Shown: positions 1 to 64,000 of the stretch, in pieces
Layout of the letters: each line of letters starts with the position of its first letter
Numbering within the stretch: position 1 is the stretch's first letter
Source of the DNA: Pararhizobium sp. A13
GTDB lineage: Bacteria; Pseudomonadota; Alphaproteobacteria; Rhizobiales; Rhizobiaceae
Length of the DNA stretch: 64,000 bases
Reading direction: 5' to 3'
Assembly: GCF_040126305.1 (NCBI RefSeq)
Contig: NZ_CP149511.1
Span: 248,001 to 312,000 of the forward strand
Position numbers and translations under genes: made by a program
Notes under the pieces: model-generated
Told to the model about the DNA's origin: nothing
Database searches by the model: none
Seen by the model: the letters and a program-made list of their open reading frames with translations, nothing else

Positions 1-361
1 GCCGCGAAAGGGAGGAAAACTCGTGCCGGGCACCATTTGAAATTCCGATAGCGTGCGATCCCCTGCGACGTGATGCCCAAGTGGCGGATCGCGCATGGTG
101 TATTGATCGTCTCAGCGGAATTGAGGATCGATCAAGGCGCGTGTTTGATCGCCACCTGATCACGGGTTGCGTGCGGCTACAGCTGCATCGTCACCAATTC
201 CGAACGCATACCAAATTCATCATCAAAGAACCAACGCCTGTCACCGGGTGAGGGCGGGGTTCGTGTGAAGCAAAATAAGTGTTTGGGCGGAGCATCTGCC
301 ACCCCCTCATCATACGGGCAGCGCGAACGCTGCCCGTAGATCGACCTCGAAGGAACGCCAA
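1..361. other. Gene-free leader region
   Basis: I see no convincing coding frame in this stretch. The last 50 bases contain a perfect hairpin (listed separately) and an AAGGAA ribosome binding site ahead of the oxidoreductase at 362. The rest is unassigned and may be the downstream part of a gene ending before the window or a promoter region. Confidence 0.5.
313..338 (+). promoter_or_regulatory. Perfect 11-bp hairpin in the 5' leader
   Basis: TACGGGCAGCG and CGCTGCCCGTA are exact inverted repeats around a four-base CGAA loop. The hairpin ends 23 bases before the ATG at 362 and has no T-run after it. It may be a terminator for an upstream gene or a structured leader or attenuator for the oxidoreductase. 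Confidence 0.5.
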
Positions 362-1483
362 ATGAAAAAGAAATTACGGCTTGGTCTGATCGGATCGGGT
401 TTTATGGGTAAAACGCACGTTTTCGGTTTTGCCGCTGCACAGCGCGTTTTTGATCTTCCTTATGAGGTCGAATTGACGTGCATCGCGGACGTGACGATGG
501 CACAAGCAGAAGCCGCGTGCACAGCTCTCGGCTTTGAGAACGCCACGGACGACTGGCGCAAGATGATTGATGATCCGTCGTTGGACGTGATCGATATCAC
601 GGCGCCGAACGCGCTCCATAAGGAAATGGCTCTGGCAGCCATCGCCGCCGGAAAACACGTCTATTGCGAGAAGCCGTTGGCGCCCTTGTCCGCGGACGCC
701 CGCGAAATGGCAGAAGCTGCCGAACGCGCCGGCATCAAGACGCAAGTTGGTTTCAACTACCTCTGCAATCCCATTCTCAGCCTTGCCCGCGAAATGATTG
801 ACGCCGGAGAATTGGGTGAAATCCGAGGCTACCGCGGCCTGCACGCGGAAGATTACATGGCCGACGCAAATGGCCAGTTTACGTTCCGCCACGATCCGGC
901 CGGCGGCGGCGCCCTGGCTGACATCGGCAGCCATGCCTTGGCGACTGCCGAATTCCTGCTTGGTCCGATCACGCGGGTGCTTGGTGATTGCATTACGGTT
1001 ATCGGTTCGCGGCCGGACGGCAAGGGTGGCACGCGTACGGTTGAGACGGACGATGTAGCGCGGGCATTTCTGCGTTTCGAAAACGGGGCCAACGGGTCTA
1101 TCGAGGGCAATTGGATTGCCACCGGCCGCAAGATGCAACACGATTTCGAAGTTTACGGCACAAAGGGCGCGCTTTCGTTTTCACAAGAGCGCTTCAACGA
1201 ACTCCATTTCTTCTCGACAAGCGATGCCAAGGGTCGTCAGGGTTTTCGGCGCATTGAAGCCGGACCGGATCACTCCCCCTACGGCCGCTTCTGCGTCGCC
1301 CCAGGTCACCAGCTCGGGTTCAACGATCTGAAAGCGATTGAGGTAGCCGGTTATCTGGAAGCGATTGCGGGAGTCCGGCCCGAACCCTTCAACTTTCGAG
1401 CGGGCTTGCGAATTCAGACCCTTGTCGAAACGATCCAAAAGTCTTCGCGCAGCGAGAGGTGGCTTGCCGTGGACGGTGCGTGA
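362..1483 (+). CDS. Gfo/Idh/MocA family oxidoreductase
   Basis: 373 residues, about the usual family length. The N-terminal Rossmann fold carries the nucleotide-binding motif GLIGSGFMGKTH (residues 8-19). The catalytic motif CEKPLAP follows at about residue 102, and ADIGSHA near residue 190 supplies the conserved Asp and His. Family members oxidise or reduce sugars, cyclitols or anhydrosugars with NAD(P). The GFMGKAH-type opening recalls levoglucosan-dehydrogenase-like members, but the substrate cannot be read from sequence. The ATG at 362 is preceded by AAGGAA. It stands alone, 316 bp before pntA. The family assignment is firm and the substrate unknown. Confidence 0.9.
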   Translation: MKKKLRLGLIGSGFMGKTHVFGFAAAQRVFDLPYEVELTCIADVTMAQAEAACTALGFENATDDWRKMIDDPSLDVIDITAPNALHKEMALAAIAAGKHVYCEKPLAPLSADAREMAEAAERAGIKTQVGFNYLCNPILSLAREMIDAGELGEIRGYRGLHAEDYMADANGQFTFRHDPAGGGALADIGSHALATAEFLLGPITRVLGDCITVIGSRPDGKGGTRTVETDDVARAFLRFENGANGSIEGNWIATGRKMQHDFEVYGTKGALSFSQERFNELHFFSTSDAKGRQGFRRIEAGPDHSPYGRFCVAPGHQLGFNDLKAIEVAGYLEAIAGVRPEPFNFRAGLRIQTLVETIQKSSRSERWLAVDGA

Positions 1484-1799
1484 TGGATGAGGAAAAGCGG
1501 CTTGGCGTCGCAGGCTGTCGGAACGTCCGGGTCGATCTGACAGGGGGCAAACTGTGAGCGGTGCTTACGGCTATCACCTGTGTGCCGAAGCAGTGTGCTC
1601 GAATGGGACGGATTGGTGGCGATCGGCCTAGCAGCAGATTGTCACCGCTGCTCTTCAGGCACGCACAGAACTGCACCCCACCCGGCCAATTTCATAACAG
1701 TCCGTCCATCCGTCCCGCAGTTCTCAATAAGGTGCCGTCCCGTGAGGACGGCCACCACCAATTGCTGGGAAAACTTAAAACTAATGTGAGGAAATAAAA
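1484..1799. other. Intergenic region before pntAB
   Basis: No convincing gene; the short open frames here have no family-like features. The stretch presumably holds the pntA promoter and ends in the ribosome binding site GTGAGGAAATAAAA just before the ATG at 1800. I see no clear operator. Confidence 0.45.
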
Positions 1800-3371
1800 A
1801 TGATCGTTGGCGTGCCGAAGGAAATTTTCGGTGGAGAGCATCGAGTCGCCTTGACGCCGGAGTCTGCTTTGCAATTGGCGAAACTCGGCCATTCTGTCGC
1901 TATCGAAACAGGTGCCGGTCTTAAGGCTGGCTTTAGCGATCAAGCCTACATTTCAGTGGGCGTGGATGTTTTTCCCGACAGCGACAGCCTCTACGCCAGC
2001 GCCGACGTGGTGGCGAAGGTTCGGCCTCCGGAACTCGCGGAAGCCAGCCTTCTAAGACGTGGACAGACCCTCATTTCGTTTTTCTGGCCGGCGCAAAACG
2101 CGGATCTGCTGGAACGTTGTAAAGAGCAGGGTGCGACAGTTTTGGCCATGGACATGGTGCCTCGCATCTCGAGAGCTCAGAAAATGGATGCTCTGTCATC
2201 CATGGCCAATATTGCCGGTTATCGGGCTGTCATCGAGGCCGGCGCCAACTTCGGTCGCTTTTTTACCGGACAGGTCACCGCTGCCGGCAAAGTGCCTCCG
2301 GCGAAAGTTCTCGTAGTGGGGGCGGGCGTTGCCGGCCTATCTGCCATCGGAACGTCCGTGAGTTTGGGTGCCATCGTTTACGCTTTCGATGTCAGGCCAG
2401 AAGTCGCCGAACAAATCGAATCCATGGGTGCCAACTTTGTTTTTCTTGACTTCGAGCAGGCGGAAGACGGAGCAGCAACGGGAGGCTATGCTGCGCCTTC
2501 GTCGCCGGAATTCCGGGAGAAGCAACTTGAGAAGTTCCGGGAACTGGCAGGCGACGTTGACATCGTCATCACCACCGCGCTCATTCCCGGTCGTCCTGCG
2601 CCAAAGCTTTGGCTGCAGGATATGGTCGAGATGATGAAGCCCGGTTCGGTCATCGTCGATCTTGCGGCAGAACGGGGCGGCAATTGTGACCTGACGGTTC
2701 CAGACGAGCGCATCGTGTCCGACAATGGTGTCGTGATCATCGGCTACACTGACTTTCCTAGCCGTATGGCAGCACAATCATCGGCTCTTTACGCCAACAA
2801 CATTCGGCACATGCTGACGGATCTGACGCCGAGGAAGGATGGCATCCTCGTCCATGACATGGAAGACGACGTAATCCGGGGTGCGACTGTCACGCACAAG
2901 GGTGAAATCACGTTCCCGCCTCCGCCTCCGCGTGTTCGGGCCATCGCCGCCGCAAAGCCGAAGGAAAAGCAGAAGGAGCTGACACGAGAAGAAGTGCTGG
3001 CGGTCGAACTGCAAACATTCAAAGCGCAAACACGCGCGCAAGTGATACTGCTTGCCGCCGGCGCGGCCGCGATGCTTCTTGCCGGCGCCTATGCTCCGCC
3101 CAGCTTCATGGGCCATTTCATTGTGTTTGTCCTGGCCTGCTTCGTCGGCTTTCAGGTCATCTGGAAGGTGTCACATTCCCTCCATACGCCGCTCATGGCG
3201 GTGACGAACGCGGTCTCAGGCATTGTCGTCCTCGGCGCGCTTCTGCAGATCGGATCGTCCAACCCAATCGTCGTGACTCTGGCTGCAATCAGCGTTCTGA
3301 TTGCCACAGTCAACATTGTCGGTGGCTTTCTGGTGACTCGCCGAATGCTCGCCATGTTCCAGAAATCGTGA
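1800..3371 (+). CDS. pntA: NAD(P) transhydrogenase, alpha subunit (fused type)
   Basis: Alpha subunit of the membrane proton-translocating transhydrogenase, which makes NADPH from NADH at the expense of the proton gradient. 523 residues, against 510 for the E. coli fused subunit. Residues 1-370 are the NAD(H)-binding AlaDH/PNT domain, with VGAGVAG at about 173 and a following acidic pocket. After a Lys-rich linker (about residues 385-400), residues 410-520 contain four membrane segments. Many alphaproteobacteria split this subunit into two genes, whereas here both halves are one protein. pntB starts 11 bp after the stop, so the two form an operon. Confidence 0.95.
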
Positions 3372-3381
3372 GGATACACGC

Positions 3382-4815
3382 GTGAATATCGGAATTATCT
3401 CCGCCGCCTACATTGCGGCCGCCATTCTCTTTGTCCTTTCACTGGGGGGACTATCCGGGCAAGAAAGTGCAAAACGCGCTGTCTGGTACGGTATCACTGG
3501 TATGGCCCTTGCGGTTCTTGCCACGAGCGTCGGACCTGGCGTCGGAAACCATCTCGTTCTCCTGGCGATGCTGCTCGTCGGCGCCCTCATTGGCTGGTAC
3601 GTTGCCAACCGAGTTCAGATGACCGAAATGCCACAGTTGGTGGCCGCGCTTCATTCGTTTGTGGGCCTCGCCGCCGTTTTCATCGGCTTGAATGCGAATC
3701 TCGAACTTCAGCGCGTGTTGCCGCTGGACGAGCAGTTGCGTGCGGCACTTGTCGGATTTGCCGGGGTGCTCGCCCATAAGACCACCGAGGAAGTTTCATT
3801 GCTGAAGATTGAGGTCTTCGTCGGAATCTTCATCGGCGCCGTGACCTTTACCGGATCGATAGTCGCGTTCGCAAAGCTTGCGGGCAAGGTCGACGGCAAG
3901 GCGAAGAAGCTGCCGGGCGGTCATGCGCTGAATGCCGCGGCTGCTTTGGGTTCGTTGCTGTTCGGCTGGTTCTACCTGCAGACCGGTGGTACCTTGCCGC
4001 TCATTGCGATGGTTGGTCTTGCTCTGTTTATCGGCTTTCATCTCATCATGGGCATTGGCGGCGCCGACATGCCTGTTGTCGTTTCGATGCTGAACAGTTA
4101 CTCGGGCTGGGCCGCCGCCGCCATCGGCTTTACATTGGGCAACGACCTCCTGATTGTCACTGGAGCCCTGGTTGGCTCATCTGGCGCAATCCTGTCCTAC
4201 ATCATGTGTAAGGCGATGAACCGCTCGTTTGTCAGCGTCATTCTGGGTGGTTTTGGAACCGTGACTTCGGTCGCGGCCGAGATAGAAGGTGAACAGCAGT
4301 CTATCGACGCCGACGGCGTGGCCGCAGCCTTGAATGATGCGAATTCCATCATCTTCGTTCCCGGATATGGGATGGCGGTCGCTCAGGCACAACAGTCGGT
4401 TTCGGAGATCACCCGCAGGCTTCGTGCCAAAGGAAAAACCGTCCGTTTTGCAATCCATCCGGTCGCTGGCCGGCTCCCTGGGCACATGAACGTTCTCCTG
4501 GCCGAGGCGAAAGTTCCCTACGACATCGTTCTGGAAATGGATGAGATCAACGGCGATTTCGCCGACACTGACGTCGCAATCGTCATAGGTTCAAATGATA
4601 TCGTCAATCCCGCCGCGCAGGACGATCCGAACAGTCCGATTGCCGGGATGCCTGTCCTCGAATGCTGGAAGGCCAAGCAGGTCTTCGTCTCGAAACGCGG
4701 CCAGGGCACGGGCTATTCCGGCATCGAGAATCCGCTTTTCTATCGAGAGAATACGCGCATGTTCTATGGCGATGCGAAGAAGAGCATCGACGCTCTTCTT
4801 CCTCTCCTGGACTGA
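3382..4815 (+). CDS. pntB: NAD(P) transhydrogenase, beta subunit
   Basis: Partner of the alpha subunit in the inner membrane. 477 residues, close to the 462 of E. coli. Residues 1-270 form a run of eight to nine membrane helices. The C-terminal third is the NADP(H)-binding domain III, with [12 protein letters not shown] at about residue 326, followed by the conserved [15 protein letters not shown] and [11 protein letters not shown] blocks and [10 protein letters not shown] near the end. It follows pntA directly and is followed by a terminator-like hairpin. Confidence 0.96.
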
Positions 4816-4830
4816 CCATTTTATCCGGCA

Positions 4831-4856
4831 GAGAGCCGATCCGGAAATCGGTTCTC
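4831..4856 (+). terminator. Hairpin terminator after pntAB
   Basis: GAGAGCCGAT and ATCGGTTCTC pair over 10 positions (one G-T) around the loop CCGGAA, 16 bases after the pntB stop. No T-run follows, which is common in rhizobia. It lies between convergent units and could work in both directions. Confidence 0.55.
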
Positions 4857-5035
4857 GAGAGCAATGCTCGTTTTCGCTGCAATAGAATATCGATCGCGCG
4901 ATTGGTGTTGGCGGGTGTGTGATGATACAAGTCACCCTACTGGCGCTCTCGCCGTCTCTTGATGACGGCAGCGTCAGCCTCAGATTCGATTGGGTGGGCG
5001 CGAACCGGTCTTTCATAGATGGCGATCGTTGTGCC

Positions 5036-5425
5036 TTACAGTTCGCCCGTCAGAAATTGCGCTCTGCCCTGTCCAAATGACCAATCCTCATCGGAATTGG
5101 TGATGAAACTGAACATAAGATCAGTTGGAGCGATACGGCATTCCCGCTCCAAGTCCTGCGATAGTTTTTCGTAGAATTTAATCTTTTGTTCCTCGGGCCG
5201 CGGCCTCGAGACGATCTCTATGAGAACAAACTTCTCGGTGCGATCAAATCCCAGTCCGGTATCCAAAGCGCGAAAATGCGATCCGGCGTGCTCGTTGACG
5301 ATCTGGTATCGGTCACGCTCCGGAACCTTGAACGTTTCAACCATCACTTCGTGCGTTGTGTCGAGAAGCCTGTCGACCTGGTCTTGCGACCAACCAGTCT
5401 TGATATGGAACTTCAGCAGGGGCAT
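5036..5425 (-). CDS. Tautomerase-superfamily protein, malonate semialdehyde decarboxylase-like
   Basis: The frame could open at a GTG at 5455 that overlaps the pyc stop. The ATG at 5425 is preferred because it yields MPLLKF, and removal of Met exposes the catalytic N-terminal Pro of this superfamily. Counting that Pro as residue 1, the protein has Asp37, Arg73 and Arg75, the same positions as the catalytic residues known for bacterial malonate semialdehyde decarboxylase, and it ends in the characteristic DWSFGQGRAQFLTGEL. That enzyme turns malonate semialdehyde into acetaldehyde and CO2. 129 residues, cytosolic. It is the last gene of the minus operon after pyc. Related proteins can have other decarboxylase or tautomerase activities, so the reaction is inferred. 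Confidence 0.82.
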   Translation of the reverse strand: MPLLKFHIKTGWSQDQVDRLLDTTHEVMVETFKVPERDRYQIVNEHAGSHFRALDTGLGFDRTEKFVLIEIVSRPRPEEQKIKFYEKLSQDLERECRIAPTDLMFSFITNSDEDWSFGQGRAQFLTGEL

Positions 5426-5451
5426 GGGACGTCCAATCTGGCGTTCGAATT

Positions 5452-8400
5452 TCACCCGTAAACGATCAAAAGATCTTTTGCGTCGATTTGGTCGGACGGA
5501 CGGACCAACACCTCGGCGATGACGCCATCCTTGTCGGCGTGCAGCGCCGTTTCCATCTTCATCGCCTCGATCGACAACAGCACGTCACCGGACTTGACGG
5601 TCTGGCCGGCGGAAACCGCGACCGTTGAAACCACGCCGGGCATCGGGGCGCCGAGATGGGCGGCGTTGCCAAGATCGGCCTTGCGGCGTGCAGCACTGGA
5701 GGCTGAGCGATTGCGATCCGGGACCTTGATCAGACGCGGCTGGCCATTGAGTTCGAAGAATACTTTGACCATTGCTTGCTCGTCCGGCTCACTTCGCACC
5801 TGATGCAGGATGACGAGCGAGACGCCTTTTTCGAGTTCGGGTAGCAATTCCTCACCGGCCGAAAGACCATAGAAATAGGCCGGCGTCGGCAGGACGCTGA
5901 CCGGACCATAGGTATCGGCGGCGAGTGCATAGTCGGTGAAGACCTTCGGATACATCAGGTAGGAGGCGAATTCGAAGTCGCTGACCGCGCGCTCGATCTT
6001 CGTCTCGACATCCTTGCGTTCGGCGTCAAGATCCGCCTCCTTCAGGAGCGAACCGGGGCGAACCGTATAGGGCTTTTCGCCCTTCAGCGCCTTCTTCTGT
6101 AGCGCTTGCGGCCATCCGCCCGGAGGCTGGCCGAGATCGCCCTTCAGCATCGACACGACCGATTCCGGGAAGGCGATGTCCCTGTCCGGGTTCTCGACGT
6201 CGGCGACGGTCAGGTCCTGGCTCACCATCATCAGCGCCATGTCGCCGACAACCTTGGAGGACGGCGTCACCTTGATGATATCGCCGAACATCTGGTTGGC
6301 ATCGGCATAGGTTTGTGCGACCTGGTGCCAGCGGGTTTCCAGTCCCAGCGAACGGGCCTGTTCCTTGAGGTTGGTGAACTGGCCGCCCGGCATTTCATGC
6401 AGATAAACTTCCGACGCGGGGCTCTTGAGATCGCTTTCGAAGGCCGCGTACTGGTGGCGTACCGCTTCCCAGTAAAAAGAGATACGGCGGATCCATTCCG
6501 GATCCAGATTCGGATCGCGCTCGGAACCGCGCAGCGCCTCGACGATCGAGCCAAGACAGGGCTGCGAGGTGTTGCCGGAGAAGGCATCCATCGCCGCATC
6601 GATGACATCGACGCCGGCATCCACCGCGGCGAGAACAGTCGCGGCGGAAATGCCGGACGTATCGTGCGTGTGGAAATGGATCGGCAGATCGGTCGCCTCG
6701 CGCAGCGCCCGGAACAGCACGCGGGCAGCCGCCGGCTTCAACAGGCCGGCCATGTCCTTGACGGCGATGATATGGGCGCCGGCCCTGTCGAGTTCGGCTG
6801 CAAGGGCCGTGTAGTATTTGAGATCGTATTTCGGGCGGGCGGAATTGAGGATGTCGCCCGTGTAGCAGATGGCTGCTTCGCAGATCTTGTTCTCTTCGGC
6901 GACCGCGTCCATCGACACGCGCATGTTTTCCACCCAATTGAGGCAGTCGAACGCGCGGAAGACGTCGATGCCGCCCTTGGCGGCCTGGCGGACGAAGTAT
7001 TTCACCACATTGTCGGGATAGTTCTTGTAGCCGACGCCGTTGGCACCGCGCAGAAGCATCTGCAAGAGCAGATTGGGCGCATCCTCGCGGATTCTCGCCA
7101 GACGCTCCCACGGATCTTCCGTCAGGAAGCGCATGGAGACGTCGAAGGTGGCGCCGCCCCAGCATTCCAGCGAGAACAGGTTCGGCAGAGCACGGGCATA
7201 GGTGCCGGCGATGCGGGCGATGTCATAGGTGCGCATGCGGGTAGCAAGCAGCGACTGGTGACCGTCGCGCATGGTGGTATCGGTCAGAAGCACACGCTTT
7301 TCAGCGCGCACCCATTCGGCGAATTTCTTGGGACCTAAGGCATCGAGTCTCTGCTTCGTCCCGTCGGCGATGGCCGTGCTGCTGTGCGGAACGATCGGCT
7401 TGGGAGCATCAGTCGGTGGCTTCTGTCGCCCCTTGGCTTCTGGGTGACCGTTGACGGTGACGTCTGCGAGATAGGTCAAGAGCTTGGTAGCGCGGTCCTG
7501 GCGCTTGCCCTGCTGGAACAGTTCCGGCGTCGTATCGATGAAGCGCGTGGTATAGGTGTTGTCCTTGAACTTCTCGTGGGTGATGATCGCCTCGAGGAAG
7601 GTAAGGTTGGTCGCGACGCCGCGGATACGGAATTCGCGCAGCGCTCGGTGCATACGGGCGATCGTCTCCTGCGGGCTTGGCGACCAGGCGGTGACCTTTT
7701 CCAGCAGCGGATCGTAATAGCGGGTAATGATGGCGCCCGAATAGGACGTGCCACCGTCAAGACGAATGCCGAAGCCGGAAGCGGAGCGATAGGCGGTGAT
7801 GCGGCCGTAGTCCGGGATGAAGTTTTGCTCGGGGTCTTCCGTGGTGATGCGGCACTGCAGCGCATGACCGTTGAGCTTGATGTCTTCCTGTTTCGGCACG
7901 CCCGATTCCGGTGTGCCGATGGCATAACCGTCAAGGATGTGGATCTGCGCCTTGACGATGTCGATGCCGGTGACGACTTCGGTGACCGTGTGCTCCACCT
8001 GGATGCGCGGATTGACTTCGATGAAGTAGAACTTGCCGGTATCGGCATCCATCAGATATTCAACGGTTCCTGCGCCGATGTAATTCGTCGCCTGGGCGAT
8101 TTTCAGGGAGTAGGCGGCCAACTCACGGCGCTGCTCCCAGTTCAGGTAGGGGGCTGGCGCGCGCTCGACAACCTTCTGGTTGCGGCGCTGGACCGAACAA
8201 TCGCGCTCGAACAGATGCACCACGTTACCATGCGTATCGCCGAGCACCTGGCTTTCGACGTGGCGGGCACGCTCGACCAGCTTTTCCAGATAGACCTCGT
8301 CCTTGCCGAAGGCGGCCATCGCTTCGCGCTTGGCTTCCGTCACCTCGCGCGACAAATCCTTCGGATCACGGATGGCACGCATGCCGCGGCCGCCGCCGCC

Positions 8401-8907
8401 CCAGGAGGCCTTGAGCATAATGGGATAGCCGATCTCCTCGGCCATCTTCGCCACCACGGCCATGTCGTCCGGCAGCGGCTCGGTGGCCGGCACCACCGGA
8501 ACTCCGACCGAGATAGCCAGATTGCGGGCGGCTACTTTGTTGCCCAACTGGCGCATCGTGTCGGCTTTAGGACCGATGAACATAATGCCCGCCTGGTTGC
8601 AGGCATCGACGAATTCGGGGCTCTCCGACAGCAGGCCGTATCCTGGATGAATTGCGTCGGCCCCGGAGAGTTTTGCAACCCGGATCACTTCTTCGATCGA
8701 CAAATAACTTTCTATTGGTCCCAAGTCGCGAGACAAATGCGGCCCGCGGCCAACCTGGTAGCTTTCATCAGCTTTAAAGCGGTGGAGCGCGAGTTTGTCT
8801 TCCTCTGCCCAAATCGCGACTGTTTTTATGCCCAGTTCGTTGGCCGCGCGAAAAACGCGGATGGCAATTTCCGAGCGGTTGGCGACGAGGATCTTAGAGA
8901 TGGGCAC
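5452..8907 (-). CDS. pyc: Pyruvate carboxylase
   Basis: Biotin-dependent anaplerotic enzyme making oxaloacetate from pyruvate, bicarbonate and ATP. 1151 residues, full length. Residues 1-450 are biotin carboxylase, with a glycine-rich ATP-grasp loop (KASWGGGGRGM, about residue 165) and EVNPRIQVEHTVTE. About 530-820 is the carboxyltransferase barrel (TTMRDGHQS, AVKDMAGLLKP and the metal-binding HFHTHD). The C-terminus carries the biotinyl domain with EAMKMET, biotin-accepting Lys at 1117. The text is strikingly close to the Rhizobium etli enzyme. It starts 16 bp after a Gfo/Idh/MocA-like gene and runs into a tautomerase gene, an unusual operon setting for pyc. Confidence 0.97.
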   Translation of the reverse strand: MPISKILVANRSEIAIRVFRAANELGIKTVAIWAEEDKLALHRFKADESYQVGRGPHLSRDLGPIESYLSIEEVIRVAKLSGADAIHPGYGLLSESPEFVDACNQAGIMFIGPKADTMRQLGNKVAARNLAISVGVPVVPATEPLPDDMAVVAKMAEEIGYPIMLKASWGGGGRGMRAIRDPKDLSREVTEAKREAMAAFGKDEVYLEKLVERARHVESQVLGDTHGNVVHLFERDCSVQRRNQKVVERAPAPYLNWEQRRELAAYSLKIAQATNYIGAGTVEYLMDADTGKFYFIEVNPRIQVEHTVTEVVTGIDIVKAQIHILDGYAIGTPESGVPKQEDIKLNGHALQCRITTEDPEQNFIPDYGRITAYRSASGFGIRLDGGTSYSGAIITRYYDPLLEKVTAWSPSPQETIARMHRALREFRIRGVATNLTFLEAIITHEKFKDNTYTTRFIDTTPELFQQGKRQDRATKLLTYLADVTVNGHPEAKGRQKPPTDAPKPIVPHSSTAIADGTKQRLDALGPKKFAEWVRAEKRVLLTDTTMRDGHQSLLATRMRTYDIARIAGTYARALPNLFSLECWGGATFDVSMRFLTEDPWERLARIREDAPNLLLQMLLRGANGVGYKNYPDNVVKYFVRQAAKGGIDVFRAFDCLNWVENMRVSMDAVAEENKICEAAICYTGDILNSARPKYDLKYYTALAAELDRAGAHIIAVKDMAGLLKPAAARVLFRALREATDLPIHFHTHDTSGISAATVLAAVDAGVDVIDAAMDAFSGNTSQPCLGSIVEALRGSERDPNLDPEWIRRISFYWEAVRHQYAAFESDLKSPASEVYLHEMPGGQFTNLKEQARSLGLETRWHQVAQTYADANQMFGDIIKVTPSSKVVGDMALMMVSQDLTVADVENPDRDIAFPESVVSMLKGDLGQPPGGWPQALQKKALKGEKPYTVRPGSLLKEADLDAERKDVETKIERAVSDFEFASYLMYPKVFTDYALAADTYGPVSVLPTPAYFYGLSAGEELLPELEKGVSLVILHQVRSEPDEQAMVKVFFELNGQPRLIKVPDRNRSASSAARRKADLGNAAHLGAPMPGVVSTVAVSAGQTVKSGDVLLSIEAMKMETALHADKDGVIAEVLVRPSDQIDAKDLLIVYG

Positions 8908-8923
8908 GATTGCCTCCTATGCT

Positions 8924-10042
8924 TTAACTTCCGTAAACTTCAGGTTTGGGCGCCGGTAGTTCGTCGTTCAGTGCCTGCCAAGTTTTCGATCTCGCTGACA
9001 TGGCTGCAGCCTCGATCACTTGCTCGATTTGCCAAGCCAGGCGAAAATCCGAAAACGAGGCGTTTCGGGTGACAGCATTCAAATATTCGACCGCCGCGAT
9101 TGCGATGGTATCCAGCCGGCCATCCGATTGGTGGAACTGCCCTGTAAAGAGGCCTGAAGGATAGTGTCGCGCATTGGCGTCGATTGGCGCGCCTGTCCCG
9201 ATGATTTGATCATCGCTGATGTAGACGTGCTTCAACGTGCTGATCGCTCCGAGGTTGAGCTCAAGCGATTCCTTCGCTCCGTCTATGCGCATAAATGCGC
9301 GTGTTTGCCGCCCTGCCACCACAGAGCTGACTTTCACAAAGCCACTAAAACCGCGCGTAAAGCGCAGCGTTAGAGAAGAAACACGTTCTGCACGATTCTC
9401 AGCAAGTGCGGCGTGTCCAGTCGCATTCTCATCTGGCCGCTCCAAAGGGTCGCGATTAACATTCGCTGCGATGATGGGGCCGAGCAGATATCGTGCCACC
9501 GCTATCATGCTTCGCATCGCCTGGTTCTGCAGGGAATCGCAGGTCAATGACCTGTGGTCGCTTTCAATGCTGCCGCGAAATTTTTTAACAGGACCCAAGT
9601 CCCCGGATCGGATTATCTCATTCGCCGCCTGAATGAGGGGATGGTGCAGGTTCTCGTAACCAACCACGGTGACGACGGATGCGATCGCCGCCGCTTCCAT
9701 CAACGTTCTGGCTTCATCAGTTGTTGAAACCGGCGCCTGTGAGCAAACGACATGCTTGCCTGCCTTCACCGCGGCCAGAGCGATTTTGCTTGTATCATCG
9801 CGATCACCAATCGATATCAATTGAATGTCGGGATCTTCGACGACCCACTGCCATTCGGTTCGCCAGCGCTCAAAATTCAACTCGGCTGCCGCCCGCGACG
9901 CGGCGTGGTGGTTTTCATCGGCAATCGTCTTCAAAGCAACGAGCGGCGCATGTGGTGAAGTTCTGATCGCCGATTTGTAAGCCGTTGCGAACGCAATGCC
10001 TAGGGAGCCAGCTCCGATGATACCAATTCCGATTTCCCGCAT
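8924..10042 (-). CDS. Gfo/Idh/MocA-like protein lacking catalytic residues
   Basis: A longer frame reaches back to 10231, but the ATG at 10042 begins exactly at the Rossmann fold (MREIGIGIIGAGSLG) and has GGGACAG about 8 bases upstream. That gives 372 residues. The dinucleotide-binding loop is intact. However, where active relatives have CEKPL this protein has CSQAPVS (about residue 98), so the catalytic Lys is missing. The following GGALxDIGSH block is also replaced (CDSLQNQAMRSM), so the His is missing. It may be a non-catalytic homologue or use a different chemistry. First gene of the unit with pyc and the tautomerase. Confidence 0.75.
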   Translation of the reverse strand: MREIGIGIIGAGSLGIAFATAYKSAIRTSPHAPLVALKTIADENHHAASRAAAELNFERWRTEWQWVVEDPDIQLISIGDRDDTSKIALAAVKAGKHVVCSQAPVSTTDEARTLMEAAAIASVVTVVGYENLHHPLIQAANEIIRSGDLGPVKKFRGSIESDHRSLTCDSLQNQAMRSMIAVARYLLGPIIAANVNRDPLERPDENATGHAALAENRAERVSSLTLRFTRGFSGFVKVSSVVAGRQTRAFMRIDGAKESLELNLGAISTLKHVYISDDQIIGTGAPIDANARHYPSGLFTGQFHQSDGRLDTIAIAAVEYLNAVTRNASFSDFRLAWQIEQVIEAAAMSARSKTWQALNDELPAPKPEVYGS

Positions 10043-10184
10043 CCGACTGTCCCAGATTTTCAGAGGTTCTGCGAGATCACATCCACCGAGTTTTTTGAGG
10101 ATACAAAATGGGCAAGCCGCGCGGCTTGCTGAGACGGCTCGGGGCAATCGCATCCAGCGAATACATATCTTGGAGCAATTTAAC

Positions 10185-10220
10185 TTGCAATAGATAAAAA
10201 GCTGCAATAATAATTTCGCA
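10185..10220. promoter_or_regulatory. Candidate operator, TGCAA/AAAA motif
   Basis: Two TGCAATA boxes separated by an A-run. The second half, AAAAA-n-CT-n-CAATAATAATT, recurs almost unchanged upstream of the oxidoreductase at 17908. I infer a binding site for the RpiR regulator encoded at 16662, but nothing in the sequence proves the pairing. Confidence 0.4.
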
Positions 10221-10262
10221 AGAGGATTCAAGACTGTTTATCTCGCTCCCAAGGCGAAGCCT

Positions 10263-10295
10263 GGCAGCACTCCAGCCTTTGGCTGGAGTGCTGCC
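10263..10295. repeat. Perfect 15-bp inverted repeat, 3-nt loop
   Basis: GGCAGCACTCCAGCC and GGCTGGAGTGCTGCC pair perfectly around TTT. No T-run follows on either strand. It lies in the divergent region, 165 bp before the aldehyde dehydrogenase and 221 bp upstream of the minus-strand gene start, so it is an unlikely terminator. It may be a structured leader, a protein binding site or an element remnant. Confidence 0.55.
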
Positions 10296-10377
10296 AACCC
10301 ATAGGCACGCGCTGGTCACGGAAGGCTGCGACCCACGTGCGCCTCACAGCGGATCGCGTTGCTTTAATACTTGACTG

Positions 10378-10391
10378 GCAATAAAAATTGC
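10378..10391. promoter_or_regulatory. Candidate operator, GCAAT-AAAA-ATTGC
   Basis: Perfect palindrome with 5-bp arms and a four-base A spacer, 69 bp before the aldehyde dehydrogenase start. It resembles the TGCAA/AAAA motif seen before 10042 (minus), 17908 and 19191. Confidence 0.4.
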
Positions 10392-10460
10392 TCAATGCTC
10401 AGAACAGAAACAAAGATTGCATGTCAGTGCGTTGTCATACGCGTCTGACGAGGAGGAGAC

Positions 10461-11897
10461 ATGTACGCATCCTACGGCCTGTTCATTGATGGCATCTGGT
10501 CCGGTGCGCCGCAAGGCGCCAGCACTGAGATCACCGATCCCGGCAATGGCGAAATTCTCGGGATTGTCCCGGTAGCCAGCGTAGACGATACGCAGGCTGC
10601 GATTGCATCCGCCCATCGTGGTTTACGGATATGGCGCGAGACGCCTGCCTGGACGCGTGCGGACCTTCTCCACAAGGTGGCCGACGTCATGGTGCGCCGG
10701 GCAGCGGAAGGCGCGCTGCGAATGACCCTCGAAACCGGCAAGCCCTTGGCTCAAGCCGGACGCGAGTGGACACTGGCGACTGACCAATTCCGTTGGTATG
10801 CCGAGGAAGCTCGTCGTATCTACGGCCGGATCGTGGAAAGCCGTGTGCCGGGTGGTCGGCTGGAAATCACGCACGAGCCGGTCGGCGTCGTCGCTGCCTT
10901 TACGGCCTGGAATTTCCCCGCAGCGCTGATCGCCCGCAAGGTCGCTCCGGCCCTGGCTGCCGGATGTTCCGTGATCGTGCGGCCGTCCGTAGAGGTGCCA
11001 GGCGTGGCGATGATCCTGTTTGACTGCCTTCGGGAAGCGGGCATTCCGGCGGGCGTCGCAAACCTGCTTATTGGGCCAACGGCCAATACATACAAACCGA
11101 TCATGGCATCGTCTGTCGTCAGAAAGGTCTCCTTGACCGGGTCGACCCAGGTCGGCCAGCAGATGATCCGCGATAGCGCCGAAACCGTCAAACGGGTCAG
11201 CATGGAACTGGGCGGCAATGCCCCCATGATCGTTTTCGACGACGCGGACATCGAAAAGACACTGGATCTGGCGGTGCCCACAAAATACGCAAACAGCGGC
11301 CAGGTCTGCGTCACTCCGGACAGGTTCTATGTCCACGAGTCGGTGCATGACCGCTTCGCCGAAGGCTTCGCGGCGCGCGCGCGCGCCCTGCGCTTGGGGC
11401 ACGGGACAGAAGAAACGACCCAGATGGGCCCGCTGATCAATCAACGCCGGCTCAATGCCATTGAAGAGGTTGTCGCGGATGCCCGCGATCGCGGGGGAAA
11501 CATTCAGGCCGGCGGCCGACGGCCGGCAGATATCAATGCTGGGTTCTTCTTCGAGCCGACCGTGATCACCGGATTGCCGGATGATGCAAAGGCCCTTGCG
11601 GAAGAGAATTTCGGACCGATCGCAGCCATCACATCGTTCTCGACCGTCGACGAAGTATTCGAGCGGGCAAACGTCTCGGAGATGGGCCTGTCAGCCTATG
11701 TCTTCACGCGTGATGCGGGACGGGCGCGCGATGCGGCGGCGCGCCTGGAGGCGGGGATGGTGGGTGTCAACAGCTTTGCGCTCGCGGCAGCGGAAGCGCC
11801 GTTCGGCGGCATTAAAGCCAGCGGAATGGGCCGCGAAGGCGGTACCGAAGGCATCCTTGACTATTCAAACGTCAAGCTCGCCCAGATGTTGATTTGA
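10461..11897 (+). CDS. Aldehyde dehydrogenase, succinate-semialdehyde-dehydrogenase-like
   Basis: NAD(P)-dependent oxidation of an aldehyde or semialdehyde to the acid. 478 residues, normal for the family. The active-site Glu lies in MELGGNAP (Glu249) and the nucleophilic Cys in NSGQVC (Cys283); TAWNFPAALIARK and GSTQVGQQ mark the cofactor site. GAGGAGGAGAC-type binding site before the ATG. The aldolase gene starts 10 bp downstream, so the three genes 10461-13712 form an operon. The best family guess is succinate or glutarate semialdehyde dehydrogenase, but in this context the substrate is probably a semialdehyde from the neighbouring pathway. Confidence 0.9.
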   Translation: MYASYGLFIDGIWSGAPQGASTEITDPGNGEILGIVPVASVDDTQAAIASAHRGLRIWRETPAWTRADLLHKVADVMVRRAAEGALRMTLETGKPLAQAGREWTLATDQFRWYAEEARRIYGRIVESRVPGGRLEITHEPVGVVAAFTAWNFPAALIARKVAPALAAGCSVIVRPSVEVPGVAMILFDCLREAGIPAGVANLLIGPTANTYKPIMASSVVRKVSLTGSTQVGQQMIRDSAETVKRVSMELGGNAPMIVFDDADIEKTLDLAVPTKYANSGQVCVTPDRFYVHESVHDRFAEGFAARARALRLGHGTEETTQMGPLINQRRLNAIEEVVADARDRGGNIQAGGRRPADINAGFFFEPTVITGLPDDAKALAEENFGPIAAITSFSTVDEVFERANVSEMGLSAYVFTRDAGRARDAAARLEAGMVGVNSFALAAAEAPFGGIKASGMGREGGTEGILDYSNVKLAQMLI

Positions 11898-11907
11898 GGA
11901 ATTTGCA

Positions 11908-12723
11908 ATGATCAAGAACGGTGTAAAGAGCCGCTGGGCGGAGGGAAAGCCGGTGCTTAACGGCTGGCTTTCGATTGCCAATTCATTCAGTGCGGAAATC
12001 ATGGCAGCACAGGGCTACGATGCCATAACCATTGACATGCAGCATGGTATCGTTGGCTACGATGGTGCCATCCCGATGTTGCAAGCGATGCGGGCAAGCG
12101 GCGTGACCCCTATGGTGCGTGTTCCCTGGCTCGATCCAGCAGATATCATGAAGGCATTGGATGCCGGCGCCTATGGTGTGATCTGCCCAATGATCAACAC
12201 CCGCGCGGAGGCAGAGGAGCTCGTATCCTACGTTCGCTATCCGCCGACAGGAGTGCGCAGTTTCGGACCGAGCCGAGCCCTGTTCTCTACAGGCACAGGG
12301 TATGCCAACGAGGCAGACGACGAGATCATATGCCTTGCAATGATCGAGACGGCGCAGGCCTTCCAGAATTTGGAGGATATCCTCGCGACTCCCGGATTGG
12401 ACGGCGTCTACATCGGCCCGGCCGACCTCACGCTCGGCCTGCAGGGCCGGAAAAATGCGCCGGGCTTCGATCGCAAGGAGCCCGAGATGATTGACGCCAT
12501 TCAGAAGATACTTCGATCAGCGCATGCAGCTGGCAAGAGAGCCGCCCTTCACAACGGCACGGCGGAATATGCGGCGCAAGCGGTCGGCTGGGGTTTCGAT
12601 CTGGTCACGGTCTCCAACGATGTTCGTCTTCTGGCGGGAGCGGCAGAGGCCAGCGTGAAGAAGTTCCGGGAACTCATCGAAGGAACTGCGCCGGAAAATG
12701 CAGTCGACAGGGGAGGATACTGA
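11908..12723 (+). CDS. HpcH/HpaI-family aldolase
   Basis: Class II, metal-dependent aldolase that cleaves 2-keto-(3-deoxy)-4-hydroxy acids to pyruvate and an aldehyde. 271 residues. Family marks are DMQHGIVGYD (about residue 48), GVICPMINTRAEAE (about 90), metal-ligand Glu in AMIETAQAF (about 150) and Asp in GVYIGPADLTLGL (about 175). Overlap-free, tight spacing to the aldehyde dehydrogenase before it and 2 bp to the dehydrogenase after it. Related enzymes act on 2-keto-3-deoxy-rhamnonate, 2-dehydro-3-deoxy-galactarate and homoprotocatechuate products, so the substrate is open. Confidence 0.9.
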   Translation: MIKNGVKSRWAEGKPVLNGWLSIANSFSAEIMAAQGYDAITIDMQHGIVGYDGAIPMLQAMRASGVTPMVRVPWLDPADIMKALDAGAYGVICPMINTRAEAEELVSYVRYPPTGVRSFGPSRALFSTGTGYANEADDEIICLAMIETAQAFQNLEDILATPGLDGVYIGPADLTLGLQGRKNAPGFDRKEPEMIDAIQKILRSAHAAGKRAALHNGTAEYAAQAVGWGFDLVTVSNDVRLLAGAAEASVKKFRELIEGTAPENAVDRGGY

Positions 12724-12725
12724 CG

Positions 12726-13712
12726 ATGCCGAGAGTAGTTGTTGCCGGCAAGATCCATCCGGACGGTCTCGCAATCCTGCAAAATGCGTCGGGCGTGGAA
12801 ATCGACTATGTCGAGGATGTTTCGGCAGCCAGCTACGAACCCTTTATGGCAACGGCTGACGCGCTCCTCATCCGGACACAGCCTCTGACCGCCGGCTTTA
12901 TTGATGCATCGCCCACACTGAAGATCGTGTCGCGGCATGGCGTGGGCTATGATTCCGTCGATGTGGCGGCGCTCAACAAGCGCGGCATTCCTCTTGCCGT
13001 CGTCGGCGATGTCAACTCGCGCGCTGTTGCGGAGCATGCCGCGATGCTGATGCTTTCTGCCGCCCGCCGGACGGTGCTTTTTGATCGGAAAATGAGAGAG
13101 GGCGACTGGAACTACCGCAACAGTCTCGATGCCTTCGAACTGGATGGAGGCACGCTCCTGATCGTTGGATTCGGCCGCATTGGCAAACGCCTGGCGCAGA
13201 TTGCCAAAGGCCTAGGAATGACGGTTTTGGCGCACGATCGCTATCAGGATAGCGCCTCCATAGAGGCTGAAGGCGTCGTTGCCGTCGATGACCTGATGGA
13301 GGGCCTGAAGGTCGCGGATGTCGTATCGCTGCATGTCCCGAAAGTGGGCGCGGAGCCGCTCATCGGCGCGGCAGAGCTTGCACTCATGAAGCCGACGGCG
13401 ATCCTCGTCAATACGGCGCGCGGAGGATTGGTTGACGAAGGCGCCGTTTTACAGGCGCTTGAGGAGCGCCGTTTGGGCGCGGCCGGGCTCGATGTCTTCG
13501 TGGACGAGCCGCCGCTCCCCGGAAATCCGCTCCTGTTTTGTGAAAGACTGGTTCTGTCGCCACACAATGCCGGCCTGACCGAAGCCTGCGGCCGGCGAAT
13601 GGCGATCTCGGCCGCGACGAACATCCTGGATTTCTTCAACGGATCGCTAGACCCTGCACTGATCGTCAACAGTGCGGAAATCGAGGCGCATGCCGCACCT
13701 TTGCGAGCTTAG
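12726..13712 (+). CDS. D-2-hydroxyacid dehydrogenase (phosphoglycerate dehydrogenase-like)
   Basis: NAD-dependent oxidoreductase of 2-hydroxy acids and 2-keto acids. 328 residues. The NAD-binding fold has GFGRIGKRLAQIAKGLG (about residue 145-165). The catalytic triad is visible as Arg in NTARGG (about 235), Glu in DVFVDEPP (about 264) and His in SPHNAGLT (about 283). It lacks the C-terminal ACT domain of biosynthetic SerA enzymes, so a catabolic role is more likely. Third gene of the operon; starts 2 bp after the aldolase stop. Confidence 0.9.
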   Translation: MPRVVVAGKIHPDGLAILQNASGVEIDYVEDVSAASYEPFMATADALLIRTQPLTAGFIDASPTLKIVSRHGVGYDSVDVAALNKRGIPLAVVGDVNSRAVAEHAAMLMLSAARRTVLFDRKMREGDWNYRNSLDAFELDGGTLLIVGFGRIGKRLAQIAKGLGMTVLAHDRYQDSASIEAEGVVAVDDLMEGLKVADVVSLHVPKVGAEPLIGAAELALMKPTAILVNTARGGLVDEGAVLQALEERRLGAAGLDVFVDEPPLPGNPLLFCERLVLSPHNAGLTEACGRRMAISAATNILDFFNGSLDPALIVNSAEIEAHAAPLRA

Positions 13713-13970
13713 CATGTCGGTGCTCTTGTTCCTCAACATACAACTCTTGCCGAAATGTGGCTGTCCTCAAAGGCTGTAGGACGATGATTATCCATTCCGA
13801 TCTCGTCGTCTTCGACAAGCCGACGCGAGTGTCGAGATCGGCGCCAAACAGCGGATCTCGCTACGCTGTTTGGCGCTAAGCGGTTTCGCCGCATCGCTTT
13901 GCCTTTCGGGAAGCCCGCATGCCTGGCATCCCGACGGAGGAACGTTTTAGCTCGGGGGAGGAGCGGGTTG
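13713..13970. other. Intergenic region with two nested inverted repeats
   Basis: No gene. CCGATCTCG (13797-13805) pairs with CGAGATCGG (13833-13841), and directly after it GCGCCAAACAGCG (13841-13853) pairs with CGCTGTTTGGCGC (13864-13876). The second hairpin may end the upstream operon; neither is followed by a T-run. A long upstream extension of the chemoreceptor frame is possible but has no ribosome binding site. Confidence 0.5.
13841..13876 (+). terminator. Probable hairpin terminator (13-bp perfect stem)
   Basis: Perfect 13-bp stem with a 10-base loop, 129 bp after the dehydrogenase stop and 94 bp before the chemoreceptor start. Read as a terminator by position and stem strength; there is no T-run. 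Confidence 0.4.
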
Positions 13971-16493
13971 ATGTTGGGCAATGTACTTTCACGCTTTAAG
14001 ATTCAAACGAAAGTTTTGATCTTCATCGTGCCTTTCGTGCTGAGCATAGTCGCCGTGAGCCTGACCGGACTCTATACCTCCGGCATGCTTCAAGGCCGCA
14101 TCGAGATTTCAAATACAGTGTTGCGGTCGCTCAGCGGCTTCAGGGACGTCTCCTCTGCAATGCAATTGTTCCTTGACGATACGACTGAGGCTAACCGCAA
14201 CCTCGTTGTTCAACAGTTGCAAAGCCAGCAGGAGATCCTGAAGACCGTCCTACCGCAGCTTGACCCTGCGGCGGAAGGGCGCGTGGATATCGAAGAAGCT
14301 TTCACATCCATCGATGGGGTTGTCCAACGCATGGGCTTGCTTTGGACACTTCACGAAAACGAAGTGAATTTGCTCCGGAAACTGCAGCAGAACGTCAGTG
14401 TCGTAGCGTCTGTACAGGTTGATTTGGCAGAGGCCATGAAGAAGATCCAGCGGTCGGCCGAAGATGAGGAAACGCAAGCCCGAAATATGCTTCGGGATGC
14501 CGACAGGGTAAAACAGGCCGGAAGGTTTTTTGCGGATTTTGCGGCGCGTTTCGGCAATCTCCAGGCAGACGCGGAGAAATTCGATCTTGTAGCGGGCAAC
14601 CTTAAGGAATTGACGCGGAACCAACGTGTTCTGGGCATGTCCGTATCTGAAGGGGACCGCGGGCTTGCGCTTGAAATCGGGGAAGTGATCGCTGCGCTGA
14701 GCAAACGTGTTTCCGGCAAAGATAAATCCCAGATGACAGTCGCGGCGATGAAATCCGGCGTGGATGTATTCGCGCAGATATCCAGCCGCCTCGTGCAGGC
14801 TGCCGAGCACAAAACCAGAGACGCGACCGAAAAATTTGCTTCGCTCGCGGAGCCGGTGGCGAAAGCGGAGGCGTCGCTGAAGGATAGCCAGAAACTGGTG
14901 AACTCGGGCTACTCGGTTCAAATTATGATGGCGCGCTTCATTCTCGTGCCTTCAGACAGCAATCTTCAAAGACTTCAACAAGAGTTTGTGAGTGTGCGAA
15001 AGAACGTGGACGCGCTGTCCGCCACTTCGTCCATGGACCTTCTCGAAATCATCGATGCAACGCTTCTTCCGGCGATCGATGCCTTGGACCAGGCGGCGGG
15101 CCAACTTGTGAAAGTCAGCCAGGCCCGCAAAACGAACTTCGATACAGCCGTCACCGACCTTGACTTGATCTGGAACAAACTCACGCACTTCGCGGAACTC
15201 CAGAAGAAGACGGCAGGAAAGGAGCGAAGTGACGCGAACTCGATTTCGATCGGTACCACCGCGCTTGGCATTCTCATTTCCATCTTCGCGGGCATCGGCT
15301 TGGTGCTAACGTTTAGAGGCCCAATTGGACAGATCACCGCGTCGATGCGGCGCCTTGCGGAGGGAAAGCTAGATACGGAAATCGTGGGCGAGGCGCGCAT
15401 TGATGAGATCGGCGAGATGGCCCGCGCATTGGGCGTCTTTAAACAGAATGCGATAACAAAAATTGAGGTGGAACAGACGAGCGCCCTCGAACGTGCGAAA
15501 GCTGAGGAAGACAGAAACCGCAGCGATTTCGAAAAACAAGATGTCGAGCGCCAGATCCAATTTGCCGTCGATACCCTTGGGTTGGGCCTTCACCGCCTGG
15601 CCGACGGAGATATCTCGACGACGATCGACACACCGTTGTTCGGGCGCCTGGAGAGGCTTCGGACAGACTTCAACGTATCGCTGGTTCGGTTGCAAGAAAC
15701 GATGGGGAAAATTCGGTCGAATACCTGTGCGATCCAGAACAATGCCGGTGAAATGAGCACGTCCGCGGATGACTTGGCTAAGCGCACGGAACACCAAGCT
15801 GTTGCACTCGAACAGGTAGCCGCCGCCGTCGAGGAAATTACCCGGACGGTTCAGTCTTCCGTCGCCCGCGCGGAGGACGCCAATCGCATTATCGCTGAAA
15901 CGAAGACAGCAGCCGATGCATCTTCGGCGGTTGTCGCGGAGGCTGTCGCGGCGATGACCAAGATCGAGGAAGCGTCCCACCAGATCGTCCAGATTATCGA
16001 TGTAATTGACGAAATCGCGTTCCAAACCAACCTTCTTGCGCTGAACGCGGGAATTGAAGCTGCACGGGCCGGCGATGCGGGAAAAGGCTTTGCCGTTGTC
16101 GCGCAAGAGGTGCGTGAACTCGCCGGCCGATCGGCCGTAGCTGCCCAGGAGATCAAAGACCTGATCAATAAATCGAGCGAAGAGGTCGCCGCCGGGTCGC
16201 TTATCGTTCAGCAAACCAGTGTCGTCCTAGCGGAGATTTCGACAAAGGTCGTTACGGTATCCCATCAGGTCGAAGTCATTGCAAAGGCAAGCCGGGAGCA
16301 GTCGAACGCACTCGGAGAGGTTAACGCTTCGGTGAATGCAATGGATCAAATGACGCAGAGAAATGCAGCAATGGTCGAGGAAACAAATGCGGCCACCCGG
16401 CAACTTGCCGAGGAAACTGACGATCTCATGCGGCTGGTTGGCAGCTTCAAAACTGCGGATGTTGCAATCAGTGCGACCACGACCGCCGCTTGA
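13971..16493 (+). CDS. Methyl-accepting chemotaxis protein with a long helical sensor domain
   Basis: Inner-membrane chemoreceptor, 840 residues from the ATG at 13971, which has GGGGGAGGAGCGGG upstream; a longer frame from 13899 has no such site. TM1 spans about residues 12-36. A periplasmic, almost all-helical domain of about 375 residues follows, in the style of helical bimodular (HBM) sensors. TM2 is near residues 425-445 and leads into a HAMP domain, then a second HAMP-like segment near 540-600. The signalling tip is intact ([23 protein letters not shown], about residue 677). It lies between the two catabolic operons and may sense their substrate, which is inference. Confidence 0.93.
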
Positions 16494-16552
16494 CTTCCCT
16501 GATTTACAGCATGGAATGGCGCGAGCCTATTTGACGATCGTAAACAAATCGA

Positions 16553-16577
16553 ATTGCGCCTATCGCCACAGCGCAAT
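16553..16577. promoter_or_regulatory. Inverted repeat ATTGCGC-N11-GCGCAAT
   Basis: Perfect 7-bp arms in the 168-bp gap before the RpiR regulator gene. Its position suits an autoregulatory operator or part of the regulator promoter. Confidence 0.35.
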
Positions 16578-16661
16578 ATTTGTAGCATTAATCGGATGGG
16601 AGTTGACGGTTGGTCGGAAAGCATGTGCGAACAGGGCGCCGCATCAGAATGAGGTTATGGA

Positions 16662-17573
16662 ATGCCAAGAGTAAAAAAATCAGAACAGGCGCTGCCCCCG
16701 ATTGCAAACTATGAAAGCTTCGTCAATGCGGTGACCGAGGCCTATCCGTCCTTAAGTGACCGATTTCAGCAAGTCGCCCGTTTTCTCACCCAGAATTCGA
16801 ATGCTGTCGCAATGCAGTCGATCAACACCATTGCGGAGCAGTGTGGCGCGCATCCTTCGATCCTCGTTCGTTTCGCCCAGCACTTCGGCTTTTCCGGATT
16901 CAAGCAGTTGCAAGGCGTCTTTCAAACGAGGTTATCGACAGCTGCCCCTGGCTACAGGGAGCGCATTAGCGCGCTCGACGCGGATCTCGAAAAGAACAAG
17001 CGCAAAGGCAACTTGGGGTTCCTGCACGACTTGGTGGTGCGTGATATAGCTACGCTGCAGGAACTGCTGAATGCCGTTACCGAAAAGTCGCTCGCGGACG
17101 CGGCCAAGCTCCTAAAGAACGCCGATACTATTTTCATAGCGGGGCAACTGCGATCGGAGCCTATCGCGGGTTTCCTCCGGTATGTTTTGTCCATGCTGCG
17201 GCGTAGGGTCATCCTGCTTGATCCCGCGGGAGGCCTGGCACCCGAAATGGCTCAGGTTATGGGGAAAGACGACGTCCTGGTCGCGATTTCGTTTCGCCAC
17301 TATGCCAAGGAAGTTGTCGCCGTCGCAGATGTAGCTGCGAGCAACGGCACGCCGATGGTTGCAATAACCGATAGTCAGCTTTCTCCGCTCGCGAAAAATG
17401 CAGCGGTCTTATTTACAGTGCCGGAGGATGAGTATTCGTTCTCCCGCTCTCTCGCGGCGCCAATGTGCATTACCCAGTGTATTGCGATCGCCTTGGCGGC
17501 CTTGCTGCAGGAAGATAGTGAAGCTACGCCGCACATTCCTACCGTCACAGAAAATCAAAGACGCAAAGTATAA
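16662..17573 (+). CDS. MurR/RpiR-family transcriptional regulator
   Basis: 303 residues. The N-terminal HTH_6 domain has NTIAEQCGAHPSILVRFAQHFGFSGF (about residues 55-80), a pattern typical of the family. Residues 120-265 form a SIS sugar-phosphate-binding domain (IFIAGQLRSEPIAG, VLVAISFRHYAKEVV, AITDSQLSPLAKNA). Such proteins sense phosphosugars; rhizobial IolR, the inositol-catabolism repressor, is one. Binding site GAGGTTATGGA before the ATG. It lies just upstream of the iolD operon, so it is the natural candidate regulator of that operon and perhaps of the unit at 10461. Confidence 0.92.
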   Translation: MPRVKKSEQALPPIANYESFVNAVTEAYPSLSDRFQQVARFLTQNSNAVAMQSINTIAEQCGAHPSILVRFAQHFGFSGFKQLQGVFQTRLSTAAPGYRERISALDADLEKNKRKGNLGFLHDLVVRDIATLQELLNAVTEKSLADAAKLLKNADTIFIAGQLRSEPIAGFLRYVLSMLRRRVILLDPAGGLAPEMAQVMGKDDVLVAISFRHYAKEVVAVADVAASNGTPMVAITDSQLSPLAKNAAVLFTVPEDEYSFSRSLAAPMCITQCIAIALAALLQEDSEATPHIPTVTENQRRKV

Positions 17574-17907
17574 GCGAGGCCACGTGACCGCAGCGCCTCG
17601 AAGAGTTTCGTGACACTTCTCCTTTTACGGAGCGCCGTTCTGCGAGCGGACGAATGGCTGCTCGAGCCAATACGAGTGCGCTCGCCATTCCTGTCGGATA
17701 ACCTCGACGATTTTCCTCTTTCAGCATGAACCGGGCAAGATCGAATTCGAGATTTGTCATGTCCCGGAAAGCTCGCTCCCGGCACTTGAAGCTGAAGGGG
17801 TCTATGAAAGCGTGCATGCAAAAAAGATTGCAAATAATAAAAATCTACAATAATAATTCTCCGCGTGTTCTTGCCGTCCGATCGGCGAAATGGGAGGAGA
17901 GCGGACC
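17574..17907. promoter_or_regulatory. Promoter region of the iolD-containing operon
   Basis: No convincing gene in this 330-bp gap. Its most distinctive content is an AT-rich stretch at 17813-17859 carrying the TGCAA/AAAA motif, in an otherwise GC-rich setting, about 50 bp before the first gene of the operon. Confidence 0.55.
17813..17859. promoter_or_regulatory. Candidate operator, TGCAA/AAAA motif
   Basis: TGCAAAAAAGATTGCAAA is followed by AAAAATCTACAATAATAATT. The first part matches TGCAAAAAGACTTGCAA before iolD (19104). The second matches AAAAAGCTGCAATAATAATT at 10196-10215. Three promoters of the same apparent pathway therefore share the motif. Confidence 0.45.
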
Positions 17908-19140
17908 ATGGGTGCTGAAACAACGACGCCTTTGGATTTCCCCCGGCAAATGCGGCGGCTTAGACTGGGCATCGTCGGTGGTGGTGAAGGAAGCTTCATC
18001 GGAAAGGTGCATGCGCGGGGCGCGCGCTTGTCCAATCGTTGGGCAGTGGTTGCCGGAGCACTGTCATCGCGTCCGGCTGTCGCGCTTCAGTCCGGTCAGG
18101 ATTGGTTTCTCGATGACGACCGCATCTACACCGATTATCGCGAGATGGCGGTGCAGGAAGGCAGCCGGCCCGACGGCATAGATGCCGTTTCGATCGCAAC
18201 CCCCAACAATACGCACTTCGACATCGCCTGCGCCTTTATGGAGCAGGGCATCGACGTCATTTGCGACAAGCCGTTGACCACGAATCTGGAGTCCGCGCTG
18301 GAATTGGCGAAGCGTCAAAAAGCATCAGGTCTCGTTTTTGGGGTTACCTATGCCTATGCGGCGAACGCTATGGTGCGCCAGGCGCGGGCAATGGTCCGTA
18401 GCGGCTCCTTGGGAGCGCTCAAACAAATCCATGTCGAGTATTTTCAAGAATGGGCGCTTACGCCGCCTGCAGAAGGCGGTCCCGGAGCACAGTGGCGTGT
18501 GAAACCGGAGCAGGTAGGGGAAGCTTTCGCGACGGGTGATATCGGCACCCATTGCCACCATCTTGGGTCCTTCGTCGCGGGACTGCCGATGACCTCTGTA
18601 AAGGCGGAGTTTCACACCCTGGGTCCCGACAAACCGCTCGAAGATACGGCATTCATGCATGTCCGCTATCAGGGCGGCATACCTGGGACGATCATGATTT
18701 CGCAAGTGGCAGCCGGAACGCATTGTGGATTCCGGATTCGGGTTTTCGGTGAAAAGGCCAGCATAGAATGGAATCAGGAAGAGCCCGAATATCTGCACTT
18801 CCGCCCCTTCGCAGAACCGGCTCGTCTCCTGACTCGAGGCGAAGGTGCTGGAATTGGGCAGCATGCGGCGCGTTTCGTTCACATGCCGCGCGGTCATCCC
18901 GAGGCGCTGAGCGACGCTTGGGCCAATCTTTACGAGGAATTTGCTGTGGCGATCAACGCTAGACGAACCGGCGTAGATCTGCCGCATGGATTGTTGGAAT
19001 ATCCGACCATTTGGGATGGTGTGCTGGGCGTCAAGTTCATCCAGGCAGCCGTCCAATCGCATCGGCTCGATGCGGCCTGGGTATCATGCGAAATGAACGG
19101 TGATGCAAAAAGACTTGCAACATTGTGTTTTATGCAATAA
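17908..19140 (+). CDS. Gfo/Idh/MocA family dehydrogenase (first paralogue)
   Basis: 410 residues from the ATG at 17908, chosen over 17890 because GGGAGGAGAGCGG precedes it. The Rossmann motif is GIVGGGEGSFIGKVHA, the variant GGGEG form shared with the paralogue at 22966. Catalytic block CDKPLTT lies near residue 112 and GDIGTHCHHLGSF near 213, so the Lys, Asp and His are all present. Relatives oxidise cyclitols and pyranoses with NAD. It opens the operon ending at 27935. A myo-inositol-dehydrogenase-like first step would fit the neighbouring iolD, but the substrate is not proven. Confidence 0.9.
   Translation: MGAETTTPLDFPRQMRRLRLGIVGGGEGSFIGKVHARGARLSNRWAVVAGALSSRPAVALQSGQDWFLDDDRIYTDYREMAVQEGSRPDGIDAVSIATPNNTHFDIACAFMEQGIDVICDKPLTTNLESALELAKRQKASGLVFGVTYAYAANAMVRQARAMVRSGSLGALKQIHVEYFQEWALTPPAEGGPGAQWRVKPEQVGEAFATGDIGTHCHHLGSFVAGLPMTSVKAEFHTLGPDKPLEDTAFMHVRYQGGIPGTIMISQVAAGTHCGFRIRVFGEKASIEWNQEEPEYLHFRPFAEPARLLTRGEGAGIGQHAARFVHMPRGHPEALSDAWANLYEEFAVAINARRTGVDLPHGLLEYPTIWDGVLGVKFIQAAVQSHRLDAAWVSCEMNGDAKRLATLCFMQ
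19104..19120. promoter_or_regulatory. Candidate operator, TGCAAAAAGACTTGCAA
   Basis: Lies inside the last codons of the upstream dehydrogenase, about 70 bp before iolD. It nearly repeats the site at 17817-17834. A second TGCAATAAAAGTTCCGCA-like stretch follows at 19133, so iolD may have its own regulated promoter. Confidence 0.35.
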
Positions 19141-19190
19141 AAGTTCCGCATGCATGATCGGACAGGGAGTGCCGATCAGGGAGGTTCAAT

Positions 19191-21032
19191 ATGTCTACTG
19201 TTCGTCTGACCATGGCACAAGCCCTGGTTCGTTTCCTTTGCAACCAGTTCACCGAGATCGATGGTCGGCGTGAGCCGCTGTTCCCAGGCGTGTTCGCCAT
19301 TTTCGGCCATGGTAACGTCACCTGCCTTTCGGAAGCTCTCGAGGCGGTAAAAGACACTCTTCCAACCTGGCGTGGTCAGAACGAGCAGTCCATGGCGCTT
19401 GCCGCCATCGGTTTTGCGAAGGCGACGCGCCGTCGCCAGATCATGGTTGCCACATCTTCGATCGGTCCGGGCGCTTTGAACATGGTAACCGCCGCTGGCG
19501 TCGCCCACACCAACAGGCTTCCGGTGCTCCTCCTTGCAGGTGATGCGTTCGTCAATCGTCGGCCGGATCCGGTCATGCAGCAGGTCGAGCATTTCGGCAA
19601 TCCGACGATTGGCGTCAATGACGCCTTCAAGCCGGTGACCCGGTACTGGGACAAGATCGTCCATCCCGAGCAAATCATCTCCTCGCTGCCGCAGGCGGTC
19701 GCCGTCATGCTTGATCCGGCCGATTGCGGTCCAGCCTTTATCTCATTGCCGCAAGACGTTCAGGAGCTTGCGTGGGACTACCCCGAAACCTTCTTCGAGC
19801 CGACCCTGCACCGTGTTCCGCGTCCGCGTCCCGATCGTGAAAGCCTGGCAGAAGCGATCGCTGTTTTGAAGGCGGCGAAACGGCCCCTTATCATTTCCGG
19901 TGGTGGCGTACGTTATTCCGGCGCCGAACAGGTACTTGCAGATTTCGCCGAAAAGCACGGTATCCCGCTTTGCGAAACGATAGCCGGGAAGGGGGCAGTC
20001 ACCCACTACCATCCCGCCCACATCGGGCCGATCGGTATCGTCGGCTCGACCTCGGCCAATGCGCTGGCAGGTGAAGCCGACGTTGTGCTTGCCGTCGGTA
20101 CGCGTCTTATGGACTTCACGACCGGTTCCTGGACCGCTTTCTCGAAGAGCGCGACTTTTGTTTCGGTCAATGCGGCCCGTTGGGACGCCAAGAAGCATCG
20201 TGCTGTCGCTGTTGTTGGCGACGCCCTTGAATCCGTCAATGAGCTGGAAGCCGGTTTGGCTGACTATAAAGCCGATGCGCTGTGGACGGAAAAGGGCCGT
20301 GCTGAGTTCGCCAAATGGAACGCCGCGTTGGACGGGTACCAGAAGCCGACGAATGCGCCTGTTCCAACCTACGCGCAAGTCGTCGGTATTGTGAATGCCA
20401 AGGCAGGGGATCGTGATCTTCTCATCACTGCCGCGGGCGGCCTGCCGGGCGAGGTGATGAAAAACTGGCGCGTGAAGGCACCGAACACCTTCGACTGCGA
20501 ATTCGGCTTTTCCTGCATGGGGTACGAGATCGCCGCCGGCTGGGGTGCGGCGATGGCCGATTCTTCGCGGACGCCGATCGTCATGATTGGCGACGGCACC
20601 TACATGATGATGAACTCGGACGTCTATTCTACGGTGCTCTCTGGGCACAAAATGATCCTGATCGTGTGCGACAATGGCGGCTACGCTGTCATCAACCGTC
20701 TTCAGAACGCCAAAGGCGGGGCATCTTTCAACAACCTACTGAAAGACTGCCGCGTCAAGGAACCATTCCCTGTCGACTTCGGAAAGCATGCAGAGTCGAT
20801 GGGCGCGCTGACCCGTCACGTCGAAAGCCTCGCCGATTTGGGTGATGCAGTGGAATGGGCCCAGTCGACCGACAGGACTACGGTGCTGACGATCGTTTCG
20901 GACGCGTTCACGTGGACGCCCGGCGATGCCTGGTGGGATGTCGGTGTGCCGCAGGTGAGCGAACGTCCCGAAGTCAACGCGGCGTCGGCAGACCAACTGG
21001 CTGGCCGCAACAAGCAGCGTGTGGGCGTTTAA
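19191..21032 (+). CDS. iolD: 3D-(3,5/4)-trihydroxycyclohexane-1,2-dione hydrolase (IolD) or close paralogue
   Basis: ThDP-dependent enzyme that in inositol catabolism hydrolyses the C-C bond of the cyclic dione and opens the ring to 5-deoxyglucuronate. 613 residues, the usual length. ThDP-family features: cofactor-activating Glu64 in NEQSMALAA, a central Rossmann-like domain (about 200-340), and the metal/ThDP motif GDGTYMMMNSDVYS starting at about residue 467 with VCDNGGYAVI following. RBS GGGAGG before the ATG. The neighbours resemble iolG- and iolE-type enzymes, but iolB, iolC and iolJ are absent, so it may act on an analogue of the inositol intermediate. Confidence 0.9.
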   Translation: MSTVRLTMAQALVRFLCNQFTEIDGRREPLFPGVFAIFGHGNVTCLSEALEAVKDTLPTWRGQNEQSMALAAIGFAKATRRRQIMVATSSIGPGALNMVTAAGVAHTNRLPVLLLAGDAFVNRRPDPVMQQVEHFGNPTIGVNDAFKPVTRYWDKIVHPEQIISSLPQAVAVMLDPADCGPAFISLPQDVQELAWDYPETFFEPTLHRVPRPRPDRESLAEAIAVLKAAKRPLIISGGGVRYSGAEQVLADFAEKHGIPLCETIAGKGAVTHYHPAHIGPIGIVGSTSANALAGEADVVLAVGTRLMDFTTGSWTAFSKSATFVSVNAARWDAKKHRAVAVVGDALESVNELEAGLADYKADALWTEKGRAEFAKWNAALDGYQKPTNAPVPTYAQVVGIVNAKAGDRDLLITAAGGLPGEVMKNWRVKAPNTFDCEFGFSCMGYEIAAGWGAAMADSSRTPIVMIGDGTYMMMNSDVYSTVLSGHKMILIVCDNGGYAVINRLQNAKGGASFNNLLKDCRVKEPFPVDFGKHAESMGALTRHVESLADLGDAVEWAQSTDRTTVLTIVSDAFTWTPGDAWWDVGVPQVSERPEVNAASADQLAGRNKQRVGV

Positions 21033-21071
21033 AACGTCCCTTTCTATAACTCCATATGCGCGGATAAAAAA

Positions 21072-21881
21072 ATGAGTACGCAATTCGAGGGCAAGATCGC
21101 CCTTATTACAGGAAGCACGCAAGGCCTCGGTGCCGCGACGGCAAAGCTCTTCGCCGAACGCGGCGCCGAGGGCGTTGTCATCTGCGGCCGTTCGGTTGAG
21201 AAGGGTGCCTCCCAGGTCGAAGCATTGGAAAAGCTCGGGACGAAGGCGGTTTTCGTGCCGGCGGACCTCGGAAATGTTGAAGATTGCCGCAAGATCGTGG
21301 CCGAAGCGGATCGTGTTTTCGGTCGTCTCGATGCCCTCGTCAACGCGGCGGGATTGACCGATCGGGGCACAATTCTCGACACGTCGCCGGAGCTCTTCGA
21401 CCGTCTCTTCGCCGTCAATGTGCGGGCGCCCTTCTTCCTGATCCAAGAGGCTATCAAGCTTTTCAAGCGCGATTCCGTCGAGGGAACCATCGTCAACGTC
21501 TCGTCGATGTCCTCGATGGGCGGACAACCCTTCATAGCCGCCTATTGCTCTTCCAAGGGCGCGCTAGACACCCTCACGCGCAACACCGCTTATGCGACGT
21601 TGCGCAACCGCATCCGCGTCAACAGCCTCAACATCGGCTGGATGGCCTCGGACGGAGAAGACCGTATTCAGCGGGAATATCACGGTTCGCCGGAGAATTG
21701 GCTGGAGGCCGCTGCCGCCGCGCAGCCTTTCGGCAGGCTGATCGATCCTGCCGAGGTCGCCAGAGCTATCGCTTTCCTCGCCTCGCAGGAATCCGGTCTC
21801 ATGACCGGGTCAATCGTCAATTTCGATCAGTCGATCTGGGGCGCATATGACAGTTCGCCCCATCCTGTGGCACCAATCTGA
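21072..21881 (+). CDS. Short-chain dehydrogenase/reductase
   Basis: 269 residues, classical SDR. Cofactor loop TGSTQGLGAATAK (about residues 14-26), NAAG block (LVNAAGLTD, about 91), catalytic Ser in VSSMSSMGG and the YCSSKGAL YxxxK motif at about 157-161. It fits oxidation of a hydroxyl group to a ketone with NAD(P). Lies 39 bp after iolD and 20 bp before the TIM-barrel gene in the same operon. Weak ribosome binding site (GGATAAAAAA). Substrate unknown; a cyclitol or keto-sugar is likely from context. Confidence 0.9.
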   Translation: MSTQFEGKIALITGSTQGLGAATAKLFAERGAEGVVICGRSVEKGASQVEALEKLGTKAVFVPADLGNVEDCRKIVAEADRVFGRLDALVNAAGLTDRGTILDTSPELFDRLFAVNVRAPFFLIQEAIKLFKRDSVEGTIVNVSSMSSMGGQPFIAAYCSSKGALDTLTRNTAYATLRNRIRVNSLNIGWMASDGEDRIQREYHGSPENWLEAAAAAQPFGRLIDPAEVARAIAFLASQESGLMTGSIVNFDQSIWGAYDSSPHPVAPI

Positions 21882-21901
21882 GCGATAGGGAGGTATCTGA
21901 C

Positions 21902-22954
21902 ATGAAAACCATAAAGGGACCGGCAGTTTTCCTCGCGCAGTTCGCCGCGGACGAGGCGCCGTTCAATTCGCTGAAGGGCCTTGCCGGCTGGGCAGCCGAA
22001 AAGGGTTTCAAGGGAGTTCAAATTCCCACTTGGGACACCCGCATTATCGACCTCGAAAAGGCCGCAGAAAGCCAGGACTACGTCGATGAATTTAAGGGCG
22101 TTCTCGCGGAGAACGGGCTGGTGGTGACCGAACTGGCGAGCCACCTCCAGGGACAGCTTGTAGCACTGCACCCCTCGTTCAATCTCCCGGCAGATTCCTT
22201 TGCCCCGGCAAAGGTTCACAAAAACCCCAAGGCCCGACAGGAGTGGGCTGTAAACCAGTTGCTTTGCGCCGCCAAAGCCTCGCGTCGGTTTGGCGTAGAC
22301 CGCCATGTGACGTTCAGCGGTACGCTGCTCTGGCCCTATTTCTACCCCTATCCGCAATGGCCGGACGGGCTGATCTCGGACGGGTTCGACGAACTGGCAA
22401 AACGCTGGCGGCCGTTGCTCGACGCCTTCGACCACGAGGGCGTGGATCTCTGCTATGAGATTCATCCGACAGAAGACTTGCATGACGGGCTGACATTCGA
22501 GAGGTTCCTGGAGCGCGTCGACAATCACGCGCGCTGCAACATCATGTACGATCCGAGCCATCTGGTCCTGCAGTCGATCGACTACCTCACCTACATCGAT
22601 CACTATCATGAGCGGATCAAGACGTTTCACGTCAAGGATGCCGAGTTCCGCCCGACGGGCAAGACAGGCGCGTATGGCGGCTATCAGCCCTGGATCAGCC
22701 GCGCCGGCCGGTTCCGTTCGCCGGGTGATGGCCAGGTCGATTTCGGGGCCATCTTCTCGAAACTCTCGGGCTATGACTTCGATGGCTGGGCTGTGCTCGA
22801 ATGGGAGTGCGCCTTGAAGAACTCCGAAGATGGTGCCGCTGAGGGCGCGCGCTTCATCGCTGATCATATCATCCGCGTATCCGAGCGGGCGTTTGACGAC
22901 TTCGTCAAATCCGGCGCCGATCGCTCCGTGAACCACGAAATTCTCGGTATTTGA
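21902..22954 (+). CDS. TIM-barrel sugar isomerase/epimerase-family protein (AP endonuclease 2 fold)
   Basis: 350 residues. Barrel of the xylose-isomerase-like/AP-endonuclease-2 family, which also includes inosose dehydratase (IolE) and inosose isomerase (IolI). Metal ligands can be read as Glu in CYEIHPTED (about residue 184), Asp/His in MYDPSHLVL (about 219), His in FHVKDAE (about 243) and Glu in LEWEC (about 300). GGGAGG ribosome binding site. Its stop overlaps or abuts the next dehydrogenase. It could be a dehydratase or an epimerase for the cyclitol-like intermediate; sequence alone does not decide. Confidence 0.85.
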   Translation: MKTIKGPAVFLAQFAADEAPFNSLKGLAGWAAEKGFKGVQIPTWDTRIIDLEKAAESQDYVDEFKGVLAENGLVVTELASHLQGQLVALHPSFNLPADSFAPAKVHKNPKARQEWAVNQLLCAAKASRRFGVDRHVTFSGTLLWPYFYPYPQWPDGLISDGFDELAKRWRPLLDAFDHEGVDLCYEIHPTEDLHDGLTFERFLERVDNHARCNIMYDPSHLVLQSIDYLTYIDHYHERIKTFHVKDAEFRPTGKTGAYGGYQPWISRAGRFRSPGDGQVDFGAIFSKLSGYDFDGWAVLEWECALKNSEDGAAEGARFIADHIIRVSERAFDDFVKSGADRSVNHEILGI

Positions 22955-22965
22955 AAGGCAGTGCA

Positions 22966-24141
22966 GTGACTGAATTATCTCTTTCAGAGCGCAGGCTTCG
23001 ACTAGGCATGATCGGTGGAGGCGAGGGCGCCTACATCGGCGGCATTCACCGCTTTGCCGCAAGACTGGACAACAACTACGAGCTGGTTGCGGGGGCATTC
23101 GACGTCGACGCCGAGCGAGGCCATGCGTTCGCTGCAAAGAACTACATCCCTCGGGATCGCTCCTACGGGGATTACAAAGCGATGGTGGAGGCCGAGAAAA
23201 ACCGCCCCGACCGGGTGGACGTCGTGGCGATCTGCACTCCCAACCACACGCATTTTCCCATCGCCAAGGCGTTTCTTGAGGCTGGCATACACGTCATCTG
23301 CGAGAAGCCCATGACGACGACCATCGAGGACGCCATTGCTCTCCACGACCTGGCGCAATCGACGGACCGGTTCCTCGGCGTGACCTATACCTATAGCGGC
23401 TATCCGATGATTCATGAGGCGCGAGCGCTGGTTCAGCGCGGAGACCTCGGAACCATTCGGGTCGTGCAGGTGGAGTATCCGCTTGAGTGGATGGCGACAG
23501 GGATCGAACTCCAGGGCAATCAGCAGGCTGCTTGGCGCACGGATCCCAAGAAGAACGGTCGCGGCGGCTCCATTGGCGACATTGGAACACATGCTTACCA
23601 TCTCGCCGGGTTCGTAACCGGTCTGAAGGCCGATGCGATTGCTGCGGATCTCGCCACTTTTGTCGAAGGACGCGCACTGGATGACAACGCGCATGTGATG
23701 ATCCGCTATCAGGGCGGCGCGCGTGGACTTCTTTGGTCCTCACAAGTAGCGATCGGGCAGTCGAATGGTCTTAGGCTTCGTGTCTTTGGCGAAAAAGGAA
23801 GCTTGGTGTGGCATCAGGAAAGTCCGAACGAGCTCCACTTCACACCACTCTTCGGCGCTCCGACCGTTATAAAACGAGGGCGTGACGATCTTTCGGAGGC
23901 GACGCGTGTCCGCACGCGGACGCCGCCAGGTCATCCTGAAGGATATATCGAGGCGTTCACCAACCTTTATTCGAGTTTTGCAGCGATCATTCGCGCAAAG
24001 GTTTCCGGCGGCGACCAGTCGAGCTTCGCCGAAGGTGTCCCCACCTCCTACGATGGGTTGAAGGGCGTCGCATTCGTCGATGCCGTAGTGGATAGCCATG
24101 AGGCTCATAACGGCGGATGGCAAACACCACGATTCGTTTAA
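22966..24141 (+). CDS. Gfo/Idh/MocA family dehydrogenase (second paralogue)
   Basis: A TTG at 22951 overlaps the preceding stop, but the GTG at 22966 has GAAAGG about 8 bases before it and is preferred, giving 391 residues. Same variant cofactor loop as 17908 (GMIGGGEGAYIGGIH) and intact CEKPMTTT (about residue 108) and GDIGTHAYHLAGF (about 206). The two dehydrogenases look like old duplicates within one operon, perhaps acting on successive hydroxyls or on different stereoisomers. Translationally close to the TIM-barrel gene. Confidence 0.9.
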   Translation: MTELSLSERRLRLGMIGGGEGAYIGGIHRFAARLDNNYELVAGAFDVDAERGHAFAAKNYIPRDRSYGDYKAMVEAEKNRPDRVDVVAICTPNHTHFPIAKAFLEAGIHVICEKPMTTTIEDAIALHDLAQSTDRFLGVTYTYSGYPMIHEARALVQRGDLGTIRVVQVEYPLEWMATGIELQGNQQAAWRTDPKKNGRGGSIGDIGTHAYHLAGFVTGLKADAIAADLATFVEGRALDDNAHVMIRYQGGARGLLWSSQVAIGQSNGLRLRVFGEKGSLVWHQESPNELHFTPLFGAPTVIKRGRDDLSEATRVRTRTPPGHPEGYIEAFTNLYSSFAAIIRAKVSGGDQSSFAEGVPTSYDGLKGVAFVDAVVDSHEAHNGGWQTPRFV

Positions 24142-24248
24142 TCGTGACGGCTGGGGGAGCTAGCTGCAAGGATTGGTATCACTCGCGGATGTGAGGGTAC
24201 CCGAGAATACAAAGAGATAGGTCAAAGCCGGAAGAAGCCGGCAGAACC

Positions 24249-24264
24249 GGAAACATTCGTTTCC
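24249..24264. promoter_or_regulatory. Palindrome GGAAACATTCGTTTCC
   Basis: Perfect 6-bp arms around ATTC in the 192-bp gap before the substrate-binding protein. It has a GGAA-N8-TTCC frame, close to but not the same as the GGAA-N6-TTCC described for rhizobial IolR. It may be an operator for an internal promoter of the transporter genes. Confidence 0.35.
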
Positions 24265-24333
24265 CGGAATGAAGACGCTTTGACTTTAACCGCGGGCGAT
24301 TGGGATCGGCCGCACCAACGTGGAGGAAGAGAA

Positions 24334-25260
24334 ATGAAGAAGTTTTTTGCCAGCGCAGCGATTGCAGCAACCTTGATGACAGGCACTGCCCATGCTGAAA
24401 CAATCGGTGTTGCCATGTCGTTGTTTGACGACAATTGGCTGACCGGTCTGCGTACCAGCATGGAAGACTACGGGAAGTCTCTCGATGGCGTGAAAATCGT
24501 AACTGAAGACGGTCAGGGCGATATCGCCAAGCAGCAGAGCCAGGTCGACAATTTCATCGCTTCCGGCGTCGATGCGATCGTCATCATGCTCGTAGACGCT
24601 GACTCCGGTGCTGCGATCTCCAAGACGGCTGCTGCTGCCGGCGTGCCGCTTATCTTTGTCAACAACGCTCCATCAAACGTCGACAGCCTTCCCGACAAAC
24701 AGGCATTCGTCGGATCGAACGAAGAGCAGGCCGGAACCCTCGAAACACAGACGATCTGCAAAATGCTTGGCGGTAAGGGCAAGGCAGTTATCATGCAGGG
24801 TCAGCTCGGCACGACCGGGCAGCGTGGCCGCACGAAGGCCACGCATGACGTCCTTGCTTCTCCGGAATGCAAGGGAATCGAAGTTGTCGAAGAGCAGACG
24901 GCAAACTGGATGCGGACCCCTGCACTCGATCTGATGAGCAACTGGCTCTCGGCCGGCCTCGAGTTCGATGCCGTCATTGCGAACAATGACGAGATGGCGC
25001 TCGGTGCTATCCAGTCTCTGAAGGCTGCTGGCCGGTCGATGGACAGCGTCGCAATCGGTGGCGTTGATGCAACCGCAGACGCACTGCAGGCCCTGGAAGC
25101 CGGCGATCTTGATGTCACCGTTTTTCAGAACGCTGCCGGCCAAGGGAAGGGCGCGATCGACGCGGCCTTGAAGATTGTCAAGGGCGAGGCGATCGAGAAG
25201 AAAAACTACATTCCTTTCGAGCTCGTCACGAAGGAAAATCTTGCTCAGTACAAGAAATAA
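24334..25260 (+). CDS. Periplasmic sugar-binding protein of an ABC importer
   Basis: 308 residues from the ATG at 24334, which follows GGAGGAAGAGAA; a longer frame from 24280 has no signal peptide. A 21-residue signal peptide ends at TAHA before ETIG. The mature protein is a type I periplasmic binding protein of the ribose/inositol-binding group (VDAIVIMLVDADSGA, IANNDEMALGAIQSLK, GGVDATADAL). It delivers the substrate to the ATPase and permease encoded next. Separated from the ATPase gene by a strong hairpin, a common arrangement that keeps binding-protein levels higher. Confidence 0.93.
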   Translation: MKKFFASAAIAATLMTGTAHAETIGVAMSLFDDNWLTGLRTSMEDYGKSLDGVKIVTEDGQGDIAKQQSQVDNFIASGVDAIVIMLVDADSGAAISKTAAAAGVPLIFVNNAPSNVDSLPDKQAFVGSNEEQAGTLETQTICKMLGGKGKAVIMQGQLGTTGQRGRTKATHDVLASPECKGIEVVEEQTANWMRTPALDLMSNWLSAGLEFDAVIANNDEMALGAIQSLKAAGRSMDSVAIGGVDATADALQALEAGDLDVTVFQNAAGQGKGAIDAALKIVKGEAIEKKNYIPFELVTKENLAQYKK

Positions 25261-25267
25261 GACTTGA

Positions 25268-25298
25268 CCGAAGGGCGCGGCAAAGTCGCGCCCTTCGG
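25268..25298 (+). terminator. Intra-operon hairpin after the binding-protein gene
   Basis: CCGAAGGGCGCG and CGCGCCCTTCGG form a perfect 12-bp stem with a 7-base loop, starting 7 bases after the stop. Probably a partial terminator or 3'-end stabiliser that sets the ratio of binding protein to transporter. Confidence 0.65.
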
Positions 25299-25336
25299 CA
25301 CATACATTCCGCGGGCTGTGACTGGGAGGAGAGCCA

Positions 25337-26881
25337 ATGACGAAAATTAGTCCGGCGACGATGGCAGCGGTGAGAGCGAGCAAGGCGGTTCCGAACGCTG
25401 AATACCTCCTTTCCGCAGAGGGTGTTCACAAGGAGTTTCCAGGCGTCGTTGCTCTCGACGATGTCTCGTTCAGGCTCCGACGCGGTACAGTGCATGCGCT
25501 CATGGGCGAGAACGGAGCGGGCAAGTCGACGCTCATGAAAATCCTCGCGGGAATTTACCACCCGGACAGAGGAACGATAAAGCTGAAGGGGGTCGACGTT
25601 AGGCTTCAATCGCCTCTTGACGCCCTCGAGAACGGCATCGCCATGATCCATCAAGAACTCAATCTGATGCCCTTCATGACGGTTGCGGAGAACATATGGA
25701 TCCGGCGCGAGCCGAAAAATAGGTTCGGCTTTGTCGATCATCGCGAAATGCGTCGCATGACAGCGGAACTCTTCGAGCGGTTGAAGATCAATATTGATCC
25801 GGAAATCGAGGTTCGCCATCTTTCGGTGGCAAGCCGCCAGATGGTCGAAATTGCCAAGGCGGTGTCCTACGAGTCCGATGTCTTGATCATGGACGAACCC
25901 ACTTCGGCTCTGACTGAAACGGAAGTCGGTCACTTGTTCGAGATCATCAGAGATCTTCGCGCCCACGGTATCGGTATCGTCTACATCACTCATAAGATGA
26001 ACGAGCTGTTTGAAATTGCCGACGAATTCTCGGTGTTCCGCGACGGGAAATATGTCGGAACACATGCATCGACCGATGTTACCCGCGACGACATCATAAA
26101 AATGATGGTCGGCCGTGAGATCACGCAGATGTTCCCCAAGGAAGTGGTTCCCATTGGCGAGACGGTTCTCTCGGTCAAAAACCTTACTCTAAACGGCGTC
26201 TTCCATGATGTTTCATTCGATGTGCGCGCTGGGGAAATTCTTGGTGTTGCCGGCCTCGTTGGGTCCGGGCGATCGAACGTCGCAGAAACACTCTTTGGTG
26301 TTACGCCTTCCTCATCCGGATCCATCGAGATCAATGGCAAACCTATTCGAATCGATAGTCCTAATACCGCAATCCGCAACCGAATGGCGTTTCTTACGGA
26401 AGATCGCAAGGAGACGGGATGTCTGCTCATCCTTGATATTCTTGAGAACATGCAGGTGGCTGTCCTTCAGGACCAATTCGTGAAGGGCGGGTTTGTGAGA
26501 GAGAAGCAGGCCTACGCTGCCTGCGATGAGATGAGCCGGAAGCTTCGGGTCAAGACACCAAATCTCTATGAGCGCGTCGAAAATCTGTCGGGCGGCAACC
26601 AACAGAAGGTGCTGATCGGCAGATGGCTGCTTACAAACCCGAGGATACTCATCCTTGATGAACCCACACGCGGTATCGACGTTGGTGCAAAAGCGGAGAT
26701 CCATCGCTTCGTGACGGAACTCGCCCGCGATGGAGTAGCGGTCATCATGATTTCGTCCGAGTTGCCGGAAGTGCTTGGAATGAGCGACCGGATCATGGTG
26801 ATGCATGAAGGCCGCGTCACGGGCTTTCTCGATCGGGCCGAAGCAACTCAAATCAAAATCATGGAACTAGCCGCGCGATGA
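25337..26881 (+). CDS. Sugar ABC importer, double ATPase (ribose/inositol type)
   Basis: 514 residues with two tandem ABC domains, the CUT2 pattern. The first domain has Walker [10 protein letters not shown] (about residue 57), a degenerate signature LSVASRQ and Walker [13 protein letters not shown]. The second domain has a non-canonical P-loop ([12 protein letters not shown]), signature LSGGNQQK and [12 protein letters not shown]. Loss of the second P-loop Lys is normal in this subfamily. RBS GGGAGGAGAG. 28 bp before the permease gene. Confidence 0.95.
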
Positions 26882-26909
26882 GCGCTTCCGACGACCAGGA
26901 GGAAAGACG

Positions 26910-27935
26910 ATGAATACGAACCTTGCCGCAGAAACTGCAGGCACCGCAGCCTCCGGATCTGGCCGCCGATTACCTCAGGAACTCAACATCTTCTTCATTC
27001 TCATTGCGATCGCTTTGATCTTCGAGATACTCGGATGGATTTTCGCAGGGCAGAGTTTTCTTCTCAATCCCCAGCGGCTCACCATCATGATCCTGCAGGT
27101 GTCGGTCATTGGCATCATCTCGGTCGGAGTGACACAGGTCATCATCACGGGCGGCATCGACCTTTCCTCCGGATCTGTGGTTGGCATGACGGCGATGATT
27201 GCGGCCGGATTTGCACAGTCCTCAACCTGGGCGCGGGCAATCTATCCAAGCCTAACTGATCTGCCCGCAATAGTGCCCATAGTCACGGGACTGATTATCG
27301 GGATCCTCGCAGGGCTGATCAACGGATCGCTCATTGCGTACACAAAGATTCCGCCGTTCATTGCGACCCTCGGAATGATGGTGTCGGCGCGCGGAATTTC
27401 GAAATGGTACACAAAGGGGCAGCCGGTCTCGGGTTTGACGGAGCAATTCAATTTCATCGGCAGCAGCGTTGCGCCTGTCGTCGTGTTTCTCGTGGTTGCT
27501 CTCATTTTCCACATCGCGCTTCGCTATACCCGCTACGGCAAGTTTACCTACGCGATCGGTGCCAACGTTCAGGCGGCGCGGGTATCGGGCATCAATGTCG
27601 AGGCGCACCTTCTCAAAGTTTATGCCATCGCCGGCCTTCTCGCAGGACTTGCCGGCGTCGTGACCGCTGCCCGAGCGCAGACAGCCCAGTCTGGAATGGG
27701 TGTAATGTACGAACTCGACGCAATTGCTGCGGCCGTTATCGGCGGAACATCGCTTTCGGGTGGCGTGGGGCGCATAACGGGTACCGTGATTGGCACGATC
27801 ATTCTCGGTGTGATGACGTCCGGCTTCACCTTCCTGCGCGTTGATGCTTACTACCAGGAAGTCATCAAGGGCATGATCATCGTCGCCGCTGTCGTGGTAG
27901 ACGTCTACAGGCAAAAGGCCCGCAGAAAGGTTTGA
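26910..27935 (+). CDS. Sugar ABC importer permease (ribose/inositol type)
   Basis: 341 residues with about 9-10 membrane segments, typical of CUT2 permeases. Family marks are GVTQVIITGGIDLSSGSVVGMTAMI (about residues 70-95), PPFIATLGMMVSARG and the coupling region IAAAVIGGTSLSGGVGRITGT (about 271-290). Works as a dimer with the preceding double ATPase. Last gene of the operon; a strong hairpin follows. Confidence 0.95.
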   Translation: MNTNLAAETAGTAASGSGRRLPQELNIFFILIAIALIFEILGWIFAGQSFLLNPQRLTIMILQVSVIGIISVGVTQVIITGGIDLSSGSVVGMTAMIAAGFAQSSTWARAIYPSLTDLPAIVPIVTGLIIGILAGLINGSLIAYTKIPPFIATLGMMVSARGISKWYTKGQPVSGLTEQFNFIGSSVAPVVVFLVVALIFHIALRYTRYGKFTYAIGANVQAARVSGINVEAHLLKVYAIAGLLAGLAGVVTAARAQTAQSGMGVMYELDAIAAAVIGGTSLSGGVGRITGTVIGTIILGVMTSGFTFLRVDAYYQEVIKGMIIVAAVVVDVYRQKARRKV

Positions 27936-27940
27936 CGAGC

Positions 27941-27972
27941 CGGGCCGGCACTTCATTTCTACTGCCGGCCCG
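27941..27972 (+). terminator. Terminator of the iolD/ABC operon
   Basis: CGGGCCGGCA and TGCCGGCCCG form a perfect 10-bp GC-rich stem around a 12-base loop, 5 bases after the permease stop, followed by a pyrimidine-rich stretch (CTTCCTTC). Confidence 0.75.
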
Positions 27973-28095
27973 CTTCCTTCAGATTTTCAGATCTGGAACG
28001 ACGAGCGACGAACGTCATTGCTACATCGCCACTTTGATGAATCACGGCGCGTTTCCCGCGGGGCTCAGAGTTGTCGAGCTCAAGATTACGCAGAA

Positions 28096-28114
28096 AAGTT
28101 CCATAAATATGCTT
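28096..28114. repeat. Dispersed 19-bp repeat, copy 1
   Basis: AAGTTCCATAAATATGCTT occurs here and again at 51108-51126, both times in gene-free DNA. Read on the minus strand both could encode SIFMEL, so they may be scraps of a common lost gene or element. Confidence 0.5.
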
Positions 28115-28171
28115 ACGCCTGAAAACGCATGCAATCCGAGATCTTATATGAGGGGTACCGCGAGCCCGCCG

Positions 28172-28465
28172 TTATATAATCACTTTGGAGGAAATCTTTC
28201 TGCGCCCGTGCAGGACGCGGACGATTTCAATGGCACTGCCACTGAGCCGATAAAGAGTCAGATACTCACCTGAAACGAGATGCCGAATGCCTGGCGCGAT
28301 ATCGTCGCGCGCAACCCCCGAGTAGGGGTGTCGGGCGAGATTGTCCCAGCGTGCTTCAATCGCGTCAAGAACACGGTCAGCCGCAGATATGTTGTCAATG
28401 GCTATGTAGGACCATATCTCGATCAGGTCCTCGTCCGCACGATTGGTTCGGATAATTGGAAGCAT
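28172..28465 (-). CDS. parE: ParE-family toxin (RelE/ParE superfamily)
   Basis: 97 residues from the ATG at 28465; the frame runs further upstream but would cover the antitoxin gene. The ParE pattern is clear: an N-terminal helix-rich half (RADEDLIEIWSYIA, AADRVLDAIEARWDNLARHP) followed by YSGVARDD, RHLVSGEYLTLYRLSG and the C-terminal IEIVRVLHGRRK. Plasmid ParE toxins inhibit DNA gyrase. It starts 2 bp after the antitoxin stop, a standard antitoxin-first module. Confidence 0.9.
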   Translation of the reverse strand: MLPIIRTNRADEDLIEIWSYIAIDNISAADRVLDAIEARWDNLARHPYSGVARDDIAPGIRHLVSGEYLTLYRLSGSAIEIVRVLHGRRKISSKVII

Positions 28466-28467
28466 GG

Positions 28468-28746
28468 TTAGCGTTCGTGTCGTGCAGATTTTAATCGCTC
28501 GAGCGCTGCAGCTTTTACCTCTGCCATTGTCGTGCGGGAGCTTGGGCCGCTTTCGATGCCCTCCTGTACGAGCGCTCGCAGATCCTCGACGGTGTAGCCG
28601 AGCAAATCTCGTCGCTCCTTCCATTCGCGGACGGCATCACGGATGGCTTCACTCGTCGATGCATATTCGCCAGCATCGACCGCGCTTCGCACAAAGCCCG
28701 CCATTTCGGATGTCAGTGCAATCGTAATTTTCTCGACCGTCGCCAT
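28468..28746 (-). CDS. parD: ParD-family antitoxin
   Basis: 92 residues, ribbon-helix-helix type. The N-terminal strand and helices (KITIALTSEMAGFVRSAVDAGEYASTSEAIRDAVREW, given here in its key parts: ITIALTSEM, GEYASTSEAIRDAV) are the DNA-binding dimer. The C-terminal half (VQEGIESGPSS, MAEVKAAALERL) would wrap the toxin. It should bind and repress its own promoter upstream of 28746. Confidence 0.9.
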   Translation of the reverse strand: MATVEKITIALTSEMAGFVRSAVDAGEYASTSEAIRDAVREWKERRDLLGYTVEDLRALVQEGIESGPSSRTTMAEVKAAALERLKSARHER

Positions 28747-29268
28747 AGTTTCCAGCCTCCGATTTTACTGCTGAATGGTATGCGATTAGCGTACCGTACG
28801 CAAGTCATGAGCATTTCATTCGAAGCAGCACACAACGCCGGGAGCCGATTGATTATCCATTCCGTCCCAGTCGCCAACCAGTGGCCGTAGGTTCGAATCT
28901 ATTCAAGGCGGCCATTCAATCCGCTTTCGTCTCTTCGAGAGGTGTCGATTGGTCGGCGGGCCAGAATTGTGTGATCATCACAGTGGGTTTCGTTGCACTT
29001 TTGTGATGGCAGGCCGTTGCGGCGATCTTGCAACTTGATCCAATCCTCACACGTACCCTCCCGCTCCGCGGGAGAAGGCTTGGATCCCGCCGCGACTGGC
29101 CGATCTGCGGACTCTGATGAAAGTCCGGCACACAGTCGAACAGGCGATGCAGCAGGAAGAGTTGGCTGCTTAGCTGCCGAATTGCTGCACAGTATATCGA
29201 ATGCGGAGCATACTTAGTTGTATTCGAACCGCTCTGCCGGAGCAGATCTCCCGCAGAGCGGTTTCAAT
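28747..29268. other. Gene-free stretch with a tRNA T-arm-like scrap
   Basis: No gene is supported in about 520 bp. Around 28886-28912 the sequence GTAGGTTCGAATCTATTCAAGG resembles a tRNA T-arm and 3' end, but its stem pairs badly and there is no acceptor, D or anticodon arm. A terminator for the response-regulator operon lies at the right edge. Confidence 0.4.
29227..29263 (-). terminator. Terminator of the sensor-kinase operon
   Basis: AACCGCTCTGC and GCAGAGCGGTT form a perfect 11-bp stem with a 15-base loop, 6 bases beyond the last response-regulator stop on the minus strand. No T-run. Confidence 0.65.
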
Positions 29269-29961
29269 TTAGCGCGCGCCGGCCTGACGCATTTGCGCCG
29301 GCAGAGTTTCCCACGCCCGGATCAGTTCGCCGACGGAGGCAGCCTCCATCTTGTGCATGACATTGCTGCGATGCAGCTTGACTGTCACTTCACTGATGCC
29401 CAGATCGAAGGCGATCTGCTTGTTAAGACGTCCATGCACCACTTTATAAAGCACCTCGCGCTCGCGCTGCGTCAGCGTCTCAAGATGTTCGATATTGCGC
29501 CTGGCGATCATGGCTTCCGCCCGTCGTTCGGCGTCCATCGCGATGCCCGTGGTCACAGCGTCAAGCAGTGTCTGGTCCCGCACCGGCTTGGTGAGAAAAT
29601 CCACCGCGCCAGCCTTCATCGCTTGGACGGTCATCGGAATATCACCATGCCCGGTTAGAAAGATGATCGGCTTGGGGTTGCCGTTTTCCGCCAGCTGCTG
29701 CTGCAAATGGAGACCGCTTGCGCCGGGCATGCGCACATCGAGTATCAAGCAGCCGGGGCTGTCCAATATATCGGCGTCAAGCAATTCTCGGGTCGAGGCA
29801 AAGCTGACCGGCTGGAGGCCCGCTGACAGGATCAATTCCGCCAACGCTTCCCGAATGGATGCATCATCATCGACAATAGCGACAAGCGGCTGATCCTCTT
29901 CATTTCTGCGCTGCGGTGATAACGCCGCCGAACTCCGCAGCAACGGTTGGTCAACTCTCAT
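29269..29961 (-). CDS. FixJ/NarL-type response regulator (last of three)
   Basis: 230 residues from the ATG at 29961, which has GGAGGGTAAC directly before it; an ATG at 29973 would overlap the previous gene. Receiver domain from about residue 25 with VDDDASIREAL and phospho-acceptor Asp in LILDVRMPG (about 76), and the switch residues FLTGHGD and FLTKP. Then a LuxR-type HTH (LTQREREVLYKVVHGRLNKQIA, key block REREVL). Paralogue of the regulator at 30343. It begins 1 bp after the receiver-only gene, so the two are surely cotranscribed. Confidence 0.92.
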   Translation of the reverse strand: MRVDQPLLRSSAALSPQRRNEEDQPLVAIVDDDASIREALAELILSAGLQPVSFASTRELLDADILDSPGCLILDVRMPGASGLHLQQQLAENGNPKPIIFLTGHGDIPMTVQAMKAGAVDFLTKPVRDQTLLDAVTTGIAMDAERRAEAMIARRNIEHLETLTQREREVLYKVVHGRLNKQIAFDLGISEVTVKLHRSNVMHKMEAASVGELIRAWETLPAQMRQAGAR

Positions 29962-29962
29962 G

Positions 29963-30340
29963 TTACCCTCCATCTCTCGACTTGTTTAACGCATTGGCGA
30001 TGGCCGTGAGCAGCACCTGGGCATCGAAGGGTTTGCGAAAAAAACCGCTGATGCCTTGAGCGCGGCTCTGATCCGCTATTTCGTGGCGGCCCGTGACCAG
30101 GAATACCGGTAGTTCCGGACGTGCCTTCTTCACTAGGTCACGAAGTTCAAAGCCGTCTATTCCAGGCATCCCTATATCGGTGATGAGCACATCCAGGTCC
30201 GATAGTCCGTTGACGAGCAACGATGCTGCCGACGAGAAGCTGCGAGGCACATAGCCCGCAGATTCCAGAAGATTGCCCACCGACTCAAGCATTCTTGGAT
30301 CGTCATCAACAATTGCCACGACATGTCTTGTCTTGTTCAT
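29963..30340 (-). CDS. Single-domain response regulator (receiver only)
   Basis: 125 residues from the ATG at 30340 (GGGAGGGAATTGAAC upstream). Contains only a CheY-like receiver: acidic pocket VDDDPRML, phospho-acceptor Asp in VLITDIGMPG (about 55), Thr in FLVTGR and Lys in FFRKPF. No output domain. It may be a phosphate sink or a relay between the kinase and the two FixJ-type regulators. Tight spacing on both sides. Confidence 0.9.
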   Translation of the reverse strand: MNKTRHVVAIVDDDPRMLESVGNLLESAGYVPRSFSSAASLLVNGLSDLDVLITDIGMPGIDGFELRDLVKKARPELPVFLVTGRHEIADQSRAQGISGFFRKPFDAQVLLTAIANALNKSRDGG

Positions 30341-30342
30341 GT

Positions 30343-30984
30343 TCAATTCCCTCCCACTCTGCGCGAATGGGTAATCGGTGTTTCCAATCTCTCTGCCATA
30401 CGCACGAGATCGGCGAGCGACGCCGCCGCCATTTTCTGCATCACGTTCCTTCTGTGGATTTGCAGCGTGACTTCGCTGATCCCCAGCTCTGCTGCCGCCT
30501 GCTTGTTGAGAAGACCACTCACGACGAGCGGCAGGACCTCGCGCTCTCGCGGTGTCAGCTCCAGGTAGCGTTGTCTCAGCATGTGGAGTTCAGCGCGTTC
30601 GAATCTCTTTTTCCGATCCTCGGCAATCGCTACATGGACCGCCGCCATGAGATCCGCATCGCTAAAAGGCTTGGTCAGGAAATCCACCGCGCCGTGCTTG
30701 ATCGCACGCACCGAAGATGGAATGTCGCCGTGTCCTGTGATGAAGACGATCGGCGGATGAGCCCCATCCGCGATCTGCTTCTGCAGGTCGAGGCCGTTGA
30801 TATCAGGCAATTCGATATCGAGGATGAGGCAGGCAGGTACGTCCGGCGTATCCGCGTTCACATAGTCGCCCGCAGATCCAAATGCGACAGCGCGTATGCC
30901 ATGCGAGTCCAAGAGCTCGCAGAGAGCCTCTCGAATTCGTTCATCGTCATCTACGATGAAGACAATATGATCATCGGTTGTCAT
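30343..30984 (-). CDS. FixJ/TodT-type response regulator (first of three)
   Basis: 213 residues. Receiver with FIVDDDERIREAL, phospho-acceptor Asp in LILDIELPD (about residue 55), FITGHGD and FLTKPF; then a LuxR-type DNA-binding domain (LTPREREVLPLV, SEVTLQIHRRNVMQKM). Its start overlaps the kinase stop by 4 bp, pointing to translational coupling, so it is the kinase's most likely direct partner. Confidence 0.93.
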   Translation of the reverse strand: MTTDDHIVFIVDDDERIREALCELLDSHGIRAVAFGSAGDYVNADTPDVPACLILDIELPDINGLDLQKQIADGAHPPIVFITGHGDIPSSVRAIKHGAVDFLTKPFSDADLMAAVHVAIAEDRKKRFERAELHMLRQRYLELTPREREVLPLVVSGLLNKQAAAELGISEVTLQIHRRNVMQKMAAASLADLVRMAERLETPITHSRRVGGN

Positions 30985-33900
30985 GGCACTGCCTTCATTT
31001 CAACCGGCAAGGTGAAGATGAACGTCGCGCCATGCGGTTCGTTGTTCTCCGCCCACAATCGTCCGCCGTGTGACTCGACAATCGAACGGCAGATCGCCAG
31101 TCCCATGCCCATGCCGTCTTCTTTTGTCGTAAAGAATGGCTCGAATATTCTGTCGGGAAATTCAATACCCTGGCCTCGATCGCTGATATCAGTCTGGATG
31201 ACATCCCCCATACGGCGCATGCGTATCCCCAGCACTCTGTCGCCTGCAATAGAGTCCATTGCCTCCATGCCGTTGCGAATGAGATTGATCAGAACCTGCT
31301 GGATCTGGACGCGATCCATGGCAACGAGCGGAAAGTTGCCGTCGATCTTCACCTCCATCCGCACGCGACGCCTCGACGCTTCATCGGCCATGAGGTTACG
31401 CGCTTCATGGATGACGTCGGAGAGCGTCGTATAAATCCTCGTATCTATGGATTGCTTGAACAAGGCACGAATACGGCTGACGACATCCGCCGCCGAATTG
31501 GCATCTCGGATGATGCGCTCTACCGTTTTCTCTGCCCGCTCGATATTTGGCGGTTCGGCCATGAGCCAGCGTTGGCAGGCATGCGAGTTTGCCACGACGG
31601 CAGCCAAGGGCTGGTTCACCTCGTGTGCGATAGAAGCCGAAAGCTCGGAGAGGCTCGCGGCCTGACTTGCGCGCGCCAGACTCTCCTGCGCCAGTCGCAA
31701 CTTTGCCTCTGCCCGAACTTCGCCGTCGATATCAAGGCACATGACGTTCCACTGCACGATCGTGCCTTCGGCATTGCGCATCGGCGCAGCGCGCGTCTCG
31801 ACCCAGCGATATTCGCCATCGAACCGCCGCAGACGGTGCCTTCGTGCATACGGTTCGCCAGTGGTCAGCGAATGGGCATAGTTCTCCTTGACGCCAGCCA
31901 CGTCGTCAGGATGGACGCCGGCATCGAGTGTGCCGTCCAACCGGGACTTTCCCGTTCCGTCCAGTTCTTCGAGCTTGTATCCAAGGAAGTCGCGGAGCTG
32001 AGGATTGCGATAGACCGGCTCCCCATCGGGAGCGGCGCAATCGATCATTGCCGGCAGCGTTTCAACCAGCTGCCAGAGCGAGCGTTCTCTCTCTCGCAGC
32101 GCCTCTTCGATGCGAAATTGATCGTCGATGTCGTGCGAAAGACCATACCACTGGACGATGCGCCCGCTCTCATCCCGCAGAGGCTCGGCGCGGCCGGACA
32201 TCCAGCGATAGACCCCGTCTGCGCGACGCAGACGATAGTTTTGAGAGAAGGTCTTGCCAGTGGCAAAGGAGCGGTTGAGTGCCTCCGTCAGTTGGGCGGT
32301 GTCGTCGGGATGGACGAGCGTCTCTACCGCGGCTGTCAGCCCGTTCATGTCCGGCCCATCATAGTCCCCTACGTCGAGGCCGAGGAACTCGACCATGCGT
32401 TTGCTGAAGAAAACCGGCTCGCCCGCCGGACTCAACCGCCAGAGTAGGCTTGGAACCATGTCGACGAGCTGCGAGAACTCCCGCTCCCGGTTGCGCAACG
32501 CCTCCTCGGCCTTCTTGCGCTCGGTGATATCGATGAAGCCGACTAGGATCTTGTCGGCGACGGCGCCGGGTCGGGCGGTGGTGAAAAGGACATCCATGAC
32601 GGTGCCGTCCATGCGCGCCACCTTGGTTTCTTCCTGGAAAACCTCCTCACCGCGATACCACGCCTCAATGGAACGGCGTATGGTGGCAATGCTCGGCTGC
32701 CAGTAGCGGGTAATCGGTCCGAGCATCTCATCGGCATCCTTCGCGCCGAACATCTCGACGATATGCCGGTTGACTTCTTCGACCTCCAGCGCTTCCAACG
32801 CGCGGGGCAGGAATTCGGGATGCTCGTCGATGTAGGTTTCGAGTTCCGTAACATTCTGCACCCGCAACTCCTTGAACAGGGGAATGAGCTTGCTGGCATC
32901 CACCTGGGTGAGTCCGATGGGCATGTAGTGGAAGAGGTCGCGATAGCGGCGTTCGCCTTGCTGCAGGGCTTCCTGTGTGATCACGAGATCGTGGATATCC
33001 ACGCTGACGCCGTACCAGTGGACGATGGCGCCGGTATCGTCGCGCAACGGCTCCGCGCGAGTCTCGGTCCAACGATAGCAGCCGTCAGACCGGAGCTGAC
33101 GATATCTCTGAACGTAGGGGACGCCTGTTCTGAACGAGTGATTGACGTCCAGCCGAGCGGTGTCCCTATCGTCCGGATGGATCACGCTCAGAGACGGTGA
33201 GCCATCAGGCGCGGTGATATCCTCGAGCGTGGCGCCGGTGACATCCCTGAACCGCTTGTTGATGTAGACCGGTGTTCCTTCCGGTGTTGTCGCCCAAATC
33301 AGCGCCGGCACCGCGTCGATCAACTGCTGGAGCTCCCGCTCCCGCTCGCGCAACGCCTGTTGCGCGCGCACCTCATCGTCGATGTCGATGGCCGCTGCGT
33401 ACCATTGCGCAATCACACCGCTTTGATCTCGCAACGGCTCTGCGCGGCCTTCCATCCAACGATATGCGCCGTCTGCGCGGCGCCGGCGATACCTTATGAT
33501 ATAGGGTTCGCCGGTAACGAGGGCATGGCTGAGTACTTCTCTCATCCGGGGTCCATCCTCGGGATGGACGGTTGCCCCTATGAGCGACGCAAGGCGGCTC
33601 ATGTCCGCTTTGTCCCATGCTGCAACGTTGTCCAGGCCGATAGATTCCAAGGTGCGCTTGCTGAAGAAGGTCGGCTCGCCGTTCGGCGCCATGCGAGCAA
33701 TGTGAACCGGGACCATATCGACGAGCAGCGACAGCTCCCGCTCCCGTTCCCGCAACGCCTCCTGTGCGCGCACTTCCTCGTCGATATCGAGGGAAACGCC
33801 ATACCATTCGGCAATCGTCCCATCTTCTCCACGCCGGGGTTCCACCCTGCACTCCGCCCAGCTGTAGGCGCCATCCTTTTCGCGCCAGCGAAAGCGCATC

Positions 33901-35471
33901 GTGGCGCCGCCGCCGGTTTCGAAACAGTTGTGCAACGTGCGCAGCACCTCGGGAGCATCTTCGGGATGAACCAGCTCTTGCAGCAAGCTTTCGATGCGCG
34001 GCTCTTCAAGGGCATCGACGTTCGCGCTGACGGAGCGGAAATGGTCCTGGTATCGCTTGTTGAAATAGGTCGACCCGCCCGAGGGCATGGCACTCCAGAT
34101 GCGCACCGGCACGGCGTCGATCATCCGCTGCAACTGCCGCTCGCTCCGCCGCAGCGCTTCCTCGGCTCGGATCTGATCGTCGACATCGTGACAAATGCCA
34201 TACCACTGGCTGATGCTCCCAGCCTGATCTCGCATCGGCTCGGCGCGGTTCGACATCCAGCGATAGACACCGTCGGCCCGGCGTAACCGATAGCGCATGA
34301 AAAAGCTTTCGCCGGTGGCGAGGCAATGCCTGAGCGCACTTCCGAACTCGGATGCATCGTCGGGATGGATGACGGTCCCGATGATCGCCTCCAACCGGCT
34401 CCTGCCCGGTCTGTCCGCATCCGCTACGTCTAGGCCGAGGAAATCGACCATGCGCCTGTTGAAGAAGGTCGGCTCGCCATCGGGCCGTAGACGCCAAACG
34501 TGGCTCGGGACCATATCCACGAGTTGCGAAAGCTCCTGCTCTCGGTCTCGCAATGCCTCCACGCTTTGGCGCAATGTGAGCAGCGCCAGCTGGTGCTGCC
34601 GGGATATGGCGGCCACGATGAGTGCCGAAAATGCCGAGATCGCCAGGAAAAGCTGCAGCATGATCTGCTTGTGCTTCAGGGACTCAGGATCGCCGGCAAA
34701 CTGACTGGTGCCGGATATCGTGAAGATAGCTGTGATCAGAGCGAGAAGAGCCAAAGTGACGGCGGCGCCCTTGAACTCGAAACGCACCGCAGCCCAAAGC
34801 AGAGGCGGCATAATGATATAGGCGAAAGGCAGGTAACCGCTCAGGGAAAGTGCTGCGACACCAAGAAAGATCAGCCCCAGGACGCAGGCTTCCATCCATT
34901 GCGCAGCCGAGAGCCGGGCTTTGCTGCGCCAGTTGTGGAACACGACCAGCGCCAGCGGCGCTACGATCAGCACTCCGGTAGCGTCGCCGATCCACCACAG
35001 GGGCCAGGCCGCCGTGAAGGTTTGCGACAATATGCCAAACCACGCCAGTGTCGCACTTCCCACGGTCGCGCTTACCATTGGCGCAATTCCAGCGCCCAGG
35101 ACGACGAAGGCAAGAACTTCCTGCAGCGTCTCCAGCCGAACCGGCCGCTTCAAAGTCCGGTTCACCAACCATGCCCCGACCATCGCTTCAAGCGCGTTGC
35201 CGACATAGATCAGCAGGGCCGCAGGCAGCGGACTGTGGAACCACAGAACATTGCTGAACAATTCAGCCAGGCAGCCCGCCAGTACCCACCACAGCCAGCT
35301 AGGCCTTGAGGCAAGAACAAGCGTGGCGATGAAAAGCCCGGCCGGAGGCCAAATGGAAATACCTGTTCCAGGCACGATTGCCAGCGACTGAGCGAATCCG
35401 CAACCCAAGACATAGGCCGCAATAAAAAGACCCAAGTGCAGACATCGGGGACGGTGCGACCAAACGCTCAT
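30981..35471 (-). CDS. Giant MASE1 / multi-PAS sensor histidine kinase
   Basis: 1496 residues from the ATG at 35471 (GGCAGGAGCAGCTA upstream); the frame opens at 35636 without a better site. Residues 10-300 are a MASE1-type membrane sensor with about 8-10 helices (GISIWPPAG, GNALEAMVGAWL). Seven PAS/PAC units follow at about 310, 440, 575, 710, 840, 995 and 1127; the fifth is atypical and longer, and the others repeat a common text (VDMVP, GEPTFFxKR, RRADGxYRWM). The HisKA phospho-acceptor His is in IAHEVNQPL (about 1283), then a HATPase domain with LINLIRNGMEAM, DRGQGIEF and GMGMGLAI. The PAS copies look like recent internal duplications. Confidence 0.92.
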   Translation of the reverse strand: MSVWSHRPRCLHLGLFIAAYVLGCGFAQSLAIVPGTGISIWPPAGLFIATLVLASRPSWLWWVLAGCLAELFSNVLWFHSPLPAALLIYVGNALEAMVGAWLVNRTLKRPVRLETLQEVLAFVVLGAGIAPMVSATVGSATLAWFGILSQTFTAAWPLWWIGDATGVLIVAPLALVVFHNWRSKARLSAAQWMEACVLGLIFLGVAALSLSGYLPFAYIIMPPLLWAAVRFEFKGAAVTLALLALITAIFTISGTSQFAGDPESLKHKQIMLQLFLAISAFSALIVAAISRQHQLALLTLRQSVEALRDREQELSQLVDMVPSHVWRLRPDGEPTFFNRRMVDFLGLDVADADRPGRSRLEAIIGTVIHPDDASEFGSALRHCLATGESFFMRYRLRRADGVYRWMSNRAEPMRDQAGSISQWYGICHDVDDQIRAEEALRRSERQLQRMIDAVPVRIWSAMPSGGSTYFNKRYQDHFRSVSANVDALEEPRIESLLQELVHPEDAPEVLRTLHNCFETGGGATMRFRWREKDGAYSWAECRVEPRRGEDGTIAEWYGVSLDIDEEVRAQEALRERERELSLLVDMVPVHIARMAPNGEPTFFSKRTLESIGLDNVAAWDKADMSRLASLIGATVHPEDGPRMREVLSHALVTGEPYIIRYRRRRADGAYRWMEGRAEPLRDQSGVIAQWYAAAIDIDDEVRAQQALRERERELQQLIDAVPALIWATTPEGTPVYINKRFRDVTGATLEDITAPDGSPSLSVIHPDDRDTARLDVNHSFRTGVPYVQRYRQLRSDGCYRWTETRAEPLRDDTGAIVHWYGVSVDIHDLVITQEALQQGERRYRDLFHYMPIGLTQVDASKLIPLFKELRVQNVTELETYIDEHPEFLPRALEALEVEEVNRHIVEMFGAKDADEMLGPITRYWQPSIATIRRSIEAWYRGEEVFQEETKVARMDGTVMDVLFTTARPGAVADKILVGFIDITERKKAEEALRNREREFSQLVDMVPSLLWRLSPAGEPVFFSKRMVEFLGLDVGDYDGPDMNGLTAAVETLVHPDDTAQLTEALNRSFATGKTFSQNYRLRRADGVYRWMSGRAEPLRDESGRIVQWYGLSHDIDDQFRIEEALRERERSLWQLVETLPAMIDCAAPDGEPVYRNPQLRDFLGYKLEELDGTGKSRLDGTLDAGVHPDDVAGVKENYAHSLTTGEPYARRHRLRRFDGEYRWVETRAAPMRNAEGTIVQWNVMCLDIDGEVRAEAKLRLAQESLARASQAASLSELSASIAHEVNQPLAAVVANSHACQRWLMAEPPNIERAEKTVERIIRDANSAADVVSRIRALFKQSIDTRIYTTLSDVIHEARNLMADEASRRRVRMEVKIDGNFPLVAMDRVQIQQVLINLIRNGMEAMDSIAGDRVLGIRMRRMGDVIQTDISDRGQGIEFPDRIFEPFFTTKEDGMGMGLAICRSIVESHGGRLWAENNEPHGATFIFTLPVEMKAVP

Positions 35472-36028
35472 TAGCTGCTCCTGCCGGACAAGGAAAGCCA
35501 GAGGACCGTCAGCGTTTCGTTCAGAACGTGTTCTCGATGTTGGGGCTGGCGTTGGGGCTGGCGAACTCATGCCCCAGCGTAATCCCGCGAGGCGGTGGTC
35601 GCAACTCATGGAAATCCATGCATTGTCGGGAGACATCTCCGCTGTGCTGCGTGTCTGGAAAGCTGGAATAGGCCCTGGCGAACCGGAAAAATTCGGCCGG
35701 GTCCAGGCGACAACATCACCTCATCAAACGAGGGGAATTGTCTCAGTAGCTCCGTTCGAGGTCACTCATCGTGTTCGGATCGAGCAAACTCTCGAACCTG
35801 CGCATGACGGAGTGAATTGCAATGAAGCCACGTCGGCGGCTGAACCGACGAGCAGTTGTTGTCAGCCCGTGCATCCTGCGTATCGCGCCTATCACCTTGG
35901 ACATGTCACCTATACCTGGTCACTAGAGCGCTACACCCTCTGCACGATAGAATGATTTTGTCTCCCTTGTCACTTTCCGATGCGATCGAGTCATTTGGCC
36001 CGAGAGCGTCACAACGAGGGAGATAGTC
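35472..36028. other. Divergent gene-free region
   Basis: About 560 bp between the kinase start and the NmrA-like gene. Open frames here overlap the kinase N-terminal extension and show no family features. It should hold promoters for both directions; I could not pick convincing boxes. Confidence 0.4.
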
Positions 36029-36784
36029 ATGAAAATTGTCATTATCGGCGGCACCGGGCTCATCGGGTCCAAGACCGCAGCGCGCTTGCGCAACAAAGGC
36101 CACGAGGTTCTGGCCGCGTCGCCCAACACCGGCGTCAACACCGTCACCGGCGAAGGAGTTGCGGAAGCGCTGGCCGGTGCCGAGGTCGTCATTGACCTTG
36201 CAAACGCACCATCGTGGGAAGACAAGGCTGTGCTTGAATTCTTCGAAACGGCCGGCCGCAACCTGCTCGCCGCCGATGCCAAGGCTGGTGTCAAACACCA
36301 CATTGCCCTCTCGATCGTCGGAACGGCACGGCTGCCGGACAACGGGTACTTCAAGGCGAAGCTTGCCCAGGAGAGGCTGATCAAGGAATCATCCATCCCC
36401 TACACGATCGTCCACTCCACCCAGTTCATGGAATTTCTGAAGGGTATTGCCGACGAAGCGACGGTCGGCGCAGTCGCTCGTTTGTCACCGGCCGCTTTCC
36501 AGCCTATCGCCTCGGATGACGTTGCCGATGTGATGGCGGATGTCGCCCTCGGGAAGCCGCTAAACGGCACGATTGAGATTGCTGGTCCCGAGCGCGCTCC
36601 CATGAACGAGATCATTGCTCGGTACCTGAAAGCGGCCAACGACCCGCGGATGGTCGAGGCAGACGTCCATGCGCGCTATTTCGGATCTGAACTCAACGAT
36701 CAGTCGATCGTGCCCGGCGAAAATGCGCGAATCGGCAAGGTCGGCTTCCAGGACTGGTTCCGTTCGTCCCAACAGCCGAAGTAA
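36029..36784 (+). CDS. NmrA-like NAD(P)-binding protein (first paralogue)
   Basis: 251 residues, atypical SDR/NAD(P)H-binding fold. The cofactor loop GGTGLIGSK is at residues 8-16, and there is no classical YxxxK catalytic pair in the usual form. Relatives act as NAD(P)H-dependent reductases or redox sensors. GGGAG-type binding site before the ATG. It is clearly paralogous to 37369 (shared LSIVGT/LSVVGT, YTIxHSTQF, ARYFG/ARYYGxELND blocks), with a secreted cupin gene between the two. Confidence 0.85.
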   Translation: MKIVIIGGTGLIGSKTAARLRNKGHEVLAASPNTGVNTVTGEGVAEALAGAEVVIDLANAPSWEDKAVLEFFETAGRNLLAADAKAGVKHHIALSIVGTARLPDNGYFKAKLAQERLIKESSIPYTIVHSTQFMEFLKGIADEATVGAVARLSPAAFQPIASDDVADVMADVALGKPLNGTIEIAGPERAPMNEIIARYLKAANDPRMVEADVHARYFGSELNDQSIVPGENARIGKVGFQDWFRSSQQPK

Positions 36785-36869
36785 ACTAAGCGTCGAACCA
36801 TCTCTGGGCTGGTCTTTTGCCCAGCTTTCGAACGCACATATGCACTCAACAACCAAAGGGATGACGACA

Positions 36870-37277
36870 ATGAAGTCAGCTTTGTTAACGATATTTGTGT
36901 CGGCTTCAGTTTGCCTACTTGGCACTTTGCCGGTTGCCGTCGCCGGAAACGCTGCAAAGGTCACATCGCTCATGAGCAAGGACCTTCCCAACTATCCCGG
37001 CAAGGAGGGGCTCATGATATCGGTCGAGTATGGGCCGGGAGGCTCCGACCCTGTCCACAAGCACGACGCAAATGCATTCGTCTACGTTCTCGAGGGTTCG
37101 ATCGTGATGCAAGTCAAGGGAGAGAAAGAAGTCACATTGTCGCCGGGCGAGACTTTCTACGAAGGCCCCTCCGACATTCACCTGATCAGCCGCAATGCGA
37201 GCAAGACCAAACCGGCGAAATTCATCGTCGTGCTGCTCAAGAACAAGGACGCTCCGGTCGTCATGCCGGTGGAGTGA
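36870..37277 (+). CDS. Secreted cupin-domain protein
   Basis: 135 residues from the ATG at 36870 (AAAGGG about 10 bases upstream). The longer frame reaching 36669 overlaps the previous gene and lacks a signal. A signal peptide of about 25 residues ends at VAVA before GNA. The single cupin barrel has the metal-binding pattern DPVHKHDANAFVYVLEG (His, His, Glu region) and LSPGETFYEGPSDIHLISRN. Function is unknown; such periplasmic cupins often accompany redox or detoxification genes. It sits between two NmrA-like paralogues in the same direction. Confidence 0.85.
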   Translation: MKSALLTIFVSASVCLLGTLPVAVAGNAAKVTSLMSKDLPNYPGKEGLMISVEYGPGGSDPVHKHDANAFVYVLEGSIVMQVKGEKEVTLSPGETFYEGPSDIHLISRNASKTKPAKFIVVLLKNKDAPVVMPVE

Positions 37278-37368
37278 CTCCCCAGGCTGGCGACAGTCCA
37301 ATGTTTGCCAGATGCATGGCAGGGCTAAACCAGACCGCTGCCCAAGGCACGAGAGAGGGAACAAGTCG

Positions 37369-38121
37369 ATGAAAATCACGGTTATGGGGGCGACCGGGCG
37401 AATCGGGACGCGCCTCGTAGAGAAACTTGGGCAGGCAGGCGCAGAGGCGACAGCTGCGTCCACCTCACTCGGCGTCAACAGTGTGACGGGGGAAGGCCTG
37501 CGAGCGGCCATAGTGGATTCCGACGTTGTCATCGACGTCACCAATGCCGCGTCGTTTGGCGACGACACGGCCCTGGATTTTTTCAAGGCTTCCACCCGGA
37601 ACATGTTGGGTGCCTCAGCAGATGCGGGGGTCAGGCACTACCTAGCGCTTTCCGTGGTGGGAACACCGCGCCTTGTTGAAAGTGACTATTTCCGCGCGAA
37701 GATGGTGCAGGAAAATCTCATCAGGGCAGCGCGACGGCCCTATACCATCCTCCATTCCACGCAATTCTTCGAGTTTATCAGTGGCGTAGTCGACATGGGC
37801 GCAGACGGAGACGGCTTCCGGCTTCCCTCGGCATCAGTAAGGCCGATAGCTGCTGATAACGTCGCTGAGATGCTGGTCGAATTGGCGATGGGGGCAGCAA
37901 AGAACGATACCGTGGAGATCGGCGGGCACGACCAGTTCGGTCTCGACGAGATTGCACGTATGCACCTTGCAGCAAACGAAGACATGCGCCAGGTCGTGAC
38001 AGATAACAGCGCCCGCTACTACGGCGTCGAACTGAACGACGACACATTGCTGCCGCTGGCGGGAGCGCGTGTCGGTTCGCTGAGCTATGTCGACTGGCTG
38101 TACCGTTCCATGGCCAATTAG
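37369..38121 (+). CDS. NmrA-like NAD(P)-binding protein (second paralogue)
   Basis: 250 residues from the ATG at 37369 (GAGAGAGGGAACAAG upstream); the frame extends into the cupin gene but that part is not protein-like. Cofactor loop MGATGRIGTR at residues 6-15. It shares long aligned blocks with the protein at 36029, so one duplication produced both. Probably cotranscribed with the cupin. Confidence 0.85.
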   Translation: MKITVMGATGRIGTRLVEKLGQAGAEATAASTSLGVNSVTGEGLRAAIVDSDVVIDVTNAASFGDDTALDFFKASTRNMLGASADAGVRHYLALSVVGTPRLVESDYFRAKMVQENLIRAARRPYTILHSTQFFEFISGVVDMGADGDGFRLPSASVRPIAADNVAEMLVELAMGAAKNDTVEIGGHDQFGLDEIARMHLAANEDMRQVVTDNSARYYGVELNDDTLLPLAGARVGSLSYVDWLYRSMAN

Positions 38122-38212
38122 ACGTCTTCCGACATCGCCATCGACACCAGCGAACGGCCCAGCAAACTAGGAGACAAGGAGGGCTTCCGCCCTTCCCGAA
38201 CCAAAACTGGGG

Positions 38213-38684
38213 ATGGACATGAACGCAACCGACAGCCGCGTGTTTGCGGGAATTTCGGTTCCTGACACGCCGATTGTGACCCAAGCAATGGAGTATGCCC
38301 GGGAACGATGTGAACCGTGTCTGTTCAACCACGTTGTCCGCTTCTGGCTCTTTGCGGCACGGTCGGGACAAATTCAGTCCATCGAACACGAAGCGGAGGT
38401 GGTCGCCGTCGGCACGGTGCTCCACGACATCACGCTGAATGAGCGCTTCAACGGGCGAGGCGCTTCGAAGTTGAAGCCGCCGATATTGCCAGGACCGTTG
38501 AAGGGAATCGGGCTTCGACGAACGCCGGGCACAGCTGATCTGGGACAGAGTCGCTCTGAACTCGACGGCCTCAATCGACCTCTTTAAGGAGGCCGAGGTC
38601 GCGCGCTGTACAGCCGGTATCTGCCTTGGTGTGATCGGCTGGCAACCTCACGCCCGCCAACATCGAAAGGGACAACTGCAATGA
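38213..38684 (+). pseudogene. HD-domain hydrolase, broken by two frameshifts
   Basis: Reads as an HD-domain phosphohydrolase-like protein from MDMNATDSRVF, through NHVVRFWLFAA (first His) and VVAVGTVLHDIT (HD pair) up to LNERFNG near 38455. The reading then continues in a second frame (RRFEVEAADIART, to about 38500) and in a third (ESGFDERRAQLIWDRVALN, then STASIDLFKEAEVARC) that stops at 38684. The three frames are used in order, each step minus one base, so the original of about 155 residues was disrupted by two indels. The family is recognised from the HD motif; substrate unknown. Confidence 0.8.
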
Positions 38685-38803
38685 ATTCTCACAGGTAACG
38701 ATCCCTATGCGTGAGACGTACGCAGCCTATACCACCGGGTGATTCACTCTCCATTGCAAACGCGAGTATTGAAATTCAATCAGGAAATCAGCAGGAGGTT
38801 AAC

Positions 38804-39721
38804 ATGAACTTGGACAACATTTCACATTCCGGTAGACCGGGGGCCGACGAGTTGGTTCCGTCGCGCTACGCGTTGAAGATCGGCGAGATTGACGTAATGG
38901 TGGTCAGCGATGGAGTGCTGACGCTGCCGGGCAAGATGTTGGGCCACAACGCCGACCCGACCGTCCGGGCGGCCTGGCTGGACTACAATTTCCTGCCGAC
39001 GGAGATGCTGGATTGGGGGCTGAACGTGGTCGTGGTGCGCAGCGGCGGCCGGACCGTACTCATCGACGCCGGGCTGGGGGACGACCCAAACTTGAACTTG
39101 CCGAAGGCCGGGCAACTGGCCCATCGGCTGGTCGCCGCCGGCATCGATCTTCCGTCCGTGACCGACGTGGTGCTGACCCACATGCACATGGACCACATTG
39201 GCATGCTGCTCGTCGACGGGGTAAAGGACCAGTTGCGTAAGGACCTGCGAATCCACGTGGCGGAAGCCGAGCTCAAGTTCTGGACGCACCCCGATTTCTC
39301 CCACGTCTCCATGCCGCAGGGGTTCCCGGACGCGCTTCGGGCGGCCGCCAAGCGGTTCGCGGAAGAGTATCGCAGCAATCTGCAGACGTTCGAGGAGGAG
39401 TACGAGGTTGCGCCGGGGGTGGTCGTCACCCGCACCGGCGGCCACACACCCGGGCACAGCGTAGTACGCCTCGCGTCCGGCGGCGACCGTCTGATGTTCG
39501 CCGGCGATGCCGTGTTCGCTGTCGGGTTCGAGCACCCCGACTGGTTCAACGGCTTCGAACACGACCCCGAGGAGGCGGCCCGCGTTCGGATCCGCCTTTT
39601 GCGGGAGCTGTCGGCGAGCGGCGAGCTTCTGGTGGCCACTCACCTGCCGTTCCCATCCATCGGCCATGTGGCGGTCGAGGGCGATGCCTTTCGTTGGGTG
39701 CCTATCTTCTGGGACTACTGA
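38804..39721 (+). CDS. Metallo-beta-lactamase-fold hydrolase
   Basis: 305 residues from the ATG at 38804, which has GCAGGAGGTTAAC before it; the frame opens at 38711 without a site. The zinc-binding signature HMHMDH lies at about residue 118-123, further ligands are His in GGHTPGHS (about 210), Asp in FAGDAVF and His in ATHLPFPSIGH near the C-terminus. The family includes lactonases and organophosphate hydrolases of about 300 residues, so a lactonase-like activity is plausible but not shown. No signal peptide. The nitroreductase gene follows at 78 bp. Confidence 0.88.
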   Translation: MNLDNISHSGRPGADELVPSRYALKIGEIDVMVVSDGVLTLPGKMLGHNADPTVRAAWLDYNFLPTEMLDWGLNVVVVRSGGRTVLIDAGLGDDPNLNLPKAGQLAHRLVAAGIDLPSVTDVVLTHMHMDHIGMLLVDGVKDQLRKDLRIHVAEAELKFWTHPDFSHVSMPQGFPDALRAAAKRFAEEYRSNLQTFEEEYEVAPGVVVTRTGGHTPGHSVVRLASGGDRLMFAGDAVFAVGFEHPDWFNGFEHDPEEAARVRIRLLRELSASGELLVATHLPFPSIGHVAVEGDAFRWVPIFWDY

Positions 39722-39798
39722 CCGCCTGTCGGATTAGGGCCGAACTAGACGACCGGCATTTGAACGAACGGATGGCCGGCGACAGGAAGGAGATCATC

Positions 39799-40464
39799 AT
39801 GGACGTATACGAGGCAGTCAAAAGCCGACGGGCGGTGCGCGGATTCAAAAACGAACCCGTGTCGAGGGAGGTGCTTGAGCGCGTGCTATCCGCCGCAGCT
39901 TGGTCGCCGTCCGGATCGAACATTCAGCCGTGGAACACCTACGTGCTGACCGGCGCGCCGCTGGCCGAGCTCAAGACACGCGCCGTCGAGCGCGTGGCCC
40001 ACGGCGACGCTTGGGACGAGCGGCAGTATGAGATGTACCCGCAAGTGCTGAAGTCTCCATATGGGGAGCGCCGATCCGCCTTCGGCAAGGAGCGCTACAG
40101 CGCGCTCGGCATTGCGCGCGAGGACTGGGAGGCGCGGCAGCGGGCAGCCATCGCCAACTGGAACTGTTTCGGCGCGCCCGCCGCCCTGTTCTGCTACATC
40201 GACCGCGACCTGGGCCGGCCCCAATGGGCCGACGTAGGCATGTATCTGCAGACCGTCATGCTGCTGCTCCGCGTCGAAGGACTGCACAGTTGCGCGCAGA
40301 TGGCGTGGTCGCAGGTCCGCGAGACGGTCGCGGAGGTGCTGTCACCCCCGGACGGGCTCATCCTCTTTTGCGGCATGTCGATCGGGTACGAGGACCTCAC
40401 GACAAGTTCCGCCCGTACGGGCCGCGCCCCGCTCCACGAGACGGTCACGTTCGTTGGCGGTTAG
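39799..40464 (+). CDS. Nitroreductase-family flavoprotein
   Basis: 221 residues from the ATG at 39799 (GGAAGGAGATCATC upstream). FMN-dependent NAD(P)H oxidoreductase: SRRAVRGFKNEPV (FMN phosphate site, residues 9-21), AAAWSPSGSNIQPW (about 35-48) and the C-terminal GMSIGYED. Reduces nitro, quinone or enone compounds. Follows the hydrolase gene in the same direction; beyond it the DNA becomes degenerate. Confidence 0.9.
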   Translation: MDVYEAVKSRRAVRGFKNEPVSREVLERVLSAAAWSPSGSNIQPWNTYVLTGAPLAELKTRAVERVAHGDAWDERQYEMYPQVLKSPYGERRSAFGKERYSALGIAREDWEARQRAAIANWNCFGAPAALFCYIDRDLGRPQWADVGMYLQTVMLLLRVEGLHSCAQMAWSQVRETVAEVLSPPDGLILFCGMSIGYEDLTTSSARTGRAPLHETVTFVGG

Positions 40465-40557
40465 CCCGAATATCTCATAATAAGGAGTGCATCCGCACCA
40501 AGAGTCTGAGAAACTGCTTTTGCAACAAAGAGTTATCAGATTGAAAGACGGGGTCCG

Positions 40558-40827
40558 ATGCAAACACAGTGTAATCTCGATCAGCGCGAATTTGAAAGCT
40601 ACGATGGGTATAAAGTTGTGGCTGGTTTCGATGGCGGAGCGGTCACTTCGGATGCCGGTGCACGGTTGCTTCGCCATCTCGACAGGTCATCGGCCTGTGA
40701 CCCGGAGCCGAAGATAGACCCCGCTGGAATCTGCGATAACGATCTGAAAACGTTGAAGATATTTAAAAGTACCGTGGTCAACACTTACGCCGGTCGTGGT
40801 CCCGCCACTAAATCGATTTACGAATGA
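40558..40827 (+). mobile_element. IS1380-family transposase, N-terminal fragment
   Basis: The first 45 residues (VVAGFDGGAVTSDAGARLLRH) match the opening of IS1380-type transposases, which are about 450 residues long. After about residue 45 the frame no longer resembles the family and stops at 89 residues, and no DDE core is found downstream. I could not identify terminal repeats. This is an insertion-sequence remnant at the edge of a decayed region. Confidence 0.65.
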
Positions 40828-41093
40828 GAATCAATAAGTTGCGCTCTGCCCAACAGGGGTCAAACTTCGGCTCCGTTTCACAGTCAGCGCTGGTACTGTC
40901 ATCCGGACGTTCGTCTCCGAGCAAGTTGGTCTACCGATCTCAGGCAAGCTTTTCTTCGTCCTGGGGTTGTGTTAGTCCGTCTTATGTTGGGAAAGGTGCG
41001 CAGAACAGAGCCGATCAAGGACCCGCTTGGGATCGATCGGAAAGTTCAGGAGGGATAATGAAACCTGCAGCGGTCCGGCGAGATACGCCATTC
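40828..41093. other. Decayed DNA, no gene
   Basis: Between the IS1380-like fragment and the ATPase pseudogene I see nothing that reads as a protein family on either strand. Confidence 0.4.
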
Positions 41094-41605
41094 TCACTTC
41101 GCCGCCTCTGAAGTCGGCAATTGACATGATTGCCCGAAGCCATTTGCCGTCAGGCTATCGGGGAAGCCGCCGCGCAGCCACAACTCGTCGATGTCGATAG
41201 AAGCCGCCCCGGCCTCTTCCACACCGATTGGCGGCATTTCGAGATAGATTATGCGCCCTGCCAGCGTCTCGGATACCTGTTGGATTAGGTCCAGGGACGC
41301 CGATCCCAGCAACAGAAATTGCATTGACCGCTCGCCGCCAGCGCGCCGATCGTCAACGATCCCGCGCAGCTCGGCAAACAGCGCCGGCAACCGCTGCACT
41401 TCATCCAGTACCGTCAAATGGCCGACTTGAGCCTGGAGGAACGTTTCCGCATCTTCCAGTTTGCGGCGGTCACCTATACGTTCCAGATCCAGATAAATTG
41501 TGCCTTTTATTCGGTCCGCAATCTTGCGGGCGAGTGTGGTCTAGCCAACCTGACGCGCGCTCAAGGGCAGTTTCGATAGAGGGGCGAGGTATCATCATTG
41601 CCGCA
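41094..41605 (-). pseudogene. AAA ATPase with DUF4143-type sequence, nonsense-mutated and truncated
   Basis: On the minus strand the text runs PLSKLPLSARQVG-stop-TTLARKIADRI, then TIYLDLE and VLDEVQRLP (Walker B), then LLLGSASLDL, GRIIYLEMPP and LWLRGGFPDS. In this family the Walker A motif reads ARQVGKTTLA, so the amber codon at 41541-41543 replaces exactly the catalytic Lys. The protein also stops soon after GGFPDS, where relatives continue for about 200 residues. Many relatives have roles in antitoxin-like or unknown processes. Clearly dead. Confidence 0.8.
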
Positions 41606-41979
41606 AATCACAAATCAGAGTTTCGAATTACGGTCAACATGACTCTGCCAAAAATGATTGAGGAAGACGTCCTCCGGCTGCCCATTTGATGGCGTCGAGG
41701 ACGCCTTCACTCGCGGAACTCCATTGAAACGGCCGGGGAAGCTGGCAAACATCGCAGGCGCTGCTGCGCTAATGATAACGGTGCTCCCGGACAGTTGACC
41801 CGGTTGGCGCCGGCTGCAGCTGGCGGCAAAGTCATCAGATGCAAAAGCTGTGATCTTCAATGACCCCTATTCCTATGATGTCCGAAGTCGTTGATGTTAA
41901 GAAAATTCTTGCCCGCCGAACGGCGGTTCGTATCCCATCAAGGCGGTCACTATTCGCATCTGAGAAACCGGCTCCCCTC
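41606..41979. other. Decayed DNA, possibly the rest of the fructokinase gene
   Basis: Several short frames, none convincing. By position the stretch should hold the C-terminal two thirds of the fructokinase pseudogene, but I could not recognise the GAGD motif or other blocks, so the region is heavily rearranged or replaced. Confidence 0.35.
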
Positions 41980-42295
41980 ACCAGAACGGCGACAGGACCG
42001 GTATCGCGATCATAGTAAGGCCTCGGGTTCTTCGAGTTTGACGAAGGCAAGTGTCGTTGGTCGGCCAGATACGATCACGTGCGACGTGTCGACCTGGCTT
42101 TCCCGAAGCGCCGAGATAAGTTGTTTTCCGAACAGATCATTCCGGTCGACATGCCGGTTCGTATGCCCGGTCGTCTCCAAAGTAATTGCAGTGTTGAAGA
42201 CGATCGCCGCCGGCATGAGGAACGAAGACCCTGCCTCCGTCGATTGTCGACGCCGGAATCATGTTAATCATCGCTTCGCCGCAGCAGAGAATCAT
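41980..42295 (-). pseudogene. PfkB-family fructokinase, frameshifted and truncated
   Basis: The ATG at 42295 overlaps the GH32 stop as ATGA. It opens MILCCGEAMINMIPAS and continues to FVPHAGG, where the frame is lost at about 42200. A second frame gives IVFNTAI, DLFGKQLISALRESQVDTSH and PTTLAFVKLEE, with another local frame swap between (GIRTGM), and then YYDRDTG in a third frame. This is the normal order of a bacterial fructokinase N-terminus. No substrate-binding GAGD block is found further on. It would have phosphorylated the fructose released by the GH32 enzyme. Confidence 0.78.
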
Positions 42296-43959
42296 TTCGA
42301 ATACCTTTCAAGCACCTGCGGTGATGCAGTGGTTGAGATTTCCAGGCGATCGGGGTCGATATTCACGTAGCCGCGGCGCGTTCCACAAACCGCTCCGCCG
42401 TCGGCGAAGATCTCGACGATTCCGAAGTCATGAAACAGACGAAGGTCTTTCGCCTCGCCGAGCTCCGCCACATAGTGGATTGAGCCGTCGTCCTGGGCGA
42501 GGCGAATCGAAAGGATGCCGTCGGTGACGCACACCTCGAAAGAAAGCTCGCCACCTTTCGTCGCAACAAGCTTGCTGCCTTCGAGCGGCCCGGCAAGCCG
42601 GATTTCAATGGGAGCTTTCGGTAGCGAGTATTGGCCACTTTGGTTCTCAATTACAGGGTCGGCGGCAAAGCGCTCGTCGACTTCAATCGCTGGCAGCATG
42701 AGCAGCTTTTTCTTGTCTTCGCTCAGGCTTAAAACGCGCGGCAGGGACATCTCGCCGGAATAGGATGAACCCTCGGGCTTGCGGTATTCCCAGTTGAAAA
42801 GCCAGGCAAACGCCATCTGACGTCCGTCTGCCTCGAAACTCTGCATCGCGTAATAGTCAGTCCCGAAATCCAGCAATTGCAGGTCCGGCGTGTCGGGCAC
42901 GAAATGGTCCTCGTTCAACTCACCGATCAGCGCGTAAAGAAGATTGTGGCGCCGTGTTCGTGGCTCGACATGGCCCACAAAGCCCATCACCAGAACCCAC
43001 TTATCCCCCAGCCGAAGAAAATCCGGGCATTCGACCGCACGTGCGCCTTCTTGGCGGAAGTTAACCGGCGCACGGTAGAGCGGCCTGAGATATTGCCAAT
43101 CGAGGCCATCGCCGGAGCCGAACAACAAGACCGCGGGATCGCCCTCGATCGATGCACCGAGTATCATGCGATAGGCGTTGGATGCGTCGTCCCACCAAAC
43201 CTTTGGATCGCGGAAGTCGTGCTCGACCCCGTCGGGACGCTCCTCCAACACCGTCACAATGCCTTCCGCCTTGATCATCCGCCGATCTGGGCGCGCTATT
43301 TTCTGAATTTCCCGATAACCCTTGAAAAGGTCATAGGCGGGCAGGCGCTCGGTGTAAAAGAACATCAAGCTTCCATCGCGATCCCGAAAGGCGTTGCCGG
43401 AGAATGCGCCTCCTGTGGCGCCGAGACGCCACAGGTTCTGTTCTGGATGCAGAAATACCGGCATGTGAAGCCAATTGACCAGATCGCGGCTAGTCGCATG
43501 TCCCCAGTGCATCGGTCCCCAATCACTGCCGCTGGGATGGAATTGATAAAAAAGGTGCCATAGCTCGCCGTTCTTGCAGAGTCCTACGGGGTCGTTCATC
43601 CAATGCCGGATTGGCGAGAAATGGAGCGCAGGACGATCCGGATCGGACCGAAGCCAATCTTCAATGTCCGCACCGGTGCGTTGAAGGATCCCTTTTTCCG
43701 AAAATTCAAATACTGTTATACCGGTCTCGTTCACGGTTTGAGGCTGATACCCATAGGCCCAAAGAACAGCCTCCGGCGCATTGGTGACAATGGTGACCTT
43801 GCAAGCTTCCCTGTGGTGATACGTGAAAAACTCCGGATGGATGGCAGATGCCGGAGCCTGCCAAACCGCTTTACCGTCAATATTGATACGAAAAAAGCCG
43901 TCGCCCGCGGCCCAAAACTCCAAGCGGTACCCCGAGGGTAGGAATAGGTTTTGCTTCAT
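42292..43959 (-). CDS. GH32 family fructosidase (levanase/invertase-like)
   Basis: 555 residues from the ATG at 43959 (GGGAAGG upstream); a GTG at 44016 is the alternative. Hydrolyses beta-fructosidic bonds. The three GH32 acidic motifs are present: nucleophile Asp in HWMNDPVG (about residue 119), DFRDPKVWW (about 250) and acid/base Glu in VECPDF (about 306). The usual WMNDPNG has Val for Asn here. An N-terminal extension of about 110 residues and a C-terminal beta-sandwich flank the propeller. No signal peptide, so it acts in the cytosol on imported sugar. Follows the GH91 gene and is coupled to the dead fructokinase. Confidence 0.92.
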   Translation of the reverse strand: MKQNLFLPSGYRLEFWAAGDGFFRINIDGKAVWQAPASAIHPEFFTYHHREACKVTIVTNAPEAVLWAYGYQPQTVNETGITVFEFSEKGILQRTGADIEDWLRSDPDRPALHFSPIRHWMNDPVGLCKNGELWHLFYQFHPSGSDWGPMHWGHATSRDLVNWLHMPVFLHPEQNLWRLGATGGAFSGNAFRDRDGSLMFFYTERLPAYDLFKGYREIQKIARPDRRMIKAEGIVTVLEERPDGVEHDFRDPKVWWDDASNAYRMILGASIEGDPAVLLFGSGDGLDWQYLRPLYRAPVNFRQEGARAVECPDFLRLGDKWVLVMGFVGHVEPRTRRHNLLYALIGELNEDHFVPDTPDLQLLDFGTDYYAMQSFEADGRQMAFAWLFNWEYRKPEGSSYSGEMSLPRVLSLSEDKKKLLMLPAIEVDERFAADPVIENQSGQYSLPKAPIEIRLAGPLEGSKLVATKGGELSFEVCVTDGILSIRLAQDDGSIHYVAELGEAKDLRLFHDFGIVEIFADGGAVCGTRRGYVNIDPDRLEISTTASPQVLERYSK

Positions 43960-44070
43960 CAACGGGCCTTCCCGTTGTCCATTTGGTTCGTCATGAACAT
44001 AACTCCGAATAGTCACTGAATTTTCGACAGACGGTCTAGCTACGCGCGGTTTACATTGAAACTCCGCCGA

Positions 44071-45426
44071 CTATTGCCCAGGAACCGGAGTGGCCCTGAA
44101 TGCATTCATTGTCCTGTCGACCTTAACTTGGGTGCCATTGCCTGAATCCAAGATCGTATTTCCTGTAGATCCTTTTCGCACAAGGACAGCCGTTACTTCG
44201 AGCGTCTTCAAATTGTTTGTTGACAGCAATGCGCCGACCTGTGTCGAAAAACAGGCGCTGTTTGGCGCGTCGCTGACCTGCGACATTTCAGTTGTGGCCA
44301 CGATGTGATTATTGGCTATGTAGTTGCCGGTACCGGAAACGACATTGATGATCACAGGCTTTGCGGCGAGAGGCTTGATGTACTCAGTATCGATCGTTTC
44401 TGAGATATGGTTCGCGATGATCGAATTGTTGCTGCCCTCGATGCGCAAAAGTCCGAACAGGTCATCCAGGCCGTTATCGTATTTCTGCATGGGCGCCCAC
44501 GGCTCGCGATCTCGCAAGAAGTGATTTGAGGAGACCAGGTTTTCGCAGCAATTCTCGGCAAAAACCAGCATTCCGGGATAGAAGGAATGAAATCTGTTTC
44601 CCGTGACCGAGGAACGCACCACGCCGGAAAAATAGACGCTGCTGGCGCCTCGAGGGAAGACGTTGTTTGAAGAGACGAGAATGCCCCCATAATTTTCAGC
44701 GTAAATGGAGTGTCCCCTATATCCAGCTCCGACAAAATTACTCGCTATTCTTGAGGCCTGCCCCATACCTTTCAATTCGATACAGTTGCCGCACTCTGCA
44801 ATGAAATTATTGTCTATCGCCAGCGCATCCGCGTCATGAACGGTCACGCCATGCTCCAGATAGATAAGGCCCATGCCCGTTATCCGGAACGAGTCGTTGG
44901 CGCTGCCCACATAGATTCCCGTTTTGCCGTTCCTGTAGGTATTTTCCGCGTCATCCTGCCCCGAACCGTCGTTCAGGAAATGCAGGCCATCAATGCAGAA
45001 ATCGGCGAACTCCACGGAGCTTATGCGAGGATTGCCGGTGCGTCTGACATAAAACGCGGCTCCGGCAGCCTCGCCGTCGGCGTCGTCGGGTGACATGTCC
45101 ACACATATGCGACTTCCGCCCGGCCACACTTCGCGCCACTGCGCCAGTTCGTCCGCGGGTGTGTTGAAACGGATGCTCGAAGACGTGAAACCATGTCCCG
45201 AGCCCGCAATCTTCAGATAGCTCACGTCTATGACGACCTGGGTGACAAGACGATAATCGCCTGGCGGAATATAGATCACTGCTCCAGGCTTTCCGCCGTC
45301 ATTGCGGTCGGGAACCGCTTGCCGGCTCTTGATATCCGCAATGATGCTGTTGATGACCGCTCCGATATCCTCATGAGGGTTTCCTGCGGGATAGCGTGTT
45401 ACGTCGTAGAAGTTTTCAGCTGCCAT
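44071..45426 (-). CDS. GH91 family protein (inulin fructotransferase / difructose-anhydride hydrolase type)
   Basis: 451 residues. The text closely follows known inulin fructotransferases: YDVTRYPAGNPHEDIGAVIN, PGAVIYIPPGDYRL, GSGHGFTSSSIRFN, then a right-handed parallel beta-helix with NDSFRITGMG, NNFIAECGNCIELKG, NVFPRGASSVYF and a C-terminal MNAFRATP. Secreted members convert inulin to difructose anhydride, and some cytosolic members hydrolyse the anhydride to inulobiose. No signal peptide is visible, so an intracellular hydrolase role is inferred. GAGGAGAGATGAACA lies before the ATG. In the operon between the ABC ATPase and GH32 genes. Confidence 0.85.
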   Translation of the reverse strand: MAAENFYDVTRYPAGNPHEDIGAVINSIIADIKSRQAVPDRNDGGKPGAVIYIPPGDYRLVTQVVIDVSYLKIAGSGHGFTSSSIRFNTPADELAQWREVWPGGSRICVDMSPDDADGEAAGAAFYVRRTGNPRISSVEFADFCIDGLHFLNDGSGQDDAENTYRNGKTGIYVGSANDSFRITGMGLIYLEHGVTVHDADALAIDNNFIAECGNCIELKGMGQASRIASNFVGAGYRGHSIYAENYGGILVSSNNVFPRGASSVYFSGVVRSSVTGNRFHSFYPGMLVFAENCCENLVSSNHFLRDREPWAPMQKYDNGLDDLFGLLRIEGSNNSIIANHISETIDTEYIKPLAAKPVIINVVSGTGNYIANNHIVATTEMSQVSDAPNSACFSTQVGALLSTNNLKTLEVTAVLVRKGSTGNTILDSGNGTQVKVDRTMNAFRATPVPGQ

Positions 45427-45561
45427 TGTTCATCTCTCCTCGGCCGTTTCCCGCTCCACGGCGAGAGCGAACCGATGTTCTTGATGGGCTTATCGTAAAG
45501 CCGCCTTGGGATATGCGTTCAACCGGCTCTCGTTGGCGTTGGAACAGGAGCCCGCGTACCG

Positions 45562-46707
45562 TCACCAGATGCTGGTGCGGCTATCGGGTTGAAAGAAATG
45601 GAGTTCGTCGGCATCGACAGCGATGCGCGCGATGTCACCTGCGCGGACAGTGCTCTTCGGCGAAAAGCGGGCGACAGCAGCCGCCTTTTCGTCACCGATG
45701 TCGGCGACGGCGTCCGGGTCGCCGGCATCCACACGGGTTGCGTCGATATACAGATGCACCATGGATTCAGACCCTAGCGCCTCGACAAGAGTGACCGGGG
45801 CCGAAATCTCGGCCGAAGAGGGCCGGATTGCGGCGTCGTTCATATGCTCGGGTCGGATACCAACAATGAGCTGACGGTTGGACGCACCGTTGAGCGAGGG
45901 GCGGTCCTCGAAAACCCGGTCAGGGATTTCCAAGTTGTTGCTGCCCAGGGTCAGCGTCCTTCCATTCAGAACGGCCTCGTACAGATTCATCGAGGGCGAC
46001 CCGATAAAGGCGGCGACAAAGACATTGTCAGGACGATTGTACAGGTTTTGCGGTGTATCGACTTGTTGCAGCACGCCGCCTTTCATGACAGCGACACGGT
46101 CACCCATCGTCATCGCCTCGACCTGGTCGTGGGTCACGTAAATCGTAGTGACATTCAGTTTTCTTTGAAGACTGGCGATCTCGGCGCGCATTTGTACGCG
46201 CAGCTTGGCATCGAGGTTCGACAGCGGTTCATCCATCAGGAAGGCCGCTGGTTTGCGGACGATCGCCCGTCCCATGGCGACACGCTGACGCTGGCCTCCT
46301 GAAAGGAGTGCCGGCCTGCGGTCGAGCAAAGTCGTCAGTTCGAGGATGCGCGCGGCTTCGTCCACGCGGCTGGCAATCTCGGCCTTCGGCAGGCCTGCCA
46401 TCAGCAAAGGAAAGCCAATGTTCTCCCGCACTGTCTTGTGCGGATAGAGCGCATAGGACTGGAAGACCATGGCGATGTCGCGATCCTTGGGATCGACATC
46501 GTTGACTAACCTGTCACCGATCCTCAGTTCACCGCTCGTAATGCTTTCCAGGCCAGCGATCATCCTGAGCGCGGTCGATTTCCCGCATCCGGACGGGCCG
46601 ACGAAGACCATGAACTCGCCATCCCTGATCTCGAAGCTCAGATCGTGCAGAGCATGAAATCTGTTTCCGTAAACCTTGTTCATATTGCGCAGTTCTATGC
46701 CGGCCAT
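45562..46707 (-). CDS. Sugar ABC importer ATPase (MalK/UgpC type)
   Basis: 381 residues. Walker A GPSGCGKST (about residue 37-45), signature LSGGQRQRVAMGR (about 134), Walker B AFLMDEPLSNLD, H-loop YVTHDQVEAMTM, then a C-terminal TOBE/OB domain of about 140 residues (VGIRPEHM). Energises the two permeases encoded just upstream. Such ATPases are sometimes shared between importers. 13 bp after the permease stop. Confidence 0.95.
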   Translation of the reverse strand: MAGIELRNMNKVYGNRFHALHDLSFEIRDGEFMVFVGPSGCGKSTALRMIAGLESITSGELRIGDRLVNDVDPKDRDIAMVFQSYALYPHKTVRENIGFPLLMAGLPKAEIASRVDEAARILELTTLLDRRPALLSGGQRQRVAMGRAIVRKPAAFLMDEPLSNLDAKLRVQMRAEIASLQRKLNVTTIYVTHDQVEAMTMGDRVAVMKGGVLQQVDTPQNLYNRPDNVFVAAFIGSPSMNLYEAVLNGRTLTLGSNNLEIPDRVFEDRPSLNGASNRQLIVGIRPEHMNDAAIRPSSAEISAPVTLVEALGSESMVHLYIDATRVDAGDPDAVADIGDEKAAAVARFSPKSTVRAGDIARIAVDADELHFFQPDSRTSIW

Positions 46708-46720
46708 GCCTTTGCCTCCC

Positions 46721-47557
46721 TCATCCCTTTACAGCGCCGAAAGTCAGGCCGCCGACGATTTGTTTTTGAAGTGCGAGCGTTACGATGATGACCGGCAGCG
46801 AGTAGAGGACGGCCGCAGCTGTCATCGCCCCCCAGGCAAGCCCATAGACCGAATTGTATTCGGCGATGACGATCGGAGCCGTTTTGGTCGCCTCGGACGT
46901 CAACAGAAGCGCGTAGAGGAATTCGTTCCAGCTCGTGATGAAGGTAAAGAGTGCGGTGACCGCTATCCCCCCTGTCATGACTGGAAGCACGATCTTTCGA
47001 AATGCCTGGAACCGTGTGCAGCCATCCATGCGCGCCGCTTCTTCGAGCTCTTCCGGTATGCCCTCGAAGAACGCGGACATGAGCAGCAGTGCCAGTGGTA
47101 CCGCGGCCGACGTGTGAGCGAGAACCAGGCCTGGAATGGTATCGAGCAGACCCAGCGACTTCAGAAGCTGGAACAGCGGCACGCCGAGCGCCACAGACGG
47201 CACCATGCGTGTTACCAGTGCGAAGAGTAGGAAAATGGTGGTGATCCGACGCCGGTACTGCGTGGCAACGTAAGCAGCAGGCACCGCCACTGACAGCGAG
47301 AGAGCAGTCGTCAGCACCGCGACGGTGAGCGAATTGACGAAGGCCCTCGGCAAGGTTGAGGATCGCAGCACTTCGCGAAAGTTCTCGAACGATACGACAG
47401 CGGGAAAGAAGCTTGGCGGGATCTGCTGGACATCCGCCGCCGGCTTTATCGAGGTCATCAGGAGATAAATGTAAGGCAGCGCGTAGGATAGCACTAACAC
47501 GAGGGCTGCCGCGTTGATCAGAATTCCGCTGAGATTGATGGGGGGAGCTCTACGCAT
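46721..47557 (-). CDS. CUT1 sugar ABC importer permease (MalG/UgpE type)
   Basis: 278 residues, six membrane segments. The ATPase-coupling EAA loop reads EAARMDGCTRFQAFRKIVLPVM (key residues EAA...G...LP) at about 188-209. Overlaps the previous permease by 8 bp. Forms the channel with the partner at 47550. Confidence 0.94.
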   Translation of the reverse strand: MRRAPPINLSGILINAAALVLVLSYALPYIYLLMTSIKPAADVQQIPPSFFPAVVSFENFREVLRSSTLPRAFVNSLTVAVLTTALSLSVAVPAAYVATQYRRRITTIFLLFALVTRMVPSVALGVPLFQLLKSLGLLDTIPGLVLAHTSAAVPLALLLMSAFFEGIPEELEEAARMDGCTRFQAFRKIVLPVMTGGIAVTALFTFITSWNEFLYALLLTSEATKTAPIVIAEYNSVYGLAWGAMTAAAVLYSLPVIIVTLALQKQIVGGLTFGAVKG

Positions 47558-48431
47558 GGACCGGCCTCCATATCTTCCAATAGGCGACGGTCGCCAAAAT
47601 CATCATGACGATGAGAAACAACGTTCCGGACGCGGAAGCCTCGCCCAGATCGCCGAACCGAACCATGCGCTGGTAGATGTTCATCGAGAACACCTCAGAA
47701 GCATGACTGGGACCACCCTGTGTCTGTATCCAGATCAGGTCGAATGTCTTTGCAGCATCGACGCCCCGCACGATCACGACGACGGCGATCACCGGCCGCA
47801 TCAGAGGAAGAGTGACATGCCAGAAGCGCTTGAACGCATTCGCCCCGTCGATCCGTGCTGCCTCCAGCAGATCCTTTGGGATGTTCGTCAGCCCGGCATA
47901 GGACACAAGGGCGACAAAGGAGGTCGTCAGCCAGATGTCGGCAAAGGAAACAGAATAGATAACGATATCTTCGCTGGACAACCATGCGATCGCTTCGGGA
48001 TCGCTTATGAGACCCAAACGGACGAGCCCGTAGTTCAGAATGCCGATATTGCCGACGAGCAGAAAGCGCCACAGTAGACCCGCGACGATAGGCGGAACCA
48101 TCAACGGCAGAGCGAAGATCGTGCGATGCCACCGCGATTGACCGGCAAGCGCCGAAAAAAGCAGCGCCGCACAGAAGCCAAACGTAAACTCGAAGAACAG
48201 CGCGAAGACCGAATACTGAACGGTCCGCAGAGCGCTTTCCACGACACGTTTCGAAGTCAAGGCATCGAAATAGTTCTGCAGGCCGACCCATTCGCGCATA
48301 TGGGGCGTGATCGTATCGACCTTGAAAAAGGAGTCGAATACCAGGAGCCCCACCGGATAGGCAACCAGCAAGCCAAGGATGGCGACCGCAGGCGCGAGCA
48401 TGCAAAGCACGAATCGGTCTTCACCCGACAT
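47550..48431 (-). CDS. CUT1 sugar ABC importer permease (MalF/UgpA type)
   Basis: 293 residues, six membrane segments, with EAA loop EAARIDGANAFKRFWHVTLP at about 194-213. Starts 68 bp after the binding-protein stop. Together with 46721 it forms the heterodimeric channel. Confidence 0.94.
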   Translation of the reverse strand: MSGEDRFVLCMLAPAVAILGLLVAYPVGLLVFDSFFKVDTITPHMREWVGLQNYFDALTSKRVVESALRTVQYSVFALFFEFTFGFCAALLFSALAGQSRWHRTIFALPLMVPPIVAGLLWRFLLVGNIGILNYGLVRLGLISDPEAIAWLSSEDIVIYSVSFADIWLTTSFVALVSYAGLTNIPKDLLEAARIDGANAFKRFWHVTLPLMRPVIAVVVIVRGVDAAKTFDLIWIQTQGGPSHASEVFSMNIYQRMVRFGDLGEASASGTLFLIVMMILATVAYWKIWRPVHA

Positions 48432-48499
48432 GTCCGTCTCCGAAAGTTGAGTTCGCGGGTGGCATATTCTCCCCCCGCGATGTTGAGGAATGTGCGAGG

Positions 48500-49759
48500 C
48501 TAGTTGAGGATGTCCTCGATCGTTTCCTTGGCTTCCGTGAGGACCTCACCGACATCCGCCTTACAGGTGAGTGCCTGCTGGACCGCGGGTAGCACAGCTT
48601 CGTCGACTATTTCCTGATATTTCTCGGTTATCGGCCGACCTTGGGTCGCAGGAGCACTCAGTGTTTCAAGAAGCGGGGTGAAATGCTCATAACCGGGCTT
48701 GCCGGCATAGCTGCGATAAGCGGAATTCGTCGCGGCGAGACCGAGTGGGGCCTCGATGCCCAAAGCGTTGTTGGCGATCGCGAAAGCGATGAACTTTTTC
48801 GCGGCGTCCTTGTTCTGGGAGGTCGACGGAACGACGTTGTACCAGGGACCGGGAATGGCTGCGATTCCAGCATCGCCAGCCAGCATCGGCGCGACGCCAA
48901 CTTTGCCGCTGACCTTGGAGTCCGGGGGCGTCATCTTGTAGGCGTGACCCCAGAATTTCATCATCGCTGTCTTGCCTTGATAGAACAGGTTCTGCGCCTC
49001 GCCCCATCCGATTTCGTTGACGTTTTCCGGGACAGAGTGATCGGTGCAGTGCGGCGCGATGTAGAACTCGAGCGCCTTCTTGTGTGCCTCATTATCGATG
49101 ATGACCTGCCCATCCTTGTCGAGGATCACGCCGGGCGGACCCGCCTGCAGCACATGCGCCATCCATTCCTCTGAAAACGTACCAATGGTGTCGGTGCCCC
49201 AGAAGTCAGTCTTTCCATCGCCGTCAGTGTCACGCGTGAAGAATTTCGCAATGTCGCGCCATTGCTGCCAGGTTTTGGGCGGCGCGAGAGGATAGCCATA
49301 CTTTACCTGAAAAGCCTCCCTTTCCTCCGCTTTATCAAACAGGTCCTTGCGATAGAATACGATCTCGGCGTTGGCCCAGGCAGGCATGCCGATCAATTTG
49401 TCACCGACCTTGGCGTCGGCAAGCAGGACAGGCGGCAGATCCGCGCGAACCGCATCGGTGAAAAGAGCCGAGAGATTCTCGACGTGCCTTGCGAATTTCG
49501 CATTCCACACGACGTCGATCGTCACGACATCGAACGCGGAAGAGCCAGAGGCAATTTCGGCCGAGAACTTGTCAAAGACACCCTGATAGGGAACGACGGT
49601 GAAGTTCACCTTGATGCCTGTTTCGGCAGTAAACTTCTCAGCCACCGCCTTCTGCAACATTTCGCCGCCGCCTTCGACCAAAATATTGATGGTTTCGGCA
49701 TTGGCAGTGGCGGCCATGAAAACAAGCGCGAGTGCGCTAGAACCAAGCAATTTCTTCAT
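48500..49759 (-). CDS. CUT1 sugar-binding protein
   Basis: 419 residues from the ATG at 49759 (GGGAGGAATCG upstream). A 21-residue signal peptide ends at TANA before ETIN. Type II periplasmic binding fold of family 1 (TINILVEGGGEM, FTAETGIKVNFTVVPY, DVVTIDVVWNAKF). It starts the minus operon and faces the LacI gene across the triple operator. The bound sugar is not evident; the linked GH91 and GH32 enzymes suggest a fructose oligosaccharide or difructose anhydride. Confidence 0.92.
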   Translation of the reverse strand: MKKLLGSSALALVFMAATANAETINILVEGGGEMLQKAVAEKFTAETGIKVNFTVVPYQGVFDKFSAEIASGSSAFDVVTIDVVWNAKFARHVENLSALFTDAVRADLPPVLLADAKVGDKLIGMPAWANAEIVFYRKDLFDKAEEREAFQVKYGYPLAPPKTWQQWRDIAKFFTRDTDGDGKTDFWGTDTIGTFSEEWMAHVLQAGPPGVILDKDGQVIIDNEAHKKALEFYIAPHCTDHSVPENVNEIGWGEAQNLFYQGKTAMMKFWGHAYKMTPPDSKVSGKVGVAPMLAGDAGIAAIPGPWYNVVPSTSQNKDAAKKFIAFAIANNALGIEAPLGLAATNSAYRSYAGKPGYEHFTPLLETLSAPATQGRPITEKYQEIVDEAVLPAVQQALTCKADVGEVLTEAKETIEDILN

Positions 49760-49827
49760 CGATTCCTCCCATTTGGCTCGTTGCACTTGCGTTGAGCCCT
49801 CCTTCTTGGCGCGAAGGTAATCCTCGT

Positions 49828-49886
49828 ATGACGACGTTGTCAATATCGAATGTCGACGTTGTCAGAAAAATATGTCGACGTTGTCA
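49828..49886. promoter_or_regulatory. Three operator-like repeats with 22-bp period
   Basis: ATG(A/T)CGACGTTGTCA occurs at 49828-49842, 49850-49864 and 49872-49886, each start exactly 22 bp from the last. The 14-bp core TGTCGACGTTGTCA is an imperfect palindrome around ACGT with TG and CA ends, the style of LacI-family operators. It lies between the divergent binding-protein and LacI genes, so it is the natural target of the LacI regulator. Spacing of two helical turns would place all three on one DNA face. Confidence 0.8.
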
Positions 49887-49929
49887 TGCGCCTAGTTTAA
49901 AAGGAATCTCGGCAAGGAGATTTGCGGAC

Positions 49930-50949
49930 ATGGTGAGCATAGTCAGCGTCGCGAAAGTGGCGGGGGTTTCGAACAAAACTGTCTCTAGGGTGATTAATGG
50001 CGAACCTTATGTGACCGAGGAGACAAGGGAGAGGGTAGAAAAGGCCATTCGAGACCTCGGATACGTGCCGAACATGGCCGCGCGCCTCATCCGCTCAAGT
50101 CGCTCCAACACATTTGGCATCATCACCGATTATGTGTCGACCACGCCCTACTCGGTGGATATCGTTCGCGGAGTCCAGGATTGGGCAAATGCGAACGGAA
50201 AGACCATCCTGATGGCAAACACCGGCGGCGCGTCCGAGCGGGAGGCGGAAATTTGGAAGATGTTCCAATCCCATCGCATCGACGGTGTTCTCTATGTAAC
50301 GATGTTTCATCGCATCGTCGACCCCGAAACCGGCGATGTCAGCATCCCCACGGTGATGATCAACTGCAGGCCTCAGACGAACGAACTGTTACCGTCGATC
50401 GAGCCTGATGATTACCAGGGCGCGCAAGATCTTACCCGCTATCTGCTTGACAGGGGGCATCGAAAGATCGGCTACATCCGGCTCAATCCCATCTTGTTGG
50501 GTGCGCAACTGCGCCTCGATGCCTTCCGTAAAACCGCTGGAGACTTTGGCCTTGCAGAGAGCGACCTGAGTATCCGTCTGGGCATGGAAGGACCGGTTGG
50601 AGCGGAGAAGAACTACGTTTTCGCCGTTGCGACAGAGATGCTACTACAAAAGGATCGACCGACTGCAATCATGAGCGGCAATGACGAAATGACGATCCAA
50701 ATCTACATCGCGGCAATGGCATTGGGTCTCCGCATCCCCGAGGATGTCAGTATTGTCGGCTTTGACGATTTTCGGACGGTTTCCCTGGCGCTGAAGCCGG
50801 AACTGACCACTGCGGCCTTGCCTTATTACGATTTAGGTTTGGAAGGGGCGGAATTGTTGAATAGCGTGGTGGCGGGAAGCAAGGCTCGTCCGAGCAGGCG
50901 CGTTGTGCCCTGTAAACTGGTCGAGCGAACATCAGTGTGCTCCTTATAA
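49930..50949 (+). CDS. LacI-family transcriptional regulator
   Basis: 339 residues from the ATG at 49930 (AAGGAG upstream); the frame from 49792 would run through the operators. The HTH (SVAKVAGVSNKTVSRVINGE, with VTEETRERV following) occupies residues 4-30, and a periplasmic-binding-like effector domain fills the rest (VDGVLYVTMFHR, PTAIMSGNDEMT, VSIVGFDDFRT). Likely represses the divergent GH91/GH32/ABC operon and is released by an imported sugar. Confidence 0.92.
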   Translation: MVSIVSVAKVAGVSNKTVSRVINGEPYVTEETRERVEKAIRDLGYVPNMAARLIRSSRSNTFGIITDYVSTTPYSVDIVRGVQDWANANGKTILMANTGGASEREAEIWKMFQSHRIDGVLYVTMFHRIVDPETGDVSIPTVMINCRPQTNELLPSIEPDDYQGAQDLTRYLLDRGHRKIGYIRLNPILLGAQLRLDAFRKTAGDFGLAESDLSIRLGMEGPVGAEKNYVFAVATEMLLQKDRPTAIMSGNDEMTIQIYIAAMALGLRIPEDVSIVGFDDFRTVSLALKPELTTAALPYYDLGLEGAELLNSVVAGSKARPSRRVVPCKLVERTSVCSL

Positions 50950-51356
50950 TCTGATTTCCAGAATTGAGCACGTCTGGTCGAGCGAGCAATCGGTCTAATT
51001 TCTCAGCGCGTAAGCGGCAAGGGCAAAGCGGTGGTTGTGGGGATTTGATGGCACTTGGTCCGTCTTCAGGCTGATAAAAAGCGAACCACCAGGCTGCTTG
51101 GCGAGTCAAGTTCCATAAATATGCTTGCCACGGACAGCTCGATGAGCGTGTCGCTGGTTCGTTCCCCTTTAAGGCGGCCCTTCCACGTCAGCTCTCGCGG
51201 AGCGCGTCGAGACGAGTGTATCACTGGCCACGAGTGACTCAGGCTAAGCCTTACGACTTCCTCCATTGAGCCCGAGGCCGCCCCCGGCGATCGGCATGTC
51301 CGTTTTCAATAACTGTCCAGCCACGGCCGTCCAACGTACCATCCGCGGCTAAACGA
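50950..51356. other. Gene-free stretch between LacI and LysR genes
   Basis: Converging ends of two regulators; no gene supported. Contains the second copy of the 19-bp dispersed repeat and short frames without family features. Confidence 0.45.
51108..51126. repeat. Dispersed 19-bp repeat, copy 2
   Basis: AAGTTCCATAAATATGCTT, identical to 28096-28114, about 23 kb away. Confidence 0.5.
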
Positions 51357-52250
51357 TCAGCCGTTCGATGCGAACAGATTCTTCGCCATGAAATTCACGA
51401 ATGCCTCCACTTTCGGGGAGGCGTGCCGTGTCGCGGGCCACAGGATACGTAGCGGCCGACTGTTTCGCAGAAAGCGATCCAGAACGGCGACCAGGCTTCC
51501 GTTCTCAAGCTGTCGCTGTACGGTGAACAGTGGAACGCAGCACAGCCCAAGTCCTCCTTCGGCAAGGGCGATAAGCGGTTGCAACGTGCTAGCGACGTAA
51601 GGCTTCGGCAGTTCGATCTCGATGGGAGCGCCGTCTTCATTGAGCGGCCACGGTTCGTACTTTCCGGTCGATGGAAAGCGGTGATGCAGACAGATATGCC
51701 CGAGCAGATCGGCTGGCACCTGGGGGATGGAATGCTGCTTGAAGTATCCGGGGGAGCCCACGATCTTGTGCGAGAAGGTGCCGATGGTCTTCGTCTTCAG
51801 CCGTGAATCACTCGCATCGCCAGTCCGGACGACGGCATCGAATCCCTCTTCGATGACGTCGACAAGCCGGTCGCTATAATCGAGTTCGAGCTCGATTTCA
51901 GGATACGCCTTTGCAAACTTCGTGATCGTCGGCATCAGCAGCATGTCAATCAGTGGCAGACTGATCTTTAGCTTGCCCCGCGGTGCTGAGGAGGCTCGGG
52001 CGAGCTCTAGTTCGGCAGCTTGCACTTCTTCGAAGATTTTCTTGCAGCGGTCGAGAAAGAGCGCGCCCTCCGCGGTCAGCGCAACACTTCTGGTGCTGCG
52101 GTTAAAGAGCCGGACCTTCAGCCGATCCTCGAGCCTCGATATGGCTTTACCGATCGCTGAAGCCGATACGCCGAGCTGCTTTCCGGTGGCGGTGAAGCTG
52201 CGTGATTCCGCCGCCTGAACAAAGACTGCCAGAGAACTAAAGCTATCCAT
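51357..52250 (-). CDS. LysR-family transcriptional regulator
   Basis: 297 residues from the ATG at 52250 (AAAGG about 9 bases upstream). N-terminal winged HTH: VFVQAAESRSFTATGKQLGVSASAIGKAI (key block SASAIGKAISRLE) at residues 8-42, then LFNRSTRSVALTAEG. C-terminal substrate-binding domain from about residue 92. Divergent from the old yellow enzyme gene with 110 bp between, the usual layout for a regulator and its target. Confidence 0.93.
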   Translation of the reverse strand: MDSFSSLAVFVQAAESRSFTATGKQLGVSASAIGKAISRLEDRLKVRLFNRSTRSVALTAEGALFLDRCKKIFEEVQAAELELARASSAPRGKLKISLPLIDMLLMPTITKFAKAYPEIELELDYSDRLVDVIEEGFDAVVRTGDASDSRLKTKTIGTFSHKIVGSPGYFKQHSIPQVPADLLGHICLHHRFPSTGKYEPWPLNEDGAPIEIELPKPYVASTLQPLIALAEGGLGLCCVPLFTVQRQLENGSLVAVLDRFLRNSRPLRILWPATRHASPKVEAFVNFMAKNLFASNG

Positions 52251-52265
52251 TGAAGAGCCTTTTAA

Positions 52266-52279
52266 GGACATTTTTGTCC
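52266..52279. promoter_or_regulatory. Candidate LysR site GGACA-TTTT-TGTCC
   Basis: Perfect 5-bp inverted repeat in the LysR/old yellow enzyme gap, near the LysR start, where autoregulatory sites of this family often lie. Confidence 0.35.
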
Positions 52280-52360
52280 ATTGTGATCGGCACATTAGCC
52301 TCATTCTACGGGCGGTGGGAATACACTAATTCAGTCCATCGCAACCCGATGGAGAGTGAA

Positions 52361-53467
52361 ATGTCCAAACTGTATGCGCCGATCGACTTCGGCTCGTTTG
52401 CCCTGAAGCACCGCGTCGTGCAGGCTCCGATGACCCGCCTTAGATCCGAACTGCCCGGTGACATACCCGGCGATCTGATGGCGACACACTACGGCCAGCG
52501 CGCTTCCGAAGGTGGTCTTCAGATTGCAGAGGCGACACCTGTGTCTATACTGGGCCGAGGGTATCTCGGCGCTCCGGGCATCTATGACGACGCCCAGATC
52601 GCTGGCTGGAAGAAGGTCACCAACGCAGTTCATGCCAAGGGTGGCAAGATCTTCCTGCAGATCTGGCACGTTGGCCGCCAGAGCCATGTCGACATGACCA
52701 ACAGACAGCAGCCGGTCGCACCGTCGGCCGTTCCTTTCGAGCAGGTCGTCTTCACGAAGGACGGCTGGGTTCCTGTCTCTCCGGCCCGTGCTCTCGAGAC
52801 CAGCGAGATGCCCGGCATCGTTGAGGAATTCCGCAGCGGTGCTGAGCGCGCTAAGCGCGCCGGCTTCGACGGTGTCGAAGTCCATGGCGCGAACGGCTAC
52901 CTGCTCGACCAGTTCCTGCAGGACGGATCCAACAAGCGTACCGACGCCTATGGCGGGCCTGTCGAAAACCGTGCCCGTCTCCTGCTTGACGTGACCGAGG
53001 CTGTGGTCTCCGTCTGGGGCAAGAACCGTGTCGGCGTCCGTCTAGGTCCCAGCGGTAGCTGGGCATCAATGTCCGATAGCAATCCCGAAGCGACGTTCGG
53101 CTACGCCGCCGATCAGCTCAACAAATTCGATCTCGCCTATCTCCATATTATCGAGCCGCGCATCGTCGGCGGTGAAGCTCCGGTCGAAGGCAAGCCTCCA
53201 GTCGCAGCGGCACAGATACGCAAGGTCTACAACGGTCGCATCATCGCCGCCGGCGGCTTCGAGCGGGAAGGTGCCGAACAGATCGTCGACAGCGGTACCG
53301 TGGATATGGTCGCCTTCGGCCGGCATTTTTCGGCCAACCCGGACCTGCCATATCGGCTGAAGCACGACCTACCTCTCAACAAATACGACCGCGACAGCTT
53401 CTGGGGTGGGGACTACCGCGGCTACACCGACTTTGCACGCTACGAAAAGGTCCTGGAAGAAGCCTGA
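52361..53467 (+). CDS. Old yellow enzyme / alkene reductase
   Basis: 368 residues from the ATG at 52361 (GGAGAGTGAA upstream). FMN-dependent NAD(P)H reductase of activated alkenes, nitrate esters and quinones. Marks are QAPMTRLRS (about residue 22-30), the His pair in IWHVGRQSH (about 100), EVHGANGYLLDQFLQDGSN (about 172-190) and AAGGF near 300. Divergent from the LysR gene and followed by a terminator. Confidence 0.94.
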   Translation: MSKLYAPIDFGSFALKHRVVQAPMTRLRSELPGDIPGDLMATHYGQRASEGGLQIAEATPVSILGRGYLGAPGIYDDAQIAGWKKVTNAVHAKGGKIFLQIWHVGRQSHVDMTNRQQPVAPSAVPFEQVVFTKDGWVPVSPARALETSEMPGIVEEFRSGAERAKRAGFDGVEVHGANGYLLDQFLQDGSNKRTDAYGGPVENRARLLLDVTEAVVSVWGKNRVGVRLGPSGSWASMSDSNPEATFGYAADQLNKFDLAYLHIIEPRIVGGEAPVEGKPPVAAAQIRKVYNGRIIAAGGFEREGAEQIVDSGTVDMVAFGRHFSANPDLPYRLKHDLPLNKYDRDSFWGGDYRGYTDFARYEKVLEEA

Positions 53468-53474
53468 CGTAGCC

Positions 53475-53515
53475 GCGGGCGCACTCCTCGCCACCGACGG
53501 ACCGGGTGCGCCCGC
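53475..53515 (+). terminator. Terminator after the old yellow enzyme gene
   Basis: GCGGGCGCAC and GTGCGCCCGC form a perfect 10-bp stem with a 21-base loop, 8 bases after the stop, followed by AAAACCC. Confidence 0.6.
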
Positions 53516-53524
53516 AAAACCCTG

Positions 53525-53555
53525 TTGACAGAGATAATACGACCGGTCATATTAT
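53525..53555 (+). promoter_or_regulatory. Promoter with overlapping TetR-type operator
   Basis: A consensus TTGACA box lies at 53525-53530, with AT-rich -10 candidates around 53548-53555. A 22-bp near-perfect palindrome, ATAATA-N10-TATTAT with the core GACCGGTC, covers 53534-53555 with two mismatched positions. It fills the spacer and -10, so a bound repressor would block transcription of the MFS/SDR/TetR unit. The TetR at 55650 is the likely ligand. Confidence 0.75.
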
Positions 53556-53576
53556 ATCCAGTTCGGGATTGAAGGA

Positions 53577-54797
53577 ATGAATACCATGTCGTCGTCAGCA
53601 GGCTCCGGCTCCTTCAAGCCGATCTACTTCCTGGCCCTGGGAACCTTCGCTATCGGGACCGAGGGCTTTATGATCGTCCCACTCTTGCCGAAGATGTCGG
53701 CCGACCTCTCGGTGCCGATCGCTGCAGTGGGCTCGCTCGTGACCATCTTCACGCTCACCCTCGCGATCAGCTCGCCGATCCTGACGACCCTGACGGGCAG
53801 CCTGAACCGCCGCAAGCTTCTTATCTGGTCGATGCTCGCCTTCGCCGCGGCCAACCTCGTCGCCTGGGCGTCGCGCGACTACTGGGGCATCATGGTGGCC
53901 CGCATCCTGCTCGCTCTGGCAGCAGGCCTCTATACGCCGAATGCGAACGCACTGGCAGGTGCGATCGTGTCTCCGGAGAAGCGGGGCAGGGCGCTCTCGA
54001 TCGTCAACGGCGGCATTACCCTTGCAATCGCTTTGGGCCTTCCCCTGGGCTCACTCATCGGCGACGCCTTTGGCTGGCGCATGACCTTCCTCGGCGTCGG
54101 ACTGCTGTCCCTCATTGCTGTCGCCGGCCTGGTCTTCGGCCTGCACAAGGGTGTCGGCGACCACATGAAAGTGGCGTCATTTGGGGAACGCGTCGCGGTG
54201 GCCGGCAATCCTCAGATTCTGGTGGCACTGCTCGTCACGTTCATCTGGGCTGCGGGCGCTTACACGGCCTGGACCTACATCGCCCCCTATCTGACGTCGA
54301 CGATCGGGGCCTCGAGCAACGGCATCAGCGCCATTGTCTCCGTCTGGGGTCTGTCTGCGGCGGCAGGCGTCTTCGGCGGCGGCGCGCTCAACGACCGCGT
54401 CGGCGCGAACGCGGTCATGGCTCCTGCGCTGACCCTTCTTGCGATGGCGTTCCTGACGCTTTCCGCAAGCGCGTACTTCCTGACGCCGGGCGAGGCGATC
54501 GCGCCGGTCGTGGTCGCAGTCATCGTCTGGGGTCTGACGGCCTGGGGCTTTTTCCCGTCGCAGATTTCCCGCCTGATCGGCATCGGCGGCCATCAATTGG
54601 CTCCGATCGTTTTATCCCTGAATGCATCGTTCATGTACGCCGGATTTGCGGCAGGCGCTGCACTTGGTTCCGTAGTGATTTCAAATGGTTCGGTGGTAAA
54701 CCTTGGCTGGGTTGCCGCTGCCGTCGAAGTCGTGGCTCTCGGCCTTCTCGTGGCAACAACCCGCGAAGCCAGCCGCGCGCAGTCCGTTCAACCCTGA
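53577..54797 (+). CDS. MFS transporter (drug/metabolite exporter type)
   Basis: 406 residues, twelve membrane segments. Resembles the AraJ/YdhP-like efflux group (ALGTFAIGTEGFMIVPLLPKMSADL near the start, SPILTTLTGSLNRRKLL loop, key pattern PxLxxxxGxxxRR). Probably exports a toxic or stress-related small molecule. ATG at 53577 with GGAAG-type binding site; a second ATG lies 9 bases on. 19 bp before the SDR gene. Confidence 0.92.
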   Translation: MNTMSSSAGSGSFKPIYFLALGTFAIGTEGFMIVPLLPKMSADLSVPIAAVGSLVTIFTLTLAISSPILTTLTGSLNRRKLLIWSMLAFAAANLVAWASRDYWGIMVARILLALAAGLYTPNANALAGAIVSPEKRGRALSIVNGGITLAIALGLPLGSLIGDAFGWRMTFLGVGLLSLIAVAGLVFGLHKGVGDHMKVASFGERVAVAGNPQILVALLVTFIWAAGAYTAWTYIAPYLTSTIGASSNGISAIVSVWGLSAAAGVFGGGALNDRVGANAVMAPALTLLAMAFLTLSASAYFLTPGEAIAPVVVAVIVWGLTAWGFFPSQISRLIGIGGHQLAPIVLSLNASFMYAGFAAGAALGSVVISNGSVVNLGWVAAAVEVVALGLLVATTREASRAQSVQP

Positions 54798-54816
54798 AAG
54801 TCCAAGGAGACTGAAA

Positions 54817-55575
54817 ATGAAACTCACAGGCAACACGATCTTCATCACTGGTGGTGGGTCCGGCATTGGCCGCGGTCTTGCCGAAGCGCTGCACAAGCAC
54901 GGCAACAAGGTCATCATCTCTGGCCGCCGGAAGCAGAACCTGCAGGAGACCCTCGATGCCAATCCTGGCATGGACGCGGTCGTTCTCGACGTGAACGATC
55001 CGCAGCAGGTGAAGCAGACGGCGGATGACCTGATCAAGACGTATCCGTCGCTGAACGTCGTCATCAACAACGCCGGCATCATGCTTCCGGACGTGGCTGA
55101 GGGCGAAATCGACGAAGGGCTGCTGGTATCGACCGTCTCGACGAACTTGCTGGCTCCCATCCGTATCACCTCGGCCTTCATCGACCACCTGAAGAAGCAG
55201 CCCGATGCGACGGTTGCCTATGTCTCGTCGGTGCTCGCCTTCGTTCCGCTGGCGATCACTGCGGTCTATTCGGCGACAAAGGCCGCGCTCCATTCGTATT
55301 CCATGTCGCAGCGCTACAAGCTGCTCAACTCCTCCGTGGAAGTTCTGGAGATCGCACCGCCGTGGGTCCGTACCGACCTGATGAACAGCCGTGAGGAAGA
55401 GCGGGCTATGCCGCTCGAAGACTTCATTGCCCAGACGATGACGGCGCTCGAGACCGCGACGACAGAAGTGCTGGTCGAAGTTGCCAAGCCACTGCGGAAC
55501 AATCCGGGACCGCAGGAGCATGGGTTTGTGAACCAGTTCAACGATATGCTTGTAGGACTGGAAAAAGCCGCTTAG
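54817..55575 (+). CDS. Short-chain dehydrogenase/reductase (DltE-like)
   Basis: 252 residues from the ATG at 54817 (AAGGAGACTGAAA upstream). Cofactor loop GGGSGIGRGLA (residues 12-22), NNAGIM (about 88), and the YSATKAAL motif with Tyr and Lys at about 153-157 after VSSV. Classical SDR with an unknown substrate. It sits between the MFS exporter and the TetR regulator and is probably controlled with them. Confidence 0.9.
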   Translation: MKLTGNTIFITGGGSGIGRGLAEALHKHGNKVIISGRRKQNLQETLDANPGMDAVVLDVNDPQQVKQTADDLIKTYPSLNVVINNAGIMLPDVAEGEIDEGLLVSTVSTNLLAPIRITSAFIDHLKKQPDATVAYVSSVLAFVPLAITAVYSATKAALHSYSMSQRYKLLNSSVEVLEIAPPWVRTDLMNSREEERAMPLEDFIAQTMTALETATTEVLVEVAKPLRNNPGPQEHGFVNQFNDMLVGLEKAA

Positions 55576-55649
55576 GTCTAAGGTATACAGGCACAACGTC
55601 CGGAGGCGGAATGGGCGTCTCCCGCCCCCGGATGGTGAAAGGGTAGATC

Positions 55650-56249
55650 ATGGTCTCCAAGACCCGGCAGAAGATCGTCGACGCTGCGCTCGAGCAGTTC
55701 CACGAGTTCGGCTACAACGGCTCCAGCGTAAACGACGTCGTCGAACGCGCAGGCGTTCCGAAGGGGTCTTTCTACAACTACTTTAAGGCCAAGGAACTCC
55801 TCGCACTCGAAGTCTTGAAGATCTACTCCGAGGGATCCCGTTTCGATATCCTGGCGAATAAGTCCATGCGCCCGCTGGAGCGGATTCGTCAGCACTTCGG
55901 CTTCATGGCAGAACGCTATGACCGGCTCGGCTACGCCCGCGGATGCCTGATCGGAAACCTCGCCGCGGAATCCACGGACGAAGCCCCGCTTGTGCGCAAT
56001 GCGCTGGCCCAATCCCTCGGCCGCTGGACCGATACGCTCGAAGGCCTTCTCAAGGAAGGCCAAGACCTTGGCGAGGTCGCCTCCAGCATCGACGCAAGGA
56101 AGACGGCACGCTTCCTCATCAACTCCTGGGAAGGTGCGGTGATCCGGATGAAAATCGCCGCCACCCGAGAGCCACTCGACGATTTCTTCGATATTGCAAT
56201 CGCCTTGCTGGCAAAGCAGGAGCGAAAAGACGAAGACGCGCATGAGTAA
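55650..56249 (+). CDS. TetR-family transcriptional regulator (first)
   Basis: 199 residues. N-terminal HTH with the pattern RQKIVDAALEQFHEFGYNGSS, VVERAGVPKGSFYNYFKAK (key block GVPKGSFYNYF) at residues 5-50; the ligand domain has the TetR_C_6-like GCLIGNLAAES. Likely binds the GACCGGTC-centred palindrome upstream of the exporter gene and represses the unit. ATG at 55650, with GGTGAAAGGG upstream. Confidence 0.93.
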   Translation: MVSKTRQKIVDAALEQFHEFGYNGSSVNDVVERAGVPKGSFYNYFKAKELLALEVLKIYSEGSRFDILANKSMRPLERIRQHFGFMAERYDRLGYARGCLIGNLAAESTDEAPLVRNALAQSLGRWTDTLEGLLKEGQDLGEVASSIDARKTARFLINSWEGAVIRMKIAATREPLDDFFDIAIALLAKQERKDEDAHE

Positions 56250-56323
56250 CATTCTCTTCCTACCGGCATCGATCGACCACGAATGATAATCGGCCTGACC
56301 GGTGCCGAATCGCCATTGTCTTG

Positions 56324-56734
56324 TTAGGCTGTCGCAAGCTCTTCTGGGAATTTATCGCCGAACATCGGCAAGCCGCTCTGGGACTCTGCGCGTGTCGCTT
56401 CGTCCTGGAGGACGTCCCAGTGCTCGGCGAGCCTTCCGTTCTCGATGCGGACGACGTCGGCGGCCACCCACGCGGCCGGCCGGCCATTACCGGAGAAGCG
56501 GCCATGGACGATGACATAATCGCCTTCCGCGAGGATGAGGTGGTGCTCCCAATTCAAAGTGTCCGGGATGGTTTTGATCAGTTCAAACAGGCCCTCGCGG
56601 CCCGGTTTGATGTGAGCGCTGTGCTGAATGTAGTTCGGCGACCAGAATTCCCATGCGGTGTCGTAGTCGCGCTTATTGAACAGCGTGTCGAACGCCTTCA
56701 GCACGAGGGCCTTGTTGTTTTCCTGCTTCGTCAT
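56324..56734 (-). CDS. SnoaL/NTF2-like protein
   Basis: 136 residues. Cone-shaped NTF2-like fold: LVLKAFDTLFNKRDYDTAWEFWSPNYIQHS, VIVHGRFSG, VADVVRIENGRLAEHWDVLQDE. Members are polyketide-cyclase-like or uncharacterised small-molecule enzymes. GGAGAAATTG-type binding site upstream. Divergent from the second TetR gene with two palindromic operators between, so it is that regulator's likely target. Confidence 0.88.
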   Translation of the reverse strand: MTKQENNKALVLKAFDTLFNKRDYDTAWEFWSPNYIQHSAHIKPGREGLFELIKTIPDTLNWEHHLILAEGDYVIVHGRFSGNGRPAAWVAADVVRIENGRLAEHWDVLQDEATRAESQSGLPMFGDKFPEELATA

Positions 56735-56761
56735 GTCAATTTCTCCTTGGGTCGAAAGTCA

Positions 56762-56779
56762 CAATTACGATCATAATCG
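56762..56779. promoter_or_regulatory. TetR operator 1, CAATTACGATCATAATCG
   Basis: An 18-bp near-palindrome, one mismatch from the consensus CAATTAyGATCrTAATTG. It lies between the divergent NTF2-like and TetR genes, 27 bp from the NTF2-like start. Confidence 0.75.
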
Positions 56780-56801
56780 TGAACTCGAAAAGCGCGCTTG
56801 T

Positions 56802-56819
56802 CAATTATGATCGTAATTG
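56802..56819. promoter_or_regulatory. TetR operator 2, CAATTATGATCGTAATTG
   Basis: Second copy, with start-to-start spacing of 40 bp (about four helical turns) from operator 1, and 31 bp before the TetR start. Both copies together suggest autoregulation and control of the divergent gene. Confidence 0.8.
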
Positions 56820-56849
56820 AGATGATGGCGGATTGATCGGAGGCTGACT

Positions 56850-57431
56850 ATGGGTGTTTCGAAGGACGACGCATTGAACAATCGGAGCAGGATTTTGAGC
56901 TCTGCGAACGCATTGTTTCGTGAAAGGGGCCCAGACGCTGTCGGCGTGGCCGAGTTGATGAAGAAAGCCGGGTTCACACAGGGAGGGTTCTATAACCATT
57001 TCGCCTCCAAGGATGCCCTCGTGAACGCCGTCGTCTCTATGGCAATGGATGCTGGTCTGACGGAGCTGCAAAAGCAGCTCGGCTCTGCCGGCGATCGCTC
57101 GTCAGTGACGGGGCAGATAGAGTTCTATCTGTCGCCGGAACACCGGAACGACATCGAGCAAGGGTGCCCGATCAGTGGGCTGGCACACGACGTGCGAAGG
57201 ATGGGCGAGGAGGCCCAGGCGAGGTTTGCGAAAGGTTTGAGGTCGGCTCTCGAAGAAGTTCGAAAACATCTTGGCGAGGGTGCGGACAAGGAAACCGCGG
57301 CGGCGCTCTACAGTCAGCTTGTGGGTGGACTGGTTCTAGCGCGCGCGACGGCGGCGAGCGATCCGGAGCTTTCGAACGCTCTGATGTCTGCCGCTCGGAA
57401 TGCCGCCTCCCGTCGGATCACGGAAGGCTAG
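56850..57431 (+). CDS. TetR-family transcriptional regulator (second)
   Basis: 193 residues. HTH: RSRILSSANALFRERGPDAVGVAELMKKAGFTQGGFYNHFASK (key block KAGFTQGGFYNHFASKDAL) at residues 12-55, which is typical of the NemR/AcuR-like group. C-terminal ligand domain with CPISGLAHDVRR. Preceded by GGAGGCTGACT. It almost certainly binds the two palindromes just upstream. Confidence 0.93.
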   Translation: MGVSKDDALNNRSRILSSANALFRERGPDAVGVAELMKKAGFTQGGFYNHFASKDALVNAVVSMAMDAGLTELQKQLGSAGDRSSVTGQIEFYLSPEHRNDIEQGCPISGLAHDVRRMGEEAQARFAKGLRSALEEVRKHLGEGADKETAAALYSQLVGGLVLARATAASDPELSNALMSAARNAASRRITEG

Positions 57432-57470
57432 AAATCTGAGTAGCGAAACCGGCTTCATGTAGCACATGCT

Positions 57471-57806
57471 GTGTTCCGGATGGTCATCTTCGGCAGGCGC
57501 GCGAAGCTGGCTTGCGGCGATGTCGAGGCCGCCGTGGATTACTATTCACGCGAAGCTGGAACCGAGGTCGCTCTGGGCTTTATCGACACTCTTCAAGCAG
57601 CTTATGATCTGATCGCAAGCCATCGGGAGTCTGGATCGTTGCGGTATGCACACGAGTTGGGCTTACCTGAACTTCGGAGCATTTCGCTGAAGCGATATCC
57701 CCATCTCGTCTTTTATCGTGAGCAGACAGATTATATCGACGTATGGCGCGTGCTTCATGCCAAACAGGACATTCCGCAGTGGATGCAGGAACCGGATAAT
57801 CATTGA
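57471..57806 (+). CDS. ParE-family toxin, no adjacent antitoxin
   Basis: 111 residues from GTG at 57471; an ATG at 57480 is also possible. The body follows ParE closely: AVDYYSREAGTEVALGFIDTLQAAYDLIASHRESGS, then LPELRSISLKRYPHLVFYREQ and VWRVLHAKQDIPQWM. Upstream is a TetR gene only 40 bp away, and no ParD-like frame precedes or follows it. No good ribosome binding site is visible. It is therefore either an orphan toxin or a remnant of a module that has lost its antitoxin. Confidence 0.7.
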   Translation: MFRMVIFGRRAKLACGDVEAAVDYYSREAGTEVALGFIDTLQAAYDLIASHRESGSLRYAHELGLPELRSISLKRYPHLVFYREQTDYIDVWRVLHAKQDIPQWMQEPDNH

Positions 57807-57929
57807 CTGCTCGAACATTTCCGCAGCTGTCGGGCGGCGTTAGGATATTGGCGGGCAGTCGGTTCGAATCCGTTCAAGACCAAAGGGTTCGCAAACCTAT
57901 CTGAAACCATAGCCGTACAGCTTCAGTAT

Positions 57930-58313
57930 TTAGTGGGGCGCGTTGACCGGTATGTGCAGTGAAGCGCCCGCCTTTTCGGCCGCTGCCCGCAGGCGCTTGT
58001 CTCTGGTCCATAAGGCCGCTCTCTGGTCAAGGAGAACGGACGCCAGCAAATGGGCATCCGTGTAGCCAATGCCTATGCTGAAAATGCCATGTCGGTCGAT
58101 CATTGTCATGACTTCGTCGTGCGTGGCGACGATCGCTCCGCGCTGAGCCGCCAGGAAAGCCATCACGCTGCCGCGATCCCGCAGGCTGCCAAGAGCCAGC
58201 TCGCCGATCACGCTCGGGTGGCAAAGTAGTCGATCGTCTTCAATAATCCTGCGTAGCTCTGCATCGACATGTCGGAAATGATCAATCCAGATCGAGGTGT
58301 CTGCTAATATCAC
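57930..58313 (-). CDS. vapC: VapC-family PIN-domain toxin
   Basis: 127 residues from a GTG at 58313 that overlaps the antitoxin stop as GTGA. PIN-domain ribonuclease: acidic residues Asp5 in LADTSIWIDHF, Glu in VIGELALGSL (about 39), Asp in GYTDAHLLAS (about 86) and WTRDKRLRAAA (about 103). VapC toxins cut specific RNAs such as initiator tRNA. Cotranscribed with vapB. Confidence 0.93.
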   Translation of the reverse strand: MILADTSIWIDHFRHVDAELRRIIEDDRLLCHPSVIGELALGSLRDRGSVMAFLAAQRGAIVATHDEVMTMIDRHGIFSIGIGYTDAHLLASVLLDQRAALWTRDKRLRAAAEKAGASLHIPVNAPH

Positions 58314-58513
58314 TTTGCCGCTGCACTCCGGCGGCGCGGGGCTGCCTCGGCATCCGGCATGGTTCCTCCGAGCGCGATGAGGCGCCTTCCGGACTCTACA
58401 CGAATGAGCGTCTCCAACGCTTGGCGAACGAGCGCCGCGGTTTCCTTGGTGCCGGTCAAGGACTTCGCCTTGTCAATAAGTGCGTCGTCGAGATTGATGG
58501 TTGATCGCATCAT
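58310..58513 (-). CDS. vapB: VapB-family antitoxin
   Basis: 67 residues. N-terminal ribbon-helix-helix-like part (MRSTINLDDALIDKAKSLTG, key block TINLDDALI) and a C-terminal toxin-binding tail (LIALGGTMPDAEA). Binding site GGGAG before the ATG. Represses its own promoter, which carries the palindrome at 58534-58555. Confidence 0.92.
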   Translation of the reverse strand: MMRSTINLDDALIDKAKSLTGTKETAALVRQALETLIRVESGRRLIALGGTMPDAEAAPRRRSAAAK

Positions 58514-58963
58514 CTGGCTCCCTTGTTAAGGCGCACCAAATAGCACCATTTGGTGATTAAATCTACGCCCGATTTTTGTTTCCGTCGCAGTACCGTTGCC
58601 GATCGAGCGGCCAACCTCAATCGCGATCGCGGTGCCGGGAGCGTTGCCATCGAAGCGATGAAGACCAGGCGAACATGCCCGCCTGACCTCCTTTGATCGC
58701 GTTGCCTTGAACGGTAGATCACTACGGTCGGCAACCTTCGCCCGAAACGATTTTCCCCGATCCCTGCGGGATCTCCTCGCGCCCCAAATCGCCCCGAAAC
58801 GTCGCGAATATGAGCGCTTCTCAAACACTTCGCGGCGCCACCGTTAGAAGAGAGGCGACGGGAATGCCAAATTTCGGCCACCAACCTGGATGTGCTGGGA
58901 TCGAGGAGTTCGCCGACAAGACGAAAATGAAGGGGAAATGGGTCTTAGTCCGTCAAACTGGGC
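58514..58963. other. Gene-free stretch upstream of vapB
   Basis: Two overlapping minus frames (58510-58884 and 58526-58828) show no family features. Apart from the vapB operator I see nothing further. Confidence 0.45.
58534..58555. promoter_or_regulatory. VapBC operator, CACCAAA-N8-TTTGGTG
   Basis: Perfect 7-bp inverted repeat 21-42 bp upstream of the vapB start, with an extra GCACCA in the spacer. Position and symmetry fit the autoregulatory site of a TA module. Confidence 0.65.
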
Positions 58964-59875
58964 CTAATCCGTCACGGGCGACATCTCGTCGGCCTCCGGC
59001 GGTTCCATGAGGCTATGCAATTCCTCGGTGAAGCGCCACCACAACAGGACGGCTGTCACCCCGAATCCCAGGCAGGGGCCGAACCAGATTCCGTTGCTCG
59101 CCCAGCCCAGCCCATATCCGCAAGCGGCCATCGCCGGGATACCGATCAGCCAATAGCCGATGAGTGTATTGATCAGACTTGCCTTTGTGTTCCCGAGGCC
59201 GCGCAGCACTCCGATGCAAATATTTTGTGACCCCTTCAGGAACTGATTGGCAATCGCAAACCAGAGGAGCGTGGCCGCCGTGGCAACAATTGTGGGATCG
59301 GCTCCCGCGCCGAGGAACGGACGCAGCACGACGCCTGGGAGGAGGCCGTATATGAAGCCGACAGCGGTCATGGCTGAAAAGCTGATCACCAGACTACGTC
59401 TCCCGACCTCACCTAGTTCACCCTTGCCGATCGCGCGGCTGACCAGGACCGACGAACCGTGAGAAAGCCCGATACTGAGCTGGTAGACGATATAGGCAAG
59501 CTGATTGACGACGTTGGACGCGGCCAGCGCGACCGGACCGAACGTTCCCATGAAGATCGACGCGATGGAGGTGATTGCGGCCTCGGATCCGTAGGTGAAG
59601 GCGATCGGAATCCCCATCCTGGCGATCTTCATCACGGTGGCAGGCTGCGCGCGCCAGCCGTCGAGCGCAAGGAGAGCACTCAAAGAGCCATCGCGACGCA
59701 CGGTCCTCGGCAGCAGGCCCTCGATGGCACAGCGCCCATAGCGCTGGATCACCAACTGCCATGCCTCATACAACGTGGTCTGGTCATAGGCGGCATCCTT
59801 GCTTGTCGTCTTGACCGACCTCATAAACAGCCGCTCTATGCAGAGGCCGAATTTGCGCGGCCAAAGTGTTGACAA
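58964..59875 (-). pseudogene. MATE efflux transporter, C-terminal half only
   Basis: 303-residue frame. From about residue 80 it matches the C-terminal lobe of MATE transporters: KIARMGIPIAFTYGSEAAIT, SHGSSVLVSRAIGKGELGEVGRR, QFLKGSQNICIGVLRGLGNTKASL and six membrane segments. The N-terminal six-helix lobe, needed for transport, is missing, and the 95 bp upstream hold no trace of it. The first 75 residues are not transporter-like. Probably a non-functional remnant. Confidence 0.75.
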
Positions 59876-59970
59876 CGGACATCAGATCGCTGGACGCCAT
59901 CCGATCACTTCAGAGATGAACCGAAGGTCCCCTCGTTACAGAGCCTTACGCGATAAAAGTTGGTGCTGGC

Positions 59971-60756
59971 TCATAACATGATCAACCCGCCATCGACGTT
60001 GATGGTCTGGCCGGTGATGTAGGCGGCATCATCGCTCGCCAAAAAGGCGACGAGGCCCGAGACGTCGGCGCCGGTGCCGGCCCGACCCATGGGGATGTTC
60101 TTCACCCATTCGGCCATCAGTTCGCCCGGCTTGTAGTCGCCCAATAACTTGCCCCAGGCGCTGTCATTGTAGGCCCACATGTCGGTCTCGATGATGCCGG
60201 GGCAAATGGCATTGACCGTGATGTTCTCCTTCGCCACTTCCTTGGCAAGGCTCTGGGTGAGGCCGACGACGCCGAATTTGCTGGCGGCATAATGCGGTGT
60301 GAAGATGAAGCCCTGCCGCGCCTGCCCGGAGGCCGTGTTGATCAGCCGGCCGCCCTCGCCATGCCTGCGCATCCGGGCGATAGCCTCCTGGCAGCAGAGG
60401 AAAACACCTTTGGTGTTGACCGCCATCACCTTGTCCCATTCGGCTTCGGTCATGTCTTCGATTCTCGCGATAGTGATTACGCCTGCGTTCTGAATCGAGA
60501 TGTCGATACGGCCGAAGCGCACCTCGGCGAGATCATAGAGCGCCTTGACGGCGTCGGAATCGGTGACGTCCATGCGCATCACGGCAACCTTGGCGCCGGT
60601 CGCGGCAAGATCGGCCGCGACGGCCTCGACCTTCGTGTCAATGGCGCTCAGGACAATAGCCGCACCCTCAGCCGCGAAGCGCGCGGCAAAGGCTGCGCCG
60701 ATGCCGCCGCTGGCGCCGGTGATCACAACAGTCTTACCTTCGAAACGTTTGTGCAT
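59971..60756 (-). CDS. Short-chain dehydrogenase/reductase, polyol type
   Basis: 261 residues. Cofactor loop TGASGGIGAAF (residues 13-23), IQNAG block (about 90), catalytic Ser in NTASGQARQG, YAASKFGV (Tyr about 157, Lys 161), then PGIIETDMW and C-terminal DGGLIML. NAD(P)-dependent oxidation of a sugar alcohol or similar compound. Starts 11 bp after the previous SDR stop. Last gene of the operon. Confidence 0.92.
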   Translation of the reverse strand: MHKRFEGKTVVITGASGGIGAAFAARFAAEGAAIVLSAIDTKVEAVAADLAATGAKVAVMRMDVTDSDAVKALYDLAEVRFGRIDISIQNAGVITIARIEDMTEAEWDKVMAVNTKGVFLCCQEAIARMRRHGEGGRLINTASGQARQGFIFTPHYAASKFGVVGLTQSLAKEVAKENITVNAICPGIIETDMWAYNDSAWGKLLGDYKPGELMAEWVKNIPMGRAGTGADVSGLVAFLASDDAAYITGQTINVDGGLIML

Positions 60757-60767
60757 GGTCTTTCCTC

Positions 60768-61535
60768 CTACCAGCAGACGAAACCGCCATCGACGGTGAG
60801 ATCAATGCCGGTGACAAAGGATGCGGCGCAGCTAGCGAGAAACACCGCTGGTCCCACCATTTCGTCGACCGTTGCCATGCGTCCCATCGGCGTGTCGCGC
60901 TCGAAGATCTTGCGCTGCTCGGCCACTTCCGGCCGCTGGTTCATCGGTGTCAGCGTATAGCCGGGACTGATGACGTTGACGCGCAAGCCACGGTCGGCCC
61001 ATTCCACTGCCAGGCTCTTCGACAGATGGATGACGGCGGCCTTCGAGGAGTTGTAGTGCGCCTGCCTCAGGCCGCGATTGACGATCGAGCCGGACATCGA
61101 GGCTATGTTGATGATGCAGCCTTTTGCGCGCGGCAGCATCACGCGCGCCTGTGCCTGGCACGAGAGGAAGACGCCGTGGACATTGATTTCGTAGAGCCGC
61201 TTCCACTGTTCTTCGCCCATGTCTTCGGCCGGTGCCGCATTGGCGACGCCGGCATTGTTGACAGCGACGGTGAGTGGCCCGATGTCGCGCTCGGTGCGGG
61301 CAATGGCGGCGGCGATTTCTTCGGCCGAGGTCACGGATCCAGTTATGGCGAGCGAGCGGTGGCCGAGGCTCGCAATACGGGCAGCCGTCTGTTCGAGGCC
61401 GCCGCCGGACGAATGGCCGTAGCAGACGACGTCGGCGCCCGCTTCGGCAAGGCCGATGGCGATACGCTGGCCGATGCCGCTGCCGGCGCCGGTGACGAAG
61501 GCGACATCGCCGCCGAGCGAAAACAGGTTCATCAT
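60768..61535 (-). CDS. Short-chain dehydrogenase/reductase
   Basis: 255 residues. Cofactor loop TGAGSGIGQRIAIG (about 15-28), NNAGVAN (about 92), catalytic Ser in IASMSG, YNSSKAAVIHLSK (about 155-159) and C-terminal DGGFV. Two different SDRs in succession suggest oxidation of two hydroxyls of one sugar or polyol. 29 bp after the ATPase stop. Confidence 0.92.
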   Translation of the reverse strand: MMNLFSLGGDVAFVTGAGSGIGQRIAIGLAEAGADVVCYGHSSGGGLEQTAARIASLGHRSLAITGSVTSAEEIAAAIARTERDIGPLTVAVNNAGVANAAPAEDMGEEQWKRLYEINVHGVFLSCQAQARVMLPRAKGCIINIASMSGSIVNRGLRQAHYNSSKAAVIHLSKSLAVEWADRGLRVNVISPGYTLTPMNQRPEVAEQRKIFERDTPMGRMATVDEMVGPAVFLASCAASFVTGIDLTVDGGFVCW

Positions 61536-61564
61536 GCTGTTCCAGCCCCGTATAGGTGTCTAGG

Positions 61565-63085
61565 TTAGCTCGTGGCGAGTTCCATGACGGAGACACCATT
61601 GGCCTCGGTCCTGTCGAGAATGCCGCGCTGGCGCCCGCGGCTGATCACCATCACCCGATGCGACAGGCCAAGCACTTCCTCAAGGTCGGAACTGACGACG
61701 ATGACTGCCATGCCCGAGCGGGCGAGGTCGGCGATCACCTCATAGATTGCCGCGCGCGCGCCGACGTCGATGCCGCGGGTCGGCTCATCGAGAATGAACA
61801 CTTTCGGTGGCCGGGCAATCCATTTGGCGATCACCACCTTTTGCTGATTGCCGCCCGAAAGTTTGCCGGCCAATTGGTCGTGACGACCCTTGATACCGAG
61901 GCGGGTAATGCTCCTTTCCGCGAAAACCCTGATGGCGTTGGGCCAGATCCACCCGGATGAAGCGACGTGATCCTGATTGCCGATCGCAAGGTTCTCGCCG
62001 ATCGTCTGGTCGAGGATGACACCCTGCAGCTTGCGGTCCTCCGGAACCAGGACCATGCCGGCGCGGATGGCGGCCGCCGGCCCATCCAGCCTCACCACCT
62101 CGCCATCGACGGAAACGGTGCCCGCCGAGATGGGATCGGCGCCCGTGATGGCCCGGACGAGTTCGGTTCGGCCGGCGCCGATCAGGCCGGCAATGCCGAG
62201 AATTTCACCCGCCCGCACGGAAAAACTGACATCCTGGAAACTGTCGTCCTGGGAGGTAAGGTCGCGAACGTCCAGTACGGTTTTTTCGGCGGGCGGATGA
62301 AGGAGCGGGAACATGCGGTCGACGCTGCGGCCGACCATGTCCTCGACTATTCTGCGGATCGGAATGTCGGCGGTCTGGTGCCTGGCGACTACCCGGCCGT
62401 CGCGCATGACCACGATACGGTCGGCGATGCCGGCGATCTCTTCCAGCCTGTGGCTGATATAAAGGAAGGACATGCCCTCCGCCTTGAGCTTGCGGATCTG
62501 CTCGAACAGAAGCTTGGTCTCGGCGCTGCCAAGCGCCGCTGTCGGCTCGTCGAAGATGAGCAGGCGTGCGTTGAGCGTCAGCGCCTTGGCGATTTCTACC
62601 TGTTGCTGGGCGGCGACGCGCAGGGTCCGAACCTTCTGGTCGGGCGAAACGTCGAGGCCAAGGCGGCGCAATTGCACTGAGGCCTTCTCGTTCATTGCAG
62701 CGCGGTCAACAATGCCGTTGCGGGTCAGCATCCGGCCCACATAGACGTTCTCTGCAACGCTGAGATCTGGAAGCAGCTTCAGCTCCTGGTGGATCATGCC
62801 GATGCCGGCTTCGATCGCGGCGGCGGGAGACACAGGCGTATAGGCCTCGCCCTGCCAGTTGATCGTGCCGCTGTCGGGCCGGAAGGCGCCGGCGATGATA
62901 TTGGAGACGGTAGACTTGCCCGCACCGTTCTCGCCGAGCAAGGCCACGACTTCGCCGGGGCGGATGTCGAAGCTCGCATCGGTCAGCACCCGGATAGGGC
63001 CGAAGCTTTTGCACAGGCCGGTAACGGAGAGCCCCTTGTGGGGGCCCTCTGCCTTGTCCTGCCTGATCGTGTGCGGGACGGTCAT
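61565..63085 (-). CDS. Sugar ABC importer, double ATPase (CUT2 type)
   Basis: 506 residues from the ATG at 63085 (TTGAGGATCAG upstream, with the binding-protein stop inside). Domain 1: Walker [10 protein letters not shown], degenerate signature LRVAAQQQ, Walker B LLIFDEPTAAL. Domain 2: GLIGAGRTELV, signature LSGGNQQK, Walker [13 protein letters not shown]. Loss of the second Walker A Lys is normal in this type. Belongs with the binding protein next to it; the permease is not in the window. Confidence 0.94.
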   Translation of the reverse strand: MTVPHTIRQDKAEGPHKGLSVTGLCKSFGPIRVLTDASFDIRPGEVVALLGENGAGKSTVSNIIAGAFRPDSGTINWQGEAYTPVSPAAAIEAGIGMIHQELKLLPDLSVAENVYVGRMLTRNGIVDRAAMNEKASVQLRRLGLDVSPDQKVRTLRVAAQQQVEIAKALTLNARLLIFDEPTAALGSAETKLLFEQIRKLKAEGMSFLYISHRLEEIAGIADRIVVMRDGRVVARHQTADIPIRRIVEDMVGRSVDRMFPLLHPPAEKTVLDVRDLTSQDDSFQDVSFSVRAGEILGIAGLIGAGRTELVRAITGADPISAGTVSVDGEVVRLDGPAAAIRAGMVLVPEDRKLQGVILDQTIGENLAIGNQDHVASSGWIWPNAIRVFAERSITRLGIKGRHDQLAGKLSGGNQQKVVIAKWIARPPKVFILDEPTRGIDVGARAAIYEVIADLARSGMAVIVVSSDLEEVLGLSHRVMVISRGRQRGILDRTEANGVSVMELATS

Positions 63086-63092
63086 CTGATCC

Positions 63093-64000
63093 TCAAGGAT
63101 GGTTGGCGATGAAGCCTTCCACATTGTCCTTGGTGGTCAATGTGGCGTCCTGGAGCTGATCCGCCGGCACTGAGCCGCCCGAAACCAGCGCGATCGCGGC
63201 ATCGACGGCCATGCGGCCCATGCCCTGCGTCTGTTGCGTCGCCGTCACGTCGAAGACACCCTTCTGCAGGGCTTCGAGTGCCGCCGTATCACCATCGAAG
63301 CCGGCAACCCAGACCTTGGACCCGGTATTGGCGACCTTGACGGCCTGTGCCGCGCCGAGCGCCAGACCATCGGCCTGCGCGAAGATGATCGATACACTCG
63401 GATTGGCCTGAAGTAGATCCTGCGTCAGCTTGAAGCCTTCATCCTGCGACCACATCTGGCTCCATTGTTCACCGACAATCTTGATATCGGGATAGGCAGC
63501 CAGTGCTTCGCCGCACCCCTTGGAGCGGTCGACTTCCGGCGTCGTGCCCTTCTGGCCATGGATGATCAGCATGTCGCCCTTGCCGCCAGCCTGTTTGGCA
63601 ATATGGTCGCAGACTGCCTTGGCAGAGGCAACGCTGTCGGTGGCGATGAACGTATCACCCGGGGCGCCATCGGCGTTGCGGTCGACGTTGACCACCGGGA
63701 TGCCTGCAGCCTTGGCAGCCTTGGTCGGCACGGACGCCGCGGTCGCGCCGGCCGGGATGTAGATCAGCGCGTCGATACCCTGGGTCAACAGGTCTTCAAC
63801 CTGGCTGACCTGAGTGGCCGAATCGCCCTTGGCATCGACAGTGACGACCTCGATGCCCTTTTCCTTGGAGTAGGCTTCGACCGATTGCTTGATCTGGTTG
63901 AAGAAGTTGGCTTGAAGGTTGGCGACCGCCAGTCCGATCTTCTTGGCGTCCTTGGCTTCTGCCATGCCGGACATGGCAAGGAGCGGAATCAGGGCGGCGG
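63093..64000 (-). CDS. Sugar-binding protein of an ABC importer (partial, runs off the window)
   Basis: At least 300 residues; the N-terminal signal peptide is only partly inside (AALIPLLAMSGMAEA). Type I binding protein of the ribose/galactitol class: KIGLAVANLQANFFNQIKQSVE (key part IGLAVANLQ), GIDALIYIPAGATAAS, VVNVDRNADGAPGD, WVAGFDGDTAALEAL and TQGMGRMAVDAAI. It is the first gene seen of the polyol-type operon. Confidence 0.92.
   Translation of the reverse strand, partial: AALIPLLAMSGMAEAKDAKKIGLAVANLQANFFNQIKQSVEAYSKEKGIEVVTVDAKGDSATQVSQVEDLLTQGIDALIYIPAGATAASVPTKAAKAAGIPVVNVDRNADGAPGDTFIATDSVASAKAVCDHIAKQAGGKGDMLIIHGQKGTTPEVDRSKGCGEALAAYPDIKIVGEQWSQMWSQDEGFKLTQDLLQANPSVSIIFAQADGLALGAAQAVKVANTGSKVWVAGFDGDTAALEALQKGVFDVTATQQTQGMGRMAVDAAIALVSGGSVPADQLQDATLTTKDNVEGFIANHP

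Follow-up and report, generated by a model that had tools for sequence, protein, structure and literature searches.

The catabolic island studied here probably represents a second, complete inositol catabolic system, in which a cassette of genes exchanges the phosphorylating lower half of the pathway for an oxidative, non-phosphorylating one. Inositol, which derives from phytate, is a major carbon source in soil, rhizosphere and gut, and it is regarded as being degraded by one pathway only, whose core is IolB, IolC, IolD and IolE. We give about even chances to the broader proposal that Pseudomonadota hold a complete second inositol route, proceeding via 5-deoxyglucarate and a hydroxypyruvate-releasing aldolase, organized as one palindrome regulon, mobile on plasmids across orders and the sole inositol route in some genera. 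If it holds, inositol users are undercounted by surveys demanding iolB and iolC, and the lower pathway has an alternative that costs no ATP, relies on an aldolase of distinct specificity, answers to a separate regulator and is mobile on plasmids. A 2022 genome survey, as its partial text describes it, scored a genome as positive only if at least three of iolB, iolC, iolD and iolE lay within 10 kb (PMC9430895), a definition that excludes carriers whose only genes of this set are iolD and iolE. No description of an inositol pathway bypassing IolB and IolC was found in the open-access literature, a scope outside which most subscription papers lie.

In the proposed pathway, IolG would convert myo-inositol into 2-keto-inositol, IolE would remove water from it, and IolD would open the dione to 5-deoxyglucuronate. 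The aldehyde dehydrogenase (ALDH), acting as a 5-deoxyglucuronate dehydrogenase, would oxidize the aldehyde to form 5-deoxyglucarate, and the D-2-hydroxyacid dehydrogenase (2HAD, as 5-deoxyglucarate 2-dehydrogenase) or the SDR would oxidize C2 to give a 2-keto acid; alternatively, the 2HAD may be a hydroxypyruvate reductase. The HpcH/HpaI aldolase would then cleave the C3–C4 bond and release malonate semialdehyde together with hydroxypyruvate. Malonate semialdehyde would be removed here by a malonate semialdehyde decarboxylase (MSAD) homologue and in other genomes by MmsA-type enzymes. As 5-deoxyglucuronate would be oxidized and then cut by the aldolase, IolB, IolC, IolJ and their ATP would be dispensable. 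We infer every reaction, and the order of the lower steps, from the observed gene content, linkage, IolD clade, lack of IolB and of over-cut-off IolC in some carriers, shared palindrome and conserved catalytic residues. Like the canonical myo-inositol pathway, cassette loci encode IolG, IolE and IolD scoring over NCBIfam cut-offs and, as Caulobacter and rhizobia also do, an RpiR regulator with a CUT2 importer, and malonate semialdehyde is proposed as one end product. Unlike it, most cassettes have ALDH, 2HAD and HpcH aldolase in place of IolB or IolC, and hydroxypyruvate is proposed as their other C3 product, at no cost in ATP.

The window, i.e. the whole 64-kb stretch analyzed, lies on replicon C2, C1 being the chromosome and a different replicon. 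All genes named in a preliminary description of this island were recovered as open frames in the expected places and strands, and their families were confirmed (Table 1). The island is truncated both by the coordinates of that description and by the window itself. An IolE gene lies about 1.5 kb left of the window (TIGR04379, 393.7 bits, cut-off 290) and an IolG gene about 12.5 kb left (TIGR04380, 399.8 bits, cut-off 355; both NCBIfam, locus L226), and the extended island includes a PhyH-type dioxygenase gene between IolE and idhOx.

Table 1. Features of the island; positions are those of the window unless marked C2.
Feature	Position	Strand	Evidence
Strict operator left of idhOx (45-58 bases left of window base 1)	C2:247942-247955	.	
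idhOx, Gfo/Idh/MocA dehydrogenase; type placed after 2HAD in most cassettes	362..1483	+	
pntA, NAD(P) transhydrogenase alpha	1800..3371	+	NF006942 810.9 bits, cut-off 383
pntB, NAD(P) transhydrogenase beta	3382..4815	+	NF006974 657.4 bits, slightly below cut-off 689
MSAD homologue (activity predicted), 129 aa, N-terminus MPLLKF	5036..5425	-	PDB 2aag E 5.2e-38; PF14552
Pyruvate carboxylase, upstream partner of MSAD-homologue gene	5452..8907	-	PF02436, PF02786 etc.
gfoU, further Gfo/Idh/MocA protein; true start probably ~10045	8924..10231	-	
Strict operator palindrome GCAAT-N4-ATTGC, upstream of ALDH operon	10378..10391	.	
ALDH, SSADH-like	10461..11897	+	PF00171; best NCBIfam TIGR01780, below its cut-off
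Class II HpcH/HpaI aldolase	11908..12723	+	PF03328
2HAD	12726..13712	+	PF02826, PF00389
Chemoreceptor (MCP)	13899..16493	+	PF00015, PF00672
RpiR/MurR-type regulator	16662..17573	+	PF01380, PF01418
Operator-like TGCAAAAAAGATTGCA, 1 mismatch, upstream of gfoA-iolD operon	17817..17832	.	
gfoA, Gfo/Idh/MocA dehydrogenase; start may be 17908	17890..19140	+	PF01408, PF02894
Weaker operator-like TGCAAAAAGACTTGCA, 2 mismatches, immediately before iolD	19104..19119	.	
IolD, ThDP-dependent ring-opening hydrolase, cassette clade	19191..21032	+	TIGR04377 823.8, cut-off 715
SDR dehydrogenase	21072..21881	+	PRK06198 model 464.4, cut-off 240
TIM barrel, predicted hydratase/dehydratase	21902..22954	+	PF01261; PDB 8ro4
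gfoB, Gfo/Idh/MocA dehydrogenase, TIM-barrel gene's partner	22951..24141	+	
CUT2 periplasmic binding protein	24280..25260	+	PF13407; nearest solved chains are CUT2 sugar-binding proteins
CUT2 ATPase	25337..26881	+	PF00005, two domains
CUT2 permease	26910..27935	+	PF02653

The genome has two iolD genes, whose products share 52% identity. A genome-wide profile search placed IolB and IolC above cut-off on C1 only, together with the other IolD, and neither had a match over cut-off on C2 or was seen among the window ORFs, as the preliminary description had reported for the locus. Because IolB and IolC are located on another replicon beside another IolD, the island constitutes a second inositol-type system, here in a probable relative of Shinella. 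The same description held that a sole iolD, with iolB and iolC elsewhere, would make of the island a split standard pathway; both genes are indeed elsewhere, but with two iolD genes the one in the island is not the sole copy. With 645 aa, the chromosomal IolC frame may include a fused aldolase-like part. The window idhOx product is 57% identical to a Gfo protein adjoining the chromosomal iol cluster, and the window copy is the closer of the two for 45 of the 74 loci with an idhOx match.

As had been suggested, the neighbourhoods of this IolD clade were compared. All three lower genes (ALDH, HpcH/HpaI aldolase and 2HAD) occur in 51 of 80 related loci, and IolB or IolC in six. By tblastn, IolE was found in 57/80 and IolG in 52/80, both exceeding their NCBIfam cut-offs in those loci that were scanned; relatives of the RpiR regulator (64/80) and of the SDR (59/80) are also frequent. 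Against the proposed route, the trio of lower genes is wholly missing from 16 loci, many, not all, being on short contigs. The gene set is a recurrent cassette across many genera, beyond chance, with many soil and plant bacteria among its carriers, and it is found complete on plasmids of Klebsiella, Pantoea and Acidiphilium. As a control, plasmid loci with the other IolD type (<57%) had an IolC-like kinase within 10 kb in 8/8 cases and IolB in 7/8. One locus (L052) also counts against the proposed route: it has the three lower genes with the TIM barrel and gfoB, no iolD within 20 kb, and IolB in the same genome. The IolD tree comes from a quick, non-bootstrapped search, and L190, L192, L193, L141 and L184 were flagged in it as long branches; its rows labelled 'neither' (L206-L210) have a kinase and an isomerase below the identity thresholds, annotated as IolC-like kinase and IolB. 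Other members of the island are sparsely distributed: gfoA at ≥60% identity in 9/80 loci, all Shinella, a chemoreceptor relative in one (L074, 57%), and gfoU with no homologue at ≥45% among the 80.

The preliminary description concluded from the missing IolB and IolC that the locus degrades a different cyclitol, a conclusion which is not required given the genuine IolG and IolE of the island and of most related loci. We consider it unlikely that the island opens another cyclitol or carbocycle (an inositol isomer, a methyl-inositol or quercitol), in which case GfoA, GfoB and the TIM barrel would produce the dione and an atypical product would pass to the aldolase set. Such a function would account for a duplicate system in a genome that keeps a standard cluster, which is otherwise odd, and the PhyH-type dioxygenase gene speaks for it. 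So does the TIM barrel, whose placement in the IolE/IolI superfamily holds (PF01261), without identity to IolE or IolI (63.7 bits with TIGR04379, cut-off 290). Its nearest solved relative is 8ro4, a 2-hydroxy-3-keto-glucal hydratase (E 6.9e-163), and by sequence it is a diverged relative of this enzyme. Cassette TIM barrels form one separate branch of 28 rows outside the glucal-hydratase branch, set in IolD cassettes and not in glycoside operons; the two branches differ at nine diagnostic columns (e.g. W153R, H234I) and the metal-site residues E186, H188, D217, H220, H243 and E302 are invariant in 58 rows. The TIM barrel and gfoB occur together in the same 21 of 80 loci, 12 of which have no IolE, present in the other nine and in 48 of the 59 loci without the TIM barrel. 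A substitution of IolE by the TIM barrel would fit these counts and was set aside, since they are not independent of descent. Against another cyclitol argue the IolG and IolE scores in the island and scanned relatives, the 59/80 loci lacking TIM barrel and gfoB, and a sub-branch of five loci (L097-L101) in which the same IolD clade stands beside IolE and IolC in place of the aldolase set, suggesting a standard ring-opened product. The TIM barrel, gfoA and gfoB perhaps allow entry of other inositols or derivatives into the inositol route.

It is quite improbable that the island adds only upper steps and uptake to a split standard pathway finished by IolB and IolC on C1, the aldolase set serving something else. 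The presence of both enzymes on C1 is compatible with this arrangement, as is Paracoccus ferrooxidans, where iolC and iolB are in one cluster with the aldolase set. However, IolB is absent from 7/50 carrier genomes, none of which has IolC over cut-off, and 12 other carriers turned up among 385 genomes drawn evenly from the class, nine of them without IolB over cut-off. Beijerinckia mobilis, Pseudochelatococcus and Komagataeibacter rhaeticus are examples of carriers without IolB/IolC. The cassette has HpcH and 2HAD in five of the seven, and HpcH lies beside 2HAD in 6/8 IolB-less carriers of the even draw searched for HpcH. Against the proposed route, the sole HpcH of two IolB-less Bradyrhizobium carriers is distant (46-47%) and adjoins neither ALDH nor 2HAD, and the Acidocella aminolytica cassette has no more than an ALDH fragment. 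A split pathway is further disfavoured by the way ALDH, HpcH and 2HAD stay linked to the window IolD clade and by the operator common to both operons. Routing of the IolD product through the aldolase and dehydrogenases, as originally suggested, is thus probable, the cassette recurring in genomes without IolB or over-cut-off IolC. Since the other 43/50 carriers have IolB and a chromosomal iol cluster is present here, the cassette is not the sole route in most carriers and could be used for a different substrate or under different conditions.

A glycoside or anhydrosugar route by oxidation, elimination, hydration and reduction, for which IolD would have been recruited as the enzyme opening 2-hydroxy-3-keto-glucal in the form of a pyranose 2,3-dione, has precedents in the partial texts on phlorizin in Agrobacterium (PMC10628242) and levoglucosan in Bacillus smithii (PMC7676230) and would fit both 8ro4 and the best NCBIfam model for the window Gfo proteins (levoglucosan dehydrogenase, far below cut-off), but is very improbable, as by chemical reasoning cleavage of such a dione would leave an ether, IolG and IolE co-occur with the cassette, the TIM barrel and gfoB are optional, and no eliminase homologue was identified among the annotated genes. 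The Agrobacterium 3-keto-glucoside pathway (GlycDH, AtOGE, AtHYD and Gfo), as far as the partial text describes it (PMC10628242), likewise pairs a hydratase homologous to the TIM barrel with a Gfo/Idh/MocA gene; the cassette TIM barrel differs in its separate branch with diagnostic substitutions and in its setting beside IolD and the aldolase set.

The lower-half enzymes of the proposed inositol route have conserved candidate active sites. Residues kept in ≥98% of rows include N151, E249 and C283 in ALDH (56 rows), R232, E261 and H280 in 2HAD (76 rows), and H46, R71, E147, D173 and H215 in the aldolase (83 rows), the first four being catalytic residues of the class II HpcH/HpaI family that it matches. 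Its nearest solved relatives are chains of SwHKA from Sphingomonas wittichii (E about 1e-67, about 46% identity), which accepts hydroxypyruvate and shares the metal and base residues; at the column of SwHKA F210, cassette aldolases have His. Assignments as HpaI (168 bits, cut-off 369), GarL (137-143, cut-offs 393-407) and RhmA (125, cut-off 441) were rejected. As in the D-glucarate/galactarate pathway (GarD, GarL, GarR), a class II HpcH/HpaI aldolase would cut an aldarate, but the cassette showed no dehydratase gene, and GarL, like YfaU, has Leu at this donor-contact position. Disposal of hydroxypyruvate by relatives of E. coli garR and garK was searched for in cassette loci and none was found there.

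Judged by its homology, the gene at 5036-5425 is an MSAD homologue with predicted activity. Alignment to 2aag shows the functional residues Pro1, Asp37, Arg73 and Arg75. Genes for malonate semialdehyde disposal speak for the proposed route: an MSAD homologue in the window and in a Komagataeibacter cassette, and an MmsA fragment adjoining the cassette of an Acidocella MAG. Against it, MSAD occurs in just 2/101 cassette loci examined. In the window, the longest frame of the MSAD homologue shares 4 bases with the pyruvate carboxylase frame, and full-length pyc (64-65%) adjoins two other cassettes (L139, L179). pntA may balance NADH against NADPH, a possible tie to the pathway.

The RpiR protein probably controls the cassette through a predicted operator, GCAAT-N4-ATTGC, a palindrome first found by eye and then tested. 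It marks 53/101 loci, which are not 53 independent cases because near-duplicates are counted (L054 and L127 represent one locus, and several are Shinella). The Caulobacter IolR motif GGAANATNCGTTCCA was rejected: it has four window matches at ≤2 mismatches, against about 1.6 expected, and no promoter of the island carries one; the positive-control locus (L009) was also without a clear site. At 2-mismatch tolerance, operator-like sites in the window total no more than chance. Strict palindromes number 15 in this genome against none for a reversed control, two being in the island and 13 elsewhere, and across cassette loci one operator motif connects both operons, the regulator and the importers.

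The genes found on C1, another replicon of this 6.36 Mb genome of three contigs, place the standard inositol pathway away from the island, which is on C2. IolB and IolC were identified there with 320.7 bits (cut-off 205) and 407.1 bits (cut-off 300), together with a second IolD sharing 52% identity with the window IolD, in a cluster which also holds RpiR, IolE and Gfo genes, as called by similarity. Because this second iolD accompanies IolB and IolC, the genome neither relies on a single iolD, as the split standard pathway considered in the preliminary description supposed, nor lacks IolB and IolC.

The genes named in that description were all recovered in the window (C2:248001-312000) by ORF frames and family profiles. 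The island reaches beyond the interval first assigned to it, both within the window and in the stretch of C2 to its left (L226, C2:234000-253000), which also contains a second cassette-type SDR, an importer and a TIM-barrel gene. Further left (L229), an additional CUT2 importer adjoins iolG and is followed by genes without inositol-related appearance. We take the island to span about C2:230.7-275.9 kb. The predicted PhyH-type dioxygenase could be a candidate for methyl-inositol demethylation.

Features of the island outside the interval first described (window coordinates unless stated; negative values lie left of the window)
Feature	Position	Strand	Remarks
idhOx, Gfo/Idh/MocA protein	362-1483		type that comes after the D-2-hydroxyacid dehydrogenase in most related loci
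pntAB	1800-4815
Malonate semialdehyde decarboxylase (MSAD) homologue	5036-5425	-	PDB 2aag, E 5.2e-38
Pyruvate carboxylase	5452-8907		in line with the MSAD homologue gene
IolG	about -13490 to -12480 (L226)		TIGR04380 399.8, cut-off 355
IolE	about -2480 to -1460 (L226)		TIGR04379 393.7, cut-off 290
PhyH-family (Fe/2-oxoglutarate type) dioxygenase	L226:12721-13899 (C2, left of window)		between iolE and idhOx

The closest relatives of the window IolD are Shinella proteins (89-91%), in a search from which records of the same genome were possibly excluded, and this makes a Shinella relative the likely organism. Scanning named genomes with this IolD gave 263 matching stretches, and the best 80 (69-91% identity) were scored for gene presence by tblastn with set thresholds. 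Besides IolD (80), they contain IolE (57), IolG (52), idhOx (47), an SDR (59), RpiR (64), the aldehyde dehydrogenase (ALDH, 53), the HpcH/HpaI aldolase (HpcH, 62) and the D-2-hydroxyacid dehydrogenase (2HAD, 61), while IolC was scored in five and IolB in one. ALDH, HpcH and 2HAD occur together in 51 of the 80 loci, and none of the three was scored in 16; among the 45 loci that are 20 kb or longer, these counts are 34 and 3. The chemoreceptor located within the cassette (window 13899-16493) has a relative only in Shinella granuli (L074, 57%) among these 80 loci.

The window IolD also matches 183 plasmid records. Among the 40 matches listed, identities fall into two groups separated by a gap, 21 ranging from 67.3% to 90.5% and 19 not exceeding 56.8%. 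The upper group includes plasmids of Klebsiella aerogenes (conjugative per PLSDB) and Pantoea. ALDH, HpcH and 2HAD were present in all six upper-identity loci fetched, and iolB and iolC in one (Paracoccus ferrooxidans, both), while each of eight lower-identity loci taken as control had an IolC-like kinase no more than 10 kb away, and seven of them had IolB. The Paracoccus ferrooxidans plasmid pFER4 (L179) combines both lower routes in a single cluster, in which ALDH-HpcH-2HAD with iolG, iolD, iolE, SDR, TIM (the TIM-barrel gene of the cassette) and gfoB, a Gfo/Idh/MocA dehydrogenase gene, are followed by iolC and iolB; a pyruvate carboxylase gene is also present. A different inositol-type cluster was observed on plasmids of Limimaricola, Ruegeria, Rhodobacteraceae SC52, Rhizobium WL3 and Paracoccus fistulariae (L206-L210), with a LacI regulator, and with Gfo-TIM-Gfo genes divergent from iolD, which is accompanied by IolB, an IolC-like kinase and an aldolase of the class II FBA type; the annotation of the fetched stretches names no iolE.

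In a quick IolD tree of 110 rows, the cassette proteins, those of Klebsiella and Pantoea included, separate from the standard rows, and linkage to HpcH is seen across both large sub-branches. One sub-branch of metagenome assemblies (L097-L101) has iolC instead of the aldolase set, and IolB was found in both of the two genomes checked. This exchange suggests that the ring-opened product of the cassette IolD is the standard one.

Whole-genome searches in 50 of the genomes carrying the 80 loci gave IolB over the cut-off in 43 and no match in seven, namely Beijerinckia mobilis, Bradyrhizobium cytisi, B. niftali, Pseudochelatococcus lubricantis, Acidocella aminolytica, Komagataeibacter rhaeticus and a Chelatococcus MAG. 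By profile search, none of these seven has IolC over the cut-off; five of six IolB-bearing comparison genomes do, the sixth scoring 292.6 against 300. HpcH (65-71%) stands beside 2HAD in five of the seven, with a full-length ALDH in four and only a gene fragment in A. aminolytica (L103/L166). The two Bradyrhizobium genomes (L092, L093) have a distant HpcH only, with no adjoining ALDH or 2HAD; IolG, IolE and a cassette-clade IolD are present there, IolB is absent and no IolC exceeds the cut-off. An even draw of 385 genomes from the class yielded 13 carriers (cassette-type IolD at E 1e-235 or better), the genome of the window among them. In the other 12 (IolD 59-73%), IolB was over the cut-off in three and not in nine, of which one retains a 49.6-bit remnant interrupted by two stops and one is a genome 67% complete. 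HpcH matched in all ten searched (46-63%), with 2HAD beside it in seven, and in six of the eight of those without IolB. Next to iolD, several contigs being short, the full set of ALDH, HpcH and 2HAD was found in one of 12 loci (L185), HpcH with 2HAD in one more and HpcH alone in another.

With IolB and IolC missing and ALDH, 2HAD and a class II aldolase present, one oxidative route fits, the whole of which we infer. 5-Deoxyglucuronate, the predicted IolD product, would be oxidized at C1 by the aldehyde dehydrogenase to 5-deoxyglucarate, whose C2 hydroxyl would then be oxidized by 2HAD to give a 2-keto acid. This hydroxyl is presumably R, the configuration a D-2-hydroxyacid enzyme should take. 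The class II 2-keto-acid aldolase would finally catalyze C3-C4 retro-aldol cleavage into hydroxypyruvate and malonate semialdehyde. Alternatively, 2HAD could reduce hydroxypyruvate to glycerate, the keto acid being made by the SDR. Independent support for the proposed oxidative route comes from the MSAD homologues, encoded both in the window and by the cassette of Komagataeibacter, and from a fragment of MmsA type (71%) where the cassette of an Acidocella MAG ends. The closest solved aldolase to the window HpcH is SwHKA, the hydroxyketoacid aldolase of Sphingomonas wittichii, which was crystallized with hydroxypyruvate, its F210 touching C3 of this donor (PMC10099721). The aligned window residue is His215. 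In that alignment, the remaining cassette rows and their relatives also have His, and E. coli GarL and YfaU have Leu; across a set of 83 rows, His is found in at least 98%.

In a 2022 survey, positives have at least three of iolB, iolC, iolD and iolE within 10 kb (PMC9430895), and a 2008 Caulobacter paper describes weaker conservation of the module in Bradyrhizobium japonicum (PMC2597717). Searches of the open-access literature gave no account of the lower route proposed here.

TIM and gfoB were scored in the same 21 of the 80 loci. Members of the TIM family are widespread in the order, occurring in 179 of 397 genomes at E 1e-40, and C1 encodes a 63% paralogue next to an importer and a Gfo gene. 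In a 58-row tree, the cassette TIMs group together in a single 28-row branch. Of these rows, 25 are labelled cassette, two (L021, L024) repeat the cassette loci L051 and L054 as shorter stretches, and the last (L023, the same place as L053) adjoins an IolE. At L053 (G322), this gene stands beside an over-cut-off IolE and a xylF-like importer, with neither iolD nor the aldolase set. Many of the 30 outside rows come from 4 kb loci, so cassette linkage is possible there too. Nine alignment columns separate the branches and metal-site residues are common to both, which suggests that the cassette TIM has changed its substrate. Tentatively, the TIM and gfoB pair might let in further inositols or derivatives.

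A palindrome first spotted by eye upstream of the window ALDH gene, GCAAT-N4-ATTGC, was then counted: the 101 cassette sequences (1.88 Mb, near-duplicate loci included) contain 69 sites, located in 53 of them. None of the 59 alternative arms with identical composition exceeds six occurrences, spacers of 2, 3, 5 and 6 give 0-7 occurrences and 26 control loci (0.50 Mb) contain one site. For 64 of the 69 sites, the start of a cassette or importer gene follows within 400 bases. The palindrome stands ahead of ALDH, iolD or iolG, rpiR and importers, from Shinella to Klebsiella and Komagataeibacter. The RpiR protein probably acts through this predicted operator, TGCAATTTTTATTGCA. The genome of the window has 15 strict sites against 0 for the reversed control; 13 are outside the island, most without evident link to inositol genes. 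Within the island, the strict palindrome stands ahead of idhOx and ahead of ALDH.
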